Assembly (NCBI RefSeq): GCF_004138335.1
Contig: NZ_RYFW01000002.1
Coordinates: 1,407,501-1,471,500, forward strand
From: Peristeroidobacter agariperforans
Lineage (GTDB): Bacteria; Pseudomonadota; Gammaproteobacteria; Steroidobacterales; Steroidobacteraceae
Reading direction: 5' to 3'
Length of the DNA: 64,000 nt
In this document: positions 1-64,000 of the stretch, in pieces
Layout: each line of letters begins with the position of its first letter
How positions within the stretch are numbered: position 1 is the stretch's first letter
The notes under the pieces: model-generated
Seen by the model: only the letters and a program-made list of their open reading frames with translations
What the model was told of the DNA's origin: nothing
Databases searched by the model: none
Position numbers and translations under genes: made by a program

Positions 1-88
1 AGATCGAGCGCATGGTGCTGATCGAGCCATCCAGTAGCACGCTGAGGACTGCATCTTTGAGTTCAACAATCGAACCGTCATCTTGCAA
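1..88 (-). CDS. Possible partial reading frame leaving the left edge
   Basis: An open frame runs from a possible TTG at 88 off the left edge. It encodes a plausible stretch that includes QDDGSIVELKDAVLSVLLDG. The residue mix looks protein-like, but no Shine-Dalgarno sequence is visible and I do not recognise a family. The 89-262 interval beyond it holds nothing I can identify. This could equally be chance coding in GC-rich DNA. Confidence 0.2.
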   Translation of the reverse strand, partial: MQDDGSIVELKDAVLSVLLDGSISTMRSI

Positions 89-262
89 TGAGATGGCTCG
101 TGGTCGCGGCTGAAACCGCAGCGATCTGTCCGGCCGCTTGCGGGCTTTGTGCGATCGAACGGCGCGAGTGCGATGAGGTACGTGGTGTTGCATTCGTGCT
201 GAAACGTTCCACGCTCGATGGGTGGCGTCCATGGTGCATCGCGCGTTTGCTTGGCTCCAAGC

Positions 263-775
263 CTATTGGCGCTTCAACATGTCCAGATAAGCGCCTTCGA
301 TCAATTGAGCGGCGGACACTCCGAGGTGCTTCATCAGCCGATGAGCTTCCGCGATTCCGTCGTCCGCGCTTTCGCCTTCACGCAGCACGACTTCGAGTTC
401 TACGAACTCTCCCAGATCCTGCACGCGATCCAGGTGAATTCTGGTGCGTCCTGCCATCAGCAGCGTGCGCTGCTTGATCACGCGCCCCAACACTCCATTC
501 GCAGCAGCAAGTACCTCCCGCAATGAATGCGGTTCGCTCGTCGCCGTAATGAGATAGAACGATTCCTTGGGACCGGCCTGGTCCGCTCTACGGTAGTAGA
601 TGAGCTGTCCCTCGCTTGCGTTGAACGTGCGAAGTTTGAGGCGTCCGTTGCTACACCGGAAGAACGTGTCGTCTTGAAAGATCTCGATGGGTGCCGAGGA
701 GGCCAGATCCATGGCCTTGGTCAGCACGTCCGCGAGGTTGCCGGCACGGGCTTTGATTTCGATGTTGCGCGCCAC
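263..775 (-). CDS. CYTH-domain protein (class IV adenylate cyclase / thiamine triphosphatase-like)
   Basis: The product is about 170 residues. It opens with the CYTH signature ARNIEIKAR, a variant of the ExExK strand whose acidic and basic residues bind triphosphate and metal. Alternating charged strands follow, such as GRLKLRTF, YYRRAD and GRTRIHLDRV-x-LGEFVELEVV, as expected of the tunnel fold. Family members cleave or cyclise nucleotide or organic triphosphates in the cytosol; the substrate here cannot be told. I chose the GTG at 775 because GGAG lies about eight bases upstream and the CYTH motif begins at the next codons. The frame is open further upstream to 898, but that part shows no conserved features. 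The gene is isolated from its neighbours. Confidence 0.75.
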   Translation of the reverse strand: MARNIEIKARAGNLADVLTKAMDLASSAPIEIFQDDTFFRCSNGRLKLRTFNASEGQLIYYRRADQAGPKESFYLITATSEPHSLREVLAAANGVLGRVIKQRTLLMAGRTRIHLDRVQDLGEFVELEVVLREGESADDGIAEAHRLMKHLGVSAAQLIEGAYLDMLKRQ

Positions 776-1373
776 TGATACTCCGCATCGGTTGTGGGCA
801 AGCTGTGCTCGGACGGCGATTCGCAGCTCCGCTACCAAGGAGGCCGGTCGGCGCGCCCCATACGCCTTTGCTCGCGGCTTATGCGCGCCGTCGTTCAAGG
901 GCTCGGAAGGCGAGTGTAGCGCCGATGATGGATTGGAGCTGCGCAGAATAAAGTTGCATGGTTCATGCGACTGACAGCGAGCTTAAAAAATGCTCGTCGC
1001 CATTTTGTCGCCACACTCAAATTATCTTGTAGCCTAACGTTCGGTCGAGTGGGCTTAAAGGAATCCCCGCTCAACGGCTCGACCGCTGCCGAGCTCTTGC
1101 TTTGATCCTTATATGTCAAGGTCGTCCGGCTCGGCCGCTGTTCTCGCCTCGAATGACGCCTGGCGCACCGCTGCGGCCTTCGCTCGTGATTCCAAGCAGC
1201 TGCAGACTTCGCCGGCCGAGTTGTAGCGCCCGCTCTCGATCTGCCGATCTCGATCACTTGCGACAAGCGCAAAGGGCGGATGTCGACGAAAGTTCCTCAA
1301 CCTAAGATTTTATAGATGATGCGTACTGATGAATGAGCTCATGCCACGCAATATTCCGACCTGATTGAGCTTT
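776..1373. other. Intergenic stretch without recognisable gene
   Basis: About 600 bases between the CYTH gene and the hibernation-factor gene. Short open frames on both strands are rich in Arg, Ser and Pro and match nothing I know. I see no clear terminator, RNA or repeat. Confidence 0.4.
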
Positions 1374-1859
1374 TCACGCGACGCGTCGGAGCGGTTTCAT
1401 GCGCCGACGCTGCAATGTCCGCCGCACGGTCCGCTCCACGCTCCCCAGAGCACCGTCGACGGCGGCGTTGAGCGATGCATCTCGGCTCTCAACGACTACG
1501 CTCGGCAGACCGCGCAGTACGACCTTGATCCGGCACAACTGATCGACGCCGCCGCGCGGTCCATTCACGTCCTCGATGCGAACGCTGACGCGCTCGATGG
1601 AGTTTGCAAACTTTCCGAGTTTGATGCCGAGCTTGCGCCGGATGCGGTCCCGATCCTCGGGCCCGAGCCCGCGTTGCGCCGCTCGAATGTAAGCGGGGAT
1701 TTGCGGCCCTGCAGCAGACCCTTCGCGCTTTTCAGCTTTCGGTCGTCGACTAGTAAAAGGCGATCGTTTCGCGCTATTAGGCTTGCGCGGACGTGCGCGT
1801 GGGGCCGAGCCGCCGGGTGAGCTCCGGCGAGCAGCAGTGCTTGAGCCTCGAAGTCGCAT
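1374..1859 (-). CDS. HPF/RaiA-type ribosome hibernation domain protein
   Basis: The product has 161 residues. A basic Ser/Pro/Arg-rich N-terminal region of about 50 residues precedes an HPF/RaiA-like (sigma-54 modulation) domain. That domain contains SIERVSVRIEDVNGPRGG, then the CRIKVVLRGL strand and an ESRDASLNAAVDGAL helix. Family members bind the 30S subunit in stationary phase or stress and silence ribosomes. The ATG at 1859 follows GAGGAGG at ideal spacing, so I prefer it to the more upstream starts. The basic N-terminal extension is unusual for short HPF. This is the first of three HPF-like genes in the window (others at 30,858 and 40,002), and they are only distantly alike. Function is inferred from the family. 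Confidence 0.7.
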   Translation of the reverse strand: MRLRGSSTAARRSSPGGSAPRARPRKPNSAKRSPFTSRRPKAEKREGSAAGPQIPAYIRAAQRGLGPEDRDRIRRKLGIKLGKFANSIERVSVRIEDVNGPRGGVDQLCRIKVVLRGLPSVVVESRDASLNAAVDGALGSVERTVRRTLQRRRMKPLRRVA

Positions 1860-1943
1860 AACTGACCTCCTCAGCATCGATCTGCGGTCAACTACAAGGC
1901 GAGAAACGAACGGTTTCGACGCCACGAATGCGGCAAGCGGAGC

Positions 1944-2075
1944 TCATGGCTGCAGCTTCGCGTTCATGGTGATGTTCGCCTCCAGGGGTCTGGATACGGG
2001 GCAGCCCGTTTTGGCCCTGTTGGCAATCTCCATGAATCTGGTGGCGTCCACGCCCGGCACTTTTTGCGACCACAT
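1944..2075 (-). pseudogene. OsmC/Ohr-family C-terminal remnant
   Basis: A 43-codon frame ends in a recognisable OsmC-family tail. VPGVDATRFMEIANRAKTGC is followed by PVS and the final strand EANITMNAKLQP. The Cys in GCPVS corresponds to the peroxidatic cysteine region of OsmC proteins. The usual N-terminal 90-100 residues are missing, and an in-frame TGA lies just upstream of the first ATG (2075), so this is only the 3' end of a lost peroxidase gene. It lies upstream of the hibernation-factor gene on the same strand. Confidence 0.55.
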
Positions 2076-2502
2076 TCAAGCGGCTAAGACACCCGTCTCG
2101 GGTGAGATGGTGCCGCCAACCTCTTCAAGGCTAGCTCTCGAAACCGCCCCGGCCTTCTTGATCAGGGCTGATTGTCCTTCCGGTACTTGCGGTACTCGAT
2201 AGCCAGTTACGTGCGTCCTTGATTCCATAAGCCTGGATCAGTGATGGAGTTCCGTGATCTCCATCCTGAGCATCTTCCTCGCGCACATACGGTACGTCTA
2301 CCTTCCGGGATTGATCAGAGGGTGCTGGCTTCTCAGCGAACGCTCCAACGTCGTCATTTGAACAATTGCACGGTCGCTCGAACTCGACCCTTCGTTCGTC
2401 GAGCACCCGGGCGGCGGGAACGTTATGCATACGCGGTCGATTCCCCATATACCCCCGAATTTTTTTGGGGATCGTCCTCCGGATGGCAGCGCAGGAGCAG
2501 TG
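2076..2502. other. Intergenic stretch, probably decayed DNA
   Basis: Around 430 bases between the OsmC tail and the SPW gene. Short frames on the minus strand show no family signature. A run of six T residues near 2461 is the only simple feature. No promoter or RNA structure is evident. Confidence 0.3.
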
Positions 2503-2859
2503 ATGACCACGCGACGTTGGATAGAATGGGTGAACGTGCTGCTTGGCCTGTGGGTGATCGCTGCACCTATCGTACTCACGTCCACTCAAGCCGATGGCCT
2601 CGCCGCGTGGAATTCGTGGAGCGTCGGAGTTGGGATGGTGGCGCTCGCTGCCTTTGCCATGTACAAGCCTTCACTCTCGGCAGACGCGATAGGCGTCGGC
2701 TTGGGCCTATGGTTGGTTGTTTCACCTTGGCTGCTCGGATTCGCTGCCGAGTTGCCGGGTGCAGCAATCAACGGTGTCATCGTCGGACTACTGGTCATCT
2801 GTTACGCATTCTGGGCAATGCGCATCGACGCTACCTTTACGGTGCGGGCCGCGGCATAG
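2503..2859 (+). CDS. SPW-repeat membrane protein
   Basis: A 118-residue, four-helix inner-membrane protein. It carries two copies of the short motif that names the SPW family: an imperfect first copy around GLWVIAAPIVL and a clear second one, LVVSPWLLGF. The helices fall at roughly residues 8-25, 40-57, 65-82 and 88-105. Family proteins are common in proteobacteria and actinobacteria, and their role is unknown. The ATG at 2503 is preceded by AGGAG six bases upstream, which favours it over the earlier in-frame ATG at 2425. The gene stands alone on the plus strand. Confidence 0.7.
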   Translation: MTTRRWIEWVNVLLGLWVIAAPIVLTSTQADGLAAWNSWSVGVGMVALAAFAMYKPSLSADAIGVGLGLWLVVSPWLLGFAAELPGAAINGVIVGLLVICYAFWAMRIDATFTVRAAA

Positions 2860-3082
2860 GTGTGCTGGCAGAGATGCGAGCCTCTCGCTCCTGTTATACG
2901 TACCCGCAAGCGAGCGTCCTACACAACGTTGGCATCGGTACGAGGTCGGCGCATGTGCGCCACCGTACAGAGGTGTGCGAACGTTCGTGAAACAGTTTCG
3001 GTGATGGGCTGATCACAGCAGCGGTTGTGTAATCGCATCGTGAACAGTAAGAGCATTTGTAACGTGACAGCAGAGGCGGCAG

Positions 3083-3265
3083 ATGGCGCATACGGAAAAC
3101 GGGAAGGTCGCGCTTGTCACCGGCGGCGGCCAGGGCATTGGTCAGGCTATTTCTGAGCGGCTTCACGCTGACGGCTTCAGGGTCGCCGCATCTCCAAAAA
3201 TCTACTTCACAGACTTAGATCGCCGCGTTTCCGTAGCACCGATGATGGATGGGATCGGTAGTTGA
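3083..3265 (+). pseudogene. Truncated short-chain dehydrogenase (SDR) N-terminus
   Basis: The first 35 or so residues are a clean SDR N-terminus: GKVALVTGGGQGIGQAISER contains the TGxxxGxG NAD(P)-binding motif. The similarity stops after GFRVA, and the frame continues for about 25 unrelated residues to a stop. Complete SDRs are about 250 residues, so the Tyr-x3-Lys active site is absent and the product cannot be an enzyme. A rearrangement or deletion near 3190 is the likely cause. Confidence 0.7.
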
Positions 3266-4118
3266 CGTTAGTGCTGGCGTAACACGCACTTACGAGTGAT
3301 GAAAAAGAGCTGGTGACACTTTGGAGACACGCCGCAGTTCACCAAACGTGCGTGACGCCGTCCGGAACATCGGCACTGTACGATGGAATTCGCGGTGGTG
3401 CCATACTACGAACTGCGACAGAGTGCGACTCTCTTCAACATCGACTCACGAAATGACCGGAAGCGGTGATCGGACATTCTCGAACTTTCGCTCGGCTCCG
3501 GAAATGGGTGTGCGGCTCGGCCTTCGGATCAGGGATTCCTCATGATCCCGCGCAGACTTGAAGCTGATTGCACGCGCAAGGTTGGGGACTGCTGCCGCGA
3601 CGGCGACGCGGTGAATGCGTCGCGCCGAACTGGACTCACGGAATCGTTGTGCCAGGAGCGGATTTTGTTGCCGCCATCCTCGAGGAGGATTTGTCGGGCA
3701 CAACAGTCAGTCCACCATTCTGTTGCCGGATGGTTCGGATTCGGGGCAAGCCGGAGAACAACCTGAGGCACGCTGGAATCGATACTGACGGACATTTTAT
3801 TTGTTTCGAACTGGCGATGACGCTCGGCGTGACAAGTTTGGCGTGGTGTTCCAAACGACCACTCGCGCGAATTCCGCTGCGACGTTGAGGCCAGAGAACT
3901 GCGCGTATTGACCGCGGTGCGGACCCGATAGTCACCGCCGAAGGACGGCTGTTGCGACTGCGTGCTCTTGGTAACGAGATCGGAAACAATATCTAGACGC
4001 TTTCACGCCGACACCGACCGTGCGGCACTTGAGCAGCGATAACGATCCGCTGTTCGAGTTTTATCGATGGAAGGACAACTCGAGCGCAAGAGGCGGGCTC
4101 GAAAGTTCACAAATGGCT
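3266..4118. other. Long region with no recognisable gene
   Basis: About 850 bases follow the SDR stub. Frames of up to about 115 codons exist on both strands (for example 3568-3888 plus and 3636-3989 minus), but none has a recognisable domain or a convincing start. Base composition appears less GC-rich than the flanking genes. Together with the SDR stub this looks like degraded accessory DNA. Confidence 0.4.
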
Positions 4119-4934
4119 CTATGAGGTTTCCAGGCCGCGCTCGATGAGAATGCGCCAGATGTCCTCAGCCGAGTCGGCGTAATCGAACAGCTGCAGATCG
4201 TCCGGGCTGATCATCGACTCTTCCAGCAGCGCATCCAGATTCAACAAACGCTGCCAGTAACTGCGGTCGTACATCACGATGGGGACGCTGGGCGCCTTGC
4301 CGGTCTGTCGCAAGGTCAAGACCTCGAACAACTCATCCAAGGTACCGAAGCCGCCTGGGAACACCACCAGCGCCTTGGCGCGCATGGCCAGATGCATCTT
4401 GCGCATCGCGAAGTAGTGGAAGCGAAAGGTCAACTCCGGGGTGGTATAGCGATTCGGCAGTTGCTCGTGGGGTAGGGTGATGTTGAATCCGATGGTCGGC
4501 GCTTGGGCCTCATGGGCACCGCGGTTTGCTGCTTCCATGATGCCCGGGCCACCACCCGTCGCGATCACGTTGTCTCGCCACCGATCCGTCGGCGCTTTCG
4601 CGCCTCCGCGTTCGCTGGCAATGCGCCCGAACTCACGTGCGGCCTCGTACCAACGTAGCTGCCGCTCCATCTTTTGTGTCTCCGCATCGTTGGGTCGAGT
4701 CGCTGTCTGCTTCCACGATTCCACGCGCTCTGGCGATGGCACTCGCGCACTACCGAAGACGATGATGGTAGAGCGCACGCCCCAATCACGCAGCAACAGA
4801 TCTGCTTTGGCGTATTCCAGAGCGAACCGCACGGCTCGCATCTCGTCGCGTAGCAAGAAGTTGGTGTCTTCTACGGGGAGCAGGAAGCTCGGGGAGTTGA
4901 GTTGATCGGATACCTCGGGGGACGGCTTTTGCAT
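4119..4934 (-). CDS. LOG-family Rossmann-fold protein (nucleotide 5'-monophosphate nucleosidase-like)
   Basis: A 271-residue protein with the hallmarks of the TIGR00730/LOG family: VIATGGGPGIMEAANRGA for nucleotide binding, and PGGFGTLDELFE, the catalytic PGGxGTxxE motif. An arginine- and methionine-rich FAMRKMHLAMR helix precedes the latter. Family members hydrolyse the N-glycosidic bond of nucleoside 5'-monophosphates (PpnN in E. coli) or cytokinin ribotides. The N-terminal extension of about 75 residues with an IIVFGSARVPSPERV strand resembles the long type II-like LOG proteins. It is divergent from the VIT gene, and I see no operon partner. The family call is solid; the exact substrate is not known. 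Confidence 0.85.
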   Translation of the reverse strand: MQKPSPEVSDQLNSPSFLLPVEDTNFLLRDEMRAVRFALEYAKADLLLRDWGVRSTIIVFGSARVPSPERVESWKQTATRPNDAETQKMERQLRWYEAAREFGRIASERGGAKAPTDRWRDNVIATGGGPGIMEAANRGAHEAQAPTIGFNITLPHEQLPNRYTTPELTFRFHYFAMRKMHLAMRAKALVVFPGGFGTLDELFEVLTLRQTGKAPSVPIVMYDRSYWQRLLNLDALLEESMISPDDLQLFDYADSAEDIWRILIERGLETS

Positions 4935-5083
4935 GATCGCTGGGTGCTTGGTCAGAAATCTCGATGCGTGATTGTGAGAGATGATGGAGATCGGTGCAAT
5001 GCGATGGATCGCTGAACGTCGCTATACTTACTGCAACGTTGGTGGACGCGCTCAGCGCATTACGCCAGGTCAGAGGAGTCGGC

Positions 5084-5767
5084 ATGAGACATTCCGAGAG
5101 GCACCGAACACAGAGAACGGGCTGGCTGCGAGCCGCGGTGCTCGGGGCGAACGATGGCATCGTGTCGACCGCTAGCTTGATTGTGGGTGTGGCCGCTGCT
5201 GGCACGGGCTCCTCCGGCATTCTGATTTCCGGAATCGCAGGCCTGGTCGGAGGCGCCATGTCCATGGCGGCCGGCGAATATGTTTCGGTCAGCTCGCAGG
5301 CCGATACCGAACGTGCCGACCTCGCGAGGGAGCGGCAGGAACTGGCTGCAAGCCCCGAGCAGGAGCATGCGGAACTGACCTCAATTTACGTCAAACGCGG
5401 ACTGCGAGCCGAACTAGCCTCGCAGGTGGCCACGGAACTCATGGGCCACGATGCCCTTGGAGCGCACGCGCGAGACGAGTTGGGCATCTCCGACGCATTG
5501 GCCGCGCGACCGGTGCAAGCAGCGTTGGCGTCCGCTGCGACGTTCGCAACGGGAGCTGCCCTGCCTCTGTTGCTGGTGCTGCTCGTTCCAATCGCCTGGT
5601 TGTTATGGGCGGCTCCTTTGGTCTCGCTTGCCTGCCTCGCGGTGCTTGGTTCAGTGGCTGCAAGAGCAGGCGGCGCGCCGGTACGGCCAGCCGCAACGAG
5701 AGTGACATTCTGGGGCGCCCTGGCGATGGCCTCGACCGCAGCCATCGGCACGCTCTTCGGTGGATGA
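5084..5767 (+). CDS. VIT1/CCC1-family Fe/Mn transporter
   Basis: A 227-residue integral membrane protein of the vacuolar iron transporter family. The N-terminal helix carries the family signature AAVLGANDGIVSTASLIVGV. Next comes the GAMSMAAGEYVSVSSQADTE segment and a charged cytosolic region of about 90 residues rich in Glu/Asp. Two or three C-terminal helices complete the fold. VIT proteins export or sequester Fe2+ or Mn2+; a bacterial role in lowering cytosolic iron is inferred. The ATG at 5084 follows AGAGGAG with good spacing; the open frame extends upstream to 4994 without conserved content. Confidence 0.85.
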   Translation: MRHSERHRTQRTGWLRAAVLGANDGIVSTASLIVGVAAAGTGSSGILISGIAGLVGGAMSMAAGEYVSVSSQADTERADLARERQELAASPEQEHAELTSIYVKRGLRAELASQVATELMGHDALGAHARDELGISDALAARPVQAALASAATFATGAALPLLLVLLVPIAWLLWAAPLVSLACLAVLGSVAARAGGAPVRPAATRVTFWGALAMASTAAIGTLFGG

Positions 5768-5830
5768 TCGAAGCCGCAGCCGGCCAGCGCGCCAGGGACG
5801 AAGCTTCAGAGGGAGTGTGGACTTTTAGTT

Positions 5831-6914
5831 TTAGAAGTCTCGCCACATGGTTTGGTTGCCGCTCGCTTTGTTCATTGCTCCAGCGGAGGCAGTGGCGGCT
5901 GCATGTGCGGGCCTGGCAAGCGGTCGCTTGGCCGGGGGCGGGAATGTCCTCACCGTTGCAGTCGGCTTCGTCACAGTCGCCGCTTTCAATGCGCTCGTCG
6001 CAGCCTTGCTGAAGCGGAAGAAGTAGATTTGGGCAACCAGGGTCTGGGCTTGTTGCTCCATTGATTTCGCCGCCGAGGCGGCTTCTTCGACCAGCGCGGC
6101 GTTCTGCCGAGTCGTGTCGTCGAGCTGTGTTACGGCGGTGTTCACTTGGTCGATGCCTTGTGCCTGTTCATCGGAGGCCGAGGCGATCTCGGCCACGATG
6201 TCGCTGACCTTCCTGATGCTCGCCATGATCTCGGCAAGCACCTTGCCCGACTCATCGACCAGCTCGCTGCCGCTGCGGACTTTGTCCAATGAGTCGCTGA
6301 TGAGACCCTGGATCTCTTTGGCGGCTGTGGCGCTTCGCTGGGCGAGGCCGCGCACTTCGCTCGCAACCACCGCGAGGCCGCGGCCCTTGATCTCCGCCAT
6401 CGCATTCACTGCGCGTGAGACGACTTCGCCGCCACGCTCGGCCTGTGAGCGCGCTCCGGTCGCCAGCTGGTTTGCCTGGCGTGCGTTGTCGGCGTTTTGT
6501 TTTACCGTTGCCCTCATTTCTTCCATGCTCGGGGCGGTCTCTTCCAGGGCTGACGCCTGTTCCTGGGTCCGCTGCGACAGGTCGTCGCTACCGCGCGATA
6601 GCTGCGCAGCCGCACCGCCCACTGCATCCGATGCGCTACGTACGTCGCCGACGATTCCGTGGAGCATCCCGTCCATGCGCTTGAGTGCATTCAAGAGTGT
6701 TCCGATTTCGTCGCCGCGATTCGCGTCGAGCTCGCGACCGAGCTCGCCGCTCGCGATTTTTTTCAGCCACGTTTACCGCTGTGCCAAGACCCGAAAGGAT
6801 GGCGCGTATGAGCATTACGGCGAGAGTCTGCCAATGCGAGCGACACGACAACAGCGACGATCGACAGAGTGCGGCTACTGCCATTGTAGTAAGAAGCCGA
6901 GCGCGAATACTCAC
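5831..6914 (-). pseudogene. Methyl-accepting chemotaxis protein, frameshifted and internally deleted
   Basis: The reading starts at 6914 with a basic start and a short hydrophobic segment, then AVNVAEK. A run of seven A residues (minus strand, about 6757-6763) shifts the frame; removing one A restores AEKIASGELG and joins the HAMP-like NALKRMDGML segment. The downstream frame (5831-6694) is a chemoreceptor signalling domain with LEETAPSMEEM. However, AMAEI is followed directly by KGRGLAVVASEVRGLAQR: about 37 residues covering the conserved hairpin tip are missing near 6390. Without the tip, contacts to CheA/CheW are lost. A proper periplasmic sensor domain is also absent. The homopolymer shift alone could be a sequencing error, but the deletion cannot. 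Confidence 0.75.
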
Positions 6915-7108
6915 AGAAGCACCGCCCAGAAGAATGCACCAGTCGGAGAACCCATGCAGTCGATATCGGCCTGGTGAGGCGGCGATGAACGACGGGACTC
7001 CCCTACCGGCCCGGGAGGGGACACTGAGGGGCCGCCTTAGTTGCTTCGCCTACTTGTTTGAGCGGAGCATAGGGGTGGAAGCGGAGGACGCAAAGGGGTG
7101 GATTCGGA

Positions 7109-9135
7109 TCACCCCTGCACGAGGCGGCGAAGCCAGCCCAGCAGCGCGCTTGCCAGCAACTCCGGCCTATGCAGCACGGCGTATTGACGCTCGCCGAAGA
7201 CTGCGGGCAGATAACTCGCCGTGTGTCGATCGATGGTGAGGCAAAACGAGAAAATTCCTTGTAGCCGCGCTTCGACGATCGATTGGCGCATGTCTTCGAC
7301 GCCGTAGCGACCATCGTACTCATCCGCGTCATTCGGCTTGCCGTCCGACAATAACAGCAGCAATCGATGTCGCGCCGGCTCGCGCATGAGCAATGATGTG
7401 GTGTGACGAATCGCGGCGCCCGCGCGTGTGTAGGCCTCCGGCTGTAGTCCGGCGATTCGGGCAGCAACATCGTTCCCGAACGTCTCGGCAAAGGACTTTA
7501 CGGATCTCACCGTGACTCGTTCGCGGCTTTCGCCGGAGAACGCGAGCACGCTGTACGGCTCACCGAGACTCTGGAGCGCGAGACAGACGAGCAGCAGTGC
7601 TTCACGCTCCACATCGATCACTCGTCGATGCTGGGATACCCAACCGTCCGTCGAGCCGCTTACGTCAATCAGCAGCGCCACGGCGAGCTCGCGCTTCGCG
7701 GCGCGTGTGCATTGATAAAGTCCGCCATCGGCTGCCATGCCGGCACGAGCGTCCGCGAACGCGTCAACGCATGCTTGCAGATCGAGTTCGTCTCCATCGA
7801 CTTGCTGGCGCAAACGTGTTCGCTGAGCTCGTAACGATTCGAACTGACGTCTGACAGCATGTAAAAGCGCGCGGTGCTGCTCGATTGTTCGCTCGATCCA
7901 TTCGCGAGGACCCGCGACTGCCTCGAGCAGATGCACGGCGGCGCCCGGTACGCGATACGTCCGCGTGCGAAAATCCCATTCCGGATACCGCACCACGGCT
8001 GCGATGACCTGCTGGCTCTGAGAGGCTGCCATGCGCGAGGTCGTCGGGGGCGGGTCATCCGACAGCAAGACTTCTTTTGGCGCACCCGGAACGCTGACTA
8101 GCCGCGCCTCCGCAAGCTCGGACAAAGAATCGGCAAATTCCTCGGCGGCCTGATTTTCGTCCCGGTCCGTGGGCCGTTGCATGCCGAACGGGTCCTCCGC
8201 GTGCTCGTGCGGCTGCGCAGTTTGTACCATCCACGCGCCTTGATGTGTTTTCTCGTCGCGCTCATCAGGCCTACGTACCTCCGGTCGGCGTGTCATTCGC
8301 GCGCTGCGCGAGATGGGGTTGGTTGCATCCTCGGCCGGCGGAGCTTGCTCCACAGCGCACGCCTCTTCAGGCGCGTCACGCAATTCGCCTATCCAGCGAT
8401 CCCGAAACAGATATCCCATGTTCGCTGGTATATCGGCGCAGCCGCGCGTCAGTTCTTGAACGATCTCCTGGGCGCGTTCGAAGGAAGCGCGAGAGGACGC
8501 GCGGCTCGTAGTGGCACAAACCGGAGTCCCAAGTATCGTTCGGACCCAGCGCTCCAGCACTCGACGTACCGGTGAAAACGCTTCGAGGCGTGGTCGCTGT
8601 TGAAGGCATTCCTGTCGCAGCGTCTCGATACGGGCTGCCATTCCCGGAAAGTCGGAGACGAGCGTCGAGTCTGCGGCGTTCGCCTCGAGTACTTCGAACA
8701 CCGAGCGCAGCAGCGAATCGCTCGCCGAGGGTAGATAGTCTACGGCGCGGCGTGTCGCGCGCGACGCTTGTTGGAGGGCGATGGCCTGAAGTTGCCCGAT
8801 GTCCCTGACGGAACTCACTGGCAACCATATCGAGCGTCCATCCGTGGCGGGAATGGCCTCGCGGGAGACTGGCGTCTCGTCGCGCAAGAATAGTCGCCGA
8901 ACGAGTGGAATCGGAGCGGGCGGTTGTGCAATCCGCAGGCTGAACCGCTCTACGAATGAACCGGCGAGCAACAGATCCAGCCGATGCAGAAGCGGCACAT
9001 CGATGGTCTCGCTCGATGGTGGACGATGACGTTGCCATAGCTCCTGCACGAATACAGTGGCGTGTCGTGCGGCGTCGGTGATGACATCTTCGGCTTCTGG
9101 CATGAAGTTGCCGCGCGGGCCCCCGAATCGACGGA

Positions 9136-9139
<4 letters not shown>
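7109..9139 (-). CDS. norD: NorD, VWA-domain NO reductase maturation protein
   Basis: A 676-residue protein whose C-terminal 200 residues form a von Willebrand factor A domain with the MIDAS motif LLIDVSGSTDGW (DxSxS). Further motifs are AYTRAGAAIRHTT and LLLLSDGKPNDADEYDG. The N-terminal half is helical and typical of NorD. With the AAA+ protein NorQ it forms a MoxR-VWA chaperone pair, thought to insert the non-heme iron (FeB) into NorB. It is the last gene of norC-norB-norQ-norD and overlaps norQ by four bases (ATGA). Length matches the family. A degraded second copy lies at 25,588-26,403. Confidence 0.93.
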
Positions 9140-9935
<796 letters not shown>

Positions 9936-9939
<4 letters not shown>

Positions 9940-11309
9940 GTGACAGCGACGCGTGCAGGCGCGGCGGGCGGTGCTCCTTCAGCGACGATCTCGAAGCGTG
10001 GACGTGTGCGGAAGAAGTCCCAGATGAACAGGCCAACGCCGATCGAGAACAACGTTGCGGTCGCGATGAGCATGAGAAAGTGCACCTGGATCTTGAGTTG
10101 AGTATCGAGATAGCCAAGCCCGAGGATACGTTCGAGATATACCTGGCCGATGCCCGCGGTTGCGAAGGACAGCGTCATTCCGAACATCCCGGCCAACTGC
10201 AGCCAGAACGACCAATAGCCCACGGCGCTGCCTTGCTCACGTCGATCGTGCGTCATGCTCGGCAACGCAAAGGTGATCATGGCGAGCACGATCATCGCGT
10301 ACGCGCCATAGAACGCAGCATGTCCATGCATCGCTGTGACGAGCGTGCCGTGGGTCCATTTGTTCACGGAGGGCCAGGTGTGCGCCAGGCCGAGCAGGCC
10401 GGCGCCAAACAAAGTGAACAGGGCACTACCGATCGTCCAATGCAAGGCGAGCGTGTTCGGGTGCGCGAGTCCCGAGCGTCTGATCGCCGAGTACGCGTAC
10501 ATCGCCATGCCCACGAGCGCCACCGGCTCGAGCGCGCTGAAGAACCCGCCGATCGGCAGCCAATACTGGGGCACGCCCACCCAGTAGTAGTGATGCGCGG
10601 TGCCGAGGATGCCGGCGATGAATACAAGACCGACGATGACATACAGCCACTTCTCGAGCACTTCGCGGTCCGCGCCTGAGAGGCGGATCAGCAAGTAAGC
10701 CAGAAAGCCGCCTTGGATCATCTCCCACACGCCTTCGACCCACAGATGAATCGTCCACCAGCGATAAATGATCGAAACTGTGTAGTTCTCATAGTGCAGC
10801 AGCGCTGGCAGATACAGGACCGCGGCCCCCGCCACCCCGAGCAACAGCACGCCTTCCGTCGTCGTGAACCGGCCCGACCTCCGAATCGTCATGATCACGT
10901 TGTAGAGGAACATGAGCATGACGATCACGATGACGATCTTGTGCGGCAGCGGCTGCTCGAGCAGTTTGTTGCCGGTCCCGTAGCGGAACAGATAGCCGAT
11001 CACGGCGGTCACGCCCATCACCACCCACAGTCCGAGCTGGATGTAAGCGAGCTTGGTGCTGTAAAGCTCGGTGCGAGATTCGTCCGGAACCATCCAATAG
11101 GTGGCGCCCATGAAACCGGTGAGCACCCACACGATCAGCAGATTCGTGTGAATGACCTTCGTCACGTCGAACGGCAGGATGTTGAGAAGAGGATCGGGGC
11201 CGAGATACTTCGCGGCCGACAGCAATCCGAAGACGAGCTGCAACCCGAACAGCACCATCGCGACCGCGAAGTACCAGTATGCGACGGCCTGCGAGCGATA
11301 GCGCATCAC
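9936..11309 (-). CDS. norB: Cytochrome-c-dependent nitric oxide reductase, catalytic subunit NorB
   Basis: The product has 457 residues and about 12 transmembrane helices of the heme-copper oxidase superfamily. Heme and FeB histidines are visible in VIHTNLLIVWVL, TIHLWVEGVWE, GTAHHYYWVGVP and MHGHAAFYGAYAM. The extra glutamates in WVEGVWEMIQGG mark an NO reductase rather than an oxidase. It reduces two NO to N2O on the outer face of the inner membrane, taking electrons from NorC. It lies seven bases downstream of norC and overlaps norQ. Confidence 0.96.
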
Positions 11310-11316
11310 GAGCTTC

Positions 11317-12177
11317 CTACTTCAAGGTGGAAAGATATTCCGCGAGCTGGTCGATCTGTTCCGCGCTCAGATCATGCTCATAGGTGTTCGGCATGAACGA
11401 GGTGCCGTCCGCCGAGTACATCGTGCCGGGAACCACGTAAGCGCTCGGCGTGCGAATGGATTCGATCAGATAGCTCTTCACATCCTTTGCCTGCCCCTTG
11501 TACTCGGGCGAGCCAATCAATTCTTCCGCGCGCGCAGCCACGCCGGCGAGCGAAGGACCGGCCATGTTCACGCCTGGCGCCGTCGAGTGACATGCATTGC
11601 ACGCCGGTGCGACCGAACGGAATGCGGCAGCACCCAGGGCGATTGGGTTTTCGGTCCCGGTGACCGGTCGTGCGCCGGGGGGCAGCGTCGACGCAGTGCC
11701 GGAACTCGTCCCTTGTGCAGGTCCGAAGTCCGTACCTGGAATAGACGCGCCGGTGACGAGAATAGGGCGGGGCGGCCAACCCTGGTTGTCCACTTTGCTG
11801 ACCCAGTCCAGAAATGCGATCAGATCGGTAATCTCGCGTTCGCTCAGGTTCTGTTTCGGCATCAGCCGGCGATGGCGCTGCTCGTCATAGAAGGCCGACG
11901 GATCGCGCATGTATGCCTTTAAATATTGTTCGCCACGCAGCTGCGTGATCTTGGTCAGGTCCGGGGCGTAATACGCGCCCTCGCCAAACAACGTGTGGCA
12001 GTTGACGCAGTTATATTTATGCCAAACATCCCTTCCGCTCTGCACCTGCGGCGTGTTGTTCTGAGCGTTGGTGAGTTCGTCGAACTTCGTGTGGCTGTGT
12101 AAGGTGAGACCGAGAAACGCGACCGTGGCGAGGCCAGTCGACGCGATCGCGAACAGTCGTGCCTGACGCTTGTTCAT
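11317..12177 (-). CDS. norC: NorC, unusual two-heme cytochrome c subunit of NO reductase
   Basis: An N-terminal anchor (residues 7-25) is followed by a normal NorC cytochrome domain with YNCVNCHTLFGEGAYYAPDL, RLMPKQNLSE and the closing VDNQGWPP. Ordinary NorC stops here at about 150 residues. This protein continues through a Pro/Thr/Ser-rich linker into a second class I cytochrome c domain, with CNACH and a candidate Met ligand in SFMPNTYEHDLS, for 286 residues in total. The second heme probably extends electron transfer from periplasmic donors (azurin or diheme cytochrome, both encoded in this window). The gene sits between the small membrane ORF and norB. I see no FNR-type box upstream, unlike most denitrification genes here. 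Confidence 0.93.
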   Translation of the reverse strand: MNKRQARLFAIASTGLATVAFLGLTLHSHTKFDELTNAQNNTPQVQSGRDVWHKYNCVNCHTLFGEGAYYAPDLTKITQLRGEQYLKAYMRDPSAFYDEQRHRRLMPKQNLSEREITDLIAFLDWVSKVDNQGWPPRPILVTGASIPGTDFGPAQGTSSGTASTLPPGARPVTGTENPIALGAAAFRSVAPACNACHSTAPGVNMAGPSLAGVAARAEELIGSPEYKGQAKDVKSYLIESIRTPSAYVVPGTMYSADGTSFMPNTYEHDLSAEQIDQLAEYLSTLK

Positions 12178-12194
12178 ATCATCACCGGGGATGC

Positions 12195-12320
12195 TTAGAC
12201 GCCGATGCCAGTCCAGTGCGTCAGCGAGATCCAGGCGGAGTAGACAATCGCAGCGAGCATCGCGAGCAGCACGACGAAACTAACGATGCGAAGCGGAATA
12301 AAAAATGATTCCCCATGCAT
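12195..12320 (-). CDS. Small membrane peptide (41 aa) upstream of norC
   Basis: A complete 41-codon frame starts with MHGESFFIPLRI, continues as one hydrophobic helix (about residues 9-30, VSFVVLLAMLAAIVYSAW) and ends HWTGIGV. It stops 17 bases before norC on the same strand. An AAAGGA sequence lies upstream, though farther (13 bases) than ideal. Sequence character and position suggest a small accessory membrane subunit or assembly factor of the cNor complex. I do not recognise a named family. It could also be merely a leader region. Confidence 0.55.
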   Translation of the reverse strand: MHGESFFIPLRIVSFVVLLAMLAAIVYSAWISLTHWTGIGV

Positions 12321-12704
12321 GAGGCGCTATATGTCCTTTTTCAGCGTTCGGCTGCGCAGTGCGACGGACACTATCACAGCGAACGCGCAGCCAAAGTGTG
12401 GTTTTCCGCGAGCGCAGCAACGAAAATATTTCAAAGTCTCATGTGAGTCTGTTAAACGACACCGGACATGCGCTGAATCCGCCCGCTGGGTGTATGGCGC
12501 GTGTCGGAGGTTTGGGAGCGATTTGGGCGAGTTCGAACGAGGCGAGTAATTATTCCATGAAGACGGGCAATCCAAACCAAGCGCCTCGCTTGTCGCGCGA
12601 TTGGAGGTGGCGACCGTCTCGGAGCGGATCCTTCACCATGTCACAGCGCGGTGAGGACGCCTGGTTGCGCCGGCGCATGAAGGATGCGGGGTGCAAAGGC
12701 TAGG
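12321..12704. other. Intergenic region carrying the presumed nor promoter
   Basis: About 380 bases between the nor operon and the convergently oriented 3' end of the phospholipase D gene. It must contain the nor promoter, but I find no TTGAT-N4-ATCAA palindrome here. An AT-rich patch near 12,420-12,440 may be the promoter core. No gene is evident. Confidence 0.35.
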
Positions 12705-14216
12705 TCAAAGCAGCCATTCGATCGGCAAGAGGGCTAGCAGTGACACGATCAGTCTACGCCACCAAGGAGCGTTCGGCTCCCGGGTGTGAATGATCGTTTC
12801 GCCGTTACGATGCTCGGCCCATTCGAGGCGGCCATCCGCTTGCATGTTCAAGCGATAGCAATGTTCCGGGAACCGGCTCGCCAATCCTGTGGCGATGTTC
12901 GCAGCCAGTTCCGGACACTCCATGATCAATCCCATTTCGGTGTTGAGAGCCGCCGACCGCGGATCGAGATTGAAGGACCCGACGAACACGCGTGTGCGAT
13001 CGACCGAGAATGTCTTTGCGTGCAAGCTCGATCCGGAGCTCCCGCTGAGCTTTCGATCGCCGCGCACGCGATGCGAAGTCGTTCGCATCAATTCGTAGAT
13101 CGTGATGCCGCTTGCAAGCAATGCGCGCCGGCGTTTTGCATATCCTGCGTGTACCGCGGTAACGTCCGTCGCATCGAGCGAGTTCGTGAGAATCGTAATC
13201 TTGATGCCTCGCCGCGCGAGGTCTGCGAGCGTTCTGACCCCTTCGCGCGTTGGCACGAGGTATGGCGAAATGAGTTGGAGCTCATGCTGGGGAGTTCCCA
13301 GAACATGCTCGAGCCTTTCCAGAATCGCGCCGCGCGGCCCTTTCCGACCCAGGCCCTTGGCGGGATCGTCGCTCACCATGTGAGTCACCGCCCAACGGTA
13401 GCCGAGCGTGCCGGCGAGCAAGTCGTGAACGAAACGCGAGGTCTGCAGTGCCCGCACGTACGCCACTGAAGCGCGGCTTCGAGTGACGGCTTCGGCCGCC
13501 GCGGCCAGTTTGCGAATAGCTGCGCCATCGGGGCTAGGCAGAATCGAATCGACTGGATAGGACGATGCACTCTGCCAGTAACGCTCGAAATCCGCCGCTA
13601 CATCATTTACCACAGGTCCGATCGCGAGTACGTCGAGATCGACAAAGGCAAACTCTTGATGCGCATCGAAATACTCATCGCCGACGTTGCGCCCGCCAAC
13701 GATCGCGACCTGATTATCGGCCGTGAACGTCTTGTTGTGCATTCGCCGATTGAGTCGCGAGAAGTCCGTCAGGTAGTTGAGAACGCGATAGCGGCGCAAC
13801 GTGAATGGATTGAACAAGCGAACTTCGATTTGCGGATGTGCATTCAGAGCGGCGAGCACCGGATCGAGTCCTGCGGTGTTATTGTCATCGAGCAAGAGAC
13901 GTACCCGTACACCGCGATCAGCTGCGCGACGCAGGGCATCGAGCAGCAGCGTGCCCGACATGTCGTTTCGCCAGATGTAGTATTGAATGTCGAGCGTCCG
14001 TTCGGCAGCATCGGCGAGAAGCCCTCGGGCGGCGAACGCATCGCGACCATCGCGCAGCTCCACGATGCCCGACTTTCCCGGATGCAGGCGTACCCGCGGC
14101 AGGACCGAGCGCAACAGCCTCGTATCGGAGAGGTCTGATAGCGGCGAACTCGCCCGATATCCCGGAGTTCCCAATCGCCAGAGTGGCCGTCGCGTTTTCG
14201 GTGTCGTTCCTGTCAC
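12705..14216 (-). CDS. Phospholipase D / cardiolipin synthase-like protein with two HKD motifs
   Basis: A 503-residue member of the PLD superfamily. The two catalytic motifs are MHNKTFTADNQVAIVGGRN and SLHAKTFSVDRTRVFVGSFN. The protein matches the YmdC/ClsC-like phospholipase D group, which transfers phosphatidyl groups or hydrolyses phospholipids at the membrane. The hydrophobic C-terminus (LIVSLLALLPIEWLL) may associate with the membrane. The start overlaps the stop of the upstream membrane-protein gene by four bases, so the two are probably one operon. Whether it makes cardiolipin is not determined. Confidence 0.85.
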   Translation of the reverse strand: MTGTTPKTRRPLWRLGTPGYRASSPLSDLSDTRLLRSVLPRVRLHPGKSGIVELRDGRDAFAARGLLADAAERTLDIQYYIWRNDMSGTLLLDALRRAADRGVRVRLLLDDNNTAGLDPVLAALNAHPQIEVRLFNPFTLRRYRVLNYLTDFSRLNRRMHNKTFTADNQVAIVGGRNVGDEYFDAHQEFAFVDLDVLAIGPVVNDVAADFERYWQSASSYPVDSILPSPDGAAIRKLAAAAEAVTRSRASVAYVRALQTSRFVHDLLAGTLGYRWAVTHMVSDDPAKGLGRKGPRGAILERLEHVLGTPQHELQLISPYLVPTREGVRTLADLARRGIKITILTNSLDATDVTAVHAGYAKRRRALLASGITIYELMRTTSHRVRGDRKLSGSSGSSLHAKTFSVDRTRVFVGSFNLDPRSAALNTEMGLIMECPELAANIATGLASRFPEHCYRLNMQADGRLEWAEHRNGETIIHTREPNAPWWRRLIVSLLALLPIEWLL

Positions 14217-14902
14217 GGTACGTCGGACGCAGAGGACGGGCGAGCTGCGTACTCGAGACGGGTGGGCAGTGCGTGTGATACGGCAGGCCAGTCCTGCTGC
14301 CAGGCCTGCGACGGACGCTCAGTTCCATACTTGATGCGTACTGGCATTGCCGCGAGCCGCGAGAACAGGCGGGCGTCAGCCCGGATCGGCCACCAGTCAT
14401 ATAAAAAGATCTCGATCGGCCGCCACATTGCGACCCACCCGCCAATCAACAGGCTTTCCTGCACGACGCCCAGGAAGGCGCCGCGCGGGTGGGACGATGC
14501 CTCGATTAGCTGACTGGCTAGGATGGTCACGGCCAAAAAGGCGAGGCCGATGGCCAGACTGATTCGCCCGCGACTAAACAGAGCGCGCAACTGCTGCCGG
14601 GCCGCGAGTTGTCGGCCATTGAAGTATTCATGGATCGCATCACGCAGCGTCGCTGCCTCATCAGGACGCCCCGGGGAGCGATCCAGATGCACGAGCAGCG
14701 CGAGCGCGCTATCGCGCGGCAGCTCTTTCCCCCACGCAACGATGAACTCTTCCGCATTCGGGTCGAGATCACGACTGCGAAACGGAGCGGGGTCCATCGC
14801 ATTAAAGAGCTGTCGCAACTCAGCTATACGCACCTCTATGACACGCATCGAGGAGTCGATGGTGTCGCCAGCTGCCGTTTCCATCTCGATCGGGGATTTC
14901 AT
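14213..14902 (-). CDS. Conserved hypothetical membrane protein coupled to the PLD gene
   Basis: A 229-residue protein with a cytosolic N-terminal half rich in charged residues (VIEVRIAELRQLFNAMDP). Two transmembrane segments lie around residues 112-130 (ISLAIGLAFLAVTILASQLI) and 143-162 (FLGVVQESLLIGGWVAMW). The soluble tail is the remainder. The SLLIGGWVAMWRPIEIFLYD region is of a type seen in uncharacterised proteobacterial proteins. Its stop overlaps the PLD start by four bases, so a role at the membrane with that enzyme is possible. I cannot name the function. Confidence 0.6.
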   Translation of the reverse strand: MKSPIEMETAAGDTIDSSMRVIEVRIAELRQLFNAMDPAPFRSRDLDPNAEEFIVAWGKELPRDSALALLVHLDRSPGRPDEAATLRDAIHEYFNGRQLAARQQLRALFSRGRISLAIGLAFLAVTILASQLIEASSHPRGAFLGVVQESLLIGGWVAMWRPIEIFLYDWWPIRADARLFSRLAAMPVRIKYGTERPSQAWQQDWPAVSHALPTRLEYAARPSSASDVP

Positions 14903-14995
14903 CGCATATTCTTGGCTGCGGGAGGGGCAAGGCCAGGGGCTGCCTGCTCAACTATATTATCCAAGGGGCCGTTATAGGGCGAACCCTGGCTCTTG

Positions 14996-15940
14996 CTATC
15001 CCGGGGAACGGCCAAGATGTCGCGAGAGGAACTCGAACTGATCGGCCAGGACGTTGTCTAGTGTTGGCCGGTGATAGAGGTCGAAGTGGGCGGCCGGATA
15101 GGTTTTTACCGTTGCCTGTGGAGTGAGGCTTGCCTTGGCCTTCACATAGTCGTTCGAGATCTCGAGATCTCTTTCGGCCAGGCAAAAAAGCAGTGGAATT
15201 CTGATTCTCTGCATGGTGCCTTCTTGATAGCGCGGAGGCTTGAGAAGGAATCTTGCGCCAACCTGGTTCTTCCATCGCGTGTTCTCGCGTTCCAAGCGAT
15301 CAAACAGCGGCTGCAGGGCCGGGTCGGTGAAAAAAGCTCTGCCCGGGTCGCCATAAACTTTGACGTAGCAAGGAGAAGCGCCGAGTGTCGCGCGAAGGCG
15401 GTCATACACTGCAAGAATGAATAATCTTGCGGTTGCGCCGAGAACAGCCAGTAAGCCGGCGCCGGCCGCCTTGGATTTTTTCTTGAGATTGGCGCCCCTC
15501 ACGGCATCGAGAGCCGGGGCATTCAACACCGCCGTGGCAATCACATCGGTGTTGCCCAAATATCGAATCACATAATTGCCGCCGAGCGAAGTGCCCCACA
15601 GCCCGAGCGCGTGTGGATCTACATCCGACTTGTTCTTGGCAAAATGTATCGCGGCCTCGAGGTCGGCGAACTGCTCATCCGTGTCTATGACCTGTCTCGG
15701 AGTACCCCCGCTTTCGCCGAGCCGGCGGTAATCGAAAGTCAGAACCGCGATGCCTCTGGAGGCGAAGTGCGCGGCGAAATCGGGAAGTATCCAGTCCTTC
15801 GTACCCGAAAAGCCATTCGCCATGACGACGCAGGGATGCGGTGCGCGGGCTTTCAGGGGAACATAAAAAGAAGCCGCGCAGGGCTCGCCACGCGAACGGA
15901 ATTCGACACTGCGCTTATGGAAATCGCGTTCGGTATCCAT
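14996..15940 (-). CDS. Alpha/beta hydrolase
   Basis: The product has 314 residues. The nucleophile elbow GLWGTSLGGNYVIRY gives the catalytic Ser. An oxyanion-type VMANGFSGTKDW loop precedes it, with the acidic residue probably in FCLAERDLEI and the catalytic His in AAHFDLYHRP. VLTFDYRRLGESGGTPRQ is typical of bacterial esterase/dienelactone-hydrolase-like enzymes that lack a secretion signal. The substrate is unknown. It has its own transcription unit upstream of the nir cluster on the same strand. Confidence 0.8.
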   Translation of the reverse strand: MDTERDFHKRSVEFRSRGEPCAASFYVPLKARAPHPCVVMANGFSGTKDWILPDFAAHFASRGIAVLTFDYRRLGESGGTPRQVIDTDEQFADLEAAIHFAKNKSDVDPHALGLWGTSLGGNYVIRYLGNTDVIATAVLNAPALDAVRGANLKKKSKAAGAGLLAVLGATARLFILAVYDRLRATLGASPCYVKVYGDPGRAFFTDPALQPLFDRLERENTRWKNQVGARFLLKPPRYQEGTMQRIRIPLLFCLAERDLEISNDYVKAKASLTPQATVKTYPAAHFDLYHRPTLDNVLADQFEFLSRHLGRSPG

Positions 15941-16055
15941 GAACTACTATGCTGCCGATGTTCTTTACCTCGATGCATACTTGTAGCTGAGTTGCGTGAA
16001 TCGTTCAATTGCGAGCGCCGGTCGCGGTGGCCTTTGTCATCTCACGGGGAGACGG

Positions 16056-16235
16056 TCATGGCGCGTCGGCGCCCTCGATCTCCGAACGGTCCAACAGGAG
16101 TCGGCGGTCATAGTCATTCTTTGCTTCGCGCTCGATAAGAGCATCTCGCTCCATTCGCCGCAGCTTCGAAGCCTTCGCCCAGAGCTTCTCCAGTCGCCTC
16201 GAGCGCAGCTCATCGGGCACGTTAGGGGATGTCAT
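16056..16235 (-). CDS. Small charged protein (59 aa) coupled to the SCO gene
   Basis: A 59-codon frame starts at ATG 16235, overlapping the SCO stop by four bases (ATGA). It encodes a highly charged, helical protein with stretches such as RSRRLEKLWAKASKLRR and EREAKNDYDRRLLLDRSEIE. There is no signal peptide and no cysteine. The tight coupling at the end of nirK-nirV-SCO argues that it is a real gene of this operon. I recognise no family. It may be an assembly or regulatory peptide. Confidence 0.6.
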   Translation of the reverse strand: MTSPNVPDELRSRRLEKLWAKASKLRRMERDALIEREAKNDYDRRLLLDRSEIEGADAP

Positions 16236-16819
16236 CGAACAGACGGCTCCGCAACTTGTCGCTGCGCGCGCGCTGGCTGAGTAATGCGATCGAGCGCCGT
16301 GAGCAACTCTGGATCTGCCTTGCCGAGGACCGAGCTTTGATACTGGATCTCGCCGTTGGCGTCGAGCAATGTCACGATGCTCGAGTGGTTATAGCCGCCA
16401 TCCGGTAGCTTTCGATACTGAATGCCGAGCACCGCGGCGATCTTTCGCACGCTCGCCGCATCTGTGCGCGCAAGCGTCCAACGGGTGGGATCGAGTTTTC
16501 GACTCTCGCCGAGCGCTTTCAGGTTCGCGACGGTGTCGCGCTCCGGATCGATGGAGATGAGCAGCAAGCGCAGCTGGGAGCGCTCGCTGGCCGGGGCGGC
16601 GCGCTCCGTCGCTCGCAGTGTGTCGATCAGCAGTGGACAGGCCATTGGGCAGCTGCCATAGAACATGGTGACGAGCACCGGATGGCCCTGATAAACGTCC
16701 ATGCGGCGCAAGACTCCGCTCTGATCAGCAAGTGCCGCCGCGACTTGATAGATGGATCCTGCCGTATCTGCGCGCACGACTGTCGCGAGTAGCAGCAAAG
16801 CGAATAACAAACGTTTCAT
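16232..16819 (-). CDS. SCO1/SenC copper chaperone
   Basis: A 195-residue periplasmic thioredoxin-fold protein. The signal peptide MKRLLFALLLLATVVRA is followed by the CxxxC copper site in MFYGSCPMACPLL and the third ligand His in GGYNHSSIVTLLDANG. SCO proteins deliver copper to periplasm-facing metal sites, classically CuA. In this operon the copper client is most likely NirK. I chose the ATG at 16819 because it overlaps the nirV stop by four bases and gives a clean signal peptide. The open frame continues upstream antisense-like without signal features. Confidence 0.88.
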   Translation of the reverse strand: MKRLLFALLLLATVVRADTAGSIYQVAAALADQSGVLRRMDVYQGHPVLVTMFYGSCPMACPLLIDTLRATERAAPASERSQLRLLLISIDPERDTVANLKALGESRKLDPTRWTLARTDAASVRKIAAVLGIQYRKLPDGGYNHSSIVTLLDANGEIQYQSSVLGKADPELLTALDRITQPARAQRQVAEPSVR

Positions 16820-17628
16820 GACCCTGTCCTCACATCGGACGCGCAACGGAATCCCATGGTTGCACTGGTATAGCGAGCCTTCATGCTCGACAGCATCGCG
16901 ATGCGCATCAGCGTCGCGTAGTTCTCTTTCTGCTCCATGGTGAGCGCGCCTTCGCCGCAGAAGCGCATGACATCGGCACTGCTCTGTTCGCGGTTGTCCG
17001 AAGATACCAGCATGCCGCCTGCATCCTCCACCCATTCCCAGATCACACCGTGCAAGTCTTGAATGCCAAACGCGTTGGCGGTTGTGCCGCCGACCGCCGG
17101 CAGAGGCCCGCGACCCGAGCGCGAATACCAACTCAATATTTGTTGCCGCCAGGCGGGATCGTTTCTGGCATCTCGTTGCCGGTCGCTCGCCGCAGCGACG
17201 TATTCCCACTCGTGCCACCGGGGAAGCCGCGCACCTTGCGCTTCACAGTAGGCAGTCGCTGCAAACCAGCTCACGTGCACGACCGGTCGGCGGAGATTTT
17301 CCTGGCCCGGATCGAGCGGGGCCTGCCAATGTGAAAGGTACTGCTCGTCCGCGAAGACTTTCGCAACACGATCGCGTCGCCACTGTGGATGAGTTCGAAG
17401 AAAGGTCGCGAATTGCTCGTTGGTGACGGGCGTACGATCCAGCCGGAAGGGCTGGATACGCACGTTCTTCACACTCGGGGCGGGCGGCAACACCGATTCG
17501 AAGCTGCCGCCGGGTATCGCTGGAGCTGCCGGCGTATCGGGCGACTCTGCGTGCCCCAGCGACACCAGCATCAGTGCCAGGGCTGCCAGGTATCGGCGAT
17601 GTCGCATGAGCTTCTTCATTGCAGTCAT
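16816..17628 (-). CDS. nirV: NirV-type SUMF1-fold protein
   Basis: A periplasmic protein of about 270 residues with a signal peptide (RRYLAALALMLVSLGHA) and a formylglycine-generating-enzyme-like (FGE-sulfatase) fold. Visible motifs are LDRTPVTNEQFATFLRTHP, VVHVSWFAATAYCEAQGARL, PRWHEWEYVA and FGIQDLHGVIWEWVED, ending ATMGFRCASD. Proteins of this family next to nirK are called NirV; their role is unproven. Here nirV begins 17 bases after the nirK stop and overlaps the SCO gene. Start choice among the ATGs at 17628, 17619 and 17604 is uncertain. Confidence 0.85.
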   Translation of the reverse strand: MTAMKKLMRHRRYLAALALMLVSLGHAESPDTPAAPAIPGGSFESVLPPAPSVKNVRIQPFRLDRTPVTNEQFATFLRTHPQWRRDRVAKVFADEQYLSHWQAPLDPGQENLRRPVVHVSWFAATAYCEAQGARLPRWHEWEYVAAASDRQRDARNDPAWRQQILSWYSRSGRGPLPAVGGTTANAFGIQDLHGVIWEWVEDAGGMLVSSDNREQSSADVMRFCGEGALTMEQKENYATLMRIAMLSSMKARYTSATMGFRCASDVRTGS

Positions 17629-17644
17629 CCACGGAGCACTGCGA

Positions 17645-19150
17645 TCAATGCGCTGCGCCTTCCGCACGCTTGGTGGTGGCTCGCACCTTCGCAACCTCGT
17701 CAGCTGTGACGGTGCCATCACTGTTACCCCAGCTGTTGAGTGCGTAAGTAAGAATGTTTGCGACCTCATCGTCGTTGAGCTGACTCATCGGCGGCATGAC
17801 GGAGTTGTACTGTGCGCCGTTCACGGTGACCGGTCCGCTCAAGCCGTTCAGCACGACGGCAATCGCGCGATTCTTGTCGCTGAGCAGATAGTCCGACTTC
17901 GCGAGCGGCGGGAAGACGTTCGGCAAACCCTGACCGGTGTCCTGATGGCAGGTGGAGCAGGTGCCTTTGAACAGCACGGCGCCAGCCTGCATCTGCTGTG
18001 CCTTCGTCAGCGTGCCGGTGGTGCTGGCTTTGGCGGCTTCGGCGACGGGGGCGAGGCTGGCCAGTTTGTCGCCGATGTACATTTCATCCAGTTGCTTGCC
18101 GGAGTAGATCTCTTGCCGCTCCTCACCGCTGACTTCGAGAATGGCGAGCGCACCTTTGTTAAACGCGCGGAAGATGGAGTGGTCGACCAGCACGTAGTTG
18201 CCGGGCACCTCGGTGTGGAACTCGACGGTGACGGCGCCGCCTGCGGGAATGAGCGTGGTCTGCACGTTTTCCTGGAAGCGAGTACCGCCTTCGTATTGCA
18301 CCTTGTCGAAAATCTCGCCGATCACGTGGAAGCTCGACACCAGGTTCGGTCCGCCGTTGCCGATGAACATACGAACGCTTTGGTTGACCTTCGCCTTGAG
18401 CGCACGTGGACCGGTGAGCGCCGTCTCGGACCCATTGAACAGCACGTAGCTGGCGTTCTCGTCGATGGCCTTCTGCATGTCGAATGCCTGGTGGCCTTTT
18501 TCGCGATACTTGCCCACGGTGTAGAAGTCACCCTGCATGACATAGAACTCGTGATCGACCGGCGGCAGACCTTCCGGCGGTTCGACCAGAATCAAACCGT
18601 ACATTCCGTTCGCGACGTGCATGCCCACTGGAGCGGTCGCGCAGTGATAGACATACAAGCCCTGATTCAGCGCCTTGAAAGTGAATTGCGTCTGGTGGCC
18701 GGGCGCTGTGAAACTCGAGGCCGCGCCGCCGCCGGGGCCGGTGACACCGTGCAGGTCGATGTTGTGCGGCATCTTGCTGGAGGGATGATTCTTCAGGCGG
18801 AACTCGACGGTGTCGCCCTGGCGCACTCGAATGAAGCTGCCTGGCACAGTGCCGCCGAACGTCCAGAACGTGTAGGTCACGCCTTCGGCGATCTCCATGT
18901 CTACTTCCGTCACTTCCAACTCGACGACCACTTTCGCCGGATAGTTGCGATTGGTGGCGGGTGGCACGTTTGGCGGGCTCGTCAGGACGGCTTTGATCGG
19001 CTCACCCTGGGGCGGGCCGAAATCGCCCTTGCGCGAGCCTCCCGTGTCGGACAGGGAAGCTGCATGACTGGCTGGAATGGGAGCGTCGTTGGTGCAGGCG
19101 CCGAGCAGCAACGCGGCTGAGCTGGCGAGCAGTGGCAACAGGCGGTTCAT
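17645..19150 (-). CDS. nirK: Copper nitrite reductase NirK fused to a C-terminal cytochrome c domain
   Basis: The product has 501 residues. An N-terminal signal with a lipobox-like LLLGAC suggests a lipid-anchored periplasmic protein. Two cupredoxin domains carry the type 1 and type 2 copper ligands: [40 protein letters not shown] and VDHSIFRAF. After residue about 370 a linker leads to a class I cytochrome c domain with [11 protein letters not shown] and [11 protein letters not shown]. This three-domain layout resembles the Ralstonia pickettii-type NirK, in which the tethered heme feeds the type 1 copper. It reduces nitrite to NO. The ATG at 19150 gives the signal peptide. An FNR-type box lies about 69 bases upstream. 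Confidence 0.95.
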
Positions 19151-19218
19151 GGATGTTCTCGCTTTGGATACCTTGCTTGACTTCGTAGCCAGCATAGGTC
19201 GCGAGACCGGTCGCTTAC

Positions 19219-19232
19219 CTGATCTAAGTCAC
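19219..19232 (-). promoter_or_regulatory. FNR/DNR-type box upstream of nirK
   Basis: The minus-strand sequence GTGACTTAGATCAG matches TTGAT-N4-ATCAA with weaker outer bases. Its centre is about 75 bases before the nirK ATG. Activator binding at -41.5 would give a leader of about 34 bases. Confidence 0.65.
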
Positions 19233-19245
19233 ACGGAACGCGTGC

Positions 19246-19665
19246 TTACGTTGATGTCCGCAGGAGATCAGGGATGGCCGCAAACAAGCCCGCGGGATGG
19301 TGAGCGCGGGCCACGGTGATGATGAACGCATACACCAGTAAGGCAGCAAGCCAGCACAGAATGCGTATTTTTCGGGTCGAACCGCGCTTCAGCGCGAAGC
19401 TTCCGAGCACGATGTATATGACTAGCAGCGCGATCTTCACTGTCAGCCAGGGGTGCACAAAGGGGTATTGATGCAGCAGGGTGGCGAGCATCAATGCGGC
19501 TGTCAGCAGCGTCGTATCGATCGAATAGTTCAAGTAGCGAAGCGGCGCCGCCATCGCCCAAGTCATGCCGGCACTCATGGCCGCCCCGCGTATCAGGAAC
19601 AACAGGCCGCTGAGCATCACGGCCGCGATATGAACGGATTTGATCTGCGGATAGAACTCGATCAT
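19246..19665 (-). CDS. SirB2-like membrane protein
   Basis: A 139-residue protein with four transmembrane helices: IEFYPQIKSVHIAAVMLSG, then YSIDTTLLTAALMLATLL, LTVKIALLVIYIVLGSFAL and IRILCWLAALLVYAFIITVA. The conserved features of the SirB family are visible (HIAAV near the start, KIALL, GSFALKRG, RIL). The family role is uncharacterised, but members often sit in denitrification clusters. The ATG at 19665 overlaps the nnrS stop by four bases, so it is the last gene of qnor-nnrS-sirB2. Confidence 0.75.
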   Translation of the reverse strand: MIEFYPQIKSVHIAAVMLSGLLFLIRGAAMSAGMTWAMAAPLRYLNYSIDTTLLTAALMLATLLHQYPFVHPWLTVKIALLVIYIVLGSFALKRGSTRKIRILCWLAALLVYAFIITVARAHHPAGLFAAIPDLLRTST

Positions 19666-20897
19666 CCTGCGGCACCGTCGGCGCGTGGCGTGAGATAGAT
19701 CCAGCTGGATCGCAACACCCACGGCGCGAAAGCCACGAGCCAGCCGATGGCTGCCAGCGCTTGCACGGCGAGCGCGTCGGGCAAGAGCTCGGCGATGACG
19801 CGCGTGACTGCCACGATCTGCACCACGATGAAAGCAAATGCCGCGACTCTACCGAGCACCAGCGGCCGACCCGAGTGTCCTTGAGTGACACGCGTCACCA
19901 TGGCGACGAGCAGGCTGCCGAAGAATCCAATGAACAATGCGTGCGCCGGCGCGCGGCCGAGAATGAATTCGGTGCTCGCCGCAAACTTCAGGCTTTGGAT
20001 CGCATACAGCCCGAAGGAGATGGGTAACCAGGCGAAGCCGAGAAAGAGGACTCGCAACAACGCGGGCATCGCGGTCCGGCGTGGCCACCATAGCCAGGTC
20101 AACCAAGCCGTCATGGCTACCAGAGGCGCATCCACCATCCACAGCCAGGCGTAGGCATGTCGTAGCTCGAGCCAGAGGTGTATCAATGCGAGCGCCCAGA
20201 ACAGGGCGAGCGTCCACATCGGTCGGACGAGCTGGTAACCGCGCAAAGCGGCGCTCGCGAAGAATGGAATCATGCGATGACAGACGGTGAAATAGATCGG
20301 TAGCAGCACGGCCAACGTGCCGAGCTTGATCGTAACGAACATCACACGCGCATCGGGGTGATAGAGATAGAGCGAGTAGAGCACCAGACCGAGCAAGCCG
20401 AAACCGAGCGCGAAAGCGCAGCTCACTGCATGCCACGTGCGCCCGCCTTCCTGATTGAGCAGGCGAACCAGCCACAGGGTGCCCATGAACCAGCCTGCGG
20501 TTGTCAGTACTGCGCCAATCTTCAACAGGAGGGTCGGGTCCGCGAAGCCCGCGACCGCGGCCAGGGTCACGAGCTGCCCTCCGAACATGCCGACACCGAC
20601 CGGCACGTAGTGCGACCGTTGCAGCGGCGGCAGCGACATCCACCGCGGAAAGACGGTCAACAAGAAGCCGAACATGAAGGCCGGCAGCACTTGGTACTGC
20701 ATGATGACGGCGTGCATCCATCCCGGCGGCACCGGGGGTTGCGCGCTGGTTCCTCCGAGCCAGCGCGCACTGATCAGCCACCATGCCCACCAGAGCATTG
20801 CCAGCAACACGTTGGTTGCGCCAATGAAGAACATCAAGCGGTGGGGGGCGGCCGCGATGATGCGCAAGGTGCTGGCGGGCAGGGCGACTGTACTCAT
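19662..20897 (-). CDS. nnrS: NnrS family protein (first copy)
   Basis: A 411-residue polytopic protein with about 12 helices and many conserved histidines, arginines and tryptophans: PHRLMFFIGATNVLLAM, WMHAVIMQYQVLPAFMFGF, CHRMIPFF and APAHALFIGFFGSLLVAMV. NnrS proteins contain heme and copper and protect cells against NO-derived metal damage. This one lies nine bases downstream of the quinol NO reductase gene, so detoxification and NO respiration are co-transcribed. A second copy is at 29,538-30,749. Confidence 0.9.
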   Translation of the reverse strand: MSTVALPASTLRIIAAAPHRLMFFIGATNVLLAMLWWAWWLISARWLGGTSAQPPVPPGWMHAVIMQYQVLPAFMFGFLLTVFPRWMSLPPLQRSHYVPVGVGMFGGQLVTLAAVAGFADPTLLLKIGAVLTTAGWFMGTLWLVRLLNQEGGRTWHAVSCAFALGFGLLGLVLYSLYLYHPDARVMFVTIKLGTLAVLLPIYFTVCHRMIPFFASAALRGYQLVRPMWTLALFWALALIHLWLELRHAYAWLWMVDAPLVAMTAWLTWLWWPRRTAMPALLRVLFLGFAWLPISFGLYAIQSLKFAASTEFILGRAPAHALFIGFFGSLLVAMVTRVTQGHSGRPLVLGRVAAFAFIVVQIVAVTRVIAELLPDALAVQALAAIGWLVAFAPWVLRSSWIYLTPRADGAAG

Positions 20898-20906
20898 GGT
20901 CCTATC

Positions 20907-23183
20907 TCAACGCTTTGCGACTTGCGCACCTTCAGGCACCACGAGCTTCGTCTGCTTCGGCGCGATCCACAGACGGATCACGAAGTAGGCGAGCGACAAG
21001 GCACCGATGCTGAAGATGGTGTCGCCGGGCACGCGCATCCAGACCAACAGCTGAATGAGCGGCTTCTGCAACAGCTCGGCGGAGCGTGCGTACCAGTACC
21101 CATGCTCGATCGCCGCGTTGAGCTGGATCACGCCGATGGGCAGCAACGTCAGCAGCGCCATGCCGGCCAAACCGATGTTGAATGCCCAGAAGCTGGTCTT
21201 CAGCACGCGCTCGTCCCAAACGACGTTCGGCTTGATGCCGCGCAGGCAGAACAGCATCAGACCGATGCCGAGGAAGCCATACACGCCGAACAGCGCCGTG
21301 TGGCCGTGCAGGGGAGTGAGGTTCAGGCCCTGCATGTAGTACAGCGGCAGCGGAGGATTGATCAGGAAGCCGAACAATCCGGCGCCCACTAGATTCCAGA
21401 AGGCCACCGCGGTGAAGAACAGAATCGGCCAACGATAGCGCTGCATCCAAGGCGTCGCGGAACCGAGCTTGAAGGTTTGATAAGCCTCGAAGCCGATGAA
21501 CGCGAGCGGCACCACTTCCAGCGCCGAGAAGCTCGCGCCGAGCGCGATCACCGCCGTCGGCGTGCCAGTGAAGTACAGATGATGCAGGGTGCCGAGCACG
21601 CCACCGCTCATGAATACGATGGTTGCAAACAGCACCGCAGCGGTCGCCGTGCTCGTCCGCAGCAGTCCGAGTCGTGTGAACAGGAAGGCGATCACCGCCG
21701 TCGCGAACACTTCGAAGAAGCCTTCGACCCACAGGTGCACGACCCACCAACGCCAGTACTCCACCATCGACAGGTGCGTGTGCTCGCCCCACATCAAGCC
21801 GGCGCCATAGAACAGGCCGATGCAGACCGTAGAAAGAAACAGCAGCAGCGTAATGGATTTTGATTCACCCCCCTTACGCAAGGCTGGCCACAGCGCGCGG
21901 CCCACCAGCGTCAGCCACAGGCCCAGGCCGATGAACAGGAAGATCTGCCAGAAGCGGCCGAGGTCGACGTATTCCCATCCTTGATGGCCGAACCAGAAGT
22001 TGTAGTCCAGGCCGAGCTTCTGCATGACCGCGAACCACTGCCCGGCGAATGCGCCGACAACGATGATGATCAAGCACGTGAACAGGAAGTTGACGCCGAA
22101 CCGCTGATACTTCGGCTCGTGGCCGGAGATCGCCGGTGCGATGTAGAGCCCCATGCCGAGCCACGCGGTGGCGATCCACAGGACTGCAAGCTGTGTATGC
22201 CAGGTGCGGCTGAGCGAGTAGGGCAGATAGTTGGCGAGCGCGAAGCCGTAGGCTTCTTGGCCCTCGACTTGATAGTGCGCGGTGATCGCGCCGAGCAGGA
22301 TTTGCGTCAGGAACAACGCCACGACCAACCAGAAATATTTCGCGGTCGCCTTCATCGAGGGCGTGATGCGAATGAGCGCCAGTGGATCCGTTGCGGGCAG
22401 TTCGGCAGGCGCTTCTTCCTTGTGTCGCGCATGATGCCAGCCGAGCAGGGCGATGCCTGCGATCAGGAACAGCACGCTGAACACTGTCCACATGAAGAGA
22501 TGGCTCGGCGGCTCGTTACCAACCAGGGCGTCATGCGGCCAATTGTTGGTATAGGTCACTTCCTTGCCCGGACGCTCCGTAACAGCGGACCACGCGGTCC
22601 ACCAGAAGAATGCCGTCATAGCGGCGCGATTCTCGGCGGACAACACCGTGTTGTCCTTCATTGCATAGGCTTTGCGCAGATCCAGCGTTGCTGGATCATT
22701 GCTGAACAGCGATTCGTAGTGAGCCGCGACTTGCGCCATCGCCAGGGCACGATCCGCTGAGATCGTGATTGTGTCGCTGCCGGCATCGTAGGTGTTCTTG
22801 CGAATGCGCGGCTGCAGCCGTGCGGCGAATGCCGCTTGCGTCTCTTCGGGCAGTTCCGAGTAGGCGTGCGATGTTTCTCGCCGGGCGTCGATGTCGAGCC
22901 AAGCCTCCGCCTCACGATGGAGCCAGTCCGCGGTCCAGTCCGGAGCGACGTAACCGCCGTGTCCCCAGATGGATCCGAGCTGTTGGCCGCCGATGGACTG
23001 CCACACCTGCCGGCCTTTCTGAATGTCGGCCCGGGTGTAGATCGTCTGACCATTCTCGGTCACGACCGCCGAAGGTATCGGTGGCATCACTCGGTGGATT
23101 TCACCGCCGACCCACAGCAGCACTGCAAAGGACAATAGCAGCAGGACGCCTAGTCCCAGCCACAACCTACGACTCGAGTTCAT
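20907..23183 (-). CDS. norZ: Quinol-dependent nitric oxide reductase (qNor)
   Basis: A 758-residue single-subunit NO reductase. The N-terminal extension (about 200 residues) resembles a heme-less NorC domain: GRQVWQSIGGQQLGSIWGHG and YVAPDWTADWLHREAEAW. The remainder is NorB-like with histidines in RTWHTQLAVLWI, VVHLWVEGFFEVFA, GTLHHLYFTG and LHGHTALFGVYGF. It reduces NO to N2O with electrons directly from quinol. An FNR-type box lies 59 bases upstream. The organism therefore carries both a cytochrome-linked (9,936) and a quinol-linked NO reductase. Confidence 0.95.
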   Translation of the reverse strand: MNSSRRLWLGLGVLLLLSFAVLLWVGGEIHRVMPPIPSAVVTENGQTIYTRADIQKGRQVWQSIGGQQLGSIWGHGGYVAPDWTADWLHREAEAWLDIDARRETSHAYSELPEETQAAFAARLQPRIRKNTYDAGSDTITISADRALAMAQVAAHYESLFSNDPATLDLRKAYAMKDNTVLSAENRAAMTAFFWWTAWSAVTERPGKEVTYTNNWPHDALVGNEPPSHLFMWTVFSVLFLIAGIALLGWHHARHKEEAPAELPATDPLALIRITPSMKATAKYFWLVVALFLTQILLGAITAHYQVEGQEAYGFALANYLPYSLSRTWHTQLAVLWIATAWLGMGLYIAPAISGHEPKYQRFGVNFLFTCLIIIVVGAFAGQWFAVMQKLGLDYNFWFGHQGWEYVDLGRFWQIFLFIGLGLWLTLVGRALWPALRKGGESKSITLLLFLSTVCIGLFYGAGLMWGEHTHLSMVEYWRWWVVHLWVEGFFEVFATAVIAFLFTRLGLLRTSTATAAVLFATIVFMSGGVLGTLHHLYFTGTPTAVIALGASFSALEVVPLAFIGFEAYQTFKLGSATPWMQRYRWPILFFTAVAFWNLVGAGLFGFLINPPLPLYYMQGLNLTPLHGHTALFGVYGFLGIGLMLFCLRGIKPNVVWDERVLKTSFWAFNIGLAGMALLTLLPIGVIQLNAAIEHGYWYARSAELLQKPLIQLLVWMRVPGDTIFSIGALSLAYFVIRLWIAPKQTKLVVPEGAQVAKR

Positions 23184-23241
23184 GAAAATCCTCTCCCACT
23201 TGTAAGTGGAGGGATCTTCTTGCCTGGCGAGGGGCTGCGCC

Positions 23242-23255
23242 TTGATCTAGATCAG
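23242..23255 (-). promoter_or_regulatory. FNR/DNR-type box upstream of qnor
   Basis: The plus-strand sequence TTGATCTAGATCAG is a near-perfect palindrome. It lies between qnor and the fnr stop, centred 65 bases before the qnor start, which fits activation from -41.5 with a leader of about 24 bases. Confidence 0.8.
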
Positions 23256-23274
23256 GCGCGCGATGGATCGTTGT

Positions 23275-24060
23275 TTAAGTGCCACGGAGCACGTTGTCGG
23301 CCAGCCCTTCCAGCTGTTTGCGATCCGTGAGCTCGATCTCACGCCGCTCGACGTGGATCAATTTGTCATCCTGAAAGCGGCGAAACACCCGGCTGATGGT
23401 TTCGGGGGCGAGACGCAAGTAGTTGGCGATATCCGTGCGGCTCATGGTCAACATGAACCGGTTGGGCGAGAAGCCGCGAGCCGCATAGCGGCGCGACAGC
23501 GTGATCAAGAAGGCCGCCATGCGCTCGTCGGCGGAAAAATTACCGGACAGTAGCGCCGCCTTGCCAATGTCGAGACTCAGCAGCTTGAAGAGTTGCTGTT
23601 GCAATCCAGGCATGCGCATCGCCAGCGCAGAGATGTTGGGAAAGGAGAATCGGCACAGGATGACCGAGTCCAGCGCCACGGCGTTGCTCGGATACCGCGC
23701 CTGGGAGATGGCGTTCAGACCGATGACTTCGCCCGGCAGGAAGAACCCCTGCACGTGCTCGCGGCCTTCGTGATCCGTGACATAGGTCTTCACCGTTCCC
23801 GAACGCACAGCTGCAATTGCGGTGAACGGATCGCCTTCGCGGAAGATATGCTCGCCTTCGTGAAACGGGCCGATGTGCTCCACGAGGACATGCAAGTCGC
23901 GGAGCTGGCTTTTGTCGTACCCGCTATCCAGACACGCGGCCGAGAAGGCGCAGGTGCTGCAAAAATGGTAGGCGTCGCCGTCATCGGCGATGCCTACCGG
24001 GCGGGGCCGGCTCGTCGCGTCGCTCACCCGGGCTGACCTCTGCGGATAGCCTGGCTGCAA
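23275..24060 (-). CDS. fnr: FNR/ANR-type oxygen-sensing transcription regulator (first copy)
   Basis: A 261-residue CRP/FNR-family protein. Cysteines at 34, 37, 43 and 136 match the four [4Fe-4S] ligands of E. coli FNR (20, 23, 29, 122) with a constant offset of 14. A cyclic-nucleotide-binding-like barrel and a dimerisation helix lead to the helix-turn-helix MSRTDIANYLRLAPETISRV. The E-x-x-S-R residues there contact the TTGAT half-site. It should activate genes when oxygen is absent. It follows hemN by seven bases and is probably transcribed from the box upstream of hemN, giving autoregulation. Confidence 0.92.
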   Translation of the reverse strand: MQPGYPQRSARVSDATSRPRPVGIADDGDAYHFCSTCAFSAACLDSGYDKSQLRDLHVLVEHIGPFHEGEHIFREGDPFTAIAAVRSGTVKTYVTDHEGREHVQGFFLPGEVIGLNAISQARYPSNAVALDSVILCRFSFPNISALAMRMPGLQQQLFKLLSLDIGKAALLSGNFSADERMAAFLITLSRRYAARGFSPNRFMLTMSRTDIANYLRLAPETISRVFRRFQDDKLIHVERREIELTDRKQLEGLADNVLRGT

Positions 24061-24067
24061 GCGCGGC

Positions 24068-25465
24068 CTAGACGGCGCTCGAGTATTGCGCCTGAGCCGG
24101 AGGTTTCGGAGTTAGATATCGATCGAAGCACATGGCAATGATACGCAAGAGCAGGCGCCCGCGCGACGTTGCCGAAATGCGCGATCGCTCGATCACCGCC
24201 AGGCCATCGCTCACCAAAGGCTGCATGCGAGCCAGGGCGTCGGCGAAGTAGCGGTGAAAATCGATGTCATAGCGTCGCTCCACGGCCGAGATGTCAACGG
24301 AACCGCCACACATGAGCTGCTGGATGACCTCGGCCCGCACCTGATCGTCCTGATCCAGATGGCGGCCGCGCCACACGGGCAGCCGACCGGAATCGACCGC
24401 GATTTCCCACGACGCCAGATCGCGTGGATTCTGACTGAAGCTGTCGCCGATGTGGCTGATGGCGCTGACGCCGAGACCCAGCAGATCGCAGTCCGCGTGC
24501 GTCGTGTAGCCCATGAAATTACGATGCAAGGTGCCGGCATCGTAGGCGTGGGTCAAATCGTCTTCGGGCAGGGCGAAATGGTCCATGCCGATGTACACGT
24601 AGCCGGCACTGGTCAGCTTGTCGATTGCCAATGAGAGCAGCGCAATTCGCTGTTCGGCGTTCGGCAGGTGAGCCGCATCGATGCGACGCTGCGGCTTGAA
24701 CAAATGAGGCATGTGCGCATAGCCATATACGGCCAGGCGATGCGGGCGTATTCCGATCACCGTATCCAAGGTCGGGCCGAAACCTTCCAACGTCTGATGC
24801 GGCAGGCCATAGATCAGATCGACATTGATGGAGCGAAAACCATTGCGGCGACAGGCTTGGATGGCGGCGAGCGTCTGCTGGACGGTCTGAACACGATTCA
24901 CCGCGGCCTGGACCACCGGATCGAAGTCCTGCACGCCGAGGCTGGCGCGATTGAGTCCCATGTCGGCGTATGCGGCAATGTCCGCGGCGTTGACAAAGCG
25001 CGGGTCGATTTCGATCGAGAAATCACGGACCGGCGCATTGCTGAGCTGGAACTGCTGCCCGAGGCTGCTCATCACGTCACGCAGTTCGTCGGGCCGCAGG
25101 AAATTCGGCGTGCCGCCGCCAAAATGCACCTGGATGACTTCACGGTCGCGGTCGAACAGTGGTCCGGCCAACGAGATCTCACGGATCAAGCGCTCGACGT
25201 AGCGGCGTCCCGCCGTGCGGTCGCGCGTGATGATGCGATTGCAGCCGCAATAAAAGCAGGGACTGGTGCAGTAGGGAACATGCACGTACAGCGACAACCG
25301 CCTCGGAATGAGCTCTTCATTGCTACGACGAATGTACTCGCGCAGCATGGCCTCTTGGAAGTGCGGGCCGAACTGGGGCGCGGTCGGATACGAGGTGTAG
25401 CGTGGGCCTGGCTGGTCGTAGCGACGCAGCAGCTCCGGGTCACAGGTCAGGGTAATGTGCCTCAT
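24068..25465 (-). CDS. hemN: Oxygen-independent coproporphyrinogen III dehydrogenase HemN
   Basis: A 465-residue radical-SAM enzyme. The cluster motif is YCTSPCFYCGCN (CxxxCxxC plus the HemN-specific fourth Cys). The N-terminus PRYTSYPTAPQFGP, the FGGGTPNFL strand and RASLGVQDFDPVVQ are characteristic of true HemN rather than HemW. It converts coproporphyrinogen III to protoporphyrinogen IX without oxygen, supplying heme for the many cytochromes made under denitrifying conditions. An FNR-type box is centred only about 42 bases before the ATG. Confidence 0.96.
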   Translation of the reverse strand: MRHITLTCDPELLRRYDQPGPRYTSYPTAPQFGPHFQEAMLREYIRRSNEELIPRRLSLYVHVPYCTSPCFYCGCNRIITRDRTAGRRYVERLIREISLAGPLFDRDREVIQVHFGGGTPNFLRPDELRDVMSSLGQQFQLSNAPVRDFSIEIDPRFVNAADIAAYADMGLNRASLGVQDFDPVVQAAVNRVQTVQQTLAAIQACRRNGFRSINVDLIYGLPHQTLEGFGPTLDTVIGIRPHRLAVYGYAHMPHLFKPQRRIDAAHLPNAEQRIALLSLAIDKLTSAGYVYIGMDHFALPEDDLTHAYDAGTLHRNFMGYTTHADCDLLGLGVSAISHIGDSFSQNPRDLASWEIAVDSGRLPVWRGRHLDQDDQVRAEVIQQLMCGGSVDISAVERRYDIDFHRYFADALARMQPLVSDGLAVIERSRISATSRGRLLLRIIAMCFDRYLTPKPPAQAQYSSAV

Positions 25466-25500
25466 GGGCGCAACTTACGCCGGCGGGTCCCGATTTCGCC

Positions 25501-25514
25501 CTGATCTAGGTCAA
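25501..25514 (-). promoter_or_regulatory. FNR-type box upstream of hemN-fnr
   Basis: The minus-strand sequence is TTGACCTAGATCAG. Its centre is about 42 bases before the hemN ATG. If the activator binds at -41.5, transcription would begin almost at the start codon. Confidence 0.75.
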
Positions 25515-25587
25515 CTCGGGCGGCAATACCGCGGGCGTTTCCTAAGCGGAGCCTGGGCCGTCCGATGTACTGCTTTTGCCCGCGCAG

Positions 25588-26403
25588 CTAGCGGTGCACG
25601 AGCCGCCGCAGCCACCCGATGAGTGCGCTGAGGAGCATTTCGGGGCGGTGCAGGACGGCGAAGTGATGCTTACCAAGCACCGCCGGCAAGTAGCTCGCCG
25701 AGTGTCGATCGATCGTGAGGCAGAAGGTGAGAATTCCTTGCTGACGAGCCTCAATCACGGACTGGCGGCCTGCGGTCGCCACGAGGCGCGCTTCGGCGAG
25801 TTCGGAGACGACATCGGCGAAGTCTTCCGCCGCCGTGGTCGCATCGCGATCCGTCGGCCGTTGCAGCCCGAACGGATCCTCCGCATGCTCGTGCGGTCTG
25901 GCGGTTTGTACGTGGCTCGCGCAGTTCGCCGATCCATTCATCGCGCAGAAGGCGAGCGGCATATGTTTCATATTTTGAATTTGCGGGTAGCAGCCGCCCC
26001 GCGATCGATGTCGAGCGAGCCAGGGAGTCCGTCGGCGTACGACAGAGGTGGACTGCCTGCCCAGCTGCGCCGACCTGCGCAACCAGGACTCGAACGCTTG
26101 TCGGAGCGGCGGAAACTCATGAAGTCGCGGTCGGGCGATCAGTGCCTTGGCGCGCCAATGGATCAGGCTCGCGCTCAGCCCAGGGGATTGCTCGGCGAGC
26201 TCGATATCGGCTGCGATGGCCTCGAGCACCTCGTAGATAGAACGCTCAAGTGGCGATCTCGCCAATGCAACAGACGAGCCGATCCGCGTCGTGCTCGTTG
26301 CGCCTGTTGCATGGCCATGAGCCGCAGGTGATCCAGGGCTGCGCATGAGCCGCAGTGGCTGGAGAATTTGGCGATCGAGCCGCACCTCGAGCCTGAACGT
26401 CAT
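25588..26403 (-). pseudogene. Second norD copy, decayed: VWA domain deleted
   Basis: Several segments match the intact norD at 7,109: QTARPHEHAEDPFGLQRPTD, FADVVSELAEARLV, and the C-terminus QGILTFCLTIDRHSASYLPA with ALIGWLRRLVHR. Between ARLV and the C-terminal piece about 260 residues are missing, including the whole MIDAS region. Upstream, MAMQQAQRARRGSARL is found in a different frame from the following YEVLEAIAADIELAE, so there is also a frameshift near 26,250. The gene cannot be functional. It shows that a second norD-like gene once existed here. Confidence 0.85.
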
Positions 26404-26610
26404 GTCGATCGCGACCAGAGTGAGCGAGTCATCGAAGGCGCGATCCCCGCCCTGTCACCCCGTCAACAACGCGTGCTCAGGATGCGTATCGACGCTGAGT
26501 TGACGCAGGCTGAGATTGCAGCCGCTCTCGCGGTTAGACCCCGCATCGTGCTGCGAGATCTCAATGGCGCCTACGGGAAGCTGCGACGATCCATCCATAT
26601 CGAGATCTAA
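26368..26610 (+). pseudogene. Sigma-factor region 4-like fragment
   Basis: An 80-residue frame whose last 50 residues resemble the C-terminal DNA-binding region of a sigma-70-type factor: ALSPRQQRVLRMRIDAEL is followed by TQAEIAAALAV and a helix. Region 2 is absent, so it cannot bind core polymerase as a normal sigma factor would. Its 5' end overlaps the norD remnant on the other strand. Most probably it is a leftover 3' end, though a small DNA-binding protein cannot be excluded. Confidence 0.4.
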
Positions 26611-26787
26611 CGTTGGATGAATGGTAATCCGCGGCTAACGTGCGAGCGACGCGCCGTCAACAGCCATCACCGGCAAGTTTTTTTTCTGTGATCGGCTAGC
26701 TGTCATGGATCGAGGGTCGAGCAGCCCTGCTGAGCAACCAGGGAAGGTGCGCTCGAGGCATCCTTCGGCGTGAATTGACGCCTTCAG

Positions 26788-26801
26788 TTGATCTATATCA
26801 T
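26788..26801 (+). promoter_or_regulatory. FNR-type box upstream of small secreted protein A
   Basis: TTGATCTATATCAT, centred 65 bases before the ATG at 26860, which fits class II activation with a leader of about 24 bases. Confidence 0.75.
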
Positions 26802-26859
26802 GACTACTCAGTTCGCGCGAGCCGATACTGAGCATGAGAACCGTCAACAGGAGACCAAC

Positions 26860-27228
26860 ATGAAAGCTCGCATGATACTTGCCATGGCCGGCACGCTGGC
26901 GCTCGCGGCGACACCGCTCGCATCGTATGCCGGTTCGAATCAAGCACTCGACGCGTGCGTCAAATCGTTCGTCGAGACCTATATTCCCAAAGATCGCGTG
27001 GTGCGCGTCCACAAGCACCAGCCCACAATGGGCCCACTGGGCATGATGCAGGCGGGAAGAAAAGACACGTACACGATTGCGCTCTCGGCGGTTGGCAAGC
27101 GCAGCGGCAAGGAGATTGCGCAGGCGCGGTGTGTTGCAAGCAGGCGCGGTGAGGTAATCGTGATAGACAGTCCGCCCGCCGGTTCCTATGTTGCCAAGGC
27201 AGATTTCGCTGCCGTGATTACTCGCTGA
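26860..27228 (+). CDS. Small secreted protein A (unnamed family, member 1)
   Basis: A 122-residue protein with a signal peptide (MILAMAGTLALAATPLASYA). The mature part of about 98 residues contains ALDACVKSFVETYIPKDRVV, a basic loop, DTYTIALSAVGKRSGKEIAQ and ARCVASRRGEVIVIDSPP. Two cysteines (in DACVK and QARCV) could pair in the periplasm. AGGAGA precedes the ATG at 26860 at good spacing. Paralogues are encoded at 31,527 and (truncated) 51,255, each behind the same regulatory box. A perfect terminator follows. I know no name or function for this family. Context points to the low-oxygen or NO response. Confidence 0.8.
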   Translation: MKARMILAMAGTLALAATPLASYAGSNQALDACVKSFVETYIPKDRVVRVHKHQPTMGPLGMMQAGRKDTYTIALSAVGKRSGKEIAQARCVASRRGEVIVIDSPPAGSYVAKADFAAVITR

Positions 27229-27248
27229 TTTCTCCGTCCCCCCGGAAA

Positions 27249-27280
27249 GGGCGACAGTGGCTGCTGTCGCCCATTTTTTT
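27249..27280 (+). terminator. Rho-independent terminator of protein A gene
   Basis: A nine-base stem, GGGCGACAG paired with CTGTCGCCC around a six-base loop, is followed by A and seven T residues. Confidence 0.9.
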
Positions 27281-27381
27281 GGCTCGGTGAGATGGAGGCC
27301 CGCCGATCATCCATCCATGAGCGTTATCGCGGAAGGCTCTGGTGAAATTCCATGTCGACGACGGCCCGCCGCGCTGCTCAC

Positions 27382-27395
27382 CTGATCTAGATCAA
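27382..27395 (+). promoter_or_regulatory. FNR/DNR-type box upstream of the nosZ remnant
   Basis: CTGATCTAGATCAA is a near-perfect palindrome about 87 bases before the first plausible nosZ codon. The promoter site has outlived the gene. Confidence 0.7.
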
Positions 27396-27468
27396 CTACG
27401 TGCCCCTCCGATCTTTCTACCATGCGCCAGTTTTCGGACTTAACGTCCTTCACTGGAAAAAACACAAC

Positions 27469-28045
27469 GTGACCAAGCAAACAAACCGACCCAGACACCC
27501 GTTCTGGATGACCTGGGGCGCAGGAAATTTTTGAACACCGCCACGTTTGCGGGCCCGGCGGGCATGTCGCTCGGCATTGCGGGCTGCAAATCCGAGGGTG
27601 AGCGTGGCAGCGCCACGCCGGCGGCCGATGCCGACGCTGCGATCGATTACAGCAAGTATGAGGTCCACCCGGGCCAACTCGATGAGTACTCGCGTTCTCC
27701 AGCGACGGTCACTCGGGCGAGGTGCGCGTCTATGCATTGCCTTCCGGTCGACTGCTGAAGCGCATTCCGGTGTTCAATGTCGACTGCTTGGTCGGCTGGG
27801 GCATCACCAATGAATCCAAGCAGATCATGGGGACCCATCCGGACGGCACGTTGAAGTATTGGACCGGCGATACCCATCACGTGCATCCGTCCTACACCGA
27901 CGGCACTTATGACGGTCGGTACCTGTTCGTGAACGACAAGATCCACGGCCGCATTGCGCGCGTGCGTCTCGACACGATGGAGTGCGACAAGATCACCGAG
28001 CTGCCGAATGTGCAGGGGTTCCACGGCATCTTTCCCGATAAGCGG
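27469..28045 (+). pseudogene. nosZ: nosZ (nitrous-oxide reductase) 5' fragment, frameshifted
   Basis: The start of a clade I NosZ is recognisable: a Tat signal region with DDLGRRKFLN and AGCKSEG, then YSKYEVHPGQLDEY. In another frame come GHSGEVRVYALPSGR, IPVFNVDC, WTGDTHHVHPSYTDGTYDG and PNVQGFHGIFPDKR. A one-base loss near 27,691 changes the frame, and another shift near 27,500 separates the possible GTG start (27469) from RRKFLN. After PDKR (28,045) the sequence changes abruptly to a decarboxylase. About two thirds of NosZ, including the CuA domain, are missing. No nosRDFYL genes are in the window. Confidence 0.88.
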
Positions 28046-28904
28046 CTATCTAGCAACCCTATTTCGCCACGTCGACGGTACTCTGCGCTCACGCGAGAGT
28101 GTCGCGGCAGAGTTCAAGCAGTTCGCATCCTCGCGCACCTATGCCGCGATCTCGGCGCTCAGTCAGACCGACTCCATCACGATCGATCCACACAAGTTGG
28201 GCTACATGCTCTACGGCGCCGGGGCATTCATCTGCCGGGATCACCGGCCCATGTCGTTGCTCGCCATCGAGGCCGACTATGTATTCGCGAATGATCCGCC
28301 GCGCGACTATCTGAGCCGCTATCGGCAACTCGGGCGGTATGTTCCGGAGGGCTCCAAACCCGGTGCCATGGCGGCTGCGGTGTACGTGACTCACCGAGTG
28401 CTCCCGCTCGACTACGCACATTACGGGCGCCTGCCTGCGCAAAGCCTGCGCGCCATCGAAGCGTTCGTTTCACGTGCGCAGCGCTTCATAAAGGAGTGTG
28501 CCAGGCACACTCATGTTTGCCTGCCGTTCATGCCCGACTCGAATCTGGTCTGCCTGGCATTCAATCTCGTCGGGAATTCGTCAATCGACCTCGCAAATGA
28601 GCTCGTGCACCGGCTGCACGAGGAGATGAGGATCGATCCTCACGCGCCGGTGCAGATACGTGAGTTCTTCGGGTCCACGACCAGCCTGCGCCTGGATATG
28701 CTCGATCCCGAGGTCGTGCCGCAGCTGTTGGAACAGCTGCATCGCACCGTTCCGGTAGTGGAGTACGCGACTGCGCGCCTGTTGGTGCTGAGGCATACGA
28801 TCATGAATCCGTTCTTATTGGATGAGGAGAACGGCGTGAGTTACATCGACCGATACTTCGAGTTTCTGGCTCGTCGTATCGAATGTGTGCGATGTCCCGG
28901 TTGA
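28046..28904 (+). pseudogene. PLP-dependent (group II) decarboxylase, 3' half only
   Basis: From GYLATLFRHVDGTLRS onward the frame is the C-terminal part of an aromatic-amino-acid/glutamate-decarboxylase-like enzyme. The PLP-binding lysine lies in SITIDPHKLGYMLYGAGAF. The rest of the large domain and the C-terminal small domain follow intact to the stop. The 5' half, including the substrate and PLP-phosphate contacts, is absent. The piece is joined in the same orientation to the nosZ fragment, so it has no own start. The intact frame over about 285 codons suggests the fusion is recent. Confidence 0.8.
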
Positions 28905-28909
28905 GGTGA

Positions 28910-28936
28910 GGCGCGAGCAGCCACGCCGCTCGCGCC
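28910..28936 (+). terminator. Stem-loop between decarboxylase remnant and azurin
   Basis: A nine-base GC stem, GGCGCGAGC with GCTCGCGCC, is followed on the plus strand by a pyrimidine-rich AGCTTTCCTCTC. It separates two convergent units and may act in both directions, although the T-tract is weak. Confidence 0.6.
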
Positions 28937-28966
28937 AGCTTTCCTCTCAATCAGCAATCGAAGCTA

Positions 28967-29431
28967 TCAACCGAAGGTCAGCTTGCCCTTCATCACCGAC
29001 CAGTGGCCGGGGAACGAGCAGAAGAACGTGTAATCGCCGCCTTTCTTCAAGCCCGAGGTCGGAAACGTGATGCTGGTGCTTTCACCGCCGCCGATGACCT
29101 TGGTGTGCGCGAGGACGCGTTTGTCGTCTTTCGGCACATAGTTGTTCGGCAAACCGGCCGACATGCCGGCGGTGGCGACCGCCTGGAACACCGACGTTTC
29201 CGCCAACACCCAGTTATGGCCCATCGCGGCGGCAGGCAGCTTGCCCGAATGCTTCAGAGTCAGCTTCACTTCGGTGCAATCGGCGGCCACGGCCAGCGAC
29301 TGCTTGTTGAACTGCATGGCGTCGTTGCCTTCGATGGCCAGCTCGCAAGTCTTGGCGGCGTGAGTGAGCGGAGCGAAGACGCTGAGCGCGCCGAGCAGAA
29401 CGGTGGATGCGAGAGCTCTTGAGATTGTCAT
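28967..29431 (-). CDS. azu: Azurin
   Basis: A 154-residue periplasmic blue copper protein. Signal peptide ALASTVLLGALSVFAPLTHA, then AKTCELAIEGNDAMQFNKQS. Copper ligands are the His in MGHNWVL and Cys-His-Met in FCSFPGHWSVMKGKLTFG (C-x4-H-x3-M). The conserved Cys3-Cys26-type disulfide is visible (KTCEL, ADCTEV). Azurin can donate electrons to Cu nitrite reductase and accept them from cytochromes, which fits NirK here. It lies downstream of nnrS2 on the same strand, probably in one unit with the box at 30,828. The ATG at 29431 gives the signal peptide. Confidence 0.95.
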   Translation of the reverse strand: MTISRALASTVLLGALSVFAPLTHAAKTCELAIEGNDAMQFNKQSLAVAADCTEVKLTLKHSGKLPAAAMGHNWVLAETSVFQAVATAGMSAGLPNNYVPKDDKRVLAHTKVIGGGESTSITFPTSGLKKGGDYTFFCSFPGHWSVMKGKLTFG

Positions 29432-29537
29432 TGGGATTACCTGCTGATGCGATGGGACATGCGGACGGATTTTCCGGCGTGGACGACCGGCTTTCAAGGA
29501 ACAACCGCCGATCAATTGCGAAAGTAACACTGCTCGC

Positions 29538-30749
29538 TTAGCCCGATTTGCCGTCAAGCCGGGGCTGCAAAAAGATGGGTGCATAAACGACGAGGTACAG
29601 TAAGAATGCCGCGCTCCAGAGCAGACCTGCGGCGAGCAGGATGTGGCGATAGTCAGCGACACCCAATGCAGGACCGAACACTCGAACCACGACCGCCGCG
29701 GTGAGGACGAGATAAGAGAGGGCAGTGGTGCGAGTGACAACGAGCGGGCGTCCCGTGTGGCCGAGCGACGCACGCGTCATGACCGCAAGAATCATGGTGC
29801 CAAACGCGCCGAGGTTGAGCGCATGCAGCCACTGCGCACTCCAAGCCGCTCCCATGAACACCCAGATCGACTTGAGGGCCAAGCCGATTGGCAACCAGGC
29901 GTACCCGACATGCAGGATCCATACGATCGGCTCGCGCCAAGTGCGCCCGCCACGCCACCCCGATAGCCGCAGCGCGTGTGCCGCGGCAGCGATCGCCGCC
30001 AGAACGCCGCTTAGTGATGAATTCGGCCACACTGCATCGACCAGCGTGATCGTCATCATCACGGTGATGACCACCGGATCGAGCCAAGGACGCAGCACAA
30101 GCTCTGTCGTTTCGCCATGCCGTCGCAGCGCATTCGCCGTGAAGGAGGGAACGATGCGACCGCCGATCACGGTCACCAGGATCAAGACGAAGTTGATGGC
30201 GAGGTGCAACGCGCGCTGAGCGATCAACGCATCTTCGGAACGCATCGCCATGACGAACGCCAGATCGGCGAGCCAGAGCACGGCGATGACCGCGAGCATG
30301 GGTGTATTGCGATTGCGTGCACGTAGCAGCGGCGGAGCCAGCAACACGGCGACCACAGGAAGGAACGCGAGCTCCAGGGCGCCCATCAACCACGTCGGCA
30401 GGAAGGCGGCGGCGGCCATCGCACAGCGTCCCGCGAGCCAGAGCGTAACCACCAGAATCAATGGCAAGCCGGCGAATCCGCGTGACCCGGTCCAACTCGG
30501 GACGGCAGTCAGCAGAAATCCCGCGATCGCCGCGCCGACGAATCCGTAGAGCATTTCGTGACCATGCCACAACTGCGGTGGCAGACCTGGCAACGCAACC
30601 ATGCCTTGCGAATACACCCACAACCAAACGGGGACCGCAATGAGTGCGTAGATGCCAGCCAATAGATAAAACGGACGAAAGCCATAAGCGAACAGGGCGA
30701 AGCCCCGCGGCCGGGATGAGGTCACGGAAGCAGAATCTGTGGTGTGCAT
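29538..30749 (-). CDS. nnrS: NnrS family protein (second copy)
   Basis: A 403-residue polytopic membrane protein with the NnrS start LFAYGFRPFYLLAGIYALIA. Conserved elements are PPQLWHGHEMLYGFVGAAIA, GGRIVPSFTANALRRHG, WLHALNLGAFGTMILAVMTR and ASLGHTGRPL. It contains roughly 12 helices. It is a clear paralogue of the 19,662 copy but only moderately similar, so it is probably an old duplication or a separate acquisition. An FNR-type box lies about 80 bases upstream and azurin follows. Confidence 0.92.
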   Translation of the reverse strand: MHTTDSASVTSSRPRGFALFAYGFRPFYLLAGIYALIAVPVWLWVYSQGMVALPGLPPQLWHGHEMLYGFVGAAIAGFLLTAVPSWTGSRGFAGLPLILVVTLWLAGRCAMAAAAFLPTWLMGALELAFLPVVAVLLAPPLLRARNRNTPMLAVIAVLWLADLAFVMAMRSEDALIAQRALHLAINFVLILVTVIGGRIVPSFTANALRRHGETTELVLRPWLDPVVITVMMTITLVDAVWPNSSLSGVLAAIAAAAHALRLSGWRGGRTWREPIVWILHVGYAWLPIGLALKSIWVFMGAAWSAQWLHALNLGAFGTMILAVMTRASLGHTGRPLVVTRTTALSYLVLTAAVVVRVFGPALGVADYRHILLAAGLLWSAAFLLYLVVYAPIFLQPRLDGKSG

Positions 30750-30827
30750 CAGCGCGCCGGCGCTTTGCCAGGAAGGCAGGATCGGTGCTCCATGGCGCCA
30801 GCTTGCTGTTAGTCGGCGCGAAGTGCC

Positions 30828-30841
30828 TTGACCTAGATCAG
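30828..30841 (-). promoter_or_regulatory. FNR-type box upstream of nnrS2-azurin
   Basis: The plus-strand reading is TTGACCTAGATCAG. It is centred about 85 bases before the nnrS2 ATG at 30749. Confidence 0.7.
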
Positions 30842-30857
30842 GCCACTTCGCCTTAAG

Positions 30858-31208
30858 TCATCCACACGCCGAATCGCGTCCACAGCCACAGCCGACGTGC
30901 GCATTGCCGATCGCTTCGAGCCGTCGCGAGGCTTGACCGAAGACGTCATCGAGCGCCTTTGCCATCGCATCTTCACGCCGCTCGGCAGACGCCTTACCCG
31001 TCACTACAACGGTCTCGCCGAAGACCTTCAGCGCCGCTTTCACGGTGAAGGCCGCTTGCTGCCGCTCGCTGGCCGTGGAACTTTCGATCACGACCCCGCA
31101 GGACTCGATCGAACCGCAGTAACCGCTGAGCCTGTTCGTAAACGCAAACACGCTTTGCTCCAGATCGCGAAAAGAATGTGTCTCAGGCAGAAGGATGGAT
31201 ATGTGCAT
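30858..31208 (-). CDS. HPF/RaiA-like ribosome-associated protein (second copy)
   Basis: A protein of about 116 residues. Its order of strands and helices follows the HPF/sigma-54-modulation fold: SFRDLEQSVFAFTNRLSG, IESCGVVIESSTASERQQ, FTVKAALKVFGETVVVTG and a long helix EDAMAKALDDVFGQAS. The C-terminus carries a short Cys/Gly cluster (VGCGCGRDSACG) that could bind metal. That cluster is unusual for HPF. The ATG at 31208 is preferred because the domain begins soon after. A role in ribosome hibernation during anaerobic stress is inferred. Confidence 0.6.
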   Translation of the reverse strand: MHISILLPETHSFRDLEQSVFAFTNRLSGYCGSIESCGVVIESSTASERQQAAFTVKAALKVFGETVVVTGKASAERREDAMAKALDDVFGQASRRLEAIGNAHVGCGCGRDSACG

Positions 31209-31450
31209 AGCGTAAAAGTGTGCGAGGCGTACTCGCGGCACGGCCATTCGGGATTCCTCGTGTCAGGTAAGTTCCAACCCCGTAAGTGTTCGAGCGGCAT
31301 CGGCAATGAGGCTGCCTATGTGGCCGAATCCAGCTGGGCCAATCGCGGCGAATCCGCGACGGTCATCCCGATGCGACCGCTACGCACACCCGCTACGAGC
31401 AGTGGAAGGCAGGACGACCGGCATCTTGCCGATCCAAGTTGGAGGTCTGC

Positions 31451-31464
31451 TTGATCCAGGTCAA
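31451..31464 (+). promoter_or_regulatory. FNR-type box upstream of small secreted protein B
   Basis: TTGATCCAGGTCAA, centred 69.5 bases before the GTG at 31527. The geometry is nearly identical to that of paralogues A and C. Confidence 0.8.
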
Positions 31465-31526
31465 GGCATGTTGTATCGGGCTTGTCACAATGATGACGAG
31501 GACAAGAGTCATCGAGGAGACGAGCC

Positions 31527-31892
31527 GTGCATACCAGAGGAGCATTCCGTGTCGCTGCCGCGCTCGCATTCCTGGCGGCCCCCGTGGTTTCCCATGCGGA
31601 CCCGTCGAGTGCCGCCGTGGATGTGTGCGTCAAGTCGTTCGTTGAGGCGTACCTCTCCAAAAATCGTATCGTGCAGGTCATCAAGCCTTCGGATCCGGTG
31701 GACGTGTTCGACTACGTGTACGCTCCAGAGACATACACCATCGCGCTCACGGCCCGCGAGGTTCGCAGTGGCGACGTACTCGCACAGGCGCGATGTATTG
31801 CGAGCCGTCGCGGCAAAGTGACTGTTCTCGATAGCCCGCCGATCGACAATTACCTCTCGAAAGCGGATATCCGCGTAACCGTCGGAGGCTAG
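31527..31892 (+). CDS. Small secreted protein B (unnamed family, member 2)
   Basis: The product has 121 residues. A short signal peptide (FRVAAALAFLAAPVVSHA) precedes the family core AAVDVCVKSFVEAYLSKNRI. Next come ETYTIALTAREVRSGDVLAQ, ARCIASRRGKVTVLDSPP and YLSKADIRVTV. The two cysteines are in the same places as in protein A (26,860). It starts at a GTG preceded by AGGAGA seven bases away. It sits alone behind its own FNR-type box. Function is unknown. The shared box and secretion signal imply an envelope role under low oxygen. Confidence 0.8.
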   Translation: MHTRGAFRVAAALAFLAAPVVSHADPSSAAVDVCVKSFVEAYLSKNRIVQVIKPSDPVDVFDYVYAPETYTIALTAREVRSGDVLAQARCIASRRGKVTVLDSPPIDNYLSKADIRVTVGG

Positions 31893-32136
31893 CGTCGAGA
31901 GGCTTGAGATTCGACCCTCATCGCAGCGTGCGCGATGGTGTTCCGCAAGTCCACCGGCGCGAGCGAAGCCTTGCTGGTACGCGCAAGCTGACCCGCTTAG
32001 AACATGTACAACGCGATCCCGTGCTCGCTGCAGACGAGTGCATCCGGCATTCGCACGAGCGTTCGCCTCACAATGAAGTTCATTCCCTGGCCCCTTGAGC
32101 GGCCCCGTCTTTTCAGCATCAGCATTAGCTTCAGCC

Positions 32137-33288
32137 ATGACGCAGCCTCAGCCTGATTGGGATCCGTATTCGTCGGCCGCCTCGGCAAACCAGAGCGCCG
32201 GATATGACGACCAGCGACGCCGCTGTCCAGTCGCTTACAGCGACGCCCTTGGATGGTCCTTATTTCGCCATCGAGACGTGGTGAGCGCGCTTACCGATGA
32301 CGCAATGTTCAGCAACATGGTGTCAGCGCACCTTTCCGTTCCGAATGGCATAGATCCGCCTCAGCACACTGAGTATCGGCGCATCATCGATCGCTACTTC
32401 TCGATCGATCGCATGGAGGCGCTCGAGCCGCGATGCCAGGAGATCGCTCGGCAGGCGGTGCAGGCTCTGCCGATCAACGGCGAGTTAGATGTGATGGCGG
32501 AGTTCGCCCCTGAGTTCGCGCTTCAGTCCCAGTGTGCTTTCTTGGGCTGGCCGGCGGACTTGCACCGCCCATTGCGGGATTGGGTGCGGAAGAACCATGC
32601 AGCGACACGTAGCCGTGATCGTGACGCGATGTCCGCCGTCGCCTTCGAATTCGATCGACACATTCGCGCAGTGCTGGAGGAGCGGCGGACGACGGGTTCA
32701 GAGGGATGCGATGTCGCCAGCGAGCTATTGCGCGAGCGGCTCGGCGATCGCACGCTGAACGATCAGGAAATCGTGAGCATTCTGCGCAACTGGACGGTCG
32801 GGGAGCTTGCGACGATTTCCACCTGCATCGGCATCCTGATCGCGTTCTTGGCCGAGCATGCATCGATGCAGCGGTTGCTGCGAGCGCAGCCGTCGCTGCT
32901 GCCGGCGGCGATCGAGGAAATCCTGCGAATCGGCAGCCCGCTCGTGAGTTCACGCCGGCGTACGAGGCACCGCGTGCGGATCGGCGGCTGTGAGATCGAG
33001 GCCGGTGAGCGCGTGACGCTCATGTGGGCGTCGGCCAATCGCGACGAGAGTACCTTCGAGCATCCCGACGAGTTCAGGCTCGATCGGAATCCGGCGCTTA
33101 ACTTGTTGTATGGGGCGGGGCTGCACGTTTGTCCGGGCGCGCCTCTCGCGAGGCTTGAATTGCGCGTGCTGATGGAAGAACTGCTCGCCTCCGTAGAACT
33201 GACGCCGAGTACGAGCTCGCGCCCTATCAGGGCGGTCTACCCGGCGAGTGGCTTCAGCGCGTATACCGTGCGAGTGACGAAGAGATAG
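32137..33288 (+). CDS. Cytochrome P450
   Basis: About 383 residues, a soluble bacterial P450 length. Visible are the K-helix EEILR, the meander and the heme-binding loop LLYGAGLHVCPGAPLARLEL with the cysteine thiolate. DPPQHTEYRRIIDRYFS is the usual B'-C region. The I-helix reads RNWTVGELATISTCIGILIA and lacks the ordinary acid-Thr pair, so oxygen activation or substrate use may be atypical. No ferredoxin or reductase partner lies nearby. I use the ATG at 32137; the frame stays open to 32095. Confidence 0.88.
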   Translation: MTQPQPDWDPYSSAASANQSAGYDDQRRRCPVAYSDALGWSLFRHRDVVSALTDDAMFSNMVSAHLSVPNGIDPPQHTEYRRIIDRYFSIDRMEALEPRCQEIARQAVQALPINGELDVMAEFAPEFALQSQCAFLGWPADLHRPLRDWVRKNHAATRSRDRDAMSAVAFEFDRHIRAVLEERRTTGSEGCDVASELLRERLGDRTLNDQEIVSILRNWTVGELATISTCIGILIAFLAEHASMQRLLRAQPSLLPAAIEEILRIGSPLVSSRRRTRHRVRIGGCEIEAGERVTLMWASANRDESTFEHPDEFRLDRNPALNLLYGAGLHVCPGAPLARLELRVLMEELLASVELTPSTSSRPIRAVYPASGFSAYTVRVTKR

Positions 33289-34059
33289 TGTGCCCGATGA
33301 TTCTCGGACGATTGGAGATCATCCCGGTGTGGGTAATTTGCACGGGCACGTTCCGGCGCAAGTGAAGTTCGCTCGGGGCCGCTCACCGGTACGTCGGACG
33401 TCTTACACACGTATTTACCGGTTTTCCTTGTGCGGCCCACCGCAGATAGAGATGCTCGGTGTGACTCGATATGTGCTCTATCTGCGACCCCTTGGCGGGT
33501 GCGGTTTAAGTAGCTTGCCTGCGCGAGGGAGCTGATTAACAAGCGGCTACTAACGTGGCTTGCTCCGGCTTATGGTTCGCGCCGCCAGATACATCGCCGG
33601 GGCGCCGGGAGCTGCGCAATGCTGCGGCAGACAAGGGGCAGTCCGAAGGCCCGTGTCGCCACAGACCCCGCATCGACTGACCAGATGCCTGCGGACATCT
33701 TCCGACGGCGGTCTGAAGTTGGACCAGTTACTACCGCGGCGACTGGTGATGATTCTTCACAACGTCGCATAGCCGCGCGGGCGCGTCGAGGGCGGCAGCA
33801 CAAGAGACTGGAGCTCCTGCTCGATGCGAGTGCCGGCGGCTTGCACAGCCTGCGATTGCCGTTCCCACCCCAGCGATTGCAGATTGAACTGATACTTGAG
33901 ACCTCCCCGGAGGTAAGCCCTTGCTGCTTGATGCCGCCCTTGCACACGGCCATCTGCCATGGCTGCACGGAGCGGCCCCTGAGGGACTCCCGCCGAAGCG
34001 AGCTCGTCCTATAGTCGGCGGGAGTCCTGGCGAGTCGCTACGGAACTCGTCACTGGTTG
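33289..34059. other. Long region without convincing gene; holds repeat copy 1
   Basis: About 770 bases between the P450 and fasciclin genes. It contains one copy of a 67-base repeat (33457-33523). Open frames around 33,620-34,014 (plus) and 33,757-33,960 (minus) show no family I recognise. The minus-strand one has a plausible amphipathic helix but no ribosome-binding site that I can point to. Confidence 0.35.
33457..33523 (+). repeat. 67-base dispersed repeat, copy 1
   Basis: Aligned without gaps to 58841-58907 with 53 of 67 bases identical by hand count. Both copies contain CTCTATNTGCGAC and CAAGTAG/TAAGTAG followed by GCCTGCG. Both lie in gene-free DNA. Confidence 0.55.
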
Positions 34060-34599
34060 CTAGCGATACTGCGGTAACAACACGCTGTCGACGACATAGA
34101 TGATGCCGTTGTCCGTTCGAATCACCTGACCCGACACCAGCGAGTTGTTGATCTGGAGTATGTCGCGCTCGCGGTCGACATAGACGTCTTGCTCCTGGAC
34201 GGTCCGCAGATCGCGTGGCGAAAACTGGTACCGCAGGTCCCTCACGCCGGGCACCACGTGGTACAGCAGCACGTCAGTAAGTGCGTCCTGATCGGCGAGC
34301 AGGAAATTAAGGACGCCGGCTGGGATCTTTTTAAACGCCTCGTTCGTCGGTGCGAAGACCGTGAATGGCCCGGGACCTTGCAGGGTCGTCACCAGATCGG
34401 CTGCCTGCAACGCGGTTACCAGCGTTGAGAAGGCTGGATTGCCTACCGCTACGTCGACGATCGTTCCATCAACCCGCTGCACCTGCGTGAATGCCGGCCT
34501 GACGGCGCCCTGCGGCTGCGGGTGCTCAGCCGAAGCGGTGCTAGCGAAACCCGTGGCAACAGCCATCGTCGCGAGCGCGACATGTGTCAAACGTTTCAT
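34060..34599 (-). CDS. Secreted fasciclin (FAS1) domain protein
   Basis: The product has 179 residues. A signal peptide (THVALATMAVATGFASTASA) is followed by one FAS1 domain. Its H1 motif is FTVFAPTNEAFKKIPAGVL and its YH motif is LLYHVVPGVRDLR; it ends NGIIYVVDSVLLP. Such proteins act in cell-surface adhesion, but bacterial roles are poorly defined. It lies 17 bases downstream of a second fasciclin gene in the same orientation, so they form a pair. Confidence 0.88.
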   Translation of the reverse strand: MKRLTHVALATMAVATGFASTASAEHPQPQGAVRPAFTQVQRVDGTIVDVAVGNPAFSTLVTALQAADLVTTLQGPGPFTVFAPTNEAFKKIPAGVLNFLLADQDALTDVLLYHVVPGVRDLRYQFSPRDLRTVQEQDVYVDRERDILQINNSLVSGQVIRTDNGIIYVVDSVLLPQYR

Positions 34600-34616
34600 A
34601 GCGCTAACTCCTCTGG

Positions 34617-35081
34617 TTAATCCGGCATAACGACCGAGTCGATGACATGGATCACGCCGTTCGATGCGGTGATATCAGTCTTGATGACACGCGCATCGTT
34701 TACCGTCACACCGCCGTTGTTCATGGCGACGGTGAGCGGCTGACCCTGCACGGTCTTGACCTTCCCGGGCTTCACGTCGGCGGACATTACTTCGCCCGGG
34801 ACGACGTGATACGTAAGAACAGCCGCGAGCTTCTCCTGGTCCTTGAGCAAATCCTCCAATGCGCCTTGCGGCAGCTTGGCGAAGGCGGCGTCGGTCGGTG
34901 CAAACACCGTGTACGGGCCCTTGCCCTTGAGGGTGTCGACCAGATCCGCCTTCTGGAGCGCGGCAACCAGCGTCTTGAATTGACCGGCTGAGGCGGCGGT
35001 CTCGACCAGGTCGGCGGCGAGAGCAGCTGAGGAGGCGAGCGCGAGGGCGGCGCCCGCGAACATGCGTGTAATCGAGTTCAT
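34617..35081 (-). CDS. Secreted fasciclin (FAS1) domain protein, upstream partner
   Basis: A 154-residue protein with a signal peptide ([15 protein letters not shown]) and a canonical FAS1 domain. [19 protein letters not shown] is the H1 motif, [13 protein letters not shown] the YH motif, and [13 protein letters not shown] the C-terminal strand. It is closer to the bacterial consensus than its downstream neighbour. The two fasciclin genes and the DUF378 gene point the same way, away from the CarH-like regulator gene. Confidence 0.9.
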
Positions 35082-35183
35082 GGAGTGACTCCTAGGGGGT
35101 TCAAATGGTGTGGCTTCAACAGTTCGCTAAGTCGCAGGTCTTGGCAGTCCGCATGCATGCACGCTGCAGCGGACCGCCGATCG

Positions 35184-35411
35184 CTAGCGTCGCGCCGCTT
35201 CTGCGCGAGGCTCATCCAACTGAAAAGCCTTGAGCAGCGGGCCGATCTGGTAAAGCGCCGACAATCCGACTAGCGCATACACCAGGCGGGATAGCCCGGA
35301 GCCTGCGCCGAAGATCGCCGCGACCAGGTCGAAGTTAGCGATGCCGACCAGGCCCCAGTTGAGCCCGCCGACGATGATCAAGATGAGCGTGATGAGATTG
35401 AGTGTTTTCAT
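35184..35411 (-). CDS. DUF378 membrane protein
   Basis: The product has 75 residues and two transmembrane helices: LITLILIIVGGLNWGLVGIA, which contains the family motif GGLNWGLVG, and RLVYALVGLSALYQI. DUF378 proteins are small inner-membrane proteins of unknown role. The ATG at 35411 is preferred to the earlier one because the conserved start (MKTLNLITL) begins there. It is divergent from the CarH-like gene, and the shared region holds a repeated promoter-like motif. Confidence 0.85.
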   Translation of the reverse strand: MKTLNLITLILIIVGGLNWGLVGIANFDLVAAIFGAGSGLSRLVYALVGLSALYQIGPLLKAFQLDEPRAEAARR

Positions 35412-35461
35412 AGAAGGTTTCCGGTGATGGATCATGCACTCAACTCTCGCTGTTTGGATAA

Positions 35462-35540
35462 GTTCCGTATAAGGTTGAAACTAGATTAAGTAGGGCAAAT
35501 ACCGCGAAGCGTTGTCGGATGTATAGGTTCGGTATAGATT
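35462..35540 (+). promoter_or_regulatory. Repeated GTTCSGTATA motif, possible CarH-type operators
   Basis: GTTCCGTATA (35462-35471) and GTTCGGTATA (35527-35536) occur once near each divergent promoter, 65 bases apart. TGTATAGGTTCGGTATAGA looks like a MerR-type spacer promoter. Operator function is inference. Confidence 0.4.
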
Positions 35541-35571
35541 ATGAATCGAAATTTTACCTTGGAGCCAAGCG

Positions 35572-36501
35572 ATGCCTAGTACCCGCAGGCAAACCCGAGC
35601 AACCGCGGGGGACGAGCTGTTCCCGATCCGCACGGTCGCGGATCTCACCGGCGTCAATGCCATCACGCTGCGTGCCTGGGAGCGGCGCTATGGACTCGTC
35701 AAGCCGGTACGCACTGACGGCGGGCAGCGCATGTACCGGCGCGAAGAGATCGAGCTGATCCACCGCATCGTCGGCCTGCTCGACCAGGGGATCCCAATCG
35801 GTCGGGTTGCGCTCGCACTTGCCGGCGCCGCGCAAGCTGACAAACGTGCGCGCAGTTCCTTGTGGGACGGGTATCTGCAGCGCATCGTGGGCGCGATCGG
35901 CCGCTTCGACGAGGACGAGGTGGAGGAGGTCTACAATTCGGCGCTCGCGCTGCATCCAATGCCGCTGGTCACCGACCGGCTGCTGCTGCCGCTGTTATGT
36001 GAGCTCGGCCGTCGCTGGGAGACCGGTCAGGGCGGCATCGCGGAAGAGCATTTCTTTTCGGCCTATCTTCGCAACAAGCTGGGTGCGCGCTTTCACCATC
36101 GCAGTCGCACGGGCCAGGGCTGCCGCTTGCTCGTGGCATGCCTCCCGGGCGAGCAGCACGAGTTAGGCCTGCTGATGTTCGCGCTGCTTGCCGTCGACCG
36201 CGGGATGCAGGTCGTCATGCTGGCGGCGAACGTACCCCTGTCGGAGCTGCCCGAGGCTGCGAAACGGGGCCGCTGCGAGGCAATCGTCCTGTCAGCGACG
36301 GTGACGCCGTCGCGCGAGGTCTTGACGCGAGAACTCCCGTTGATGGTGAATTCTGCGCAGGCGCCGGTTTTTGTCGGTGGTGTGGCATCGATTCGAGAAC
36401 GCGACGCGATCGTCGCCAGCGGCGCCGAGCCGCTCGGCACGGATGTCCCCGCGGCGCTAGACAGGATTGCGGCGGCCCTGGCGAAACAGGCTGATGCGTG
36501 A
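35572..36501 (+). CDS. CarH/LitR-type MerR regulator with B12-binding photosensor domain
   Basis: A 309-residue protein. The N-terminal MerR helix-turn-helix is FPIRTVADLTGVNAITLRAW followed by ERRYGL. The middle helical bundle has RRWETGQGGIAEEHFFSAYL, the W-x9-EH signature of light-sensing CarH. The Rossmann domain has PGEQHELGLLMFALLAVDRG with the E-x-H-x-x-G cobalamin-binding motif. CarH proteins bind adenosylcobalamin as repressor tetramers in the dark and release DNA in light. Divergent fasciclin/DUF378 genes are the likely targets. Carotenoid genes, the usual targets, are not in the window. Confidence 0.9.
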   Translation: MPSTRRQTRATAGDELFPIRTVADLTGVNAITLRAWERRYGLVKPVRTDGGQRMYRREEIELIHRIVGLLDQGIPIGRVALALAGAAQADKRARSSLWDGYLQRIVGAIGRFDEDEVEEVYNSALALHPMPLVTDRLLLPLLCELGRRWETGQGGIAEEHFFSAYLRNKLGARFHHRSRTGQGCRLLVACLPGEQHELGLLMFALLAVDRGMQVVMLAANVPLSELPEAAKRGRCEAIVLSATVTPSREVLTRELPLMVNSAQAPVFVGGVASIRERDAIVASGAEPLGTDVPAALDRIAAALAKQADA

Positions 36502-36622
36502 GTGGGAGACTAAGGCATGGGATCGTTTATGTGAGCGCGCTCAAAGCGACCTCGACGAGTTGTCTGCCCGCATCGAGGAGCTTGCCGCCGCTCGCCCTTT
36601 GCTAATTACCGCCTTCATCTGA
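36494..36622 (+). CDS. Small coiled-coil ORF overlapping the CarH-like gene
   Basis: A 42-codon frame starts eight bases before the end of the photoreceptor gene (ATGCGTGA overlap). It encodes MREWETKAWDRLCERAQSDL, then DELSARIEELAAARP and a short hydrophobic tail. The heptad-like pattern suggests a helix. The tight overlap supports co-translation, but no family is known and a chance frame or a truncated gene is possible. Confidence 0.4.
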   Translation: MREWETKAWDRLCERAQSDLDELSARIEELAAARPLLITAFI

Positions 36623-37303
36623 CCGAAGGGCATCTCGGCGGGACACCACCGAATGCAGTGAACATTTGTTCCAGGCGCGTATCAGCACGGTCATGCTCTG
36701 GCGTGAGTAGAACTGGTCACGCTGCGGTCTGCGTGTTGCAGGCGAGCGGAAGGAGCGCACGAGGTGTTGAAATCGAGACGACGTCTGATTGCTATCGGCT
36801 TAGTGATTGCCGCGACGATTCAACTCGCCCCGGCACGCAGCAGCTCTGCTGGGATAGCGCGCGGTAATGACCGTTTGGAGGGCGCCCTGTTTCGCTCGTT
36901 CCTCAGCCCGCTGTCGAGCCGCGGGCAAGGCGTTCTCGATAGGTTGAATGGCGTATCCAAAGCGATAGAAGCGGGCTGGTACTTCTTCGTTGACCCGCGC
37001 CTGCGCATCCTTGATTGATCCGTCGGCAGCAATCGTGAAGCTGACGACAATGCTTCCAGTCCAGTAGAGGTCATCACGGCGGAAGGTGCGCGGCTCGCTG
37101 AAGCTGCTCACTGCGTGCCGTCGCACTCAGGGGAGGGTGGAAGGTACGTGGAGTGATTGAACACTCTAGTGCACGGTGTCGTTCTGGAGTACAACGCCCT
37201 CAATCCAGACACGCTCCTTACCCCAAGTGTGATGTTTCTTCCCCGGGTACACGGAGCGGTAGTGGGTGGGCAGGAATGCTTCGCGCAAAGCAGGAGTGTG
37301 CCC
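36623..37303. other. Region without confident gene
   Basis: About 680 bases before the serine-hydrolase start. A minus-strand frame at 36800-37126 contains SIVVSFTIAADGSIKDAQAR, which faintly recalls a TonB C-terminal strand, but there is no signal or anchor. I treat it as unproven. No terminator or RNA is evident. Confidence 0.3.
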
Positions 37304-38668
37304 ATGCAGTCTTCAGCCTCTCGCGTCGTTGGTGTGGCAACGGGTATCGCCGTGACACTAGTATCGTCATCTGGGGGCAACGCCCAGTCGGCAACAGGAC
37401 CATCTGCTGCGCCGCATGCCTTGTCGGCGCAGGAATCCGATCCTAAGGTGCTCGGGTGGATGCAGGGTTTTCCCCCTCCTGAAGACAAGATCATCACTCA
37501 GCCCGATTCCGTCTATTTCAGCTTTCCAAAGTTGCGCTGGTCGGTGTGCCATTTACGTGAGCTCCTGCCGACGGAGGAAGTCAGTCGAGGACTGCATGCC
37601 GCTGTTCCGCTTCAATATGTCGTGACGCAGGCACTGGCGCACGAACGGGAAGCGATCGACGCACTGCGCTTCTTGCCGATCGGCGGCGAGAGGGAGATGA
37701 CGTGGGAACAGTCGCTCTATGCGAACTACACGGACGGTATGCTGATCCTGCACAAGGGCAGGGTCGTCTATGAACGCTATTTCGGTTGTCTCGACCAGGC
37801 CGGCAAACATGCGGCCATGTCGATGACCAAATCGGTGACCGGTCTCCTGGCCGAAATCCTGGTCGTGGAAGGGAAGCTCGACGACAAGGCCCTCGTCTCC
37901 GCAATCGTTCCTGAGGTTGGTAAAAGCGCGTTTTCCTCTGCCACGGTGCGGCAGGTGATGGACATGACAACGGGCATTCGCTACTCCGAGGATTATTCGG
38001 ACCCTAATGCCGACATCTGGGTCTACTCGGCCGCCGCCAGCCCTCTGCCGAAGCCGAAGGGGTACAAAGGCCCCAATGGCTATTGGGAGTATCTGCAGCA
38101 GGTTCAGCCGGAGGGCAAGCATGGCGAAGCGTTCCACTACAAGACGGTCAACGCGGACATGCTGGGTTGGATCATCGCGCGCATCAGCGGCAAGGCCGTG
38201 ACCGATCTCGCCTCCGAGCGGTTATGGCGCCCGATGGGTGCGGAACAGGACGCGTATATGACGGTCGATGCCAAGGGCGTGCCCTACGCCGGAGGTGGTC
38301 TCAGCGCTGGGCTGCGAGATCTCGGGCGGTTGGGTCTCTTGATGCTGAATGAGGGTGTCATCAATGGTGAGCGGCTGTTTCCGGCCGAGGTCGTGCAGAA
38401 GATTCGTGCAGGCGGCGATCCCGCGAAGTTCGGCACTGCGTATCCGGCGCTCGTGGGTGGGAGCTACACCAGCATGTGGTGGGTGTACCCCGGACAGGAC
38501 GGCGTCATCGCTGCCCGCGGCGTGCATGGGCAGACGATCTACGTAGATCCGTCGGCGCAGATGGTGCTGGTGCGCTTCGCATCGTTCCCGAAGGCGCAAA
38601 ATCCGTTGATCGATCCCACTTCGCTCCCAGCCTTTCGAGCTGTGGCAGCGTACTTGAAGTCTCGATGA
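37304..38668 (+). CDS. Secreted serine hydrolase, beta-lactamase family (class C / 6-aminohexanoate-dimer hydrolase-like)
   Basis: About 454 residues. A signal-like start (VVGVATGIAVTLVSSSGGNA) is followed by the catalytic SMTKSVTGLL (SxxK). The second motif is YKTVNADMLGWII (Y-x-N), and AARGVHGQTIYV replaces the KTG box. The DGMLILHKGRVVYERYFG and VRQVMDMTTGIRYSEDYSDP elements match EstB/NylB'-type esterases rather than antibiotic-hydrolysing enzymes. AGGAG seven bases before ATG 37304 sets the start. It is a single gene with unknown natural substrate. Confidence 0.85.
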   Translation: MQSSASRVVGVATGIAVTLVSSSGGNAQSATGPSAAPHALSAQESDPKVLGWMQGFPPPEDKIITQPDSVYFSFPKLRWSVCHLRELLPTEEVSRGLHAAVPLQYVVTQALAHEREAIDALRFLPIGGEREMTWEQSLYANYTDGMLILHKGRVVYERYFGCLDQAGKHAAMSMTKSVTGLLAEILVVEGKLDDKALVSAIVPEVGKSAFSSATVRQVMDMTTGIRYSEDYSDPNADIWVYSAAASPLPKPKGYKGPNGYWEYLQQVQPEGKHGEAFHYKTVNADMLGWIIARISGKAVTDLASERLWRPMGAEQDAYMTVDAKGVPYAGGGLSAGLRDLGRLGLLMLNEGVINGERLFPAEVVQKIRAGGDPAKFGTAYPALVGGSYTSMWWVYPGQDGVIAARGVHGQTIYVDPSAQMVLVRFASFPKAQNPLIDPTSLPAFRAVAAYLKSR

Positions 38669-38813
38669 GCGATGAGCCGCTCGGCCGGGCGATGGCGATG
38701 CGCGCGGTGGCACAGCTTCGCGGAGTCGCAATGTCAGTGTAAGGATCCGCACCCCAGGCTCGATAGTTCGCATCCGCTGAGTATCGACCGAAAAATCGGC
38801 GAAACTCAAAATT

Positions 38814-38875
38814 TGGTCGGGGTGACAGGATTTAAACCTGCGGAGCCGTCAGACCATGAGGAGGCAGAGCTACCA
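38814..38875 (-). tRNA. Degenerate tRNA-Pro-like 3' end (pseudo-tRNA or att remnant)
   Basis: Read on the minus strand, the last 28 bases are GCAGGTTTAAATCCTGTC followed by ACCCCGACCA, an almost perfect T-arm, acceptor 3' strand and CCA of a proline tRNA. Upstream, CTTGGTAGCTC recalls the D-loop. The anticodon arm does not pair and the matching 5' acceptor strand (CGGGGTG) is missing. It therefore cannot be a working tRNA. Such 3' ends are typical leftovers of integration at a tRNA gene. Confidence 0.5.
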
Positions 38876-38922
38876 AGCGTGACCAGCAGGTCACCTGCTC
38901 GACTTCGCGATACATTCAGCCG

Positions 38923-39186
38923 TCAACGGCTGCGGTTACGTCGATCCTCGACCATACGATCGATGATGGTCCCGGCCTCGTCCACGACCAGGCGAAATCG
39001 GCGTCGCGCGTAGAAGAATGTGAGTCTGTAGCGACCTGCGTCCTCATCGACGCCGCGCTCACATAAGCTCGTGATTCTTCGCCGACGCATGCCCGCCAGG
39101 ACCTGGGTGGGATGGATACGGAGGCCCTCGGCAATCTCCGCTGCATCAACGCTGAATTCACCGTCTTCAAGTACCACTGCGGTCAT
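38923..39186 (-). CDS. DUF6522 family protein
   Basis: An 87-residue cytosolic protein with GEFSVDAAEIAEGLRIHPTQ, then VLAGMRRRRITSLCERGVDE and GRYRLTFFYARRRFRLVVDE. The CERGxxEDAGRYRLTFF core is characteristic of small DUF6522 proteins, which often occur in denitrification and nitrate-respiration neighbourhoods. A single Cys is conserved. Function is unknown. It stands near the DnrO-like gene in the same orientation. Confidence 0.7.
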   Translation of the reverse strand: MTAVVLEDGEFSVDAAEIAEGLRIHPTQVLAGMRRRRITSLCERGVDEDAGRYRLTFFYARRRFRLVVDEAGTIIDRMVEDRRNRSR

Positions 39187-39264
39187 TGTCGATAATCTCC
39201 GTCTGATGCCTCTCTCGGACCCCGACTCGGCAGAGTGAATGCGTGAGCAGGCAAGCGATCGCAG

Positions 39265-39759
39265 TCAATGCCGATGCGAGGAGGCTGCCGGCGAGTGATC
39301 GAAGGCGTCACGATAGTCATGCAGAGTGCTGAGGATTTGCGCGAGCGCGGCGTCGGAGGAGGAATCCTCTTGCAACTGACGGGCAGCCGCCAGTACCCGG
39401 GCGATCAGCATGTGCAGCGCTGCATCCGCCTTCGGCGGGAGTTTGCAATGCTCGATGATGTACGTGACGTTCTGCTCGATGGTGCGGGCGAGCGCCAGGG
39501 AGCGCTCGCGCGAGAGAGGTGATGACGTACTGGGCTGCTCGACAGCCGCTTGGATTCGCGACATGCCGATACGCAGGGGCTCGTCCGTCGGCCATCGCTC
39601 ACCGTCAGGCCGCGCAACTGTAGTGTCGCGGCCAGAGCTGTGAGCCTCATGCACATCGTGAGTCGTCGCGGACGTCGACAGCTGGTCGGAGGCGGATGTC
39701 GCGAGGCTCGCGGTTGAGAGCGCGCATGCAAGCAGAATCGTTACAGTCGCTCTAGTCAT
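39265..39759 (-). CDS. DnrO-like periplasmic protein
   Basis: A 164-residue protein with a signal peptide (ATVTILLACALSTASLATSA) and a His/Asp-rich linker. A helical domain follows: LRIGMSRIQAAVEQ, ARTIEQNVTYIIEHCKLPPK and ADAALHMLIARVLAAARQLQ. The NCKLPPxADAxLH-type core resembles proteins called DnrO near denitrification regulators, whose function is unclear. The ATG at 39759 is chosen because it opens the signal peptide. An FNR-type box lies about 83 bases upstream. Confidence 0.65.
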   Translation of the reverse strand: MTRATVTILLACALSTASLATSASDQLSTSATTHDVHEAHSSGRDTTVARPDGERWPTDEPLRIGMSRIQAAVEQPSTSSPLSRERSLALARTIEQNVTYIIEHCKLPPKADAALHMLIARVLAAARQLQEDSSSDAALAQILSTLHDYRDAFDHSPAASSHRH

Positions 39760-39841
39760 TTCCAGCCCCTCTTGTGCTGCCGACGCTCGAATCTTTCGTC
39801 TCTGCATGATCGGAGCATAGATGTCGAATGTTCGGCGCGCA

Positions 39842-39855
39842 CTGATCCAGATCAG
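39842..39855 (-). promoter_or_regulatory. FNR-type box upstream of the DnrO-like gene
   Basis: CTGATCCAGATCAG is a palindrome centred about 90 bases before the ATG at 39759. Confidence 0.65.
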
Positions 39856-40001
39856 GTGGTCAGGGCTGTGCAACGGACCGAAACTCAATGAGCTTCGCCT
39901 CCCATCAGCCAGCCCAAAGTCAAGCTGGCAGAGGCTCTTCTCCGAGGGCGCCGGTGCGCAGAACCCAGCTCGGTTCCAGGTGCAACGACGAAGGGCCGGA
40001 G

Positions 40002-40319
40002 TCATTGGCATAGCTTTCGCTTCAGGGTGTCGAACGCGTCGCTCAGCGCCACATACACGTCGGCATGGGTTTCTCTTGCGAGTCGTTCGCTATGCACATG
40101 CAGTGCGTCGCCGGGGATCTGCGCGTCGATCTTCACAACAAAGGGCGACCCGTGGCGTTGATGCTTCGCGGGCGCCTCGACGACCACCTGGCACCGGGTG
40201 ATGCGTCCGTGGAATCGTTGAAGACGCTGCATGAGGTCGAGCACGCGACCACGCACGGCTTCCGACGGCTCCATGTGCCGAAAAGTGACTTGGACGGGGA
40301 CTTGTACCAGCTGATGCAT
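40002..40319 (-). CDS. HPF/RaiA-like ribosome-associated protein (third copy)
   Basis: A 105-residue protein shaped like short HPF: VPVQVTFRHMEPSEAVRGRV, an arginine-rich helix, ITRCQVVVEAPAKHQRHGSP, FVVKIDAQIPGDALHVHSER and DVYVALSDAFDTLKRKL. This is the canonical order for the sigma-54 modulation/HPF fold and the best match among the three copies. A role in ribosome hibernation is inferred. It lies upstream of the DnrO-like gene, and its 3' end is about 150 bases from the box at 39,842. Confidence 0.75.
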   Translation of the reverse strand: MHQLVQVPVQVTFRHMEPSEAVRGRVLDLMQRLQRFHGRITRCQVVVEAPAKHQRHGSPFVVKIDAQIPGDALHVHSERLARETHADVYVALSDAFDTLKRKLCQ

Positions 40320-40369
40320 CTTTCATCCTCCATCGAAAGAACTGACAGGTCGGCGAGGGCGCACTCTTG

Positions 40370-41152
40370 CTATTGGTGAGAAGGCAGCTGCAAGCCGCGG
40401 GCGTGCCGCGCTGGCTGCATCGAGGTCCACACGAGCCAGCTCAGTGGCAGCAGAATCATTGCGTAGGTCAGCCACTGTCCATACAAACCTTCCGGTCCAT
40501 ACGGCTCGGTGACCATGTGCCAGTAGCCGTTGTTGATGGGCAGCAGGCCGGATTCGGTGAGCTCATGAAAGCCGTAGACCAGGAGCTGCACAACGAACAC
40601 GAGCAGGAAGACGGTGGTCACTTGCAGGAATCGCACGAGATTGATGCGATGACCGAGCTTGACCCACAGCATCGCCAGCACCGAGGCCGCCACCAGTCCC
40701 AGCATTCCGCCGAAGAAGAACGGGCGCGTCGATGTCTGCACGTAGGTGGCTGACAGCAGTAACGCGGCCTCCATCCCTTCACGGGCGATCATCAGCACGG
40801 TGAAGGCGAACACGCCCATGAAGGCCCAGGCGCCTTTTTGTAGCGCTGCCTGCTCGATGCGCCCCTCGATATCACGCTTCATGGACTTCGAGGTGCGAAG
40901 CACTTGCACGGTGAAGGTCGCCACGAGCACGGCCGTGAACAAGGCGAGGACACCTTCCCATAGCGGCTGATTCTCCGCTTGCGCGAACAGCAAGGAGGCG
41001 AGGTAACTGGCGAGGAGGGCCACGCCGACACCGAGGTGAACCGCCCGGCCGAGCGCTTCTCGACCGGTCTTGCGCAGGTACGTGAGTGTGATCGCGACGA
41101 TCAGGAAGGCTTCGATACCTTCACGCAGCGTGATCATGAATGCATTAAACAT
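40370..41152 (-). CDS. FTR1/EfeU-family iron permease
   Basis: A 260-residue, seven-helix membrane protein. Two REGxE iron-binding motifs are visible: ITLREGIEAFLIVAITLTYL at the start and LMIAREGMEAALLLSATYVQ in the middle. The family imports iron, taking Fe3+ or Fe2+ from a periplasmic partner. No EfeO, EfeB or periplasmic P19-type protein is in the window. It may serve the high iron demand of heme proteins made here. It is a single gene. Confidence 0.9.
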   Translation of the reverse strand: MFNAFMITLREGIEAFLIVAITLTYLRKTGREALGRAVHLGVGVALLASYLASLLFAQAENQPLWEGVLALFTAVLVATFTVQVLRTSKSMKRDIEGRIEQAALQKGAWAFMGVFAFTVLMIAREGMEAALLLSATYVQTSTRPFFFGGMLGLVAASVLAMLWVKLGHRINLVRFLQVTTVFLLVFVVQLLVYGFHELTESGLLPINNGYWHMVTEPYGPEGLYGQWLTYAMILLPLSWLVWTSMQPARHARGLQLPSHQ

Positions 41153-41275
41153 GAGACAGCCACCTCCTCAAGTCAGCGGGTCCGGTCGAGGACCGAAACA
41201 AAAATCATTATCACGAGCGAAACCAAAAAAAGAGCCGTCGCCACGTGCGGCCTTTGCCATCGAGTGCGGCGCGCT

Positions 41276-42484
41276 TTAAGGGCGCTGGAATACGAGCGAG
41301 GCATTGGTACCCCCGAAGCCGAAGCTATTGGACATCACGGTATCGACCCGAAGCTGCCGCGTTTCCTGCAATATAGGGAAGCGCGCGCACGCGGCGTCCA
41401 GTTGCTCGATGTTCGCGGACCCTGCAACGAAACCGTCTCGCATCATCAGCAGGCAATAAATGGCTTCCTGCACGCCTGCGGCGCCAAGGGAATGTCCCGA
41501 AAGCGACTTGGTCGAAGAAATGAGAGGAGCGCCCTCTCCGAACACCGAGCGTACGGCTTCCAGCTCGAGCACATCACCCAGCGGCGTCGAAGTGCCGTGA
41601 GTGTTGAGATATTCGACGGGGCGACGCACGTGTGCCAGTGCTTGCCGCATGCAGCGCGCGGCGCCTTCGCCGGACGGCTGAACCATGTCGTGGCCGTCGG
41701 CCGTGACGCCATAGCCCACGAGCTCGGCATAGATGCGCGCCCCGCGTGCCTGCGCGTGTTCCAGCGATTCCAGAACGAGCATGCCGCCGCCGCTGGCAAT
41801 CACGAATCCGTCCCGCAGCTCGTCGTAGGCACGCGATGCGCGTTCAGGGGTGTTATTGCGCGACACCGATAACGCGCCCATTGCGTCGAACAGCCCCGTG
41901 AGAGACCAATGTTCCTCTTCGCCGCCACCGCAAAACATGATGTCTTGCAGACCGAAGCGAATCTGTTCGGCCGCCGCACCGATGCAGTGAGCGCTCGTCG
42001 CGCAGGCCGAGGTAATCGAGTAGCTCACGCCCTTGATGTGAAAGGCGGTGGCAAGGCAAGCCGCGACGGTGCTGCACATCGTTCGCGGCACACGGGTGGC
42101 GCCGACCTTTCGGACACCTCGTTGTCGCAATGTATCTGCCGCGTCGACGACGTTCGCTGGGGAGCCGCCGCCGGTGCCGGCGATGAGGCCCGTTCGGCAA
42201 TGACTCACCTCGTCCGGACTGAGCCCGCTATCGGCGATCGCTTGAGAGAGAGACACAGCGGCAAACGCAGCCGCATCCCCCATGAAGCGCCGGTCACGCC
42301 GATCCACCAGCGCCTCCAGATCGATCTGCGGAATGCCGGCGATCTGGCTGCGCAAGCCGACCTGCGCATACCCCGGCATCGCGCGGATGCCTGATTGGCC
42401 TTCGGCGAGGGCGCGGCTGACAGTGTCGAGATCGTTGCCCAGGCAGGAGACGATGCCGATTCCAGTGACGACAACCCGACGCAT
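41276..42484 (-). CDS. fabB: Beta-ketoacyl-ACP synthase I FabB
   Basis: A 402-residue condensing enzyme. The start [20 protein letters not shown] is typical. The catalytic triad lies in [18 protein letters not shown] (Cys), [15 protein letters not shown] (His) and [11 protein letters not shown] (His), with [12 protein letters not shown] at the C-terminus. FabB extends the cis-3-decenoyl-ACP made by FabA and is needed for anaerobic unsaturated fatty acid synthesis. ATG 42484 shares one base with the fabA stop (TGATG), so the pair is coupled. Confidence 0.94.
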
Positions 42485-43050
42485 CAGGCGACCCCGCCGC
42501 GGATGATGCCGTCTTTGAATAACCCAACGCGCAGACCCTGCGCGGTGTAGATCTTCTCGCCATCGGCGCTCAGCGAACCATCGCCCGTCACCATGATGAG
42601 CTTGCGCGCGATGACGCGTTTGATATCGATCTGATACGTGACCCGGCGTACCTGCGGCAGCACCTGTCCGAAGAAGCGCACTTGATCCACGCCGAGCGCG
42701 CGACCCAAGCCGCGATGTCCATCCCAGGCGAGATAAAATCCGATGAGTTGCCACATCGCATCGAGGCCCAGGCAGCCTGGCATCACCGGATCGCCGCGAA
42801 AGTGACAGTCGAAGAACCAGAGTGACGGATCGATGTCGAGCTCGGCGCGCACTTCGCCCTGACCGTAAGCACCGCCCGATTGCGCGATGTGGGTGACGCG
42901 ATCAACCATCCGCATCGGCCCGATCGGCAGCCGGGGCGTGTTCGGACCGAACAAGTCACCTTCGCCGCAGGCGATGAGCTCCTCGCGATTGAATGAGGAT
43001 TGGCCTAGGGCTGCGCCGATGTCGCGGCGGGCGATGGGTTGGTGCTGCAT
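42484..43050 (-). CDS. fabA: 3-hydroxydecanoyl-ACP dehydratase/isomerase FabA
   Basis: A 188-residue hot-dog-fold enzyme. The active-site His and Asp are in [20 protein letters not shown] followed by [27 protein letters not shown] is also conserved. It dehydrates and isomerises C10 acyl-ACP, the oxygen-independent branch point to unsaturated fatty acids. An FNR-type box is centred 43 bases before the ATG. Oxygen control of fabA through FNR is not the usual E. coli arrangement (FadR/FabR). Confidence 0.95.
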
Positions 43051-43086
43051 AGGACTTGATTAGAGCGCGCGTGTAGGATCGATGTC

Positions 43087-43100
43087 TTGATTCAGATCAA
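43087..43100 (-). promoter_or_regulatory. FNR-type box upstream of fabAB
   Basis: TTGATTCAGATCAA has both half-sites perfect. It is centred about 43 bases before the fabA ATG, so a -41.5 activator would place transcription start almost at the start codon. Confidence 0.82.
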
Positions 43101-43116
43101 GGCAAGCCCCGATTAG

Positions 43117-44598
43117 TCAACGACGCGGGCTTGTCTCCATCTGCAATTGCTGCCAAAGCGCATTGCCCCGTTGCGTCACTTCGGGACTCATCGCCAACGG
43201 CCGGCCCCAGCGCCGCCGTGTTTCCGCAGGCCACTTGTTCGTGGCGTCGATGCCGAGCTTCGAGCCCAGCCCCGCAATCGGGCTTGCGAAATCCAGGTAG
43301 TCGATCGGCGTGCGTCGCACGAGGTGTGAATCGCGCGCCGGATCGACCCGAGTGGTCATGGCCCAGATCACCTCCTGCCAGTTGCGCACGTCGATGTCCT
43401 CGTCGGTCACGATCACGAACTTGATATATAGAAACTGGCGCAAGTAGGACCAGACGGCTTGCATGATCTGCCGACCATGGCCCGCGTACGCCTTGCGGAT
43501 GCTGACGACCGCGAGTCGATAGGAGCAGGCCTCCGGCGGCAAATAGAAATCCGCGATCTCCGGAAAGCTGCGCTGGAGCATGGGCACGAACATTTCGTTC
43601 AGCGACATCGCGAGCATCGAGGGCTCATCCAGCGGCGAGCGGCCCATGTAACCGCCGTGATAGAACGCATCCCGCCGCAGCGTCATGCGCTCGACGGTGA
43701 GCACCGGAAAATGTGCCTGGTCGTTGTAGTAGCCGGTGTGATCGCCGAACGGTCCTTCGAGCGCTGTGTCGCCGGGTGCAATGTGACCTTCCAGAACGAT
43801 TTCTGCGGTGGCAGGCGCATCCAGTCCGACACGGGTGCGGAAGACTTCGCTACGGCGACGACGGAGCAGGCCCGCGAATTGGAACTCGGACACGCTGTCC
43901 GGAATCGGCGCGGTCGCAGCGATCAATAACGCGGGATCCGCACCAAGAGCAACGACCACCGGAAATGGCTTGTCCGGATGCGTCTTCTGCCAGTCACGAA
44001 AATCCAGGGCGCCGGCTCGGTGCGTGAGCCATCGCATGATCACGCGGTTGCGGCCAATCACTTGCTGCCGATAGAGCGCGACGTTTTGCCGAGGCTTGCG
44101 CGTGCCGCAAGTAATAACGAGACCCCAGGTGATGAGCGGCCCGGCATCCTCGGGCCAGCACGTCCAGACAGGCAGGCGCGTGAGGTCAACCTCGGGACCG
44201 GATAGCACGCGATCGACGCAGTCGAGCCCCGACGTCACGCGGGGTGTCGCTTTGAGCAGCGGCAAGAAGGCTGGCAACTTTTCCAACAGCATGGCCGGCC
44301 GGTCCGGCCACTGCGGCTCCCGCAAGAAGCTCAGCACCTCACCGAGCTCACGCAGTTGGCGCACATCGTCGTAGCCGAGCGCGGCGGCGATCCGGGCGGT
44401 CGTGCCGAATAGATTGCCGAGCACGGGCATGTCATGACCCTGCGGTCGCTCGAACCAGAGCGCAGGGCCGCTGGCACGCAAGCTTCGCTGGCAAAGCACG
44501 GTCATTTCGAAGCGCGGGTCGACCGTGAACGGCACGCGCTTGAGTTCGCCGCGCTGCTCCAGATGCGCAAGGAAGTCGCGCAGACTCGGATAGCTCAT
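43117..44598 (-). CDS. ubiD: UbiD family prenylated-FMN-dependent decarboxylase
   Basis: A 493-residue protein matching UbiD from start ([20 protein letters not shown]) to end ([13 protein letters not shown]). Signature pieces are [31 protein letters not shown] and [18 protein letters not shown]. It decarboxylates 4-hydroxy-3-polyprenylbenzoate in ubiquinone synthesis, using prenyl-FMN supplied by UbiX (not in the window). It is divergent from ubiT, and the 80-base gap carries an FNR-type box. Confidence 0.94.
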
Positions 44599-44610
44599 TG
44601 CGAGATCCGT

Positions 44611-44624
44611 TTGACGCGGATCAA
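44611..44624 (+). promoter_or_regulatory. FNR-type box between ubiD and ubiT
   Basis: TTGACGCGGATCAA, centred about 61 bases before the ubiT ATG at 44679 and 20 bases from the divergent ubiD ATG. It could activate ubiT and affect ubiD. Confidence 0.75.
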
Positions 44625-44678
44625 GAGACTGCGCTCATCGATGTGGCAGAAGGGGACTTTCGACTGCTGGAGACACGC

Positions 44679-45218
44679 ATGCTGCATCCCGCCCGACTCG
44701 CGTGCCGTATTCTGCGAATCGTTCCTCAGCCGCTGACCACGCGCGTCGTAACGACGATGGTGAATCACTTGCTGCGAGGGCAGCCGATGGCAGATCGCCT
44801 GGTCGAGTTGTCCGGGCGCCGCTTCCGCCTCGAGATCGAGGATGTGCCGGTCGCCTTGACGTTCGAGATCACGAATCTCGGACTGTGTGCTTCGCGGGCG
44901 GAACCACATGTCACGATGCGAGGGGCGACGACGGACTTCGCGGCCCTGGCGCTGCGTCAGGAGGATCCCGACACATTGTTCTTTCAGCGCCGCCTGGTGG
45001 TGGGGGGAGAAACGGAAACCGGTCTTCATCTCAAGAATCTGCTGGATGGCTGGGAATACGATTTCGATGGACACGTCAACTCGACGCTGCCGCGGCCGCT
45101 GGCAGCGCTCGCGATGCAGGCAATGTCGGCCGCTCGTTCGCTGCGTGCGCTATCCCGGCTGCGCCGTCCAGGTAGCCATCGCAGTAGCCGCCGGGAAGAA
45201 AGGAGGAGGGGAGCGTAG
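44679..45218 (+). CDS. ubiT: UbiT, SCP2-domain accessory factor of anaerobic ubiquinone synthesis
   Basis: About 179 residues. It begins with an amphipathic LHPARLACRILRIVPQPLTT helix and continues as an SCP2 lipid-binding domain: GRRFRLEIEDVPVALTFEIT, HVTMRGATTDFAALALRQED and FFQRRLVVGGETETGLHLKN. UbiT with UbiU and UbiV hydroxylates ubiquinone precursors without oxygen. I use the ATG at 44679; the TTG at 44598 would run through the regulatory box. Its last 143 bases overlap the convergent 3' end of ubiV. Confidence 0.85.
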   Translation: MLHPARLACRILRIVPQPLTTRVVTTMVNHLLRGQPMADRLVELSGRRFRLEIEDVPVALTFEITNLGLCASRAEPHVTMRGATTDFAALALRQEDPDTLFFQRRLVVGGETETGLHLKNLLDGWEYDFDGHVNSTLPRPLAALAMQAMSAARSLRALSRLRRPGSHRSSRREERRRGA

Positions 45219-46020
45219 CGCTGCTGTCGCCGAGCACGGCCGCGCGAAACGCCTGCACAATCTCTGGGAAGTCGCGCGATTGCGGCGACAGCCGCAACAC
45301 ATCGACGCCCGCATTGCGCAGCTTGGGTAAATGCGGCAGCAGGTTCTGTGTCGCGGCCGATTGTGTCTGGATACCGTTCAAGGTGAGAAAAGGCTGCCCG
45401 TCGCGCGTGTACACGGTCGTGCCATCGGGGTGCGCCGCACAGATGAACTCACAATCATCCTTGGCGCGACGTTGGGACCGCGCCGTGAAACAGCGCGCCG
45501 AAAAGGCGAGCGGTAGGCGCCCGTAAGCAAACATTTCGACCTGCAGGTTCGGCGGGCGCAGCTCCGCGAGTGCCGCGACGATCGCAAGCGGCAGCTCGAC
45601 CGGCGCAACCCAGCGTTGCGCGCCGTGTCGCGCGAGTAAGTTCAGGGTGGCCTCGTTGTAAACATTCAGGTGAGGGCCAGCCACGAAAGGATGGCCTGCG
45701 AGGTATTCCACGCACGCGTAGTCGTTGGCTTCGACAAGTGTGTCTGCACTCTCCGCGATGCGAGCCAGCGTGGCGAGCTCCGATTCCGCCTCGATCAATG
45801 CAAGCGTCGAGATCACAACTTGCTTCCCGGCGGAGCGCAGCATCCCAGCCACGCTCTGCCATTCCTCTTTCTGAAGTAGACGGCGCTTGCTGCAAACGAC
45901 TTCGCCGAGATACACGATGTCCACTGGCGCTTCGCACAGCGACTCGTAGAAGCGCAGCACCGCGCCTCGCTCCCAGAGATACAGGATGGGTCCCACGGAG
46001 AGTTTCAACATCGGTCTCAT
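45076..46020 (-). CDS. ubiV: UbiV, oxygen-independent ubiquinone hydroxylation protein
   Basis: A 314-residue U32-peptidase-like protein with [4Fe-4S] ligands. GEVVCSKRRLL gives the first Cys. ARCFTARSQRRAKDDCEFIC gives three more with spacing 13 and 4, as in E. coli UbiV. LSVGPILYLWERGAVLRFYE is the usual start. UbiU-UbiV hydroxylate the ring using prephenate as oxygen donor. It overlaps ubiU by four bases. The C-terminal tail beyond GGYCDGYLDGAAG, rich in Ala, extends into ubiT on the opposite strand. Confidence 0.92.
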   Translation of the reverse strand: MRPMLKLSVGPILYLWERGAVLRFYESLCEAPVDIVYLGEVVCSKRRLLQKEEWQSVAGMLRSAGKQVVISTLALIEAESELATLARIAESADTLVEANDYACVEYLAGHPFVAGPHLNVYNEATLNLLARHGAQRWVAPVELPLAIVAALAELRPPNLQVEMFAYGRLPLAFSARCFTARSQRRAKDDCEFICAAHPDGTTVYTRDGQPFLTLNGIQTQSAATQNLLPHLPKLRNAGVDVLRLSPQSRDFPEIVQAFRAAVLGDSSATLPSSFLPGGYCDGYLDGAAGIAHAANERPTLPASRALPAAAAASS

Positions 46021-47042
46021 TGCCAGGGGCGGTGGTAGGCACCGAGGGTATGCGTGCGGCCTTCGGCCAGATGGTCGAGTGCATCGGTGACGGTGGGGGG
46101 CACGGCGGCGCTCGTTCCATCAAGGCAGTGATCCAGGGCACGCCGCATGACTCTCGTGACCTGTGCCACGTATGCCGGTGAGCGCTGTCGCCCCTCGACC
46201 TTCACTGCGCGAATGCCGGCCGCAATCAGTCGGGGCAATACGTCCAACGCGTTGAGTGCCGTGGGTTCCTCGAGCGCGTGGAACACGTCATCATTCACAC
46301 GGAAGCGGCCCTTGCACAATGTTGGGTAACCGGCGGCCTCGCCCGGCGCATAGCGGTCGATGAGCACGCCGTTCAGGCGCGACTGGCGTCCCTCGGGCGT
46401 TTCTTCCCAGCGCACGGCCTGTGCCGGCGAGCAGACGCCTTGCATGTTGGGGGAGTGACCGGTGGCATAGGAAGAAAGTGCGCAGCGACCCTCGACCATG
46501 ACGCACAAACTCCCGAAGCCGAATATTTCGATCTCCACCGGCGTGCGCCCGATCAAGCGTTCGACCTGCGTCGCGGAGAGGACTCGCGGCAGCACGGCGC
46601 GCTGGATGCCGAACTGGCGTCGATAGAACTCGATGGCGCGCCAATTCGTTGCCGAGCCTTGCACGCTCAGATGCAGCCGCAGGCGCGGGTGATGCTCACG
46701 TGCATATTTCATGAGTCCCGGATCGGCCAGGATCAAGGCATCCGCGCCTACCGTGACGGCAGCGTCGACAGCGGCGGTCGCAGCCGCCCAGGACTTCGGC
46801 ATGGGATAGACATTCAATGCAATGAACACGCGCGCACCCGAGAGGTGCGCATGTTCGATGCCGGTCGCGGCGTCATCGATGCTGAAATTCAGGCCCGGGA
46901 AATTTCGTGCATTGGTTTCTCCGCGAAAGCCGATGTAGACCGCATCGGCGCCATGATCGACAGCGGCACGAAGCGCGGGGAGGGAACCCGCCGGGCAGAC
47001 CAGCTCGACGCGTGAGGATGGTTCGACTTGCATCCCACGCAC
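46017..47042 (-). CDS. ubiU: UbiU, oxygen-independent ubiquinone hydroxylation protein
   Basis: A 341-residue U32-family protein. VELVCPAGSLPALRAAVDHG and ADAVYIGFRGETNARNF are characteristic. Cluster cysteines occur at GSLCVMVEGRC and MQGVCSP with spacings 7 and 17, and another in TLCKGRF, matching E. coli UbiU. It acts as a heterodimer with UbiV. The start may be ATG 47042 or ATG 47033: the FNR-type box at 47069-47082 would place transcription start near 47034, so the shorter start could be leaderless. Confidence 0.93.
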   Translation of the reverse strand: MRGMQVEPSSRVELVCPAGSLPALRAAVDHGADAVYIGFRGETNARNFPGLNFSIDDAATGIEHAHLSGARVFIALNVYPMPKSWAAATAAVDAAVTVGADALILADPGLMKYAREHHPRLRLHLSVQGSATNWRAIEFYRRQFGIQRAVLPRVLSATQVERLIGRTPVEIEIFGFGSLCVMVEGRCALSSYATGHSPNMQGVCSPAQAVRWEETPEGRQSRLNGVLIDRYAPGEAAGYPTLCKGRFRVNDDVFHALEEPTALNALDVLPRLIAAGIRAVKVEGRQRSPAYVAQVTRVMRRALDHCLDGTSAAVPPTVTDALDHLAEGRTHTLGAYHRPWQ

Positions 47043-47068
47043 GTTATCGCGCCGGCAGCGGCTGTTCC

Positions 47069-47082
47069 TTGATTCAGGTCAA
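47069..47082 (-). promoter_or_regulatory. FNR-type box upstream of ubiUV
   Basis: The plus-strand reading is TTGATTCAGGTCAA. It sits immediately before the stop of fnr2 and is centred only 33-43 bases from the two candidate ubiU starts. Confidence 0.78.
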
Positions 47083-47083
47083 T

Positions 47084-47803
47084 TCAATGAGTGGGGGTGC
47101 TCGATGCGAGTGCCAGGACCGTCACCAGGTTACCTTCGACATGGATCGCGCGCTCTCGATGCAGCCGCTGCATCAGACGGCTGACCGTTTCGACGCGCGT
47201 GTCGAGCAGATTCGCCAGTTCTTGCCGGCTCAGGCCGAGCGAGAACCGATGACCGTCCAGGCCTCGCTGTGACAGCCGCTGTGCGAGGTCGAGCAAGAAC
47301 GTCGTGACTCGCTGGCGCACCGGCCCGCGTGCGGGATGGTCGCGCGGTACCGCTGCACGGCTGAGCAGCCGCAACAGCGCCGAACCGAGCTGGCGGACCC
47401 GAGCACTGTGCTCGCCCAGCATCGGCAACGGCAACTCGCAACAGACAACGCGGCTGAGTGCGATCGTGTCGCACGCGTAGGTGCCCGAGCCGAAGCTTTC
47501 GAGGCCGAGCACTTCTCCCGGTGTGTGAATCGCCAGTACGGCTTCGTCGCCTTCCTCAGTCACCCTTACGGTTTTGACCATGCCTTGCCGGATCGCATAG
47601 ATACTATGCACAGGCGTTCCGGCACGGAACAGCGACGCCCCCGGTTCGATGGTGCGCAATGCGCCGCTCGATTGCCGGGCGGCGCCGGTCTCGAACGCGA
47701 TCAACCCGCAAAGTCGACAGACCTCATTCAGATCACAGGAGCCACAGGCGATCGGTCCCACGGCCTGCCCATCCATCGGTAGTCGTCGTCGGAGGGTGCT
47801 CAC
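47084..47803 (-). CDS. fnr: FNR-type oxygen-sensing transcription regulator (second copy)
   Basis: A 239-residue CRP/FNR protein. Cysteines at 20, 23, 29 and 122 coincide exactly with the four [4Fe-4S] ligands of E. coli FNR. The effector domain has LRTIEPGASLFRAGTPVHSI and GEVLGLESFGSGTYACDTIA. The helix-turn-helix LSRQELANLLDTRVETVSRL keeps E-x-x-S-R for TTGAT recognition. It is clearly different from the 23,275 copy yet should read the same sites. A perfect box lies 68 bases upstream, shared with divergent nadA. Confidence 0.92.
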   Translation of the reverse strand: MSTLRRRLPMDGQAVGPIACGSCDLNEVCRLCGLIAFETGAARQSSGALRTIEPGASLFRAGTPVHSIYAIRQGMVKTVRVTEEGDEAVLAIHTPGEVLGLESFGSGTYACDTIALSRVVCCELPLPMLGEHSARVRQLGSALLRLLSRAAVPRDHPARGPVRQRVTTFLLDLAQRLSQRGLDGHRFSLGLSRQELANLLDTRVETVSRLMQRLHRERAIHVEGNLVTVLALASSTPTH

Positions 47804-47870
47804 GGCGATTTTCGTTTGATATCCGTCAAGGGTGTGCGAGCGTTATACACAGCGTACCTCGCCACCGGCC

Positions 47871-47884
47871 TTGATCTAGATCAA
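47871..47884. promoter_or_regulatory. Perfect FNR box between fnr2 and nadAB
   Basis: TTGATCTAGATCAA is a complete palindrome centred 84 bases before nadA and 74 bases before the divergent fnr2 start. It could serve both promoters. Confidence 0.85.
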
Positions 47885-47961
47885 GTGGCACATCGATCGT
47901 GCGACCTACACTCACTCAGGCCCCATTCGACGGCTCGAATTATCGCAAGAGTGATCTTTGA

Positions 47962-48981
47962 ATGCGCGCGATGTCGCTGAAGTTGCCAGGCTCTGATTAC
48001 GGCGTTGCGGAACATGCGCATCGCTATAGCCGCGTCGCGCGGCTGATGCCGCACGCCGAATGGGACGCGCACTACGAACTCGTCGCCTCGATTGAGGCGC
48101 TCAAGCGCAAACGTAATGCGGTCGTGCTGGCTCACAACTATCAAAGGCCGGAGATTTTCCATGGCGTGGCCGATGTGCAGGGCGACTCGCTCGCGCTGGC
48201 GCGCTGGGCCGCGCAGTCGGAGGCGGATGTGGTTGTAATGTGCGGCGTGCACTTCATGGCCGAGACCGTCAAGCTGCTCGCGCCCGATCGCACGGTGTTG
48301 ATTCCCGATGCGCAGGCGGGTTGCTCGCTCGCCGATTCCATCACTGCGGAGGATGTGCTCGCCATGAGAGCGCGCCACCCCGGGGCACCGGTTGTTTGTT
48401 ACGTGAATACCAGCGCGGCCGTCAAAGCAGCGAGCGACATCTCCTGCACATCGGCGAACGCGGTTCAGGTAGTCGAAAGTCTCGGCACGCCCGAAGTGAT
48501 CTTTGTGCCCGATCAGTATCTTGCCGCGTACGTGGCGGCGCGTACGCGCGTGCGTATCCACGCCTGGCGGGGGCGCTGTGAGGTGCACGAGCGTTTCACA
48601 GGGGATCAGGTGCGGGACTATCAGCAGCTCACGAAGGCGTTCGTGCTCGCGCATCCAGAGTGTCCGGAGGACGTGCAACAGGCCGCCGACTACGTCGGGT
48701 CCACCTCGGGCATGATCGATGCCCTTCACCGCCATCGACCGGCGCGCGCGGTGCTAATTACGGAGTGCTCGATGAGCGATAACGTCTGTAGCGCCTTTCC
48801 TGAAACCGAGTTCGTGCGACCGTGCAATCTGTGTCCGCATATGCAGCGAATCACGCTTCAGAACATTCGGGATTGTTTGCAGCGGATGACGTCGGAGATC
48901 GAGATTCCGCGGACGTTCGACATCGCCGCACGCAGGACCGTGCAGAGCATGCTTGAGCTCGATGGAGCTCGACGCGCATGA
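47962..48981 (+). CDS. nadA: Quinolinate synthase NadA
   Basis: A 339-residue [4Fe-4S] enzyme. VVLAHNYQRPEIFHGVADVQ and GDSLALARWA form the N-terminal domain, VVMCGVHFMAETVKLLAPDR the first cluster Cys region, and VVCYVNTSAAVKAASDISCT the second domain. The final cluster region is CNLCPHMQRITLQNI. It condenses iminoaspartate with dihydroxyacetone phosphate to quinolinate for NAD. It overlaps nadB by four bases. The preceding FNR box implies low-oxygen induction, which suits its oxygen-sensitive cluster. Confidence 0.95.
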   Translation: MRAMSLKLPGSDYGVAEHAHRYSRVARLMPHAEWDAHYELVASIEALKRKRNAVVLAHNYQRPEIFHGVADVQGDSLALARWAAQSEADVVVMCGVHFMAETVKLLAPDRTVLIPDAQAGCSLADSITAEDVLAMRARHPGAPVVCYVNTSAAVKAASDISCTSANAVQVVESLGTPEVIFVPDQYLAAYVAARTRVRIHAWRGRCEVHERFTGDQVRDYQQLTKAFVLAHPECPEDVQQAADYVGSTSGMIDALHRHRPARAVLITECSMSDNVCSAFPETEFVRPCNLCPHMQRITLQNIRDCLQRMTSEIEIPRTFDIAARRTVQSMLELDGARRA

Positions 48982-50561
48982 GCGCCCTGGATACCGATGT
49001 ATTGATCGTTGGCGCGGGGGGGGCGGGGCTCATCACCGCGCTGAATGCCAGCAGCCGACGCGTCTGTGTGCTCGCACCCGCTGCGTTCGAGACAACGGAT
49101 ACGTCGAGTGATATCGCGCAAGGCGGGATTGCCGCGGCGGTCGGCGCCGATGACTCACCGACACTTCATTTGCGGGACACGTTGCGGGCAGGCGCGCATC
49201 ACAATCGGAGCGCCGCTGCCTGGCGCGTGTGCCGGGAAGCCCCCGACGCCATCAACTATCTTGCCGCGCTCGGTGTGGGCTTTACCCGTGCGGCCGACGA
49301 GTGGTCACTGCACACCGAGGCTGCTCACTCCCGCCCGCGAGTGCTGCACGTGGACGGGGATGCCACGGGAGCGGCGATCATGCAGGTCTTGCGTCGCCAA
49401 GTCGCCGCTGCTGCTCACGTTGAGCGGCTTTCGCATGCTCGTGCAGTAGCCTTGCTGCGTGATACCAGTGGCGTATGCGGCGTGGCTGCCATGACCGGCA
49501 ATGGGCAACTGCTCACCATCCGCGCACGAGACGTAGTCATTGCGACCGGCGGCATCGGCGGTCTCTACAGCCGCAGCACCAATCCACTCGCGGCGTGTGG
49601 TGACGGTCCGGCGATGGCACTGAGCGCCGGCGCACGCTGCGAGGATCTTGAATTTGTTCAGTTCCACCCGACGGCGCTCGACGTGGATGCAGCACCGTTG
49701 CCGCTCATGACCGAGGCGCTGCGTGGCGCGGGCGCGCGTCTTGTGAACGATGCAGGTGTCCAGTTCATGCGCGAGGTTCATCCACTGGGTGAATTGGCTC
49801 CGCGTGACGTGGTCGCGCGTGCGATCTATGCGGTCCAAGCCGCAGGTGGACGCGTTTGGCTCGATGCCACGCGCCTCACCGGCACGCGCGTTGCGGAGGC
49901 ATTTCCATCGGCTTACAAGATCTGTCGTGCATATGGCATCGATGCCGATCGGGATCTTATCCCGGTGACGCCCGCGGCTCACTATCACATGGGGGGTATC
50001 GCGGTGAATCTCGACGGCCGCGCCAGCCTGCCGCGACTGTGGGCGGTCGGAGAGGCGGCATGCACCGGTCTGCACGGAGCGAATCGGCTGGCGAGCAACT
50101 CCTTGCTGGAGGCAGTGGTCTTTGGGCGGCGCGCGGCACAGGCTTTGAATCGGCAGCCGCCCGGGCCTGAGAGACTGAGTGACGTGTTGCCACCGCTGCC
50201 AGCCATAGCGGATGAACGAGCGGATTGGACGGCACCGCGAGAGTTGCGTGAAATCATGTGGCGCCGCATGGGATTGGTCCGCAACGCGAGCGGAATTGCC
50301 GAAGGCCTTTCCCTAATCGCACACCTGCGCGAGCAAATCCCGCCCACTCGTATGTTGTCCCATTCACGGTTGCTGCTCGCGGAACATATGATGCTCGCCG
50401 CCGCGCGCCGGCTGAGTAGTTGTGGCGCGCATTATCGAAGCGACTGCGCTGACTCTAACGCCAAACTGTCTGACGCACGCGCGCGTCGAGGACCGCTCCC
50501 ACGCCGCAAGCATTCGGCGTGGGCAGCCCGCGCCGCAGACCGATGCTCGTTTTCCACCTGA
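48978..50561 (+). CDS. nadB: L-aspartate oxidase NadB
   Basis: A 527-residue flavoprotein. The FAD motif is TDVLIVGAGGAGLITAL and the succinate-dehydrogenase-like elements are SDIAQGGIAAAVGADDSP, LEFVQFHPTALDVDAAPLPL and HYHMGGIAVNLDGRASLPRL, with GANRLASNSLLEAVVFGRRA. It oxidises aspartate to iminoaspartate and can use fumarate instead of oxygen, so it works anaerobically. The last 40 residues are basic and unlike the usual end. No nadC follows. The stop codon lies inside the next FNR-type box. Confidence 0.94.
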   Translation: MSALDTDVLIVGAGGAGLITALNASSRRVCVLAPAAFETTDTSSDIAQGGIAAAVGADDSPTLHLRDTLRAGAHHNRSAAAWRVCREAPDAINYLAALGVGFTRAADEWSLHTEAAHSRPRVLHVDGDATGAAIMQVLRRQVAAAAHVERLSHARAVALLRDTSGVCGVAAMTGNGQLLTIRARDVVIATGGIGGLYSRSTNPLAACGDGPAMALSAGARCEDLEFVQFHPTALDVDAAPLPLMTEALRGAGARLVNDAGVQFMREVHPLGELAPRDVVARAIYAVQAAGGRVWLDATRLTGTRVAEAFPSAYKICRAYGIDADRDLIPVTPAAHYHMGGIAVNLDGRASLPRLWAVGEAACTGLHGANRLASNSLLEAVVFGRRAAQALNRQPPGPERLSDVLPPLPAIADERADWTAPRELREIMWRRMGLVRNASGIAEGLSLIAHLREQIPPTRMLSHSRLLLAEHMMLAAARRLSSCGAHYRSDCADSNAKLSDARARRGPLPRRKHSAWAARAADRCSFST

Positions 50562-50571
50562 TCCAGATCAA
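50558..50571 (+). promoter_or_regulatory. FNR-type box upstream of the CopD-like gene
   Basis: CTGATCCAGATCAA overlaps the nadB stop and is centred about 75 bases before the ATG at 50640. Confidence 0.7.
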
Positions 50572-50639
50572 CGCAGGCAAGAAACGAAGAAGAGCATGCT
50601 TGCGCTCGACGACATCACGGTCTGTCGGAGCGTTTGCAC

Positions 50640-51089
50640 ATGAGTTATCCGGTCCTCCTGACGTTGCATCTGTTCGGTGCGCTCGTGTTCATTGGCACGG
50701 TGTTCTTTGAAGTGTTGATGCTCGAAGAGGTCCGCAAGTACGTCGAACGCGATGCCATGCGAGCGGTCGAGCAGGCGATCGGCCGACGGGCTCGTCGCAT
50801 CATGCCTTGGGTTCTCCTCGTTCTGTACGGCGCCGGCATAGGCATGGCTTGGACCTATCGTGCCGTGCTTGTCGATCCATGGCGCAGCGGGTTTGGGACG
50901 CTTCTCGCGCTGAAGATTTTGCTCGCAATCAGCGTGCTTGGCCATTTCGGCACGGCCATGACCTGGATGGTGCGGGGGCGGATGTCGTTGCGTCGCTCGC
51001 GCATCATTCATCTCAGCGTGTTCGTTCACATGGTCGCCATCGTCCTGTTGGCGAAGGGCATGTTTCATGTCGGCGATTGGAGCCTGTAA
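50640..51089 (+). CDS. Small CopD-like membrane protein
   Basis: A 149-residue, four-helix membrane protein: PVLLTLHLFGALVFIGTVFF, IMPWVLLVLYGAGIGMAW, LALKILLAISVLGHFGTAMT and IIHLSVFVHMVAIVLLAKGM. Four histidines sit within or next to helices, as in CopD-like and cytochrome-b-like four-helix bundles, so heme or copper binding is plausible. It is preceded by its own FNR-type box and followed by a strong stem-loop. I can assign only a fold type; the role under low oxygen is unknown. Confidence 0.65.
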   Translation: MSYPVLLTLHLFGALVFIGTVFFEVLMLEEVRKYVERDAMRAVEQAIGRRARRIMPWVLLVLYGAGIGMAWTYRAVLVDPWRSGFGTLLALKILLAISVLGHFGTAMTWMVRGRMSLRRSRIIHLSVFVHMVAIVLLAKGMFHVGDWSL

Positions 51090-51223
51090 ATGAGCGCTCG
51101 TCGTCCGCGCGGCCCGCCAGGACGATGCTGAACGAGCCCACTATCAGCGACTCTACGGATGCCGTCACGCCTTCGCCGTGTGTTCCTGCGCTTGCCGGTC
51201 GTGAGATGGTCGCAAAACGCGGG

Positions 51224-51256
51224 CCCTCGCGCGGCGGGAGCGCGAGGGCGTTCTTT
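51224..51256. terminator. Stem-loop between convergent CopD-like and protein C genes
   Basis: A nine-base stem, CCCTCGCGC with GCGCGAGGG around a seven-base loop, is followed on the plus strand by CGTTCTTT. It lies between two convergent genes and touches the protein C stop. Confidence 0.75.
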
Positions 51257-51482
51257 ATTGAAATGGTTTCGGTTGAACAATCTTAGGGTGTCGTGACTGC
51301 GTAGTCGGCCTGGGCGACTTCTCTTTGACCAGGTGCACGACTCGATCTTTCGGGACATGGGTGTCGACGAAGGCTCTCACGCAGGCGTCGACCGCCCGGT
51401 CGGCCGCACCCGCCTGGGATGTCACAGGCGCTGACACCAGCGCGAGCAGCCCGGAGACGGCGATTGCGATTCGGATGCGCAT
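51255..51482 (-). CDS. Small secreted protein C (unnamed family, truncated member 3)
   Basis: A 75-residue protein with a signal peptide (MRIRIAIAVSGLLALVSAPV) and the family start DRAVDACVRAFVDTHVPKDR followed by VVHLVKEK. This is clearly paralogous to proteins A (26,860) and B (31,527). The second half, with the second cysteine and the DSPP motif, is missing; the protein ends in a different basic tail. The FNR-type box is kept at the same distance as in the others. It may be a decaying copy or a shortened functional form. Confidence 0.65.
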   Translation of the reverse strand: MRIRIAIAVSGLLALVSAPVTSQAGAADRAVDACVRAFVDTHVPKDRVVHLVKEKSPRPTTQSRHPKIVQPKPFQ

Positions 51483-51542
51483 GGTACTTACCTCGTGTTG
51501 CAAAGTTCGTAAGGCAGTATCGTCCTCGCAGCCGGGGAGGCA

Positions 51543-51556
51543 TTGATCCTAGTCAA
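51543..51556 (-). promoter_or_regulatory. FNR-type box upstream of small secreted protein C
   Basis: The plus-strand reading is TTGATCCTAGTCAA, with a minus-strand partner TTGACTAGGATCAA. It is centred 67.5 bases before the ATG, matching paralogues A and B. Confidence 0.75.
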
Positions 51557-51654
51557 GCGACAGTCGGTATGCGCGCAGAAGATTTGTGAAGCGTGAATGC
51601 AGCCGACATTCGCTTCGACTGATAGCGGCGCCTCTCCATCGCGCGGGGCCGCGC

Positions 51655-52920
51655 TCATCTGAACTCGAAATACTCGTGCGTTAGATTGGAGATCGGTATA
51701 CCAAGGTCGTTCATCCGAACGCGAACGAGTTTGAGCAGGCCCTTGGGTCCACAAAAAGCGATCTCGACCGACTCCGCGTCCGTGGTGCGAACGACGTCCT
51801 TCAGTCGCTCGGTGAATTCAGGGCTCGCCGCTCCGGTCGATATGGGGACAAATTTTGCGCCGCGCTCGCGCGCCAGTTCCCTCAGCACGTGAGCGGGTGG
51901 GAATTCGCGACCGGCCGAGTACAAATAGAATAGGGTCACCTTTTCGAACCCGGTCGCGGATCGATCGGCCAGCCACGCGATGAAAGGCGAGATGCCCACG
52001 CCGCCGCCAATCCAGATCTCCCGCTTCGCGGCTGCAGGTCGCTTGAATCGCCCCCATGGCGCATAGATCTCGGCGTGCATGCCGATTTTCGTTTCCTTGA
52101 TCAGCTTCTGCGTGTAGTCCCCGAGTGAGCGAATCACGAAATGCACATGCCCGTCGGGATCGTTGCCGCTCGCAATCGTGAAGGGATGCGGCTCGCGCAG
52201 GCCGTCCTGCTGCATCGATATGAACGCAAACTGGCCCGGTGTGAACGGTATGGCGCGCTTCACAGGGGCAAACTCCAGATGAACTGCAGCGCCGCCTGGC
52301 GAAACTCCGACGACCTGGTACTCAGCATGATTCGATAGGAATGGAAATAGCAGCAGTTTGTACCCGGCAGCCGTGACGCCGAGCGCGGCCATGATTGCAA
52401 GCCAGATGCCCGCGGGATCGTTCAGTGCAATGGCTGATTTGATACTCAGCCAATGCAGGATCACGATCAGAAGCAGCGGTCCGGACAGTTTGTGCCACCA
52501 GCGCCAGGTGCTGTAAGGAATCATTCTGTTCAGCGCCAGCATGACGATCAGCATCAGTGCGACGAAACTCAGCTGTCGTACCAAGCGCGCATAGAACGGC
52601 GGCAGCGCCATGATGGATGCGGCGTCCCATCCCTGCATGCCGGCTTTGAACGCGAGATGAAACGATGCGAAGCCCAGCGCCCAGACGCCCAGCCACTTGT
52701 GCGCCAGATACACGCGATCGAGTCCGCCGAACATGGCCTCGATGAATCTCCAGCGTCCGCCCAATAACGCGGCCGCGCCCATCAGGGCAAATGCCGCGAC
52801 ACCAGCCGATAGACTCAGAGCTGCGGTCGTGAACCAGTCGGCTCGCGGGATCTCCGCCAGTACCAGTGCGAAGCTCACCGTCGTGAGGAAAAGGATCGCG
52901 TGCCAGCTCTTGATCTGCAT
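51655..52920 (-). CDS. Ferric-reductase-like membrane flavocytochrome
   Basis: A 421-residue protein. The N-terminal half has about six helices with heme-type histidines (LAHKWLGVWALGFASFHLAF, WWHKLSGPLLLIVILHWL). The C-terminal half is a ferredoxin-reductase-type FAD/NAD(P) module: PHPFTIASG binds FAD, IWIGGGVGISPFIAW and FCGPKGLLKLV bind the nucleotide. It would pass electrons from NAD(P)H across the membrane to an external acceptor such as ferric iron. The ATG at 52920 opens the first helix. It has no obvious operon partner. Confidence 0.85.
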   Translation of the reverse strand: MQIKSWHAILFLTTVSFALVLAEIPRADWFTTAALSLSAGVAAFALMGAAALLGGRWRFIEAMFGGLDRVYLAHKWLGVWALGFASFHLAFKAGMQGWDAASIMALPPFYARLVRQLSFVALMLIVMLALNRMIPYSTWRWWHKLSGPLLLIVILHWLSIKSAIALNDPAGIWLAIMAALGVTAAGYKLLLFPFLSNHAEYQVVGVSPGGAAVHLEFAPVKRAIPFTPGQFAFISMQQDGLREPHPFTIASGNDPDGHVHFVIRSLGDYTQKLIKETKIGMHAEIYAPWGRFKRPAAAKREIWIGGGVGISPFIAWLADRSATGFEKVTLFYLYSAGREFPPAHVLRELARERGAKFVPISTGAASPEFTERLKDVVRTTDAESVEIAFCGPKGLLKLVRVRMNDLGIPISNLTHEYFEFR

Positions 52921-53594
52921 TGGAGCATGTTGCCGCGGACTGTCGGCCCCGTAAATTTGAGGTTGGACGCACCCATTACGTGCTAGCCGCAACTAACATG
53001 GGCGCCTACGTGCAAGGAGATGCACACAGTCTTGTGATCGGTCGGCTCTTGTCGGTAGGGCAATTGACATCGGGCCGTGTCATCGGCGTGGACGTGCGCG
53101 CCTTGTCTCCCCAGCTGTTTGCCTCCCATCCGCTCGTGGTGTTGATCGATGGCAGTGAATACGTTCGATCCCTTCGAAACGCGGACATCGTCGGCGGGCT
53201 CATTTTCTAGTCCATCGAGGAGGCTGGTGCTCGGGCCGCCGAGGCGTGGACCTCGTTGCCTTCGCCCTCGCGTCGACGCCGCTACGGTTGCGTGAGAGAA
53301 CTACCTTGCAAATTACCGCGTCGTTCGGCGTCGCGAGCTATCCGGTACATGCCACGACGCCCGATGCGCTGATCGCTGCTGCGGACCTGGCGCTGTATGC
53401 GGCTAAACAAGCGGGCCGCAATCGAGTCGAGCGCGCCATAAGGCGCGTGACGAGTACACCCTACGATCTCGCGTAAGCAGTTTCGGCGTGTACCTAAAGG
53501 ATGCGGCTTACCGCAGTGTGTGAGGTGAGCAGGAGCGGGGCATTGAGCGGTGCAGTGACAATCACGTCTGCCGACAAGCATCGAGCCTTCGCCA
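52921..53594. other. Decayed interval containing a GGDEF tail
   Basis: A plus-strand frame near 52,998-53,210 (LVIGRLLSVGQLTSGRVIGV) looks protein-like but has no ribosome-binding site or family. It is followed by the GGDEF remnant. I regard the whole interval as degraded. Confidence 0.3.
53246..53476 (+). pseudogene. GGDEF diguanylate cyclase C-terminal remnant
   Basis: The 76-codon frame contains ITASFGVASYPVHATTPDAL followed by IAAADLALYAAKQAGRNRVE, the standard last third of a GGDEF domain. The active-site GG(D/E)EF loop and everything upstream are absent, so no cyclase activity is possible. It precedes the GspE-like gene by about 120 bases. Confidence 0.75.
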
Positions 53595-55370
53595 ATGATT
53601 CACGACGCCAGCCTTCTTCCATCGCCAGAGCAGGTTGCTCCTGTCGAGCCCGTCAGCACGCAGACCCAGTTGCACGCCGCTCTGCTGGCTCCGCAATCGT
53701 CACATCCGGAGCCGATGGGCGCGTTGCTCTCGATCGTGGGGCACCTGGAGCAATCCCATCTCCAGCGGGCCTTGATCGAGCAACGGACGCACCCGGATAG
53801 CCGGATCGGCGAACTGCTGCTGGCCGAAGGTCGTATCAGCGAGGACGAACTTTATCGCGCTTTGAGCCTCAAGTTGGGCGTGCCGTGCGTGCGCCTCTCC
53901 GGATTCGATGTGGATCCCCAGGCGCTGGCTGAAATTCCTCAGGATGTCGCGCGCAGCTATCGCGTGGTGCCGCTGATGAGACATCAGGGTCGGCTGGTGG
54001 TCGCGATGAACGATCCCACCTGCTCCGAGGTGCTCGGCGCACTGAGTGTGCTGACTCGAGCCACGATCGAGCCGGTGCTCGCCAGCCCGGGTGAAATCGA
54101 TCTTGCGATCGCAACCCACTACCCGCCGTTCGACGATGCGGAGCTGAATCTCGAAGGAGAGCGTCTGGCCGGTCCAGAGCTGCCGCCCATCGCGGCGGAT
54201 ACGGCTGAAAAGCTGGCGAACGAACGGCCTATCGTTCGTCTCGTCAGCAACATGTTGCACGACGCGATCCATCGCCGTGCGTCGGACATTCACATCCGCC
54301 CACGCGAGCAGAATATCGAGATCCTGTACCGCATCGACGGCGCGCTGCTTCACATTCGAAGCATTGGCCTGACGCTGCTGCCGGGCCTCATCGCCCGGTT
54401 GAAAGTGTTGGCAGCGATGGATCTGGGCGAACACCGACTACCTCAGGACGGTGCGATTCATCTGCACACCCCGGAGCACCGCGTCGATCTGCGCGTTTCC
54501 ATGATGCCGTCGATACGCGGCGAAAGCTGCGTCATTCGCGTCCTCGATCCAGCATCCAGTCTGCGCCGAGTAGCGAGCATTGGTTTTACGCCGGAGGACG
54601 AAAAGCGTTTCCGCGAGCTGATCGATCGCAACCAGGGTCTAGTGCTGGTCACAGGCCCGACCGGTTCGGGCAAGACGACCACCCTGTACGCGGCCTTACA
54701 GGAGCTGAACACCGGCGAATATCATATCGTGACCGTGGAGGATCCAGTTGAGTATCGGCTCGACGGAATCGTGCAAACACAAGCACACGCGGCAATCCAG
54801 TACGGTTTCTCCACGGCATTGCGCCACATACTGCGACATGATCCGGACGTCGTGTTGATTGGAGAGATTCGCGATCGTGAGACAGCCGGCATCGCCGTGG
54901 AAAGCGCGCTCACCGGACATCTGGTGCTCTCGACCCTGCATACGAACGGTGCCGTGCAGACAATCACACGACTACTCGAGATGGGAGTCGAATCCTATCT
55001 GGTGAGCTCGACGCTCGCCGGTGTTCTCGCGCAGCGGCTCGCGAAGCGCAACTGCCAATACTGCCGCGAGCCGGAGATCGTCGACGCCGACATCAGAGCC
55101 GCCTTGGGCGTCAGCCTCGAAGAAACGTTCTTTAAAGGCGCCGGTTGCCCCAGATGTGGCGGTCTTGGCTATCACGGCCGGGTGGCGGTCTACGAAATCC
55201 TGCACATGAGTCCGGCGATTCGGGCGGCACTGCGCACCAGAGCGACCGAGGACGAGTTGCAGATGATCGCCGTTCGCGAAGGAATGGTCCCGCTGACGCA
55301 GCAGGCGCTTGCGCTGGCGAGGACAGGCGAGATTTCGTTGACGGAGGTTTATCGCTCGCGACTCGACTGA
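53595..55370 (+). CDS. GspE/PilB-family secretion ATPase (orphan)
   Basis: The product has 591 residues. The N-terminal MshE-N-type region contains RIGELLLAEGRISEDELYRA. The ATPase core has LVTGPTGSGKTTTLYAALQE (Walker A), TVEDPVEYRL (Asp box), DPDVVLIGEIRDRETA (Walker B) and VLSTLHTNGA (His box). The CQYCRE...CPRCGG tetracysteine zinc site is intact. Such ATPases drive type II secretion or type IV pili. No other secretion or pilus genes are in the window, so its partner machine must be encoded elsewhere or it serves another role. Confidence 0.9.
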   Translation: MIHDASLLPSPEQVAPVEPVSTQTQLHAALLAPQSSHPEPMGALLSIVGHLEQSHLQRALIEQRTHPDSRIGELLLAEGRISEDELYRALSLKLGVPCVRLSGFDVDPQALAEIPQDVARSYRVVPLMRHQGRLVVAMNDPTCSEVLGALSVLTRATIEPVLASPGEIDLAIATHYPPFDDAELNLEGERLAGPELPPIAADTAEKLANERPIVRLVSNMLHDAIHRRASDIHIRPREQNIEILYRIDGALLHIRSIGLTLLPGLIARLKVLAAMDLGEHRLPQDGAIHLHTPEHRVDLRVSMMPSIRGESCVIRVLDPASSLRRVASIGFTPEDEKRFRELIDRNQGLVLVTGPTGSGKTTTLYAALQELNTGEYHIVTVEDPVEYRLDGIVQTQAHAAIQYGFSTALRHILRHDPDVVLIGEIRDRETAGIAVESALTGHLVLSTLHTNGAVQTITRLLEMGVESYLVSSTLAGVLAQRLAKRNCQYCREPEIVDADIRAALGVSLEETFFKGAGCPRCGGLGYHGRVAVYEILHMSPAIRAALRTRATEDELQMIAVREGMVPLTQQALALARTGEISLTEVYRSRLD

Positions 55371-55526
55371 TCCCACGGGCCGGGGTTCCGGTCATGACGC
55401 CGAACGTGTATCGGGTTACGATTCAGCGGCGCAGGCCGACCTTTGGAAGGGAGTAAGCTCGGTGACACCGGCTGTCCTGCAGGTGCAGACTGCGCATCCA
55501 CAAAGATCATTTGGACGGGTTCTGAG

Positions 55527-56222
55527 ATGCGAGTATCGCTGTTGGCTTCGGTCTTACTGTGTTCGATCGCACCGAGCGCGTTCGCTGGTTCGCCTCTTGC
55601 GGTCGACGAGAAGGTGCGTAACGCACTCCAGCTGGACCAGAACGCCGAGAAGGGCAAAAAACTGTACGCTGGCCACTGTGCTCAATGTCATGGCCCGCAG
55701 GCACTCGGCAGCGCGGGCAAAGTGATTCCGTCGCTGGCGGGGCAGCGGCGCGCCTATCTAGTCAAGCAATTGGCTGATTTCAGCGAGGAGGAGCGCTCCA
55801 GCCGCGAAATGCACGCGGTCGTGTCCCAACCGGCGCTCTCGAGCGAGCAGGCATGGGCGGATCTCTCTGGCTACCTGAACTCCCTGCCGCGCGCCAGCTT
55901 TCCACAGACTGGCGACGGCCGCGGACTGGAGCTTGGCGAAGCGATCTTTCAGGATCAGTGTGCGTCTTGTCATGGAGAAGACGGCCGCGGCGACGATGAC
56001 GGTTTCATTCCGTCGCTACGTGACCAGCACTATTCTTACTTGGTGCGCCAAATGCGGAGCATTGCCTCCTGGCACCGGCTCAATGTCGAGGCGGACCTCG
56101 TGAGATATCTGGACAGTCTGGATACCGAGGAGGCCACCGCGGTCGCTGACTACCTGTCGCGCATGCGGGGGCCAGTGAAGGACAGAGACCGGATGAACAG
56201 CGACGGTACAGTCAACAACTGA
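55527..56222 (+). CDS. Periplasmic diheme cytochrome c (c4-like)
   Basis: A 231-residue protein with a signal peptide (VSLLASVLLCSIAPSAFAGS) and two class I cytochrome domains. Heme sites are YAGHCAQCHGPQALG and FQDQCASCHGEDGRG. Each is followed by the xPSLxxQ and tyrosine-rich YLVxQ segments typical of c4-type cytochromes (GQRRAYLVKQL, DQHYSYLVRQM). It may carry electrons to NirK, NorC or an oxidase. The ATG at 55527 gives the signal peptide, although its ribosome-binding site is weak. Confidence 0.85.
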   Translation: MRVSLLASVLLCSIAPSAFAGSPLAVDEKVRNALQLDQNAEKGKKLYAGHCAQCHGPQALGSAGKVIPSLAGQRRAYLVKQLADFSEEERSSREMHAVVSQPALSSEQAWADLSGYLNSLPRASFPQTGDGRGLELGEAIFQDQCASCHGEDGRGDDDGFIPSLRDQHYSYLVRQMRSIASWHRLNVEADLVRYLDSLDTEEATAVADYLSRMRGPVKDRDRMNSDGTVNN

Positions 56223-56234
56223 GGCAGTCGGGTA

Positions 56235-57537
56235 CTACGCGGCCCGGCGCTGCCGATCGCTAGTGCTCTGTTGCGATCGTGCAGTGTTTGCAGTGGCATG
56301 CTCGTTAGTCGAACAAATGGCAAACGCTGAGATCGCCGCGAACATATGGTTTGACTGATTTCTCAGTTCCGTCGCAGTCTGCATCAGCGCTTGAGCGGCG
56401 TGTGCGTCGCGTTGCGTGACTGCGTCCATCTGCGAGATGGCCTGGCTGATCTGTTCGATGCCCGCCGCTTGCCCGCGGCTCGCGCCCTCGATGCCCTGAA
56501 TACTTCGCTCACGCGTTTAACGGACTCGACCACCTGGCGCATGGAGTTTTCTGCCTCACTGGCGAGTTCGCCCCCGCGCGCAACGGTTTCGCTCGAGGAT
56601 TCGATGAGGTCCTTGATCTCTTTCGCAGCCGCGGCGGATCGTTGCGCAAGGCTGCGCACTTCCTGTGCAACCACCGCGAAACCCCTGCCTTGGTCGCCGG
56701 CGCGTGCGGCTTCTACGGCGGCATTCAACGCCAGCAGGTTGGTCTGAAACGCGACGCCATCGATGATTCCCACGATATCGCCGACGCGACGCGAGGAGTC
56801 GAGGATGGAGCCCATGGTTCCACGCATTTCGGTAACGATCTGTCGACCGCGGGCTGTGATGGAACGACGAGCTCGCCAGTTTCGCCGCCTGCTGTGCGCC
56901 GTCGGTGTTGCGTGCAACGGTTGCGGTGAGCTCCTCGATCGATGCTGCCGTCTCTTCCAGGCTTGCAGCGTGTTCGAGGGTGCGATTGGAGATGTCGCCG
57001 CTCGCGGCAACCATGCTCGTGACGCTCCCGCCGACGCCCGTTGCCGCCTCGAGATTATCGTTGAGCACACCATACAGCTTCACGCGCAATTGCTCGAATC
57101 CTCGTGCCAATGAGTCCACGCATTGCACGGCGTCGCTGGTGATGCGCGTTCGAGTGTCCCCACTCAGCAGTTTGAGCGCTGCAACTCGCAGCTGCGCAAC
57201 CGGACGTGCAACGTAGCGCTGCACGTAGTACAGATTTGCGCACACCGATGCCAATCAGGCTCAGCCAGGTGATGGCGGTCGTATCCGCGGTGCTCACATT
57301 CGTGAACGCGATTGCGGAGAACAGTGTGATCAATGAGCCGAGCACCAGCCAGGAGCCTCGCTGCAGCGATAGGTGAGTAATCAGCCGGCCCAAGCGTCCC
57401 GCGATCGACATATCGAAGATCGCGCCCTCGTGAATTCGAACATTGTGTGCGCGGTTGTTGCGAATGTCAGCGTAGGTGCGCTCGGCTTGTTCAATCTCCG
57501 TGAAGGCATGATCGAGTGACAACGCAGGTGAGTTCAA
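56235..57537 (-). pseudogene. Methyl-accepting chemotaxis protein with three frameshifts
   Basis: Reading from 57537, the first frame gives a short cytosolic start and one hydrophobic helix pair (WLVLGSLITLFSAIAFTNVS). It shifts near 57,245 to VQRYVARPVAQLRVAALKLL and [20 protein letters not shown]. It shifts again near 56,850 to the intact hairpin tip [20 protein letters not shown] and once more near 56,510 to [20 protein letters not shown]. Together the pieces make a nearly whole receptor, but three shifts make it a pseudogene. A ligand-binding domain of usual size is missing. Confidence 0.82.
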
Positions 57538-57998
57538 TGACGAGCACGATTCGGCAACGATTTATGCGGTGGATGATGCTGGTAAGTCTGGTCGGCGCGG
57601 CGCCGGCGATCGCGCATCACTCGACGGCGATGTACGACTACAAGAACACAAAGGTGTTGAACGGTACGGTGAAAGAGTTTCGGTGGACCAATCCGCACAT
57701 GTTCATCAAGTTGATGGTGTCCGACGCGCAGGGCAATTCGGTGGAATGGAGCGTGGAGTGCGGAACGCCGAACATCAACGCGCGCCACGGCTGGAAGCCC
57801 TCCGACATCAAGGCCGGTGACCAGTTGACGATGGAAATCAATCCGCTCCGCGACGGCACGCTTGGAGCGACGCTGAAGTGGGTGCAGCTGCCGGACGGCC
57901 GCAAGCTGTGGGGCCCCGCTGAAGATATCGTCGCTGTGCCAGGCCCAGGCGCAGCGGGCGCGCCTGGTCCGCAACCTCCGCCTCCGCCAGCACGCTAA
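57537..57998 (+). CDS. DUF6152 periplasmic protein
   Basis: A 153-residue secreted protein. The signal peptide (WMMLVSLVGAAPAIA) is followed by HHSTAMYDYKNTKVLNGTVK and EFRWTNPHMFIKLMV, the defining DUF6152 features. VEWSVECGTPNINARHGWKP comes next, and the C-terminus is Pro/Gly-rich. AGGTGA precedes the ATG at 57537. Function is unknown. It is followed after about 45 bases by another secreted protein, probably in the same operon, and the two commonly co-occur in this type of organism. Confidence 0.8.
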   Translation: MTSTIRQRFMRWMMLVSLVGAAPAIAHHSTAMYDYKNTKVLNGTVKEFRWTNPHMFIKLMVSDAQGNSVEWSVECGTPNINARHGWKPSDIKAGDQLTMEINPLRDGTLGATLKWVQLPDGRKLWGPAEDIVAVPGPGAAGAPGPQPPPPPAR

Positions 57999-58042
57999 CT
58001 GGTGCTGTTGAGGAACTCATCGACGTGTCAAAGGGGAAAGCG

Positions 58043-58753
58043 ATGATGACGCGGTTGTACTGCGCCGGACTGTTGGCGGGTTTGTTCGCGAGCGCCAGCG
58101 CGTTCGCGGCGGTGGATTTGAACGGCGTCTGGCAGGTGACGCAGAGCGTACAGGAACTCAAAACGGTGGAGGGCAAAGCTCCGCCGTTGAGGCCGGAAGC
58201 CGCCAAACTCTACGAAGAGCACAAGCGCAAGCTGCGGGCCGGTGACCTATCTTTCGATCCGACCGCGAAATGTGTCTCGCCGGGTCTGCCGCGCATGCTG
58301 TATCTACCGTATCCGTTCGAAATCATACAACGGCCCAACAAGCTCACCTATCTGTTCGAATGGAACTACTGGAATCGTCACGTGTACCTCAACGACAGGG
58401 TAAAGGAAGTGCCGTACCCGCTATCGCTTGGCTTGTCCCACGGTAAATGGCAGGGCGACACACTGGTGATCACCAGCACCGATCTGCGTGCCGACAACAC
58501 ATGGCTCGATAGCGCAGGATTGCCGCACAGTGAGTCGTTGAAGATCACCGAGAAGCTGCGTCTACTGGACAACGGGGCGACGCTCGAGAATCGGATCACG
58601 ATCGACGATCCTGAGACATTCACTCAGCCGTGGGAAACGTTGGTGCGCTTCAAGAGGCTGCCGAAAGGCACTGAGATCAAGGAAGACATATGCCTGAATC
58701 GCCTCGATGCCGGCAAGCCGGCCGTCGATTGGGCGAGGAACAAGGGGTCATAG
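58043..58753 (+). CDS. Periplasmic protein of unknown function, partner of the DUF6152 gene
   Basis: A 236-residue protein with a signal peptide (LYCAGLLAGLFASASAFAAV). The mature chain starts DLNGVWQVTQSV and contains FDPTAKCVSPGLPRMLYLPY, PFEIIQRPNKLTYLFEWNYW and HGKWQGDTLVITSTDLR. This strand-rich pattern (GxWxGDTLVVxT...) is common in uncharacterised secreted proteins next to DUF6152. AAGGGG six bases before ATG 58043 supports this start. A binding or structural role is possible; none is established. Confidence 0.7.
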   Translation: MMTRLYCAGLLAGLFASASAFAAVDLNGVWQVTQSVQELKTVEGKAPPLRPEAAKLYEEHKRKLRAGDLSFDPTAKCVSPGLPRMLYLPYPFEIIQRPNKLTYLFEWNYWNRHVYLNDRVKEVPYPLSLGLSHGKWQGDTLVITSTDLRADNTWLDSAGLPHSESLKITEKLRLLDNGATLENRITIDDPETFTQPWETLVRFKRLPKGTEIKEDICLNRLDAGKPAVDWARNKGS

Positions 58754-58840
58754 TCCACGCAACGAGAGCCGCTCTATTCTCGCGGCCGTAGCGTTGCCGC
58801 GGCATGTTACGGCTTCAGTGGAATAGCCGGTTTATGTGGT

Positions 58841-58907
58841 CGGGGTGAAGCGATATGCCCTCTATGTGCGACTCCCTGCCGAGTGCGATTCAAGTAGTTC
58901 GCCTGCG
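58841..58907 (+). repeat. 67-base dispersed repeat, copy 2
   Basis: About 79 percent identical by hand alignment to 33457-33523. It is immediately preceded by TGGT and begins CGGGGTGA, which also resembles the tRNA-like end at 38,814. It lies in a 280-base gap with no gene. Confidence 0.55.
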
Positions 58908-59033
58908 AATGGGGCCCGACTCGTTGCTTCGAAAAAATTCGCATTCGGAGTCCCTGCAAACTTAAGCCAAAGGTCGGGCGCGGTGGGACACTGAACCTTA
59001 CGCTCGCGCGGGCATTAATCGTCTTGATAAAGA

Positions 59034-59780
59034 CTAGGCGCTTAGCGCGTAGCGCTTACGTTGTTCGGTTAGTTGAGCTCGGGCTTCCTCGAGCTTTTCA
59101 GTTTCCGTCGCCTGGAACGTGGCTGCGAGTACTTGCGTCAGGTGCGCGCGCATGGCCGCCCGTGCGGCATCAGGATCTCGGCGCCCGAGCGCCTCCAGAA
59201 TCGTCGCGTGCTCATCGACGCGCGGCTTGATCCCGAGAGAGCGCACCTTCGCATCCATGGATCGATGCTGAGGAGAGCGCAAGCGCGCGTCCCACAACAT
59301 CTCGACGGCAGCGATCATCGCTGTATTTTCGCTCGCTTGCGCGATCAATTCGTGGAAACGACGATCTGCTGCCTCGCTCAGTTGCACATCGTGGTCGTTC
59401 TCGTTGCGCATCTCAGCCACGAGCTCACCCAGCTGCGCGAGTTGCGCGGCGGTGATTCGCGCCGCTGCCATCGCGCAGGCTTCACCTTCGATGGCACGGC
59501 GCGCTTCGAGCAGTTCAAAGGTACCGATATCTCTTTCCCCGGTGATACCCGCAGGTGGCGAACTATGTGTCACATACACGCCCGAGCCAGTTCTCACATC
59601 CACCAGGCCATCCAGTTCCAGCGCGATCATCGCCTCGCGAACTGTCGGCCGGGACACTCCAAATTTCTGCGCGAGGTCGCGCTCAGAAGGCAGTCGTTGG
59701 CCAATCGCGTATGTCCCGCGCCCAATTGCTTCGGCGATCTCTTGCGCGATGCGTTCATACAGCCGCTGTGACTCAGGCAT
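59034..59780 (-). CDS. FadR/UxuR-type GntR regulator with FCD domain
   Basis: A 248-residue protein. The winged helix-turn-helix is RLPSERDLAQKFGVSRPTVR followed by EAMIALELDGLVDVRTGSGV. The C-terminal helical FCD domain carries the metal-binding Asp/His set in ADRRFHELIAQASENTAM and VDEHATILEAL. UxuR/ExuR-like members respond to hexuronates. Three copies of TGGTC-N-GGCCA lie between this gene and the TonB-dependent receptor, a form typical of FadR-type operators, so it probably represses itself and the receptor. Confidence 0.88.
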   Translation of the reverse strand: MPESQRLYERIAQEIAEAIGRGTYAIGQRLPSERDLAQKFGVSRPTVREAMIALELDGLVDVRTGSGVYVTHSSPPAGITGERDIGTFELLEARRAIEGEACAMAAARITAAQLAQLGELVAEMRNENDHDVQLSEAADRRFHELIAQASENTAMIAAVEMLWDARLRSPQHRSMDAKVRSLGIKPRVDEHATILEALGRRDPDAARAAMRAHLTQVLAATFQATETEKLEEARAQLTEQRKRYALSA

Positions 59781-59812
59781 AGGAGGAATTCTCCAAGCTC
59801 TTATCTGCTAAG

Positions 59813-59823
59813 TGGTCGGGCCA
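59813..59823. promoter_or_regulatory. GntR-type operator, copy 1
   Basis: TGGTCGGGCCA lies 33 bases upstream of the GntR gene start. A looser GGTCGGACTGGCTGACC follows. It suggests autoregulation. Confidence 0.65.
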
Positions 59824-60058
59824 GTCGGTCGGACTGGCTGACCAATGTTTTCTAGTAACCCAAGCGTCTCAGACTCATGCGCCGCCTGACGATAGCAGGC
59901 TCTTCCGGTTTGACATACCGCAGCTGTGCAGACCAATTCGCATGCATGAGAATCACGAAGGCAGGTGCCAGGGGCTGCCCCACGCATGACCTGCCCAGGG
60001 CAAGCACCGTCGGGCGAATAAGGCGACCCCAGTTGCGTCGAGGAGGGTGATTGGTTTA

Positions 60059-60069
60059 TGGTCAGGCCA
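60059..60069. promoter_or_regulatory. GntR-type operator, copy 2
   Basis: TGGTCAGGCCA, 126 bases before the receptor ATG and exactly 22 bases (about two helical turns) from copy 3. Confidence 0.7.
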
Positions 60070-60080
60070 TCTGGGAAAAG

Positions 60081-60091
60081 TGGTCTGGCCA
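60081..60091. promoter_or_regulatory. GntR-type operator, copy 3
   Basis: TGGTCTGGCCA. With copy 2 it could bind two dimers side by side over the receptor promoter. Confidence 0.7.
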
Positions 60092-60194
60092 GTTGCGTAT
60101 TGCCCGGGCATAAAGACTCCAGCTGCGCCGATCAAGGCAGCAATGGATTCCGGGCTTTAAAGCTTCAGTAGCTAATTCTTTGGGGGAACACGGT

Positions 60195-63100
60195 ATGTCC
60201 AAGCGGAAAGCGCTCTTCGGTTTTTGTCGTCCCGACGCGGTAGCGGTAACATTGCTGACGGCGACCGTCGCTACTTCGGTGAGCGCGCAGGAAGTGCAGT
60301 CTCAGGAGCTGGAAGAGGTGGTCGTCACCGGCTTCCGCCAGAGTCTTCAAGATTCTACGGAGGCCAAGCGCGAATCGGTCGGCTTCGTCGACGCCATCTT
60401 CGCCGAGGACATTGGCAAATTCCCGGACACGAATATCGCTGAATCCTTCCAGCGCATCCCTGGCATTCAGATTACTCGCGAAATCAGCGGCGAAGGCACC
60501 ACGGTCGCGATTCGCGGCTTGAACACGAATTTCACGCGAGTGCTGTTGAACAACGCTCCCGTCGCGGTGGCCCAGGGGCCGCAAGAGGGATCGGGCGCCA
60601 ATCGCGAAGTCCCGCTCGATATGTTCCCGCCGGAGCTGTTCTCCAAGCTGGAAGTGTTCAAGACCCCGTCGGCGAGCATGGTCGAGGGTGGCGCGGCGGG
60701 CACGATCAACATGCGCATGGCGCGGCCGTTCGACAATGAAGGCGCTCATCTCACGTACTCGCTCCAGGGCACCGACAACAACAACGCGGATGACTTAGGT
60801 GGACGCACCTCGCTGATCGCGAGCAACACCTGGGACAAATTCGGTGTACTGGCGGGTGTGACCGCCGTACGCAACAAAGTTGCGACGACGGGTTTCGAAA
60901 CCGTGGGCTGGTCGAGCCCGGGCCTCAGCGCCACGCAATGTACCGGCACCTGCAACACCACCGGCGGCAACCTGACAGGGGTCGTTCCCGGCGCGGTTCC
61001 GAATAATGGGACCACGATCGGAGCGGGCCTCACGCCTGGTGCGACGATCGACCAAGCCTTCCTGCTCGCGAACAATCCCGGTCTCTCCATCCAGCAGATC
61101 GACAATGCTGTGCTTCCGCGATTGGGCCGCAACATGTTCGAAGAGGGTGACCGGGATCGCTACAACGCTGTGGTGAGCATGGAATTCCGTCCCAGCGAGA
61201 ACATGCATTTCTTCGTCGATTCCATGTACGGCAAGCAGGAGAGCGAATTCACCCGCCAAGCCACCGCTTGGGCCGTCCGCGGAGGCAGTCAGGGCGGCCG
61301 ACTCATTCCGACTCAGCTGCAGGTGGATCGCGACGACTGCGCCGCCGGCTGCGTTGCTACATCGGGCGTATTTCCGAACTCACAGTTCATGATGGAATTC
61401 CGGCCCTATACCGAGGAGTCCGAGTTCTGGGGCACCAATCCTGGCATGACCTGGCAGATCAACGACAAATTGAGCCTCGATGTGCAGGGCAACCTGACCA
61501 AGAGCGAGTTCTCTCGCGAGGCCTCGACGGTGCTGTTCATTTCCGATACGACCACCGTCAACTTCAATAACAATGGCGGCGACAAGCCGACCATCACTTC
61601 GAGCGTCGATCTGAACGATCCCAACAGCTGGCAGTGGCTGGTTTCGGATCGCGGCGGCCAAGACGTTGGTCGTGTGAACCTGTCGGTCGAAGAGCGTCAA
61701 ACGGAAACCGCCGGCGGTCGCTTCGCAGTCACGTGGGGCGACAGCGCTTTCAGCGTGAGTGGTGGTGCTGCTTACGACGAAGTTTCGCGCGACATCCGTC
61801 CGTACGGTGCCGATGCGCAGTGGCAGGCGGTAGCCTGTGGCGGCAGTCCAGCAAACTTTCAGTTGGCCCCGAACTCGCAACCTGCGTGCCGCGGCGAAAC
61901 CGCGTCGCAGATTGCACCCCTCGTCGGAGTGCAGATTGCCCCTAACGTGACTCCTTATCCCGCCTATGCCGGTCCGTACGCTGGTTCGCTGATCACCAAT
62001 GCAGCGGTTCCGGGCTACCTTCGTTCCACAGGGTACGGTGTTGCAACCGTCAACTGGGACCAACTGCGCCGCGACTCCAACTACGACGCTGTGCGCGCAG
62101 CGGCGCCGGAAAGCGGGGCAACACCCTCGACGGCGCAATGGGGTTCCATCGATGAGGATGTAACGGCGCTGTTTGTGCAAGTGAATGGCGACCTTGATAT
62201 CGCCGATCACCGCTTGCGTTACAACGTAGGGGTGCGCTGGGTTGAAACCGATCAGCTGATCACCTCACGTGTGACATCCCCCAACGCCTCGTTGCCGGAC
62301 GGTCAGAGGCTACCGGATCTGATCTCGATCGAAGACGCGGAGTCGAGCTACGAAAACATCCTGCCGTCGGCCAACGTGTCATGGAATCTGACTGACCAGG
62401 CGGTAATCCGCGCCGGTCTATCCAAGACGATGACTCGGCCCAACCCCAGCGACATGCTGGGCGGTGTGTCGATTCCGAACAATGACGTTGCGCAAGTCAA
62501 CCTGGGCAATCCCGAGCTCGATCCCTACCTTTCTGACAACATCGACCTGGGCTTCGAGTATTACACGGGACAAGAGGGCTACTTCGGTTTCGCCGCGTTC
62601 CGCAAGGGCATCGAGGGCTTCACGCAGACTCAGATTCAGACCGTGCCGTTTACCTCGCTGGTTCAGTACGGGATCACGTATGAGTCGCTGAATGCAAACG
62701 CGCAACAAAGCATCGACTTGCGCGGTGGTCCCAACGTTGCAACGGTCCAGCTCCGCCAACTCGTGAATGCAAGCGGGCGCCTGACGATCAACGGCCTGGA
62801 ATTCAACTGGGTGCAGCCGCTGGACTTCCTGCTCAGCCCGATTGGCGTCGAGGGCATGGGCTTCGCGGCGAACTACACCATCATCGACCAGAAGGGTCAG
62901 GGTGCGGCGCCGGCGATTGCCGTGGGCGTGCCACCCGAGAGCTATAACGCTACGCTTTACTACGACAAGCATGGGATCAGCGCGCGCGTGTCGGTCACTC
63001 ACACCCAGGGCTCGCAGAACAGCGGTCCGAACAGCAATCAGTCCGGCGTGATCGGTGCGGAGTTGTTTGGCGACGACTACACACAGTACGACTTCTCGTC

Positions 63101-63278
63101 CAGCTTCGACTTCGCAGAGCTGTTCGGTTGGTCAAAGCTGGTGCCGCAGCTGACAGTAGACGTGATCAATATCGGTGATGAGGCACGGCGCTCTTATCAG
63201 CAGTTCGCCAATGCGACGCACAGCTATTACGAGTCCGGCCGCACCGTGATGGTGGGTCTGCGCGGGCGCTTTGACTGA
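60195..63278 (+). CDS. TonB-dependent outer-membrane receptor, probably carbohydrate-type
   Basis: About 1,027 residues. A signal region is followed by a TonB box (ELEEVVVTGFRQSLQ). The plug domain has DIGKFPDTNIAESFQRIPG and VEGGAAGTINMRMARPFDN. A large 22-strand barrel ends with GRTVMVGLRGRFD. The RQSLQ...KR...FVDAIFAEDIGKFPD pattern is that of the Caulobacter/Xanthomonas-type receptors for plant polysaccharide fragments. GGGGGAA lies upstream of ATG 60195. The neighbouring GH115 remnant and UxuR-like regulator suggest glucuronoxylan oligosaccharides, by inference. A strong terminator follows. Confidence 0.92.
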   Translation: MSKRKALFGFCRPDAVAVTLLTATVATSVSAQEVQSQELEEVVVTGFRQSLQDSTEAKRESVGFVDAIFAEDIGKFPDTNIAESFQRIPGIQITREISGEGTTVAIRGLNTNFTRVLLNNAPVAVAQGPQEGSGANREVPLDMFPPELFSKLEVFKTPSASMVEGGAAGTINMRMARPFDNEGAHLTYSLQGTDNNNADDLGGRTSLIASNTWDKFGVLAGVTAVRNKVATTGFETVGWSSPGLSATQCTGTCNTTGGNLTGVVPGAVPNNGTTIGAGLTPGATIDQAFLLANNPGLSIQQIDNAVLPRLGRNMFEEGDRDRYNAVVSMEFRPSENMHFFVDSMYGKQESEFTRQATAWAVRGGSQGGRLIPTQLQVDRDDCAAGCVATSGVFPNSQFMMEFRPYTEESEFWGTNPGMTWQINDKLSLDVQGNLTKSEFSREASTVLFISDTTTVNFNNNGGDKPTITSSVDLNDPNSWQWLVSDRGGQDVGRVNLSVEERQTETAGGRFAVTWGDSAFSVSGGAAYDEVSRDIRPYGADAQWQAVACGGSPANFQLAPNSQPACRGETASQIAPLVGVQIAPNVTPYPAYAGPYAGSLITNAAVPGYLRSTGYGVATVNWDQLRRDSNYDAVRAAAPESGATPSTAQWGSIDEDVTALFVQVNGDLDIADHRLRYNVGVRWVETDQLITSRVTSPNASLPDGQRLPDLISIEDAESSYENILPSANVSWNLTDQAVIRAGLSKTMTRPNPSDMLGGVSIPNNDVAQVNLGNPELDPYLSDNIDLGFEYYTGQEGYFGFAAFRKGIEGFTQTQIQTVPFTSLVQYGITYESLNANAQQSIDLRGGPNVATVQLRQLVNASGRLTINGLEFNWVQPLDFLLSPIGVEGMGFAANYTIIDQKGQGAAPAIAVGVPPESYNATLYYDKHGISARVSVTHTQGSQNSGPNSNQSGVIGAELFGDDYTQYDFSSSFDFAELFGWSKLVPQLTVDVINIGDEARRSYQQFANATHSYYESGRTVMVGLRGRFD

Positions 63279-63358
63279 GATTGGACGAGCTGTGCTACCG
63301 CAGCGGCTAGCAGCTCATTGTGAACACACACGGAATGCCCCCCTGTTGACCGTGTGTC

Positions 63359-63393
63359 TCGCGCCGGCGCATGAGCGCCGGCGCGATCTTTCT
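63359..63393 (+). terminator. Rho-independent terminator after the receptor gene
   Basis: A twelve-base GC-rich stem, TCGCGCCGGCGC paired with GCGCCGGCGCGA around ATGA, is followed by TCTTTCT. Confidence 0.85.
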
Positions 63394-63426
63394 CAGGCGC
63401 GTTGACGCGTGCGCTGTTGCATATCA

Positions 63427-63941
63427 ATGACGAAACCTTCTCTGCCAGCCGCACTACTGTGCGCGGGCCTGCCAGAGCGACTCATTTCGGACAAGCCTGA
63501 TGGCTCGTCGAGTTTTCCACTCGTCACCTCACAGCGCACGGCGCCTATCTGGTACGACCCGAACGATCACAAAGGTGTGGTACGGGCGATTGGCGACCTC
63601 ATCGATGACGTCGAGCGGGTCACCGCTCATCGGCCGCGCGCATCCGTCTCACGGCCAACAGATCCAATGCCCGTCATCGTGGGCACTCTCGGCAAGAGCG
63701 CGGTGATCGACGAGTTGGCCGCGACGTCGAAATTCGATGCAACCGACCTGCGAGGCAAATGGGAGAGTCGGATAACGTGCGCTACTTGCGCTCCACCCAT
63801 GAAATGAGCGCCCCCGGCCCGCATCGCTTCAAGATCACGATGGTGGATCTCGGAATCGTGGTGGAGAAAGTCGTCATTAGCGATCGGGATCTGCCGCCGA
63901 CTTATTTTGGTCCGCTGGCGATGTCCGCCGTCGCTCGCTAG
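63427..63941 (+). pseudogene. GH115 (alpha-glucuronidase) remnant with large internal deletion
   Basis: The first frame has a signal-like start and DGSSSFPLVTSQRTAPIWYD, then MPVIVGTLGKSAVIDELAAT and DLRGKWES, the N-terminal domain of a glycoside hydrolase family 115 enzyme. In a second frame, 63,759-63,941 encodes the extreme C-terminus with GPHRFKITMVDLGIVVEKVV and PPTYFGP. A whole GH115 protein has over 800 residues, so about 650 including the catalytic barrel are gone. GH115 removes (4-O-methyl)glucuronic acid from xylan. Confidence 0.8.
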
Positions 63942-63964
63942 TGGAATTGCCCGGAGGGAGTGCG

Positions 63965-64000
63965 TTGAAACTGATTCCGTTGCTATCGATCCTGATGTGC
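63965..64000 (+). CDS. Start of a secreted protein, cut by the right edge
   Basis: GGAGGGAG precedes a TTG at 63965. The twelve visible codons read (M)KLIPLLSILMC, the beginning of a signal peptide. It is probably the next gene of the carbohydrate locus. Its identity cannot be told. Confidence 0.4.
   Translation, partial: MKLIPLLSILMC

Follow-up and report, generated by a model that had tools for sequence, protein, structure and literature searches.

Class II FNR sites are centered at −41.5, and their distance to the −10 element (PMC7349173) matches the 21–22 nt observed at the promoters reported here. The FNR protein of E. coli contains four cluster cysteines (PMC4505428). The window analyzed here is a single stretch of 64,000 nucleotides from Peristeroidobacter agariperforans (64 kb; G000:C10:1407501-1471500, in a genome of 7,651,871 bases). 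Its gene content includes norB/norQ-type genes, nirK, SirB, NnrS, qNorB, FNR, hemN, azurin, a second NnrS, ubiU, ubiV, a second FNR-type regulator, and FTR1. An earlier note on this DNA had described three small secreted proteins, each behind its own FNR box. The analysis of these genes defines an orphan family centered on the Steroidobacteraceae, in which one paralogue group lies behind FNR-type promoters. Two findings limit the claim: the FNR box is absent from most of the scanned members, and one of the three copies is a probable remnant.

The features of the window are collected in Table 1. Genomes are denoted by codes, where G000 is the host genome, G074 is S. gossypii, G115 is S. agaridevorans, G106 is Peristeroidobacter soli JW-3, G044 is Povalibacter uvarum, and G085 is a Steroidobacter MAG. 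The four cysteines listed for the candidate activator have what is presumably the spacing of the cluster cysteines of E. coli FNR. An FNR box followed by a nosZ fragment (TIGR04244 positions 65–182 of 627, E 6e-51) is found at 27382–28042; this truncated nosZ runs into another reading frame and looks broken. In the region 40370–43100, the FTR1 iron permease gene is located downstream of fabA/fabB-like genes (by eye) and behind a perfect FNR box at 43087–43100.

Table 1. Positions of the family members, their promoter elements, and selected genes of the window
Feature	Positions	Strand	Remarks
nirK, copper nitrite reductase	17645..19150	-	above TIGR02376 cut-off; C-terminal cytochrome c domain
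qNorB-type NO reductase	20907..23183	-	
FNR-type regulator, candidate activator	23275..24027	-	Cys 23, 26, 32, 125; PRK11161 198 bits, below curated cut-off of 228
FNR box of member 1, TTGATCTATATCAT	26788..26801	+	9/10; center 65 nt before start
-10-like hexamer of member 1, GATACT	26824..26829	+	22 nt after box, class II spacing
Member 1	26860..27228	+	ATG start; 122 aa; signal-peptide-like N-terminus (by eye)
FNR box of member 2, TTGATCCAGGTCAA	31451..31464	+	9/10; center 69 nt before start
-10-like hexamer of member 2, CACAAT	31486..31491	+	21 nt after box
Member 2	31527..31892	+	GTG start; 121 aa; 47% identical to member 1
Second CRP/FNR-family regulator	47084..47776	-	N-terminal Cys cluster
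Member 3 (probable remnant)	51255..51482	-	ATG start; N-terminal half only, ~54 aa homologous
-10-like hexamer of member 3, GATACT	51516..51521	-	21 nt after box
FNR box of member 3, TTGACTAGGATCAA	51543..51556	-	9/10; center 67 nt before start
Ferric-reductase-like FAD protein	51655..52992	-	immediately upstream of member 3

Two of the genes, members 1 and 2, are intact, and their products matched each other at E 2.4e-26 when the host genome was searched. The N-termini of the members inspected were judged by eye to be signal-peptide-like, ending in S-x-A. Over 120 codons, members 1 and 2 differ 52, 32, and 74 times at codon positions 1, 2, and 3, respectively, which points to constraint on the protein. 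Only four columns are invariant in the 23-row alignment, corresponding to Cys33, Cys91, Pro19, and Ala77 of member 1. All three open reading frames of the earlier note were recovered. The motif it quoted for all of them is found verbatim only in member 1 and reads DVCVKSFVEAYLSKNRIV in member 2 and DACVRAFVDTHVPKDRVV in member 3, and the supposedly shared TYTIALTA is TYTIALSA in member 1. The count of three proteins was not upheld, since two genes are intact and the third is a probable remnant that retains only the N-terminal half.

Member 3 can be matched to member 1 over 54 amino acids (47% identity, E 1.6e-17), after which homology stops, so that it lacks the second invariant cysteine as well as the later strands. 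A piece in another frame, PGQREVAQADYA, resembles the C-terminus of member 1, PAGSYVAKADFA (12 residues, 50%, E 0.13). It begins where the member 3 match ends; the resemblance is weak by itself and the position is as expected. The reading frames thus suggest that member 3 is probably a remnant produced by an internal deletion and a frameshift. The decay may be recent, because the first half still differs from member 1 at 22, 9, and 31 of the first, second, and third codon positions, respectively, over 54 codons.

Membership in the family was assigned by profile search at E ≤ 0.001. The family was detected in at least 30 of the 217 genomes of the GTDB family Steroidobacteraceae (first 20 candidates per genome scored) and in 13 of the 14 genomes of the host's GTDB genus. 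Members were also found in at least 12 of the 296 genomes of an order sample (first 15 candidates), two of these being in another bacterial family, and in at least 3 of the 369 genomes of a class sample (first 12 candidates), one of which falls outside the Steroidobacteraceae at 1.1e-4; at these depths weak members were possibly missed. The family occurs almost only in Steroidobacteraceae. The search of named relatives with a 6-row alignment gave nine family loci, and the corresponding single-sequence scan gave zero. No member was found in G028 (probably S. denitrificans) in the profile search of the genus genomes, which counts against the reading preferred below. A further copy, on contig C9 of the host genome, has no FNR box. 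Candidates L005 (E 0.119) and L006 (E 1.03), both from the host-genome search, were judged to be spurious, as was L028 (E 0.0037) after its frame had been read.

Comparison of 23 family members with Pfam returned no convincing match (best E 0.016), and the three window members gave only chance matches in NCBIfam. No match better than E 0.033 was obtained among PDB sequences. The weak matches from these three collections, among them metallo-beta-lactamase fragments, NttC, Lysostaphin_N, and nvBagel4, all have E values of at least 0.016 and were dismissed as chance. No paper on the family was found in the literature, which does not disprove the existence of one. The earlier note's description of a family without a known name is supported, and the profile searches recovered homologues that are mostly from Steroidobacteraceae and no convincing match to a characterized family.

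An FNR box 65–70 bases before each of the three starts had been claimed, and all three boxes were confirmed in number of matches and position (Table 1). As a control, 250-nt pieces of the window were shuffled and scored 5000 times; the best match was 9/10 in 12 cases and 10/10 in none. Six of the 59 strict YTGATN4ATCAR sites of the host genome lie inside the 64-kb window, where approximately 0.5 would be expected from its length. A box is therefore less surprising in this window than elsewhere, and the independent evidence comes from the boxes of homologues in other genomes. Up to 250 nt upstream of 38 loci (29 plus nine more) was scanned, with the remnant treated separately and the matches in G131, G334, and G565 and the second match in G009 left aside. 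A box of at least 8/10 centered 60–70 nt upstream was found at five of the 38 loci, namely members 1 and 2, G106:C7, G044:C7, and G085:C39, with member 3 as the sixth copy; it is missing at the other 33. Matches of at least 8/10 at other upstream positions were found for L016 (at 29), L021 (at 18 and 151), and L102 (at 189).

The six boxed copies, from four genomes, all have a TTGATN4ATCAA-like box with 8–10 of 10 positions matched. In all six, a hexamer that agrees with TATAAT at A2 and T6 also lies at an offset of 21–22 nt past the box. The overlapping offset pair 22–23 is occupied in four copies and other pairs in two or fewer, and just 1 of 20,000 shuffles placed such a hexamer in six of six copies when every offset pair between 18 and 26 was allowed. 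The same −10 spacing is present at five of the nine other boxed genes of the window and so marks FNR promoters generally, rather than being special to the family. When the six promoters are aligned on the box, 16–34 of 76 flanking positions are identical, with the highest value for L031 versus L032. The retention of box and −10 element while the remaining promoter has largely diverged argues for a low-oxygen need for the protein. The retained promoter geometry described in the earlier note stands for one clade (box and −10 element at class II spacing in six of six copies from four genomes) and fails as a trait of the family (five of 38 loci). That note had named homologues mainly in strict aerobes without FNR boxes as a refutation of its reading; homologues mainly without boxes are what was found for the family as a whole and not for the boxed clade.

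The distribution of the boxed copies was compared with that of nirK and qNorB in the 14 genus genomes, as had been suggested. A nirK gene above the curated cut-off is present in eight of them. The window qNorB query has matches in ten, of which six reach E = 0 (one of them as two separate parts) and the others are approximately 30% identical or short. Both nirK and an E = 0 qNorB are found together in G000, G044, G085, and G106, and boxed copies are present in exactly these four genomes and in none of the ten others. Fisher p values for the association with boxed copies are 0.001 for the pair, 0.085 for nirK alone, and 0.015 for qNorB alone, where the pairing was chosen after the data had been seen and the genomes, being related, do not count as independent. 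The boxed copy of G085 is located directly behind a nirK-bearing gene row (SCO1-like, nirK, SirB, NnrS, qNorB, FNR) that is syntenic between the window (16232–24027) and L064 (10409–19780). The boxed copy of G044 adjoins an FTR1 iron permease gene with its own perfect box, and that of G106 adjoins ABC-transporter and lipocalin-like genes (by eye). Speaking against an anaerobic role, a published table scores S. soli, P. uvarum, and the host itself as negative for anaerobic growth, and S. denitrificans is negative in the same table (PMC7966939). Growth conditions may matter, because S. denitrificans was likewise scored negative; that paper describes plates in an anaerobic pouch for the anaerobic growth of its own strains (PMC7966939).

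A tree was calculated without L026, L027, L034, and the remnant. The five boxed proteins cluster together with L013 at a support of 87/86, which is below the threshold of the tree program. Forcing exactly the five boxed rows into one clade gives a slightly poorer fit than the unconstrained tree and is not rejected (p-AU 0.134). L013 is from G096, which has nirK and no qNorB match, and no box of at least 8/10 was found in the 818 nt upstream of it. The grouping of the boxed copies in one clade is moderately supported.

An unboxed copy is kept in 13 of the 14 genus genomes. This core copy follows LysR, encapsulin shell, and EncFtn genes at seven of eight loci (L067, L068, L090, L091, L093, L094, and L096), and also at L066 by eye. 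The genes were named with Pfam at L091 only and by mutual BLAST at the other loci. The LysR gene stands between the encapsulin gene and the core copy, and none of these neighbors is present at L069, the G003 copy. The conserved element TCGTTTGTCG / TCTCGTTTGTCG is located upstream of the core copies and of further unboxed members (e.g., L127; approximately 90 nt before L091:6001), followed in most of them by a TAGATTGG-like or TAGATTG-like element 17–18 nt later. The first part of the element is present in two other genera (L018 and L020). A wider regulon was considered for this element and discarded, the strict form occurring once in the genome. Each group has its own promoter, and FNR control is confined to one group. 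The upstream regions of L016, L017, and L019 contain two TTCACGC repeats approximately 23 nt apart and then a TAGATTG-like element, a layout that is reminiscent of a response-regulator site.

The proposed structure prediction was carried out with AlphaFold on 11 sequences and gave a helix and four strands at moderate confidence. For member 1 the helix spans residues 26–41 and the strands residues 48–53, 70–79, 85–94, and 99–103, with a mean pLDDT of 67. Averaged in blocks of ten residues, the pLDDT is 86–91 for the helix and strands 2–3 and below 60 for the loop and tails. The model of the S. agaridevorans protein has the identical order of helix and strands and a mean pLDDT of 65. Foldseek matched neither model to a solved structure at E < 0.05; the best values were 0.13 and 0.068. 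A disulfide between Cys33 and Cys91 would be likelier than a metal site, judging from the alignment.

The handling of metals or NO in the periplasm, put forward as a possibility in the earlier note, is conjectural. The genes beside the copies (nirK with the SCO1-like gene, FTR1, the ferric-reductase-like gene, and encapsulin/EncFtn) offer hints of metals and differ between copies. They would fit a periplasmic protein that handles iron or copper at the envelope and whose boxed isoforms are made when oxygen is low and metal is required by NirK and Nor. In favor of this are the LysR, encapsulin, and EncFtn genes beside the core copy at seven of the eight loci compared (and at L066 by eye), the FTR1 gene with its own perfect box beside the G044 copy, the ferric-reductase-like gene beside member 3, and the nirK and SCO1-like genes ahead of the G085 copy, where SCO1 was assigned by eye and has no NCBIfam name. 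However, the neighbors vary from copy to copy, the LysR gene separates encapsulin from the core copy, L069 has no such neighbors, and the G106 copy is next to ABC-transporter and lipocalin-like genes. In the proteins themselves, no candidate ligand other than Cys33 and Cys91 is invariant across the 23 rows, and no conserved ligand set exists beyond these two; a metal site in the family was rejected on this ground, and a metal-related role is considered unlikely. The helix-strand-strand-strand-strand order of both models could instead indicate a PepSY- or cystatin-like inhibitor, an alpha-beta4 domain that blocks a periplasmic protease or similar enzyme. The weak Foldseek matches include 4hbr, 3u1w, 4k90 chain B, and 3nqz, which we take to be PepSY-like or protease propeptides, and the cystatin-like 2rgq; all fold matches, however, have E > 0.05, and among the matches listed TMq is < 0.4. 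Alignment with hhalign to eight PepSY-type proteins gave a probability of 0.8% (0.1% reversed; 0.3% for the best of 40 column shuffles), and the Pfam search of 23 members, with nothing better than E 0.016, gave zero matches to PepSY. PepSY membership, toward which topology and the weak fold matches had pointed, was rejected on the sequence profiles, and an inhibitor is regarded as quite improbable.

A further possible explanation is hitch-hiking in an FNR-dense island (six of the genome's 59 strict boxes in 64 kb), in which the boxes would serve neighboring genes or have come along with duplications, the proteins being passengers nearing loss. Copy 3 is apparently broken, and no member was seen in 187 of the 217 GTDB-family genomes among the matches listed. 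An identical spacing of box and −10 element nevertheless occurs at three homologues elsewhere, two of which are far from nirK, and neither the constraint on the protein nor the retention of box and −10 element amid a diverged promoter fits a passenger. We consider this explanation improbable. The reading that we tentatively prefer, at somewhat less than an even chance, is that of an exported, disulfide-bearing binding module that was duplicated and came to be controlled by FNR in species possessing NirK and qNor. The mature protein would be just under 100 residues in length, with a single helix packed together with an antiparallel sheet of four strands, probably pinned by a Cys33–Cys91 disulfide. 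It may act through binding, not catalysis, as an accessory of a cell-envelope process. Genomes with nirK and the window-type qNorB would carry extra copies behind class II FNR-type promoters, and extra synthesis would be expected once oxygen drops and respiration of nitrite and NO begins. The host would since have lost one of its three boxed copies to decay. If the link to NirK and qNor is true, a missing accessory of nitrite/NO respiration could be within reach. A bolder version, which we regard as a long shot, is that this lineage-specific envelope family, which the searched libraries lack, is an unrecognized accessory of NirK/qNor nitrite/NO respiration, with one isoform expressed from a promoter of its own and additional oxygen-switched isoforms of that binding module, and would protect or supply periplasmic iron or copper metalloenzymes during NO production.

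Among the nearest known systems is the core paralogue beside encapsulin/EncFtn in the genus, a family member (34% identity across the matched portion, E 5e-12) that has the same two cysteines but differs in having no FNR box and its own upstream element, TCGTTTGTCG...TAGATTG. PepSY and PepSY_2 (PF03413 and PF13670) are small exported domains, as the family putatively is, and share with it the predicted order of a helix followed by strands; the family has no profile support for membership (0.8%) and has two invariant cysteines. NnrS, azurin, and other known denitrification accessories share the box-rich region with the family, the second NnrS gene being boxed too; they belong to known families, however, and have no homology to the small secreted proteins. 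The host FNR has a four-cysteine spacing of 3/6/93, as in the E. coli protein. The promoters of the boxed copies resemble the class II promoters of E. coli FNR and of Ideonella dechloratans cld (PMC7349173) in the 14-bp box and the −10 element at a −41.5-type distance, and they differ in that the start site is inferred and the gene behind the promoter encodes an orphan secreted protein.
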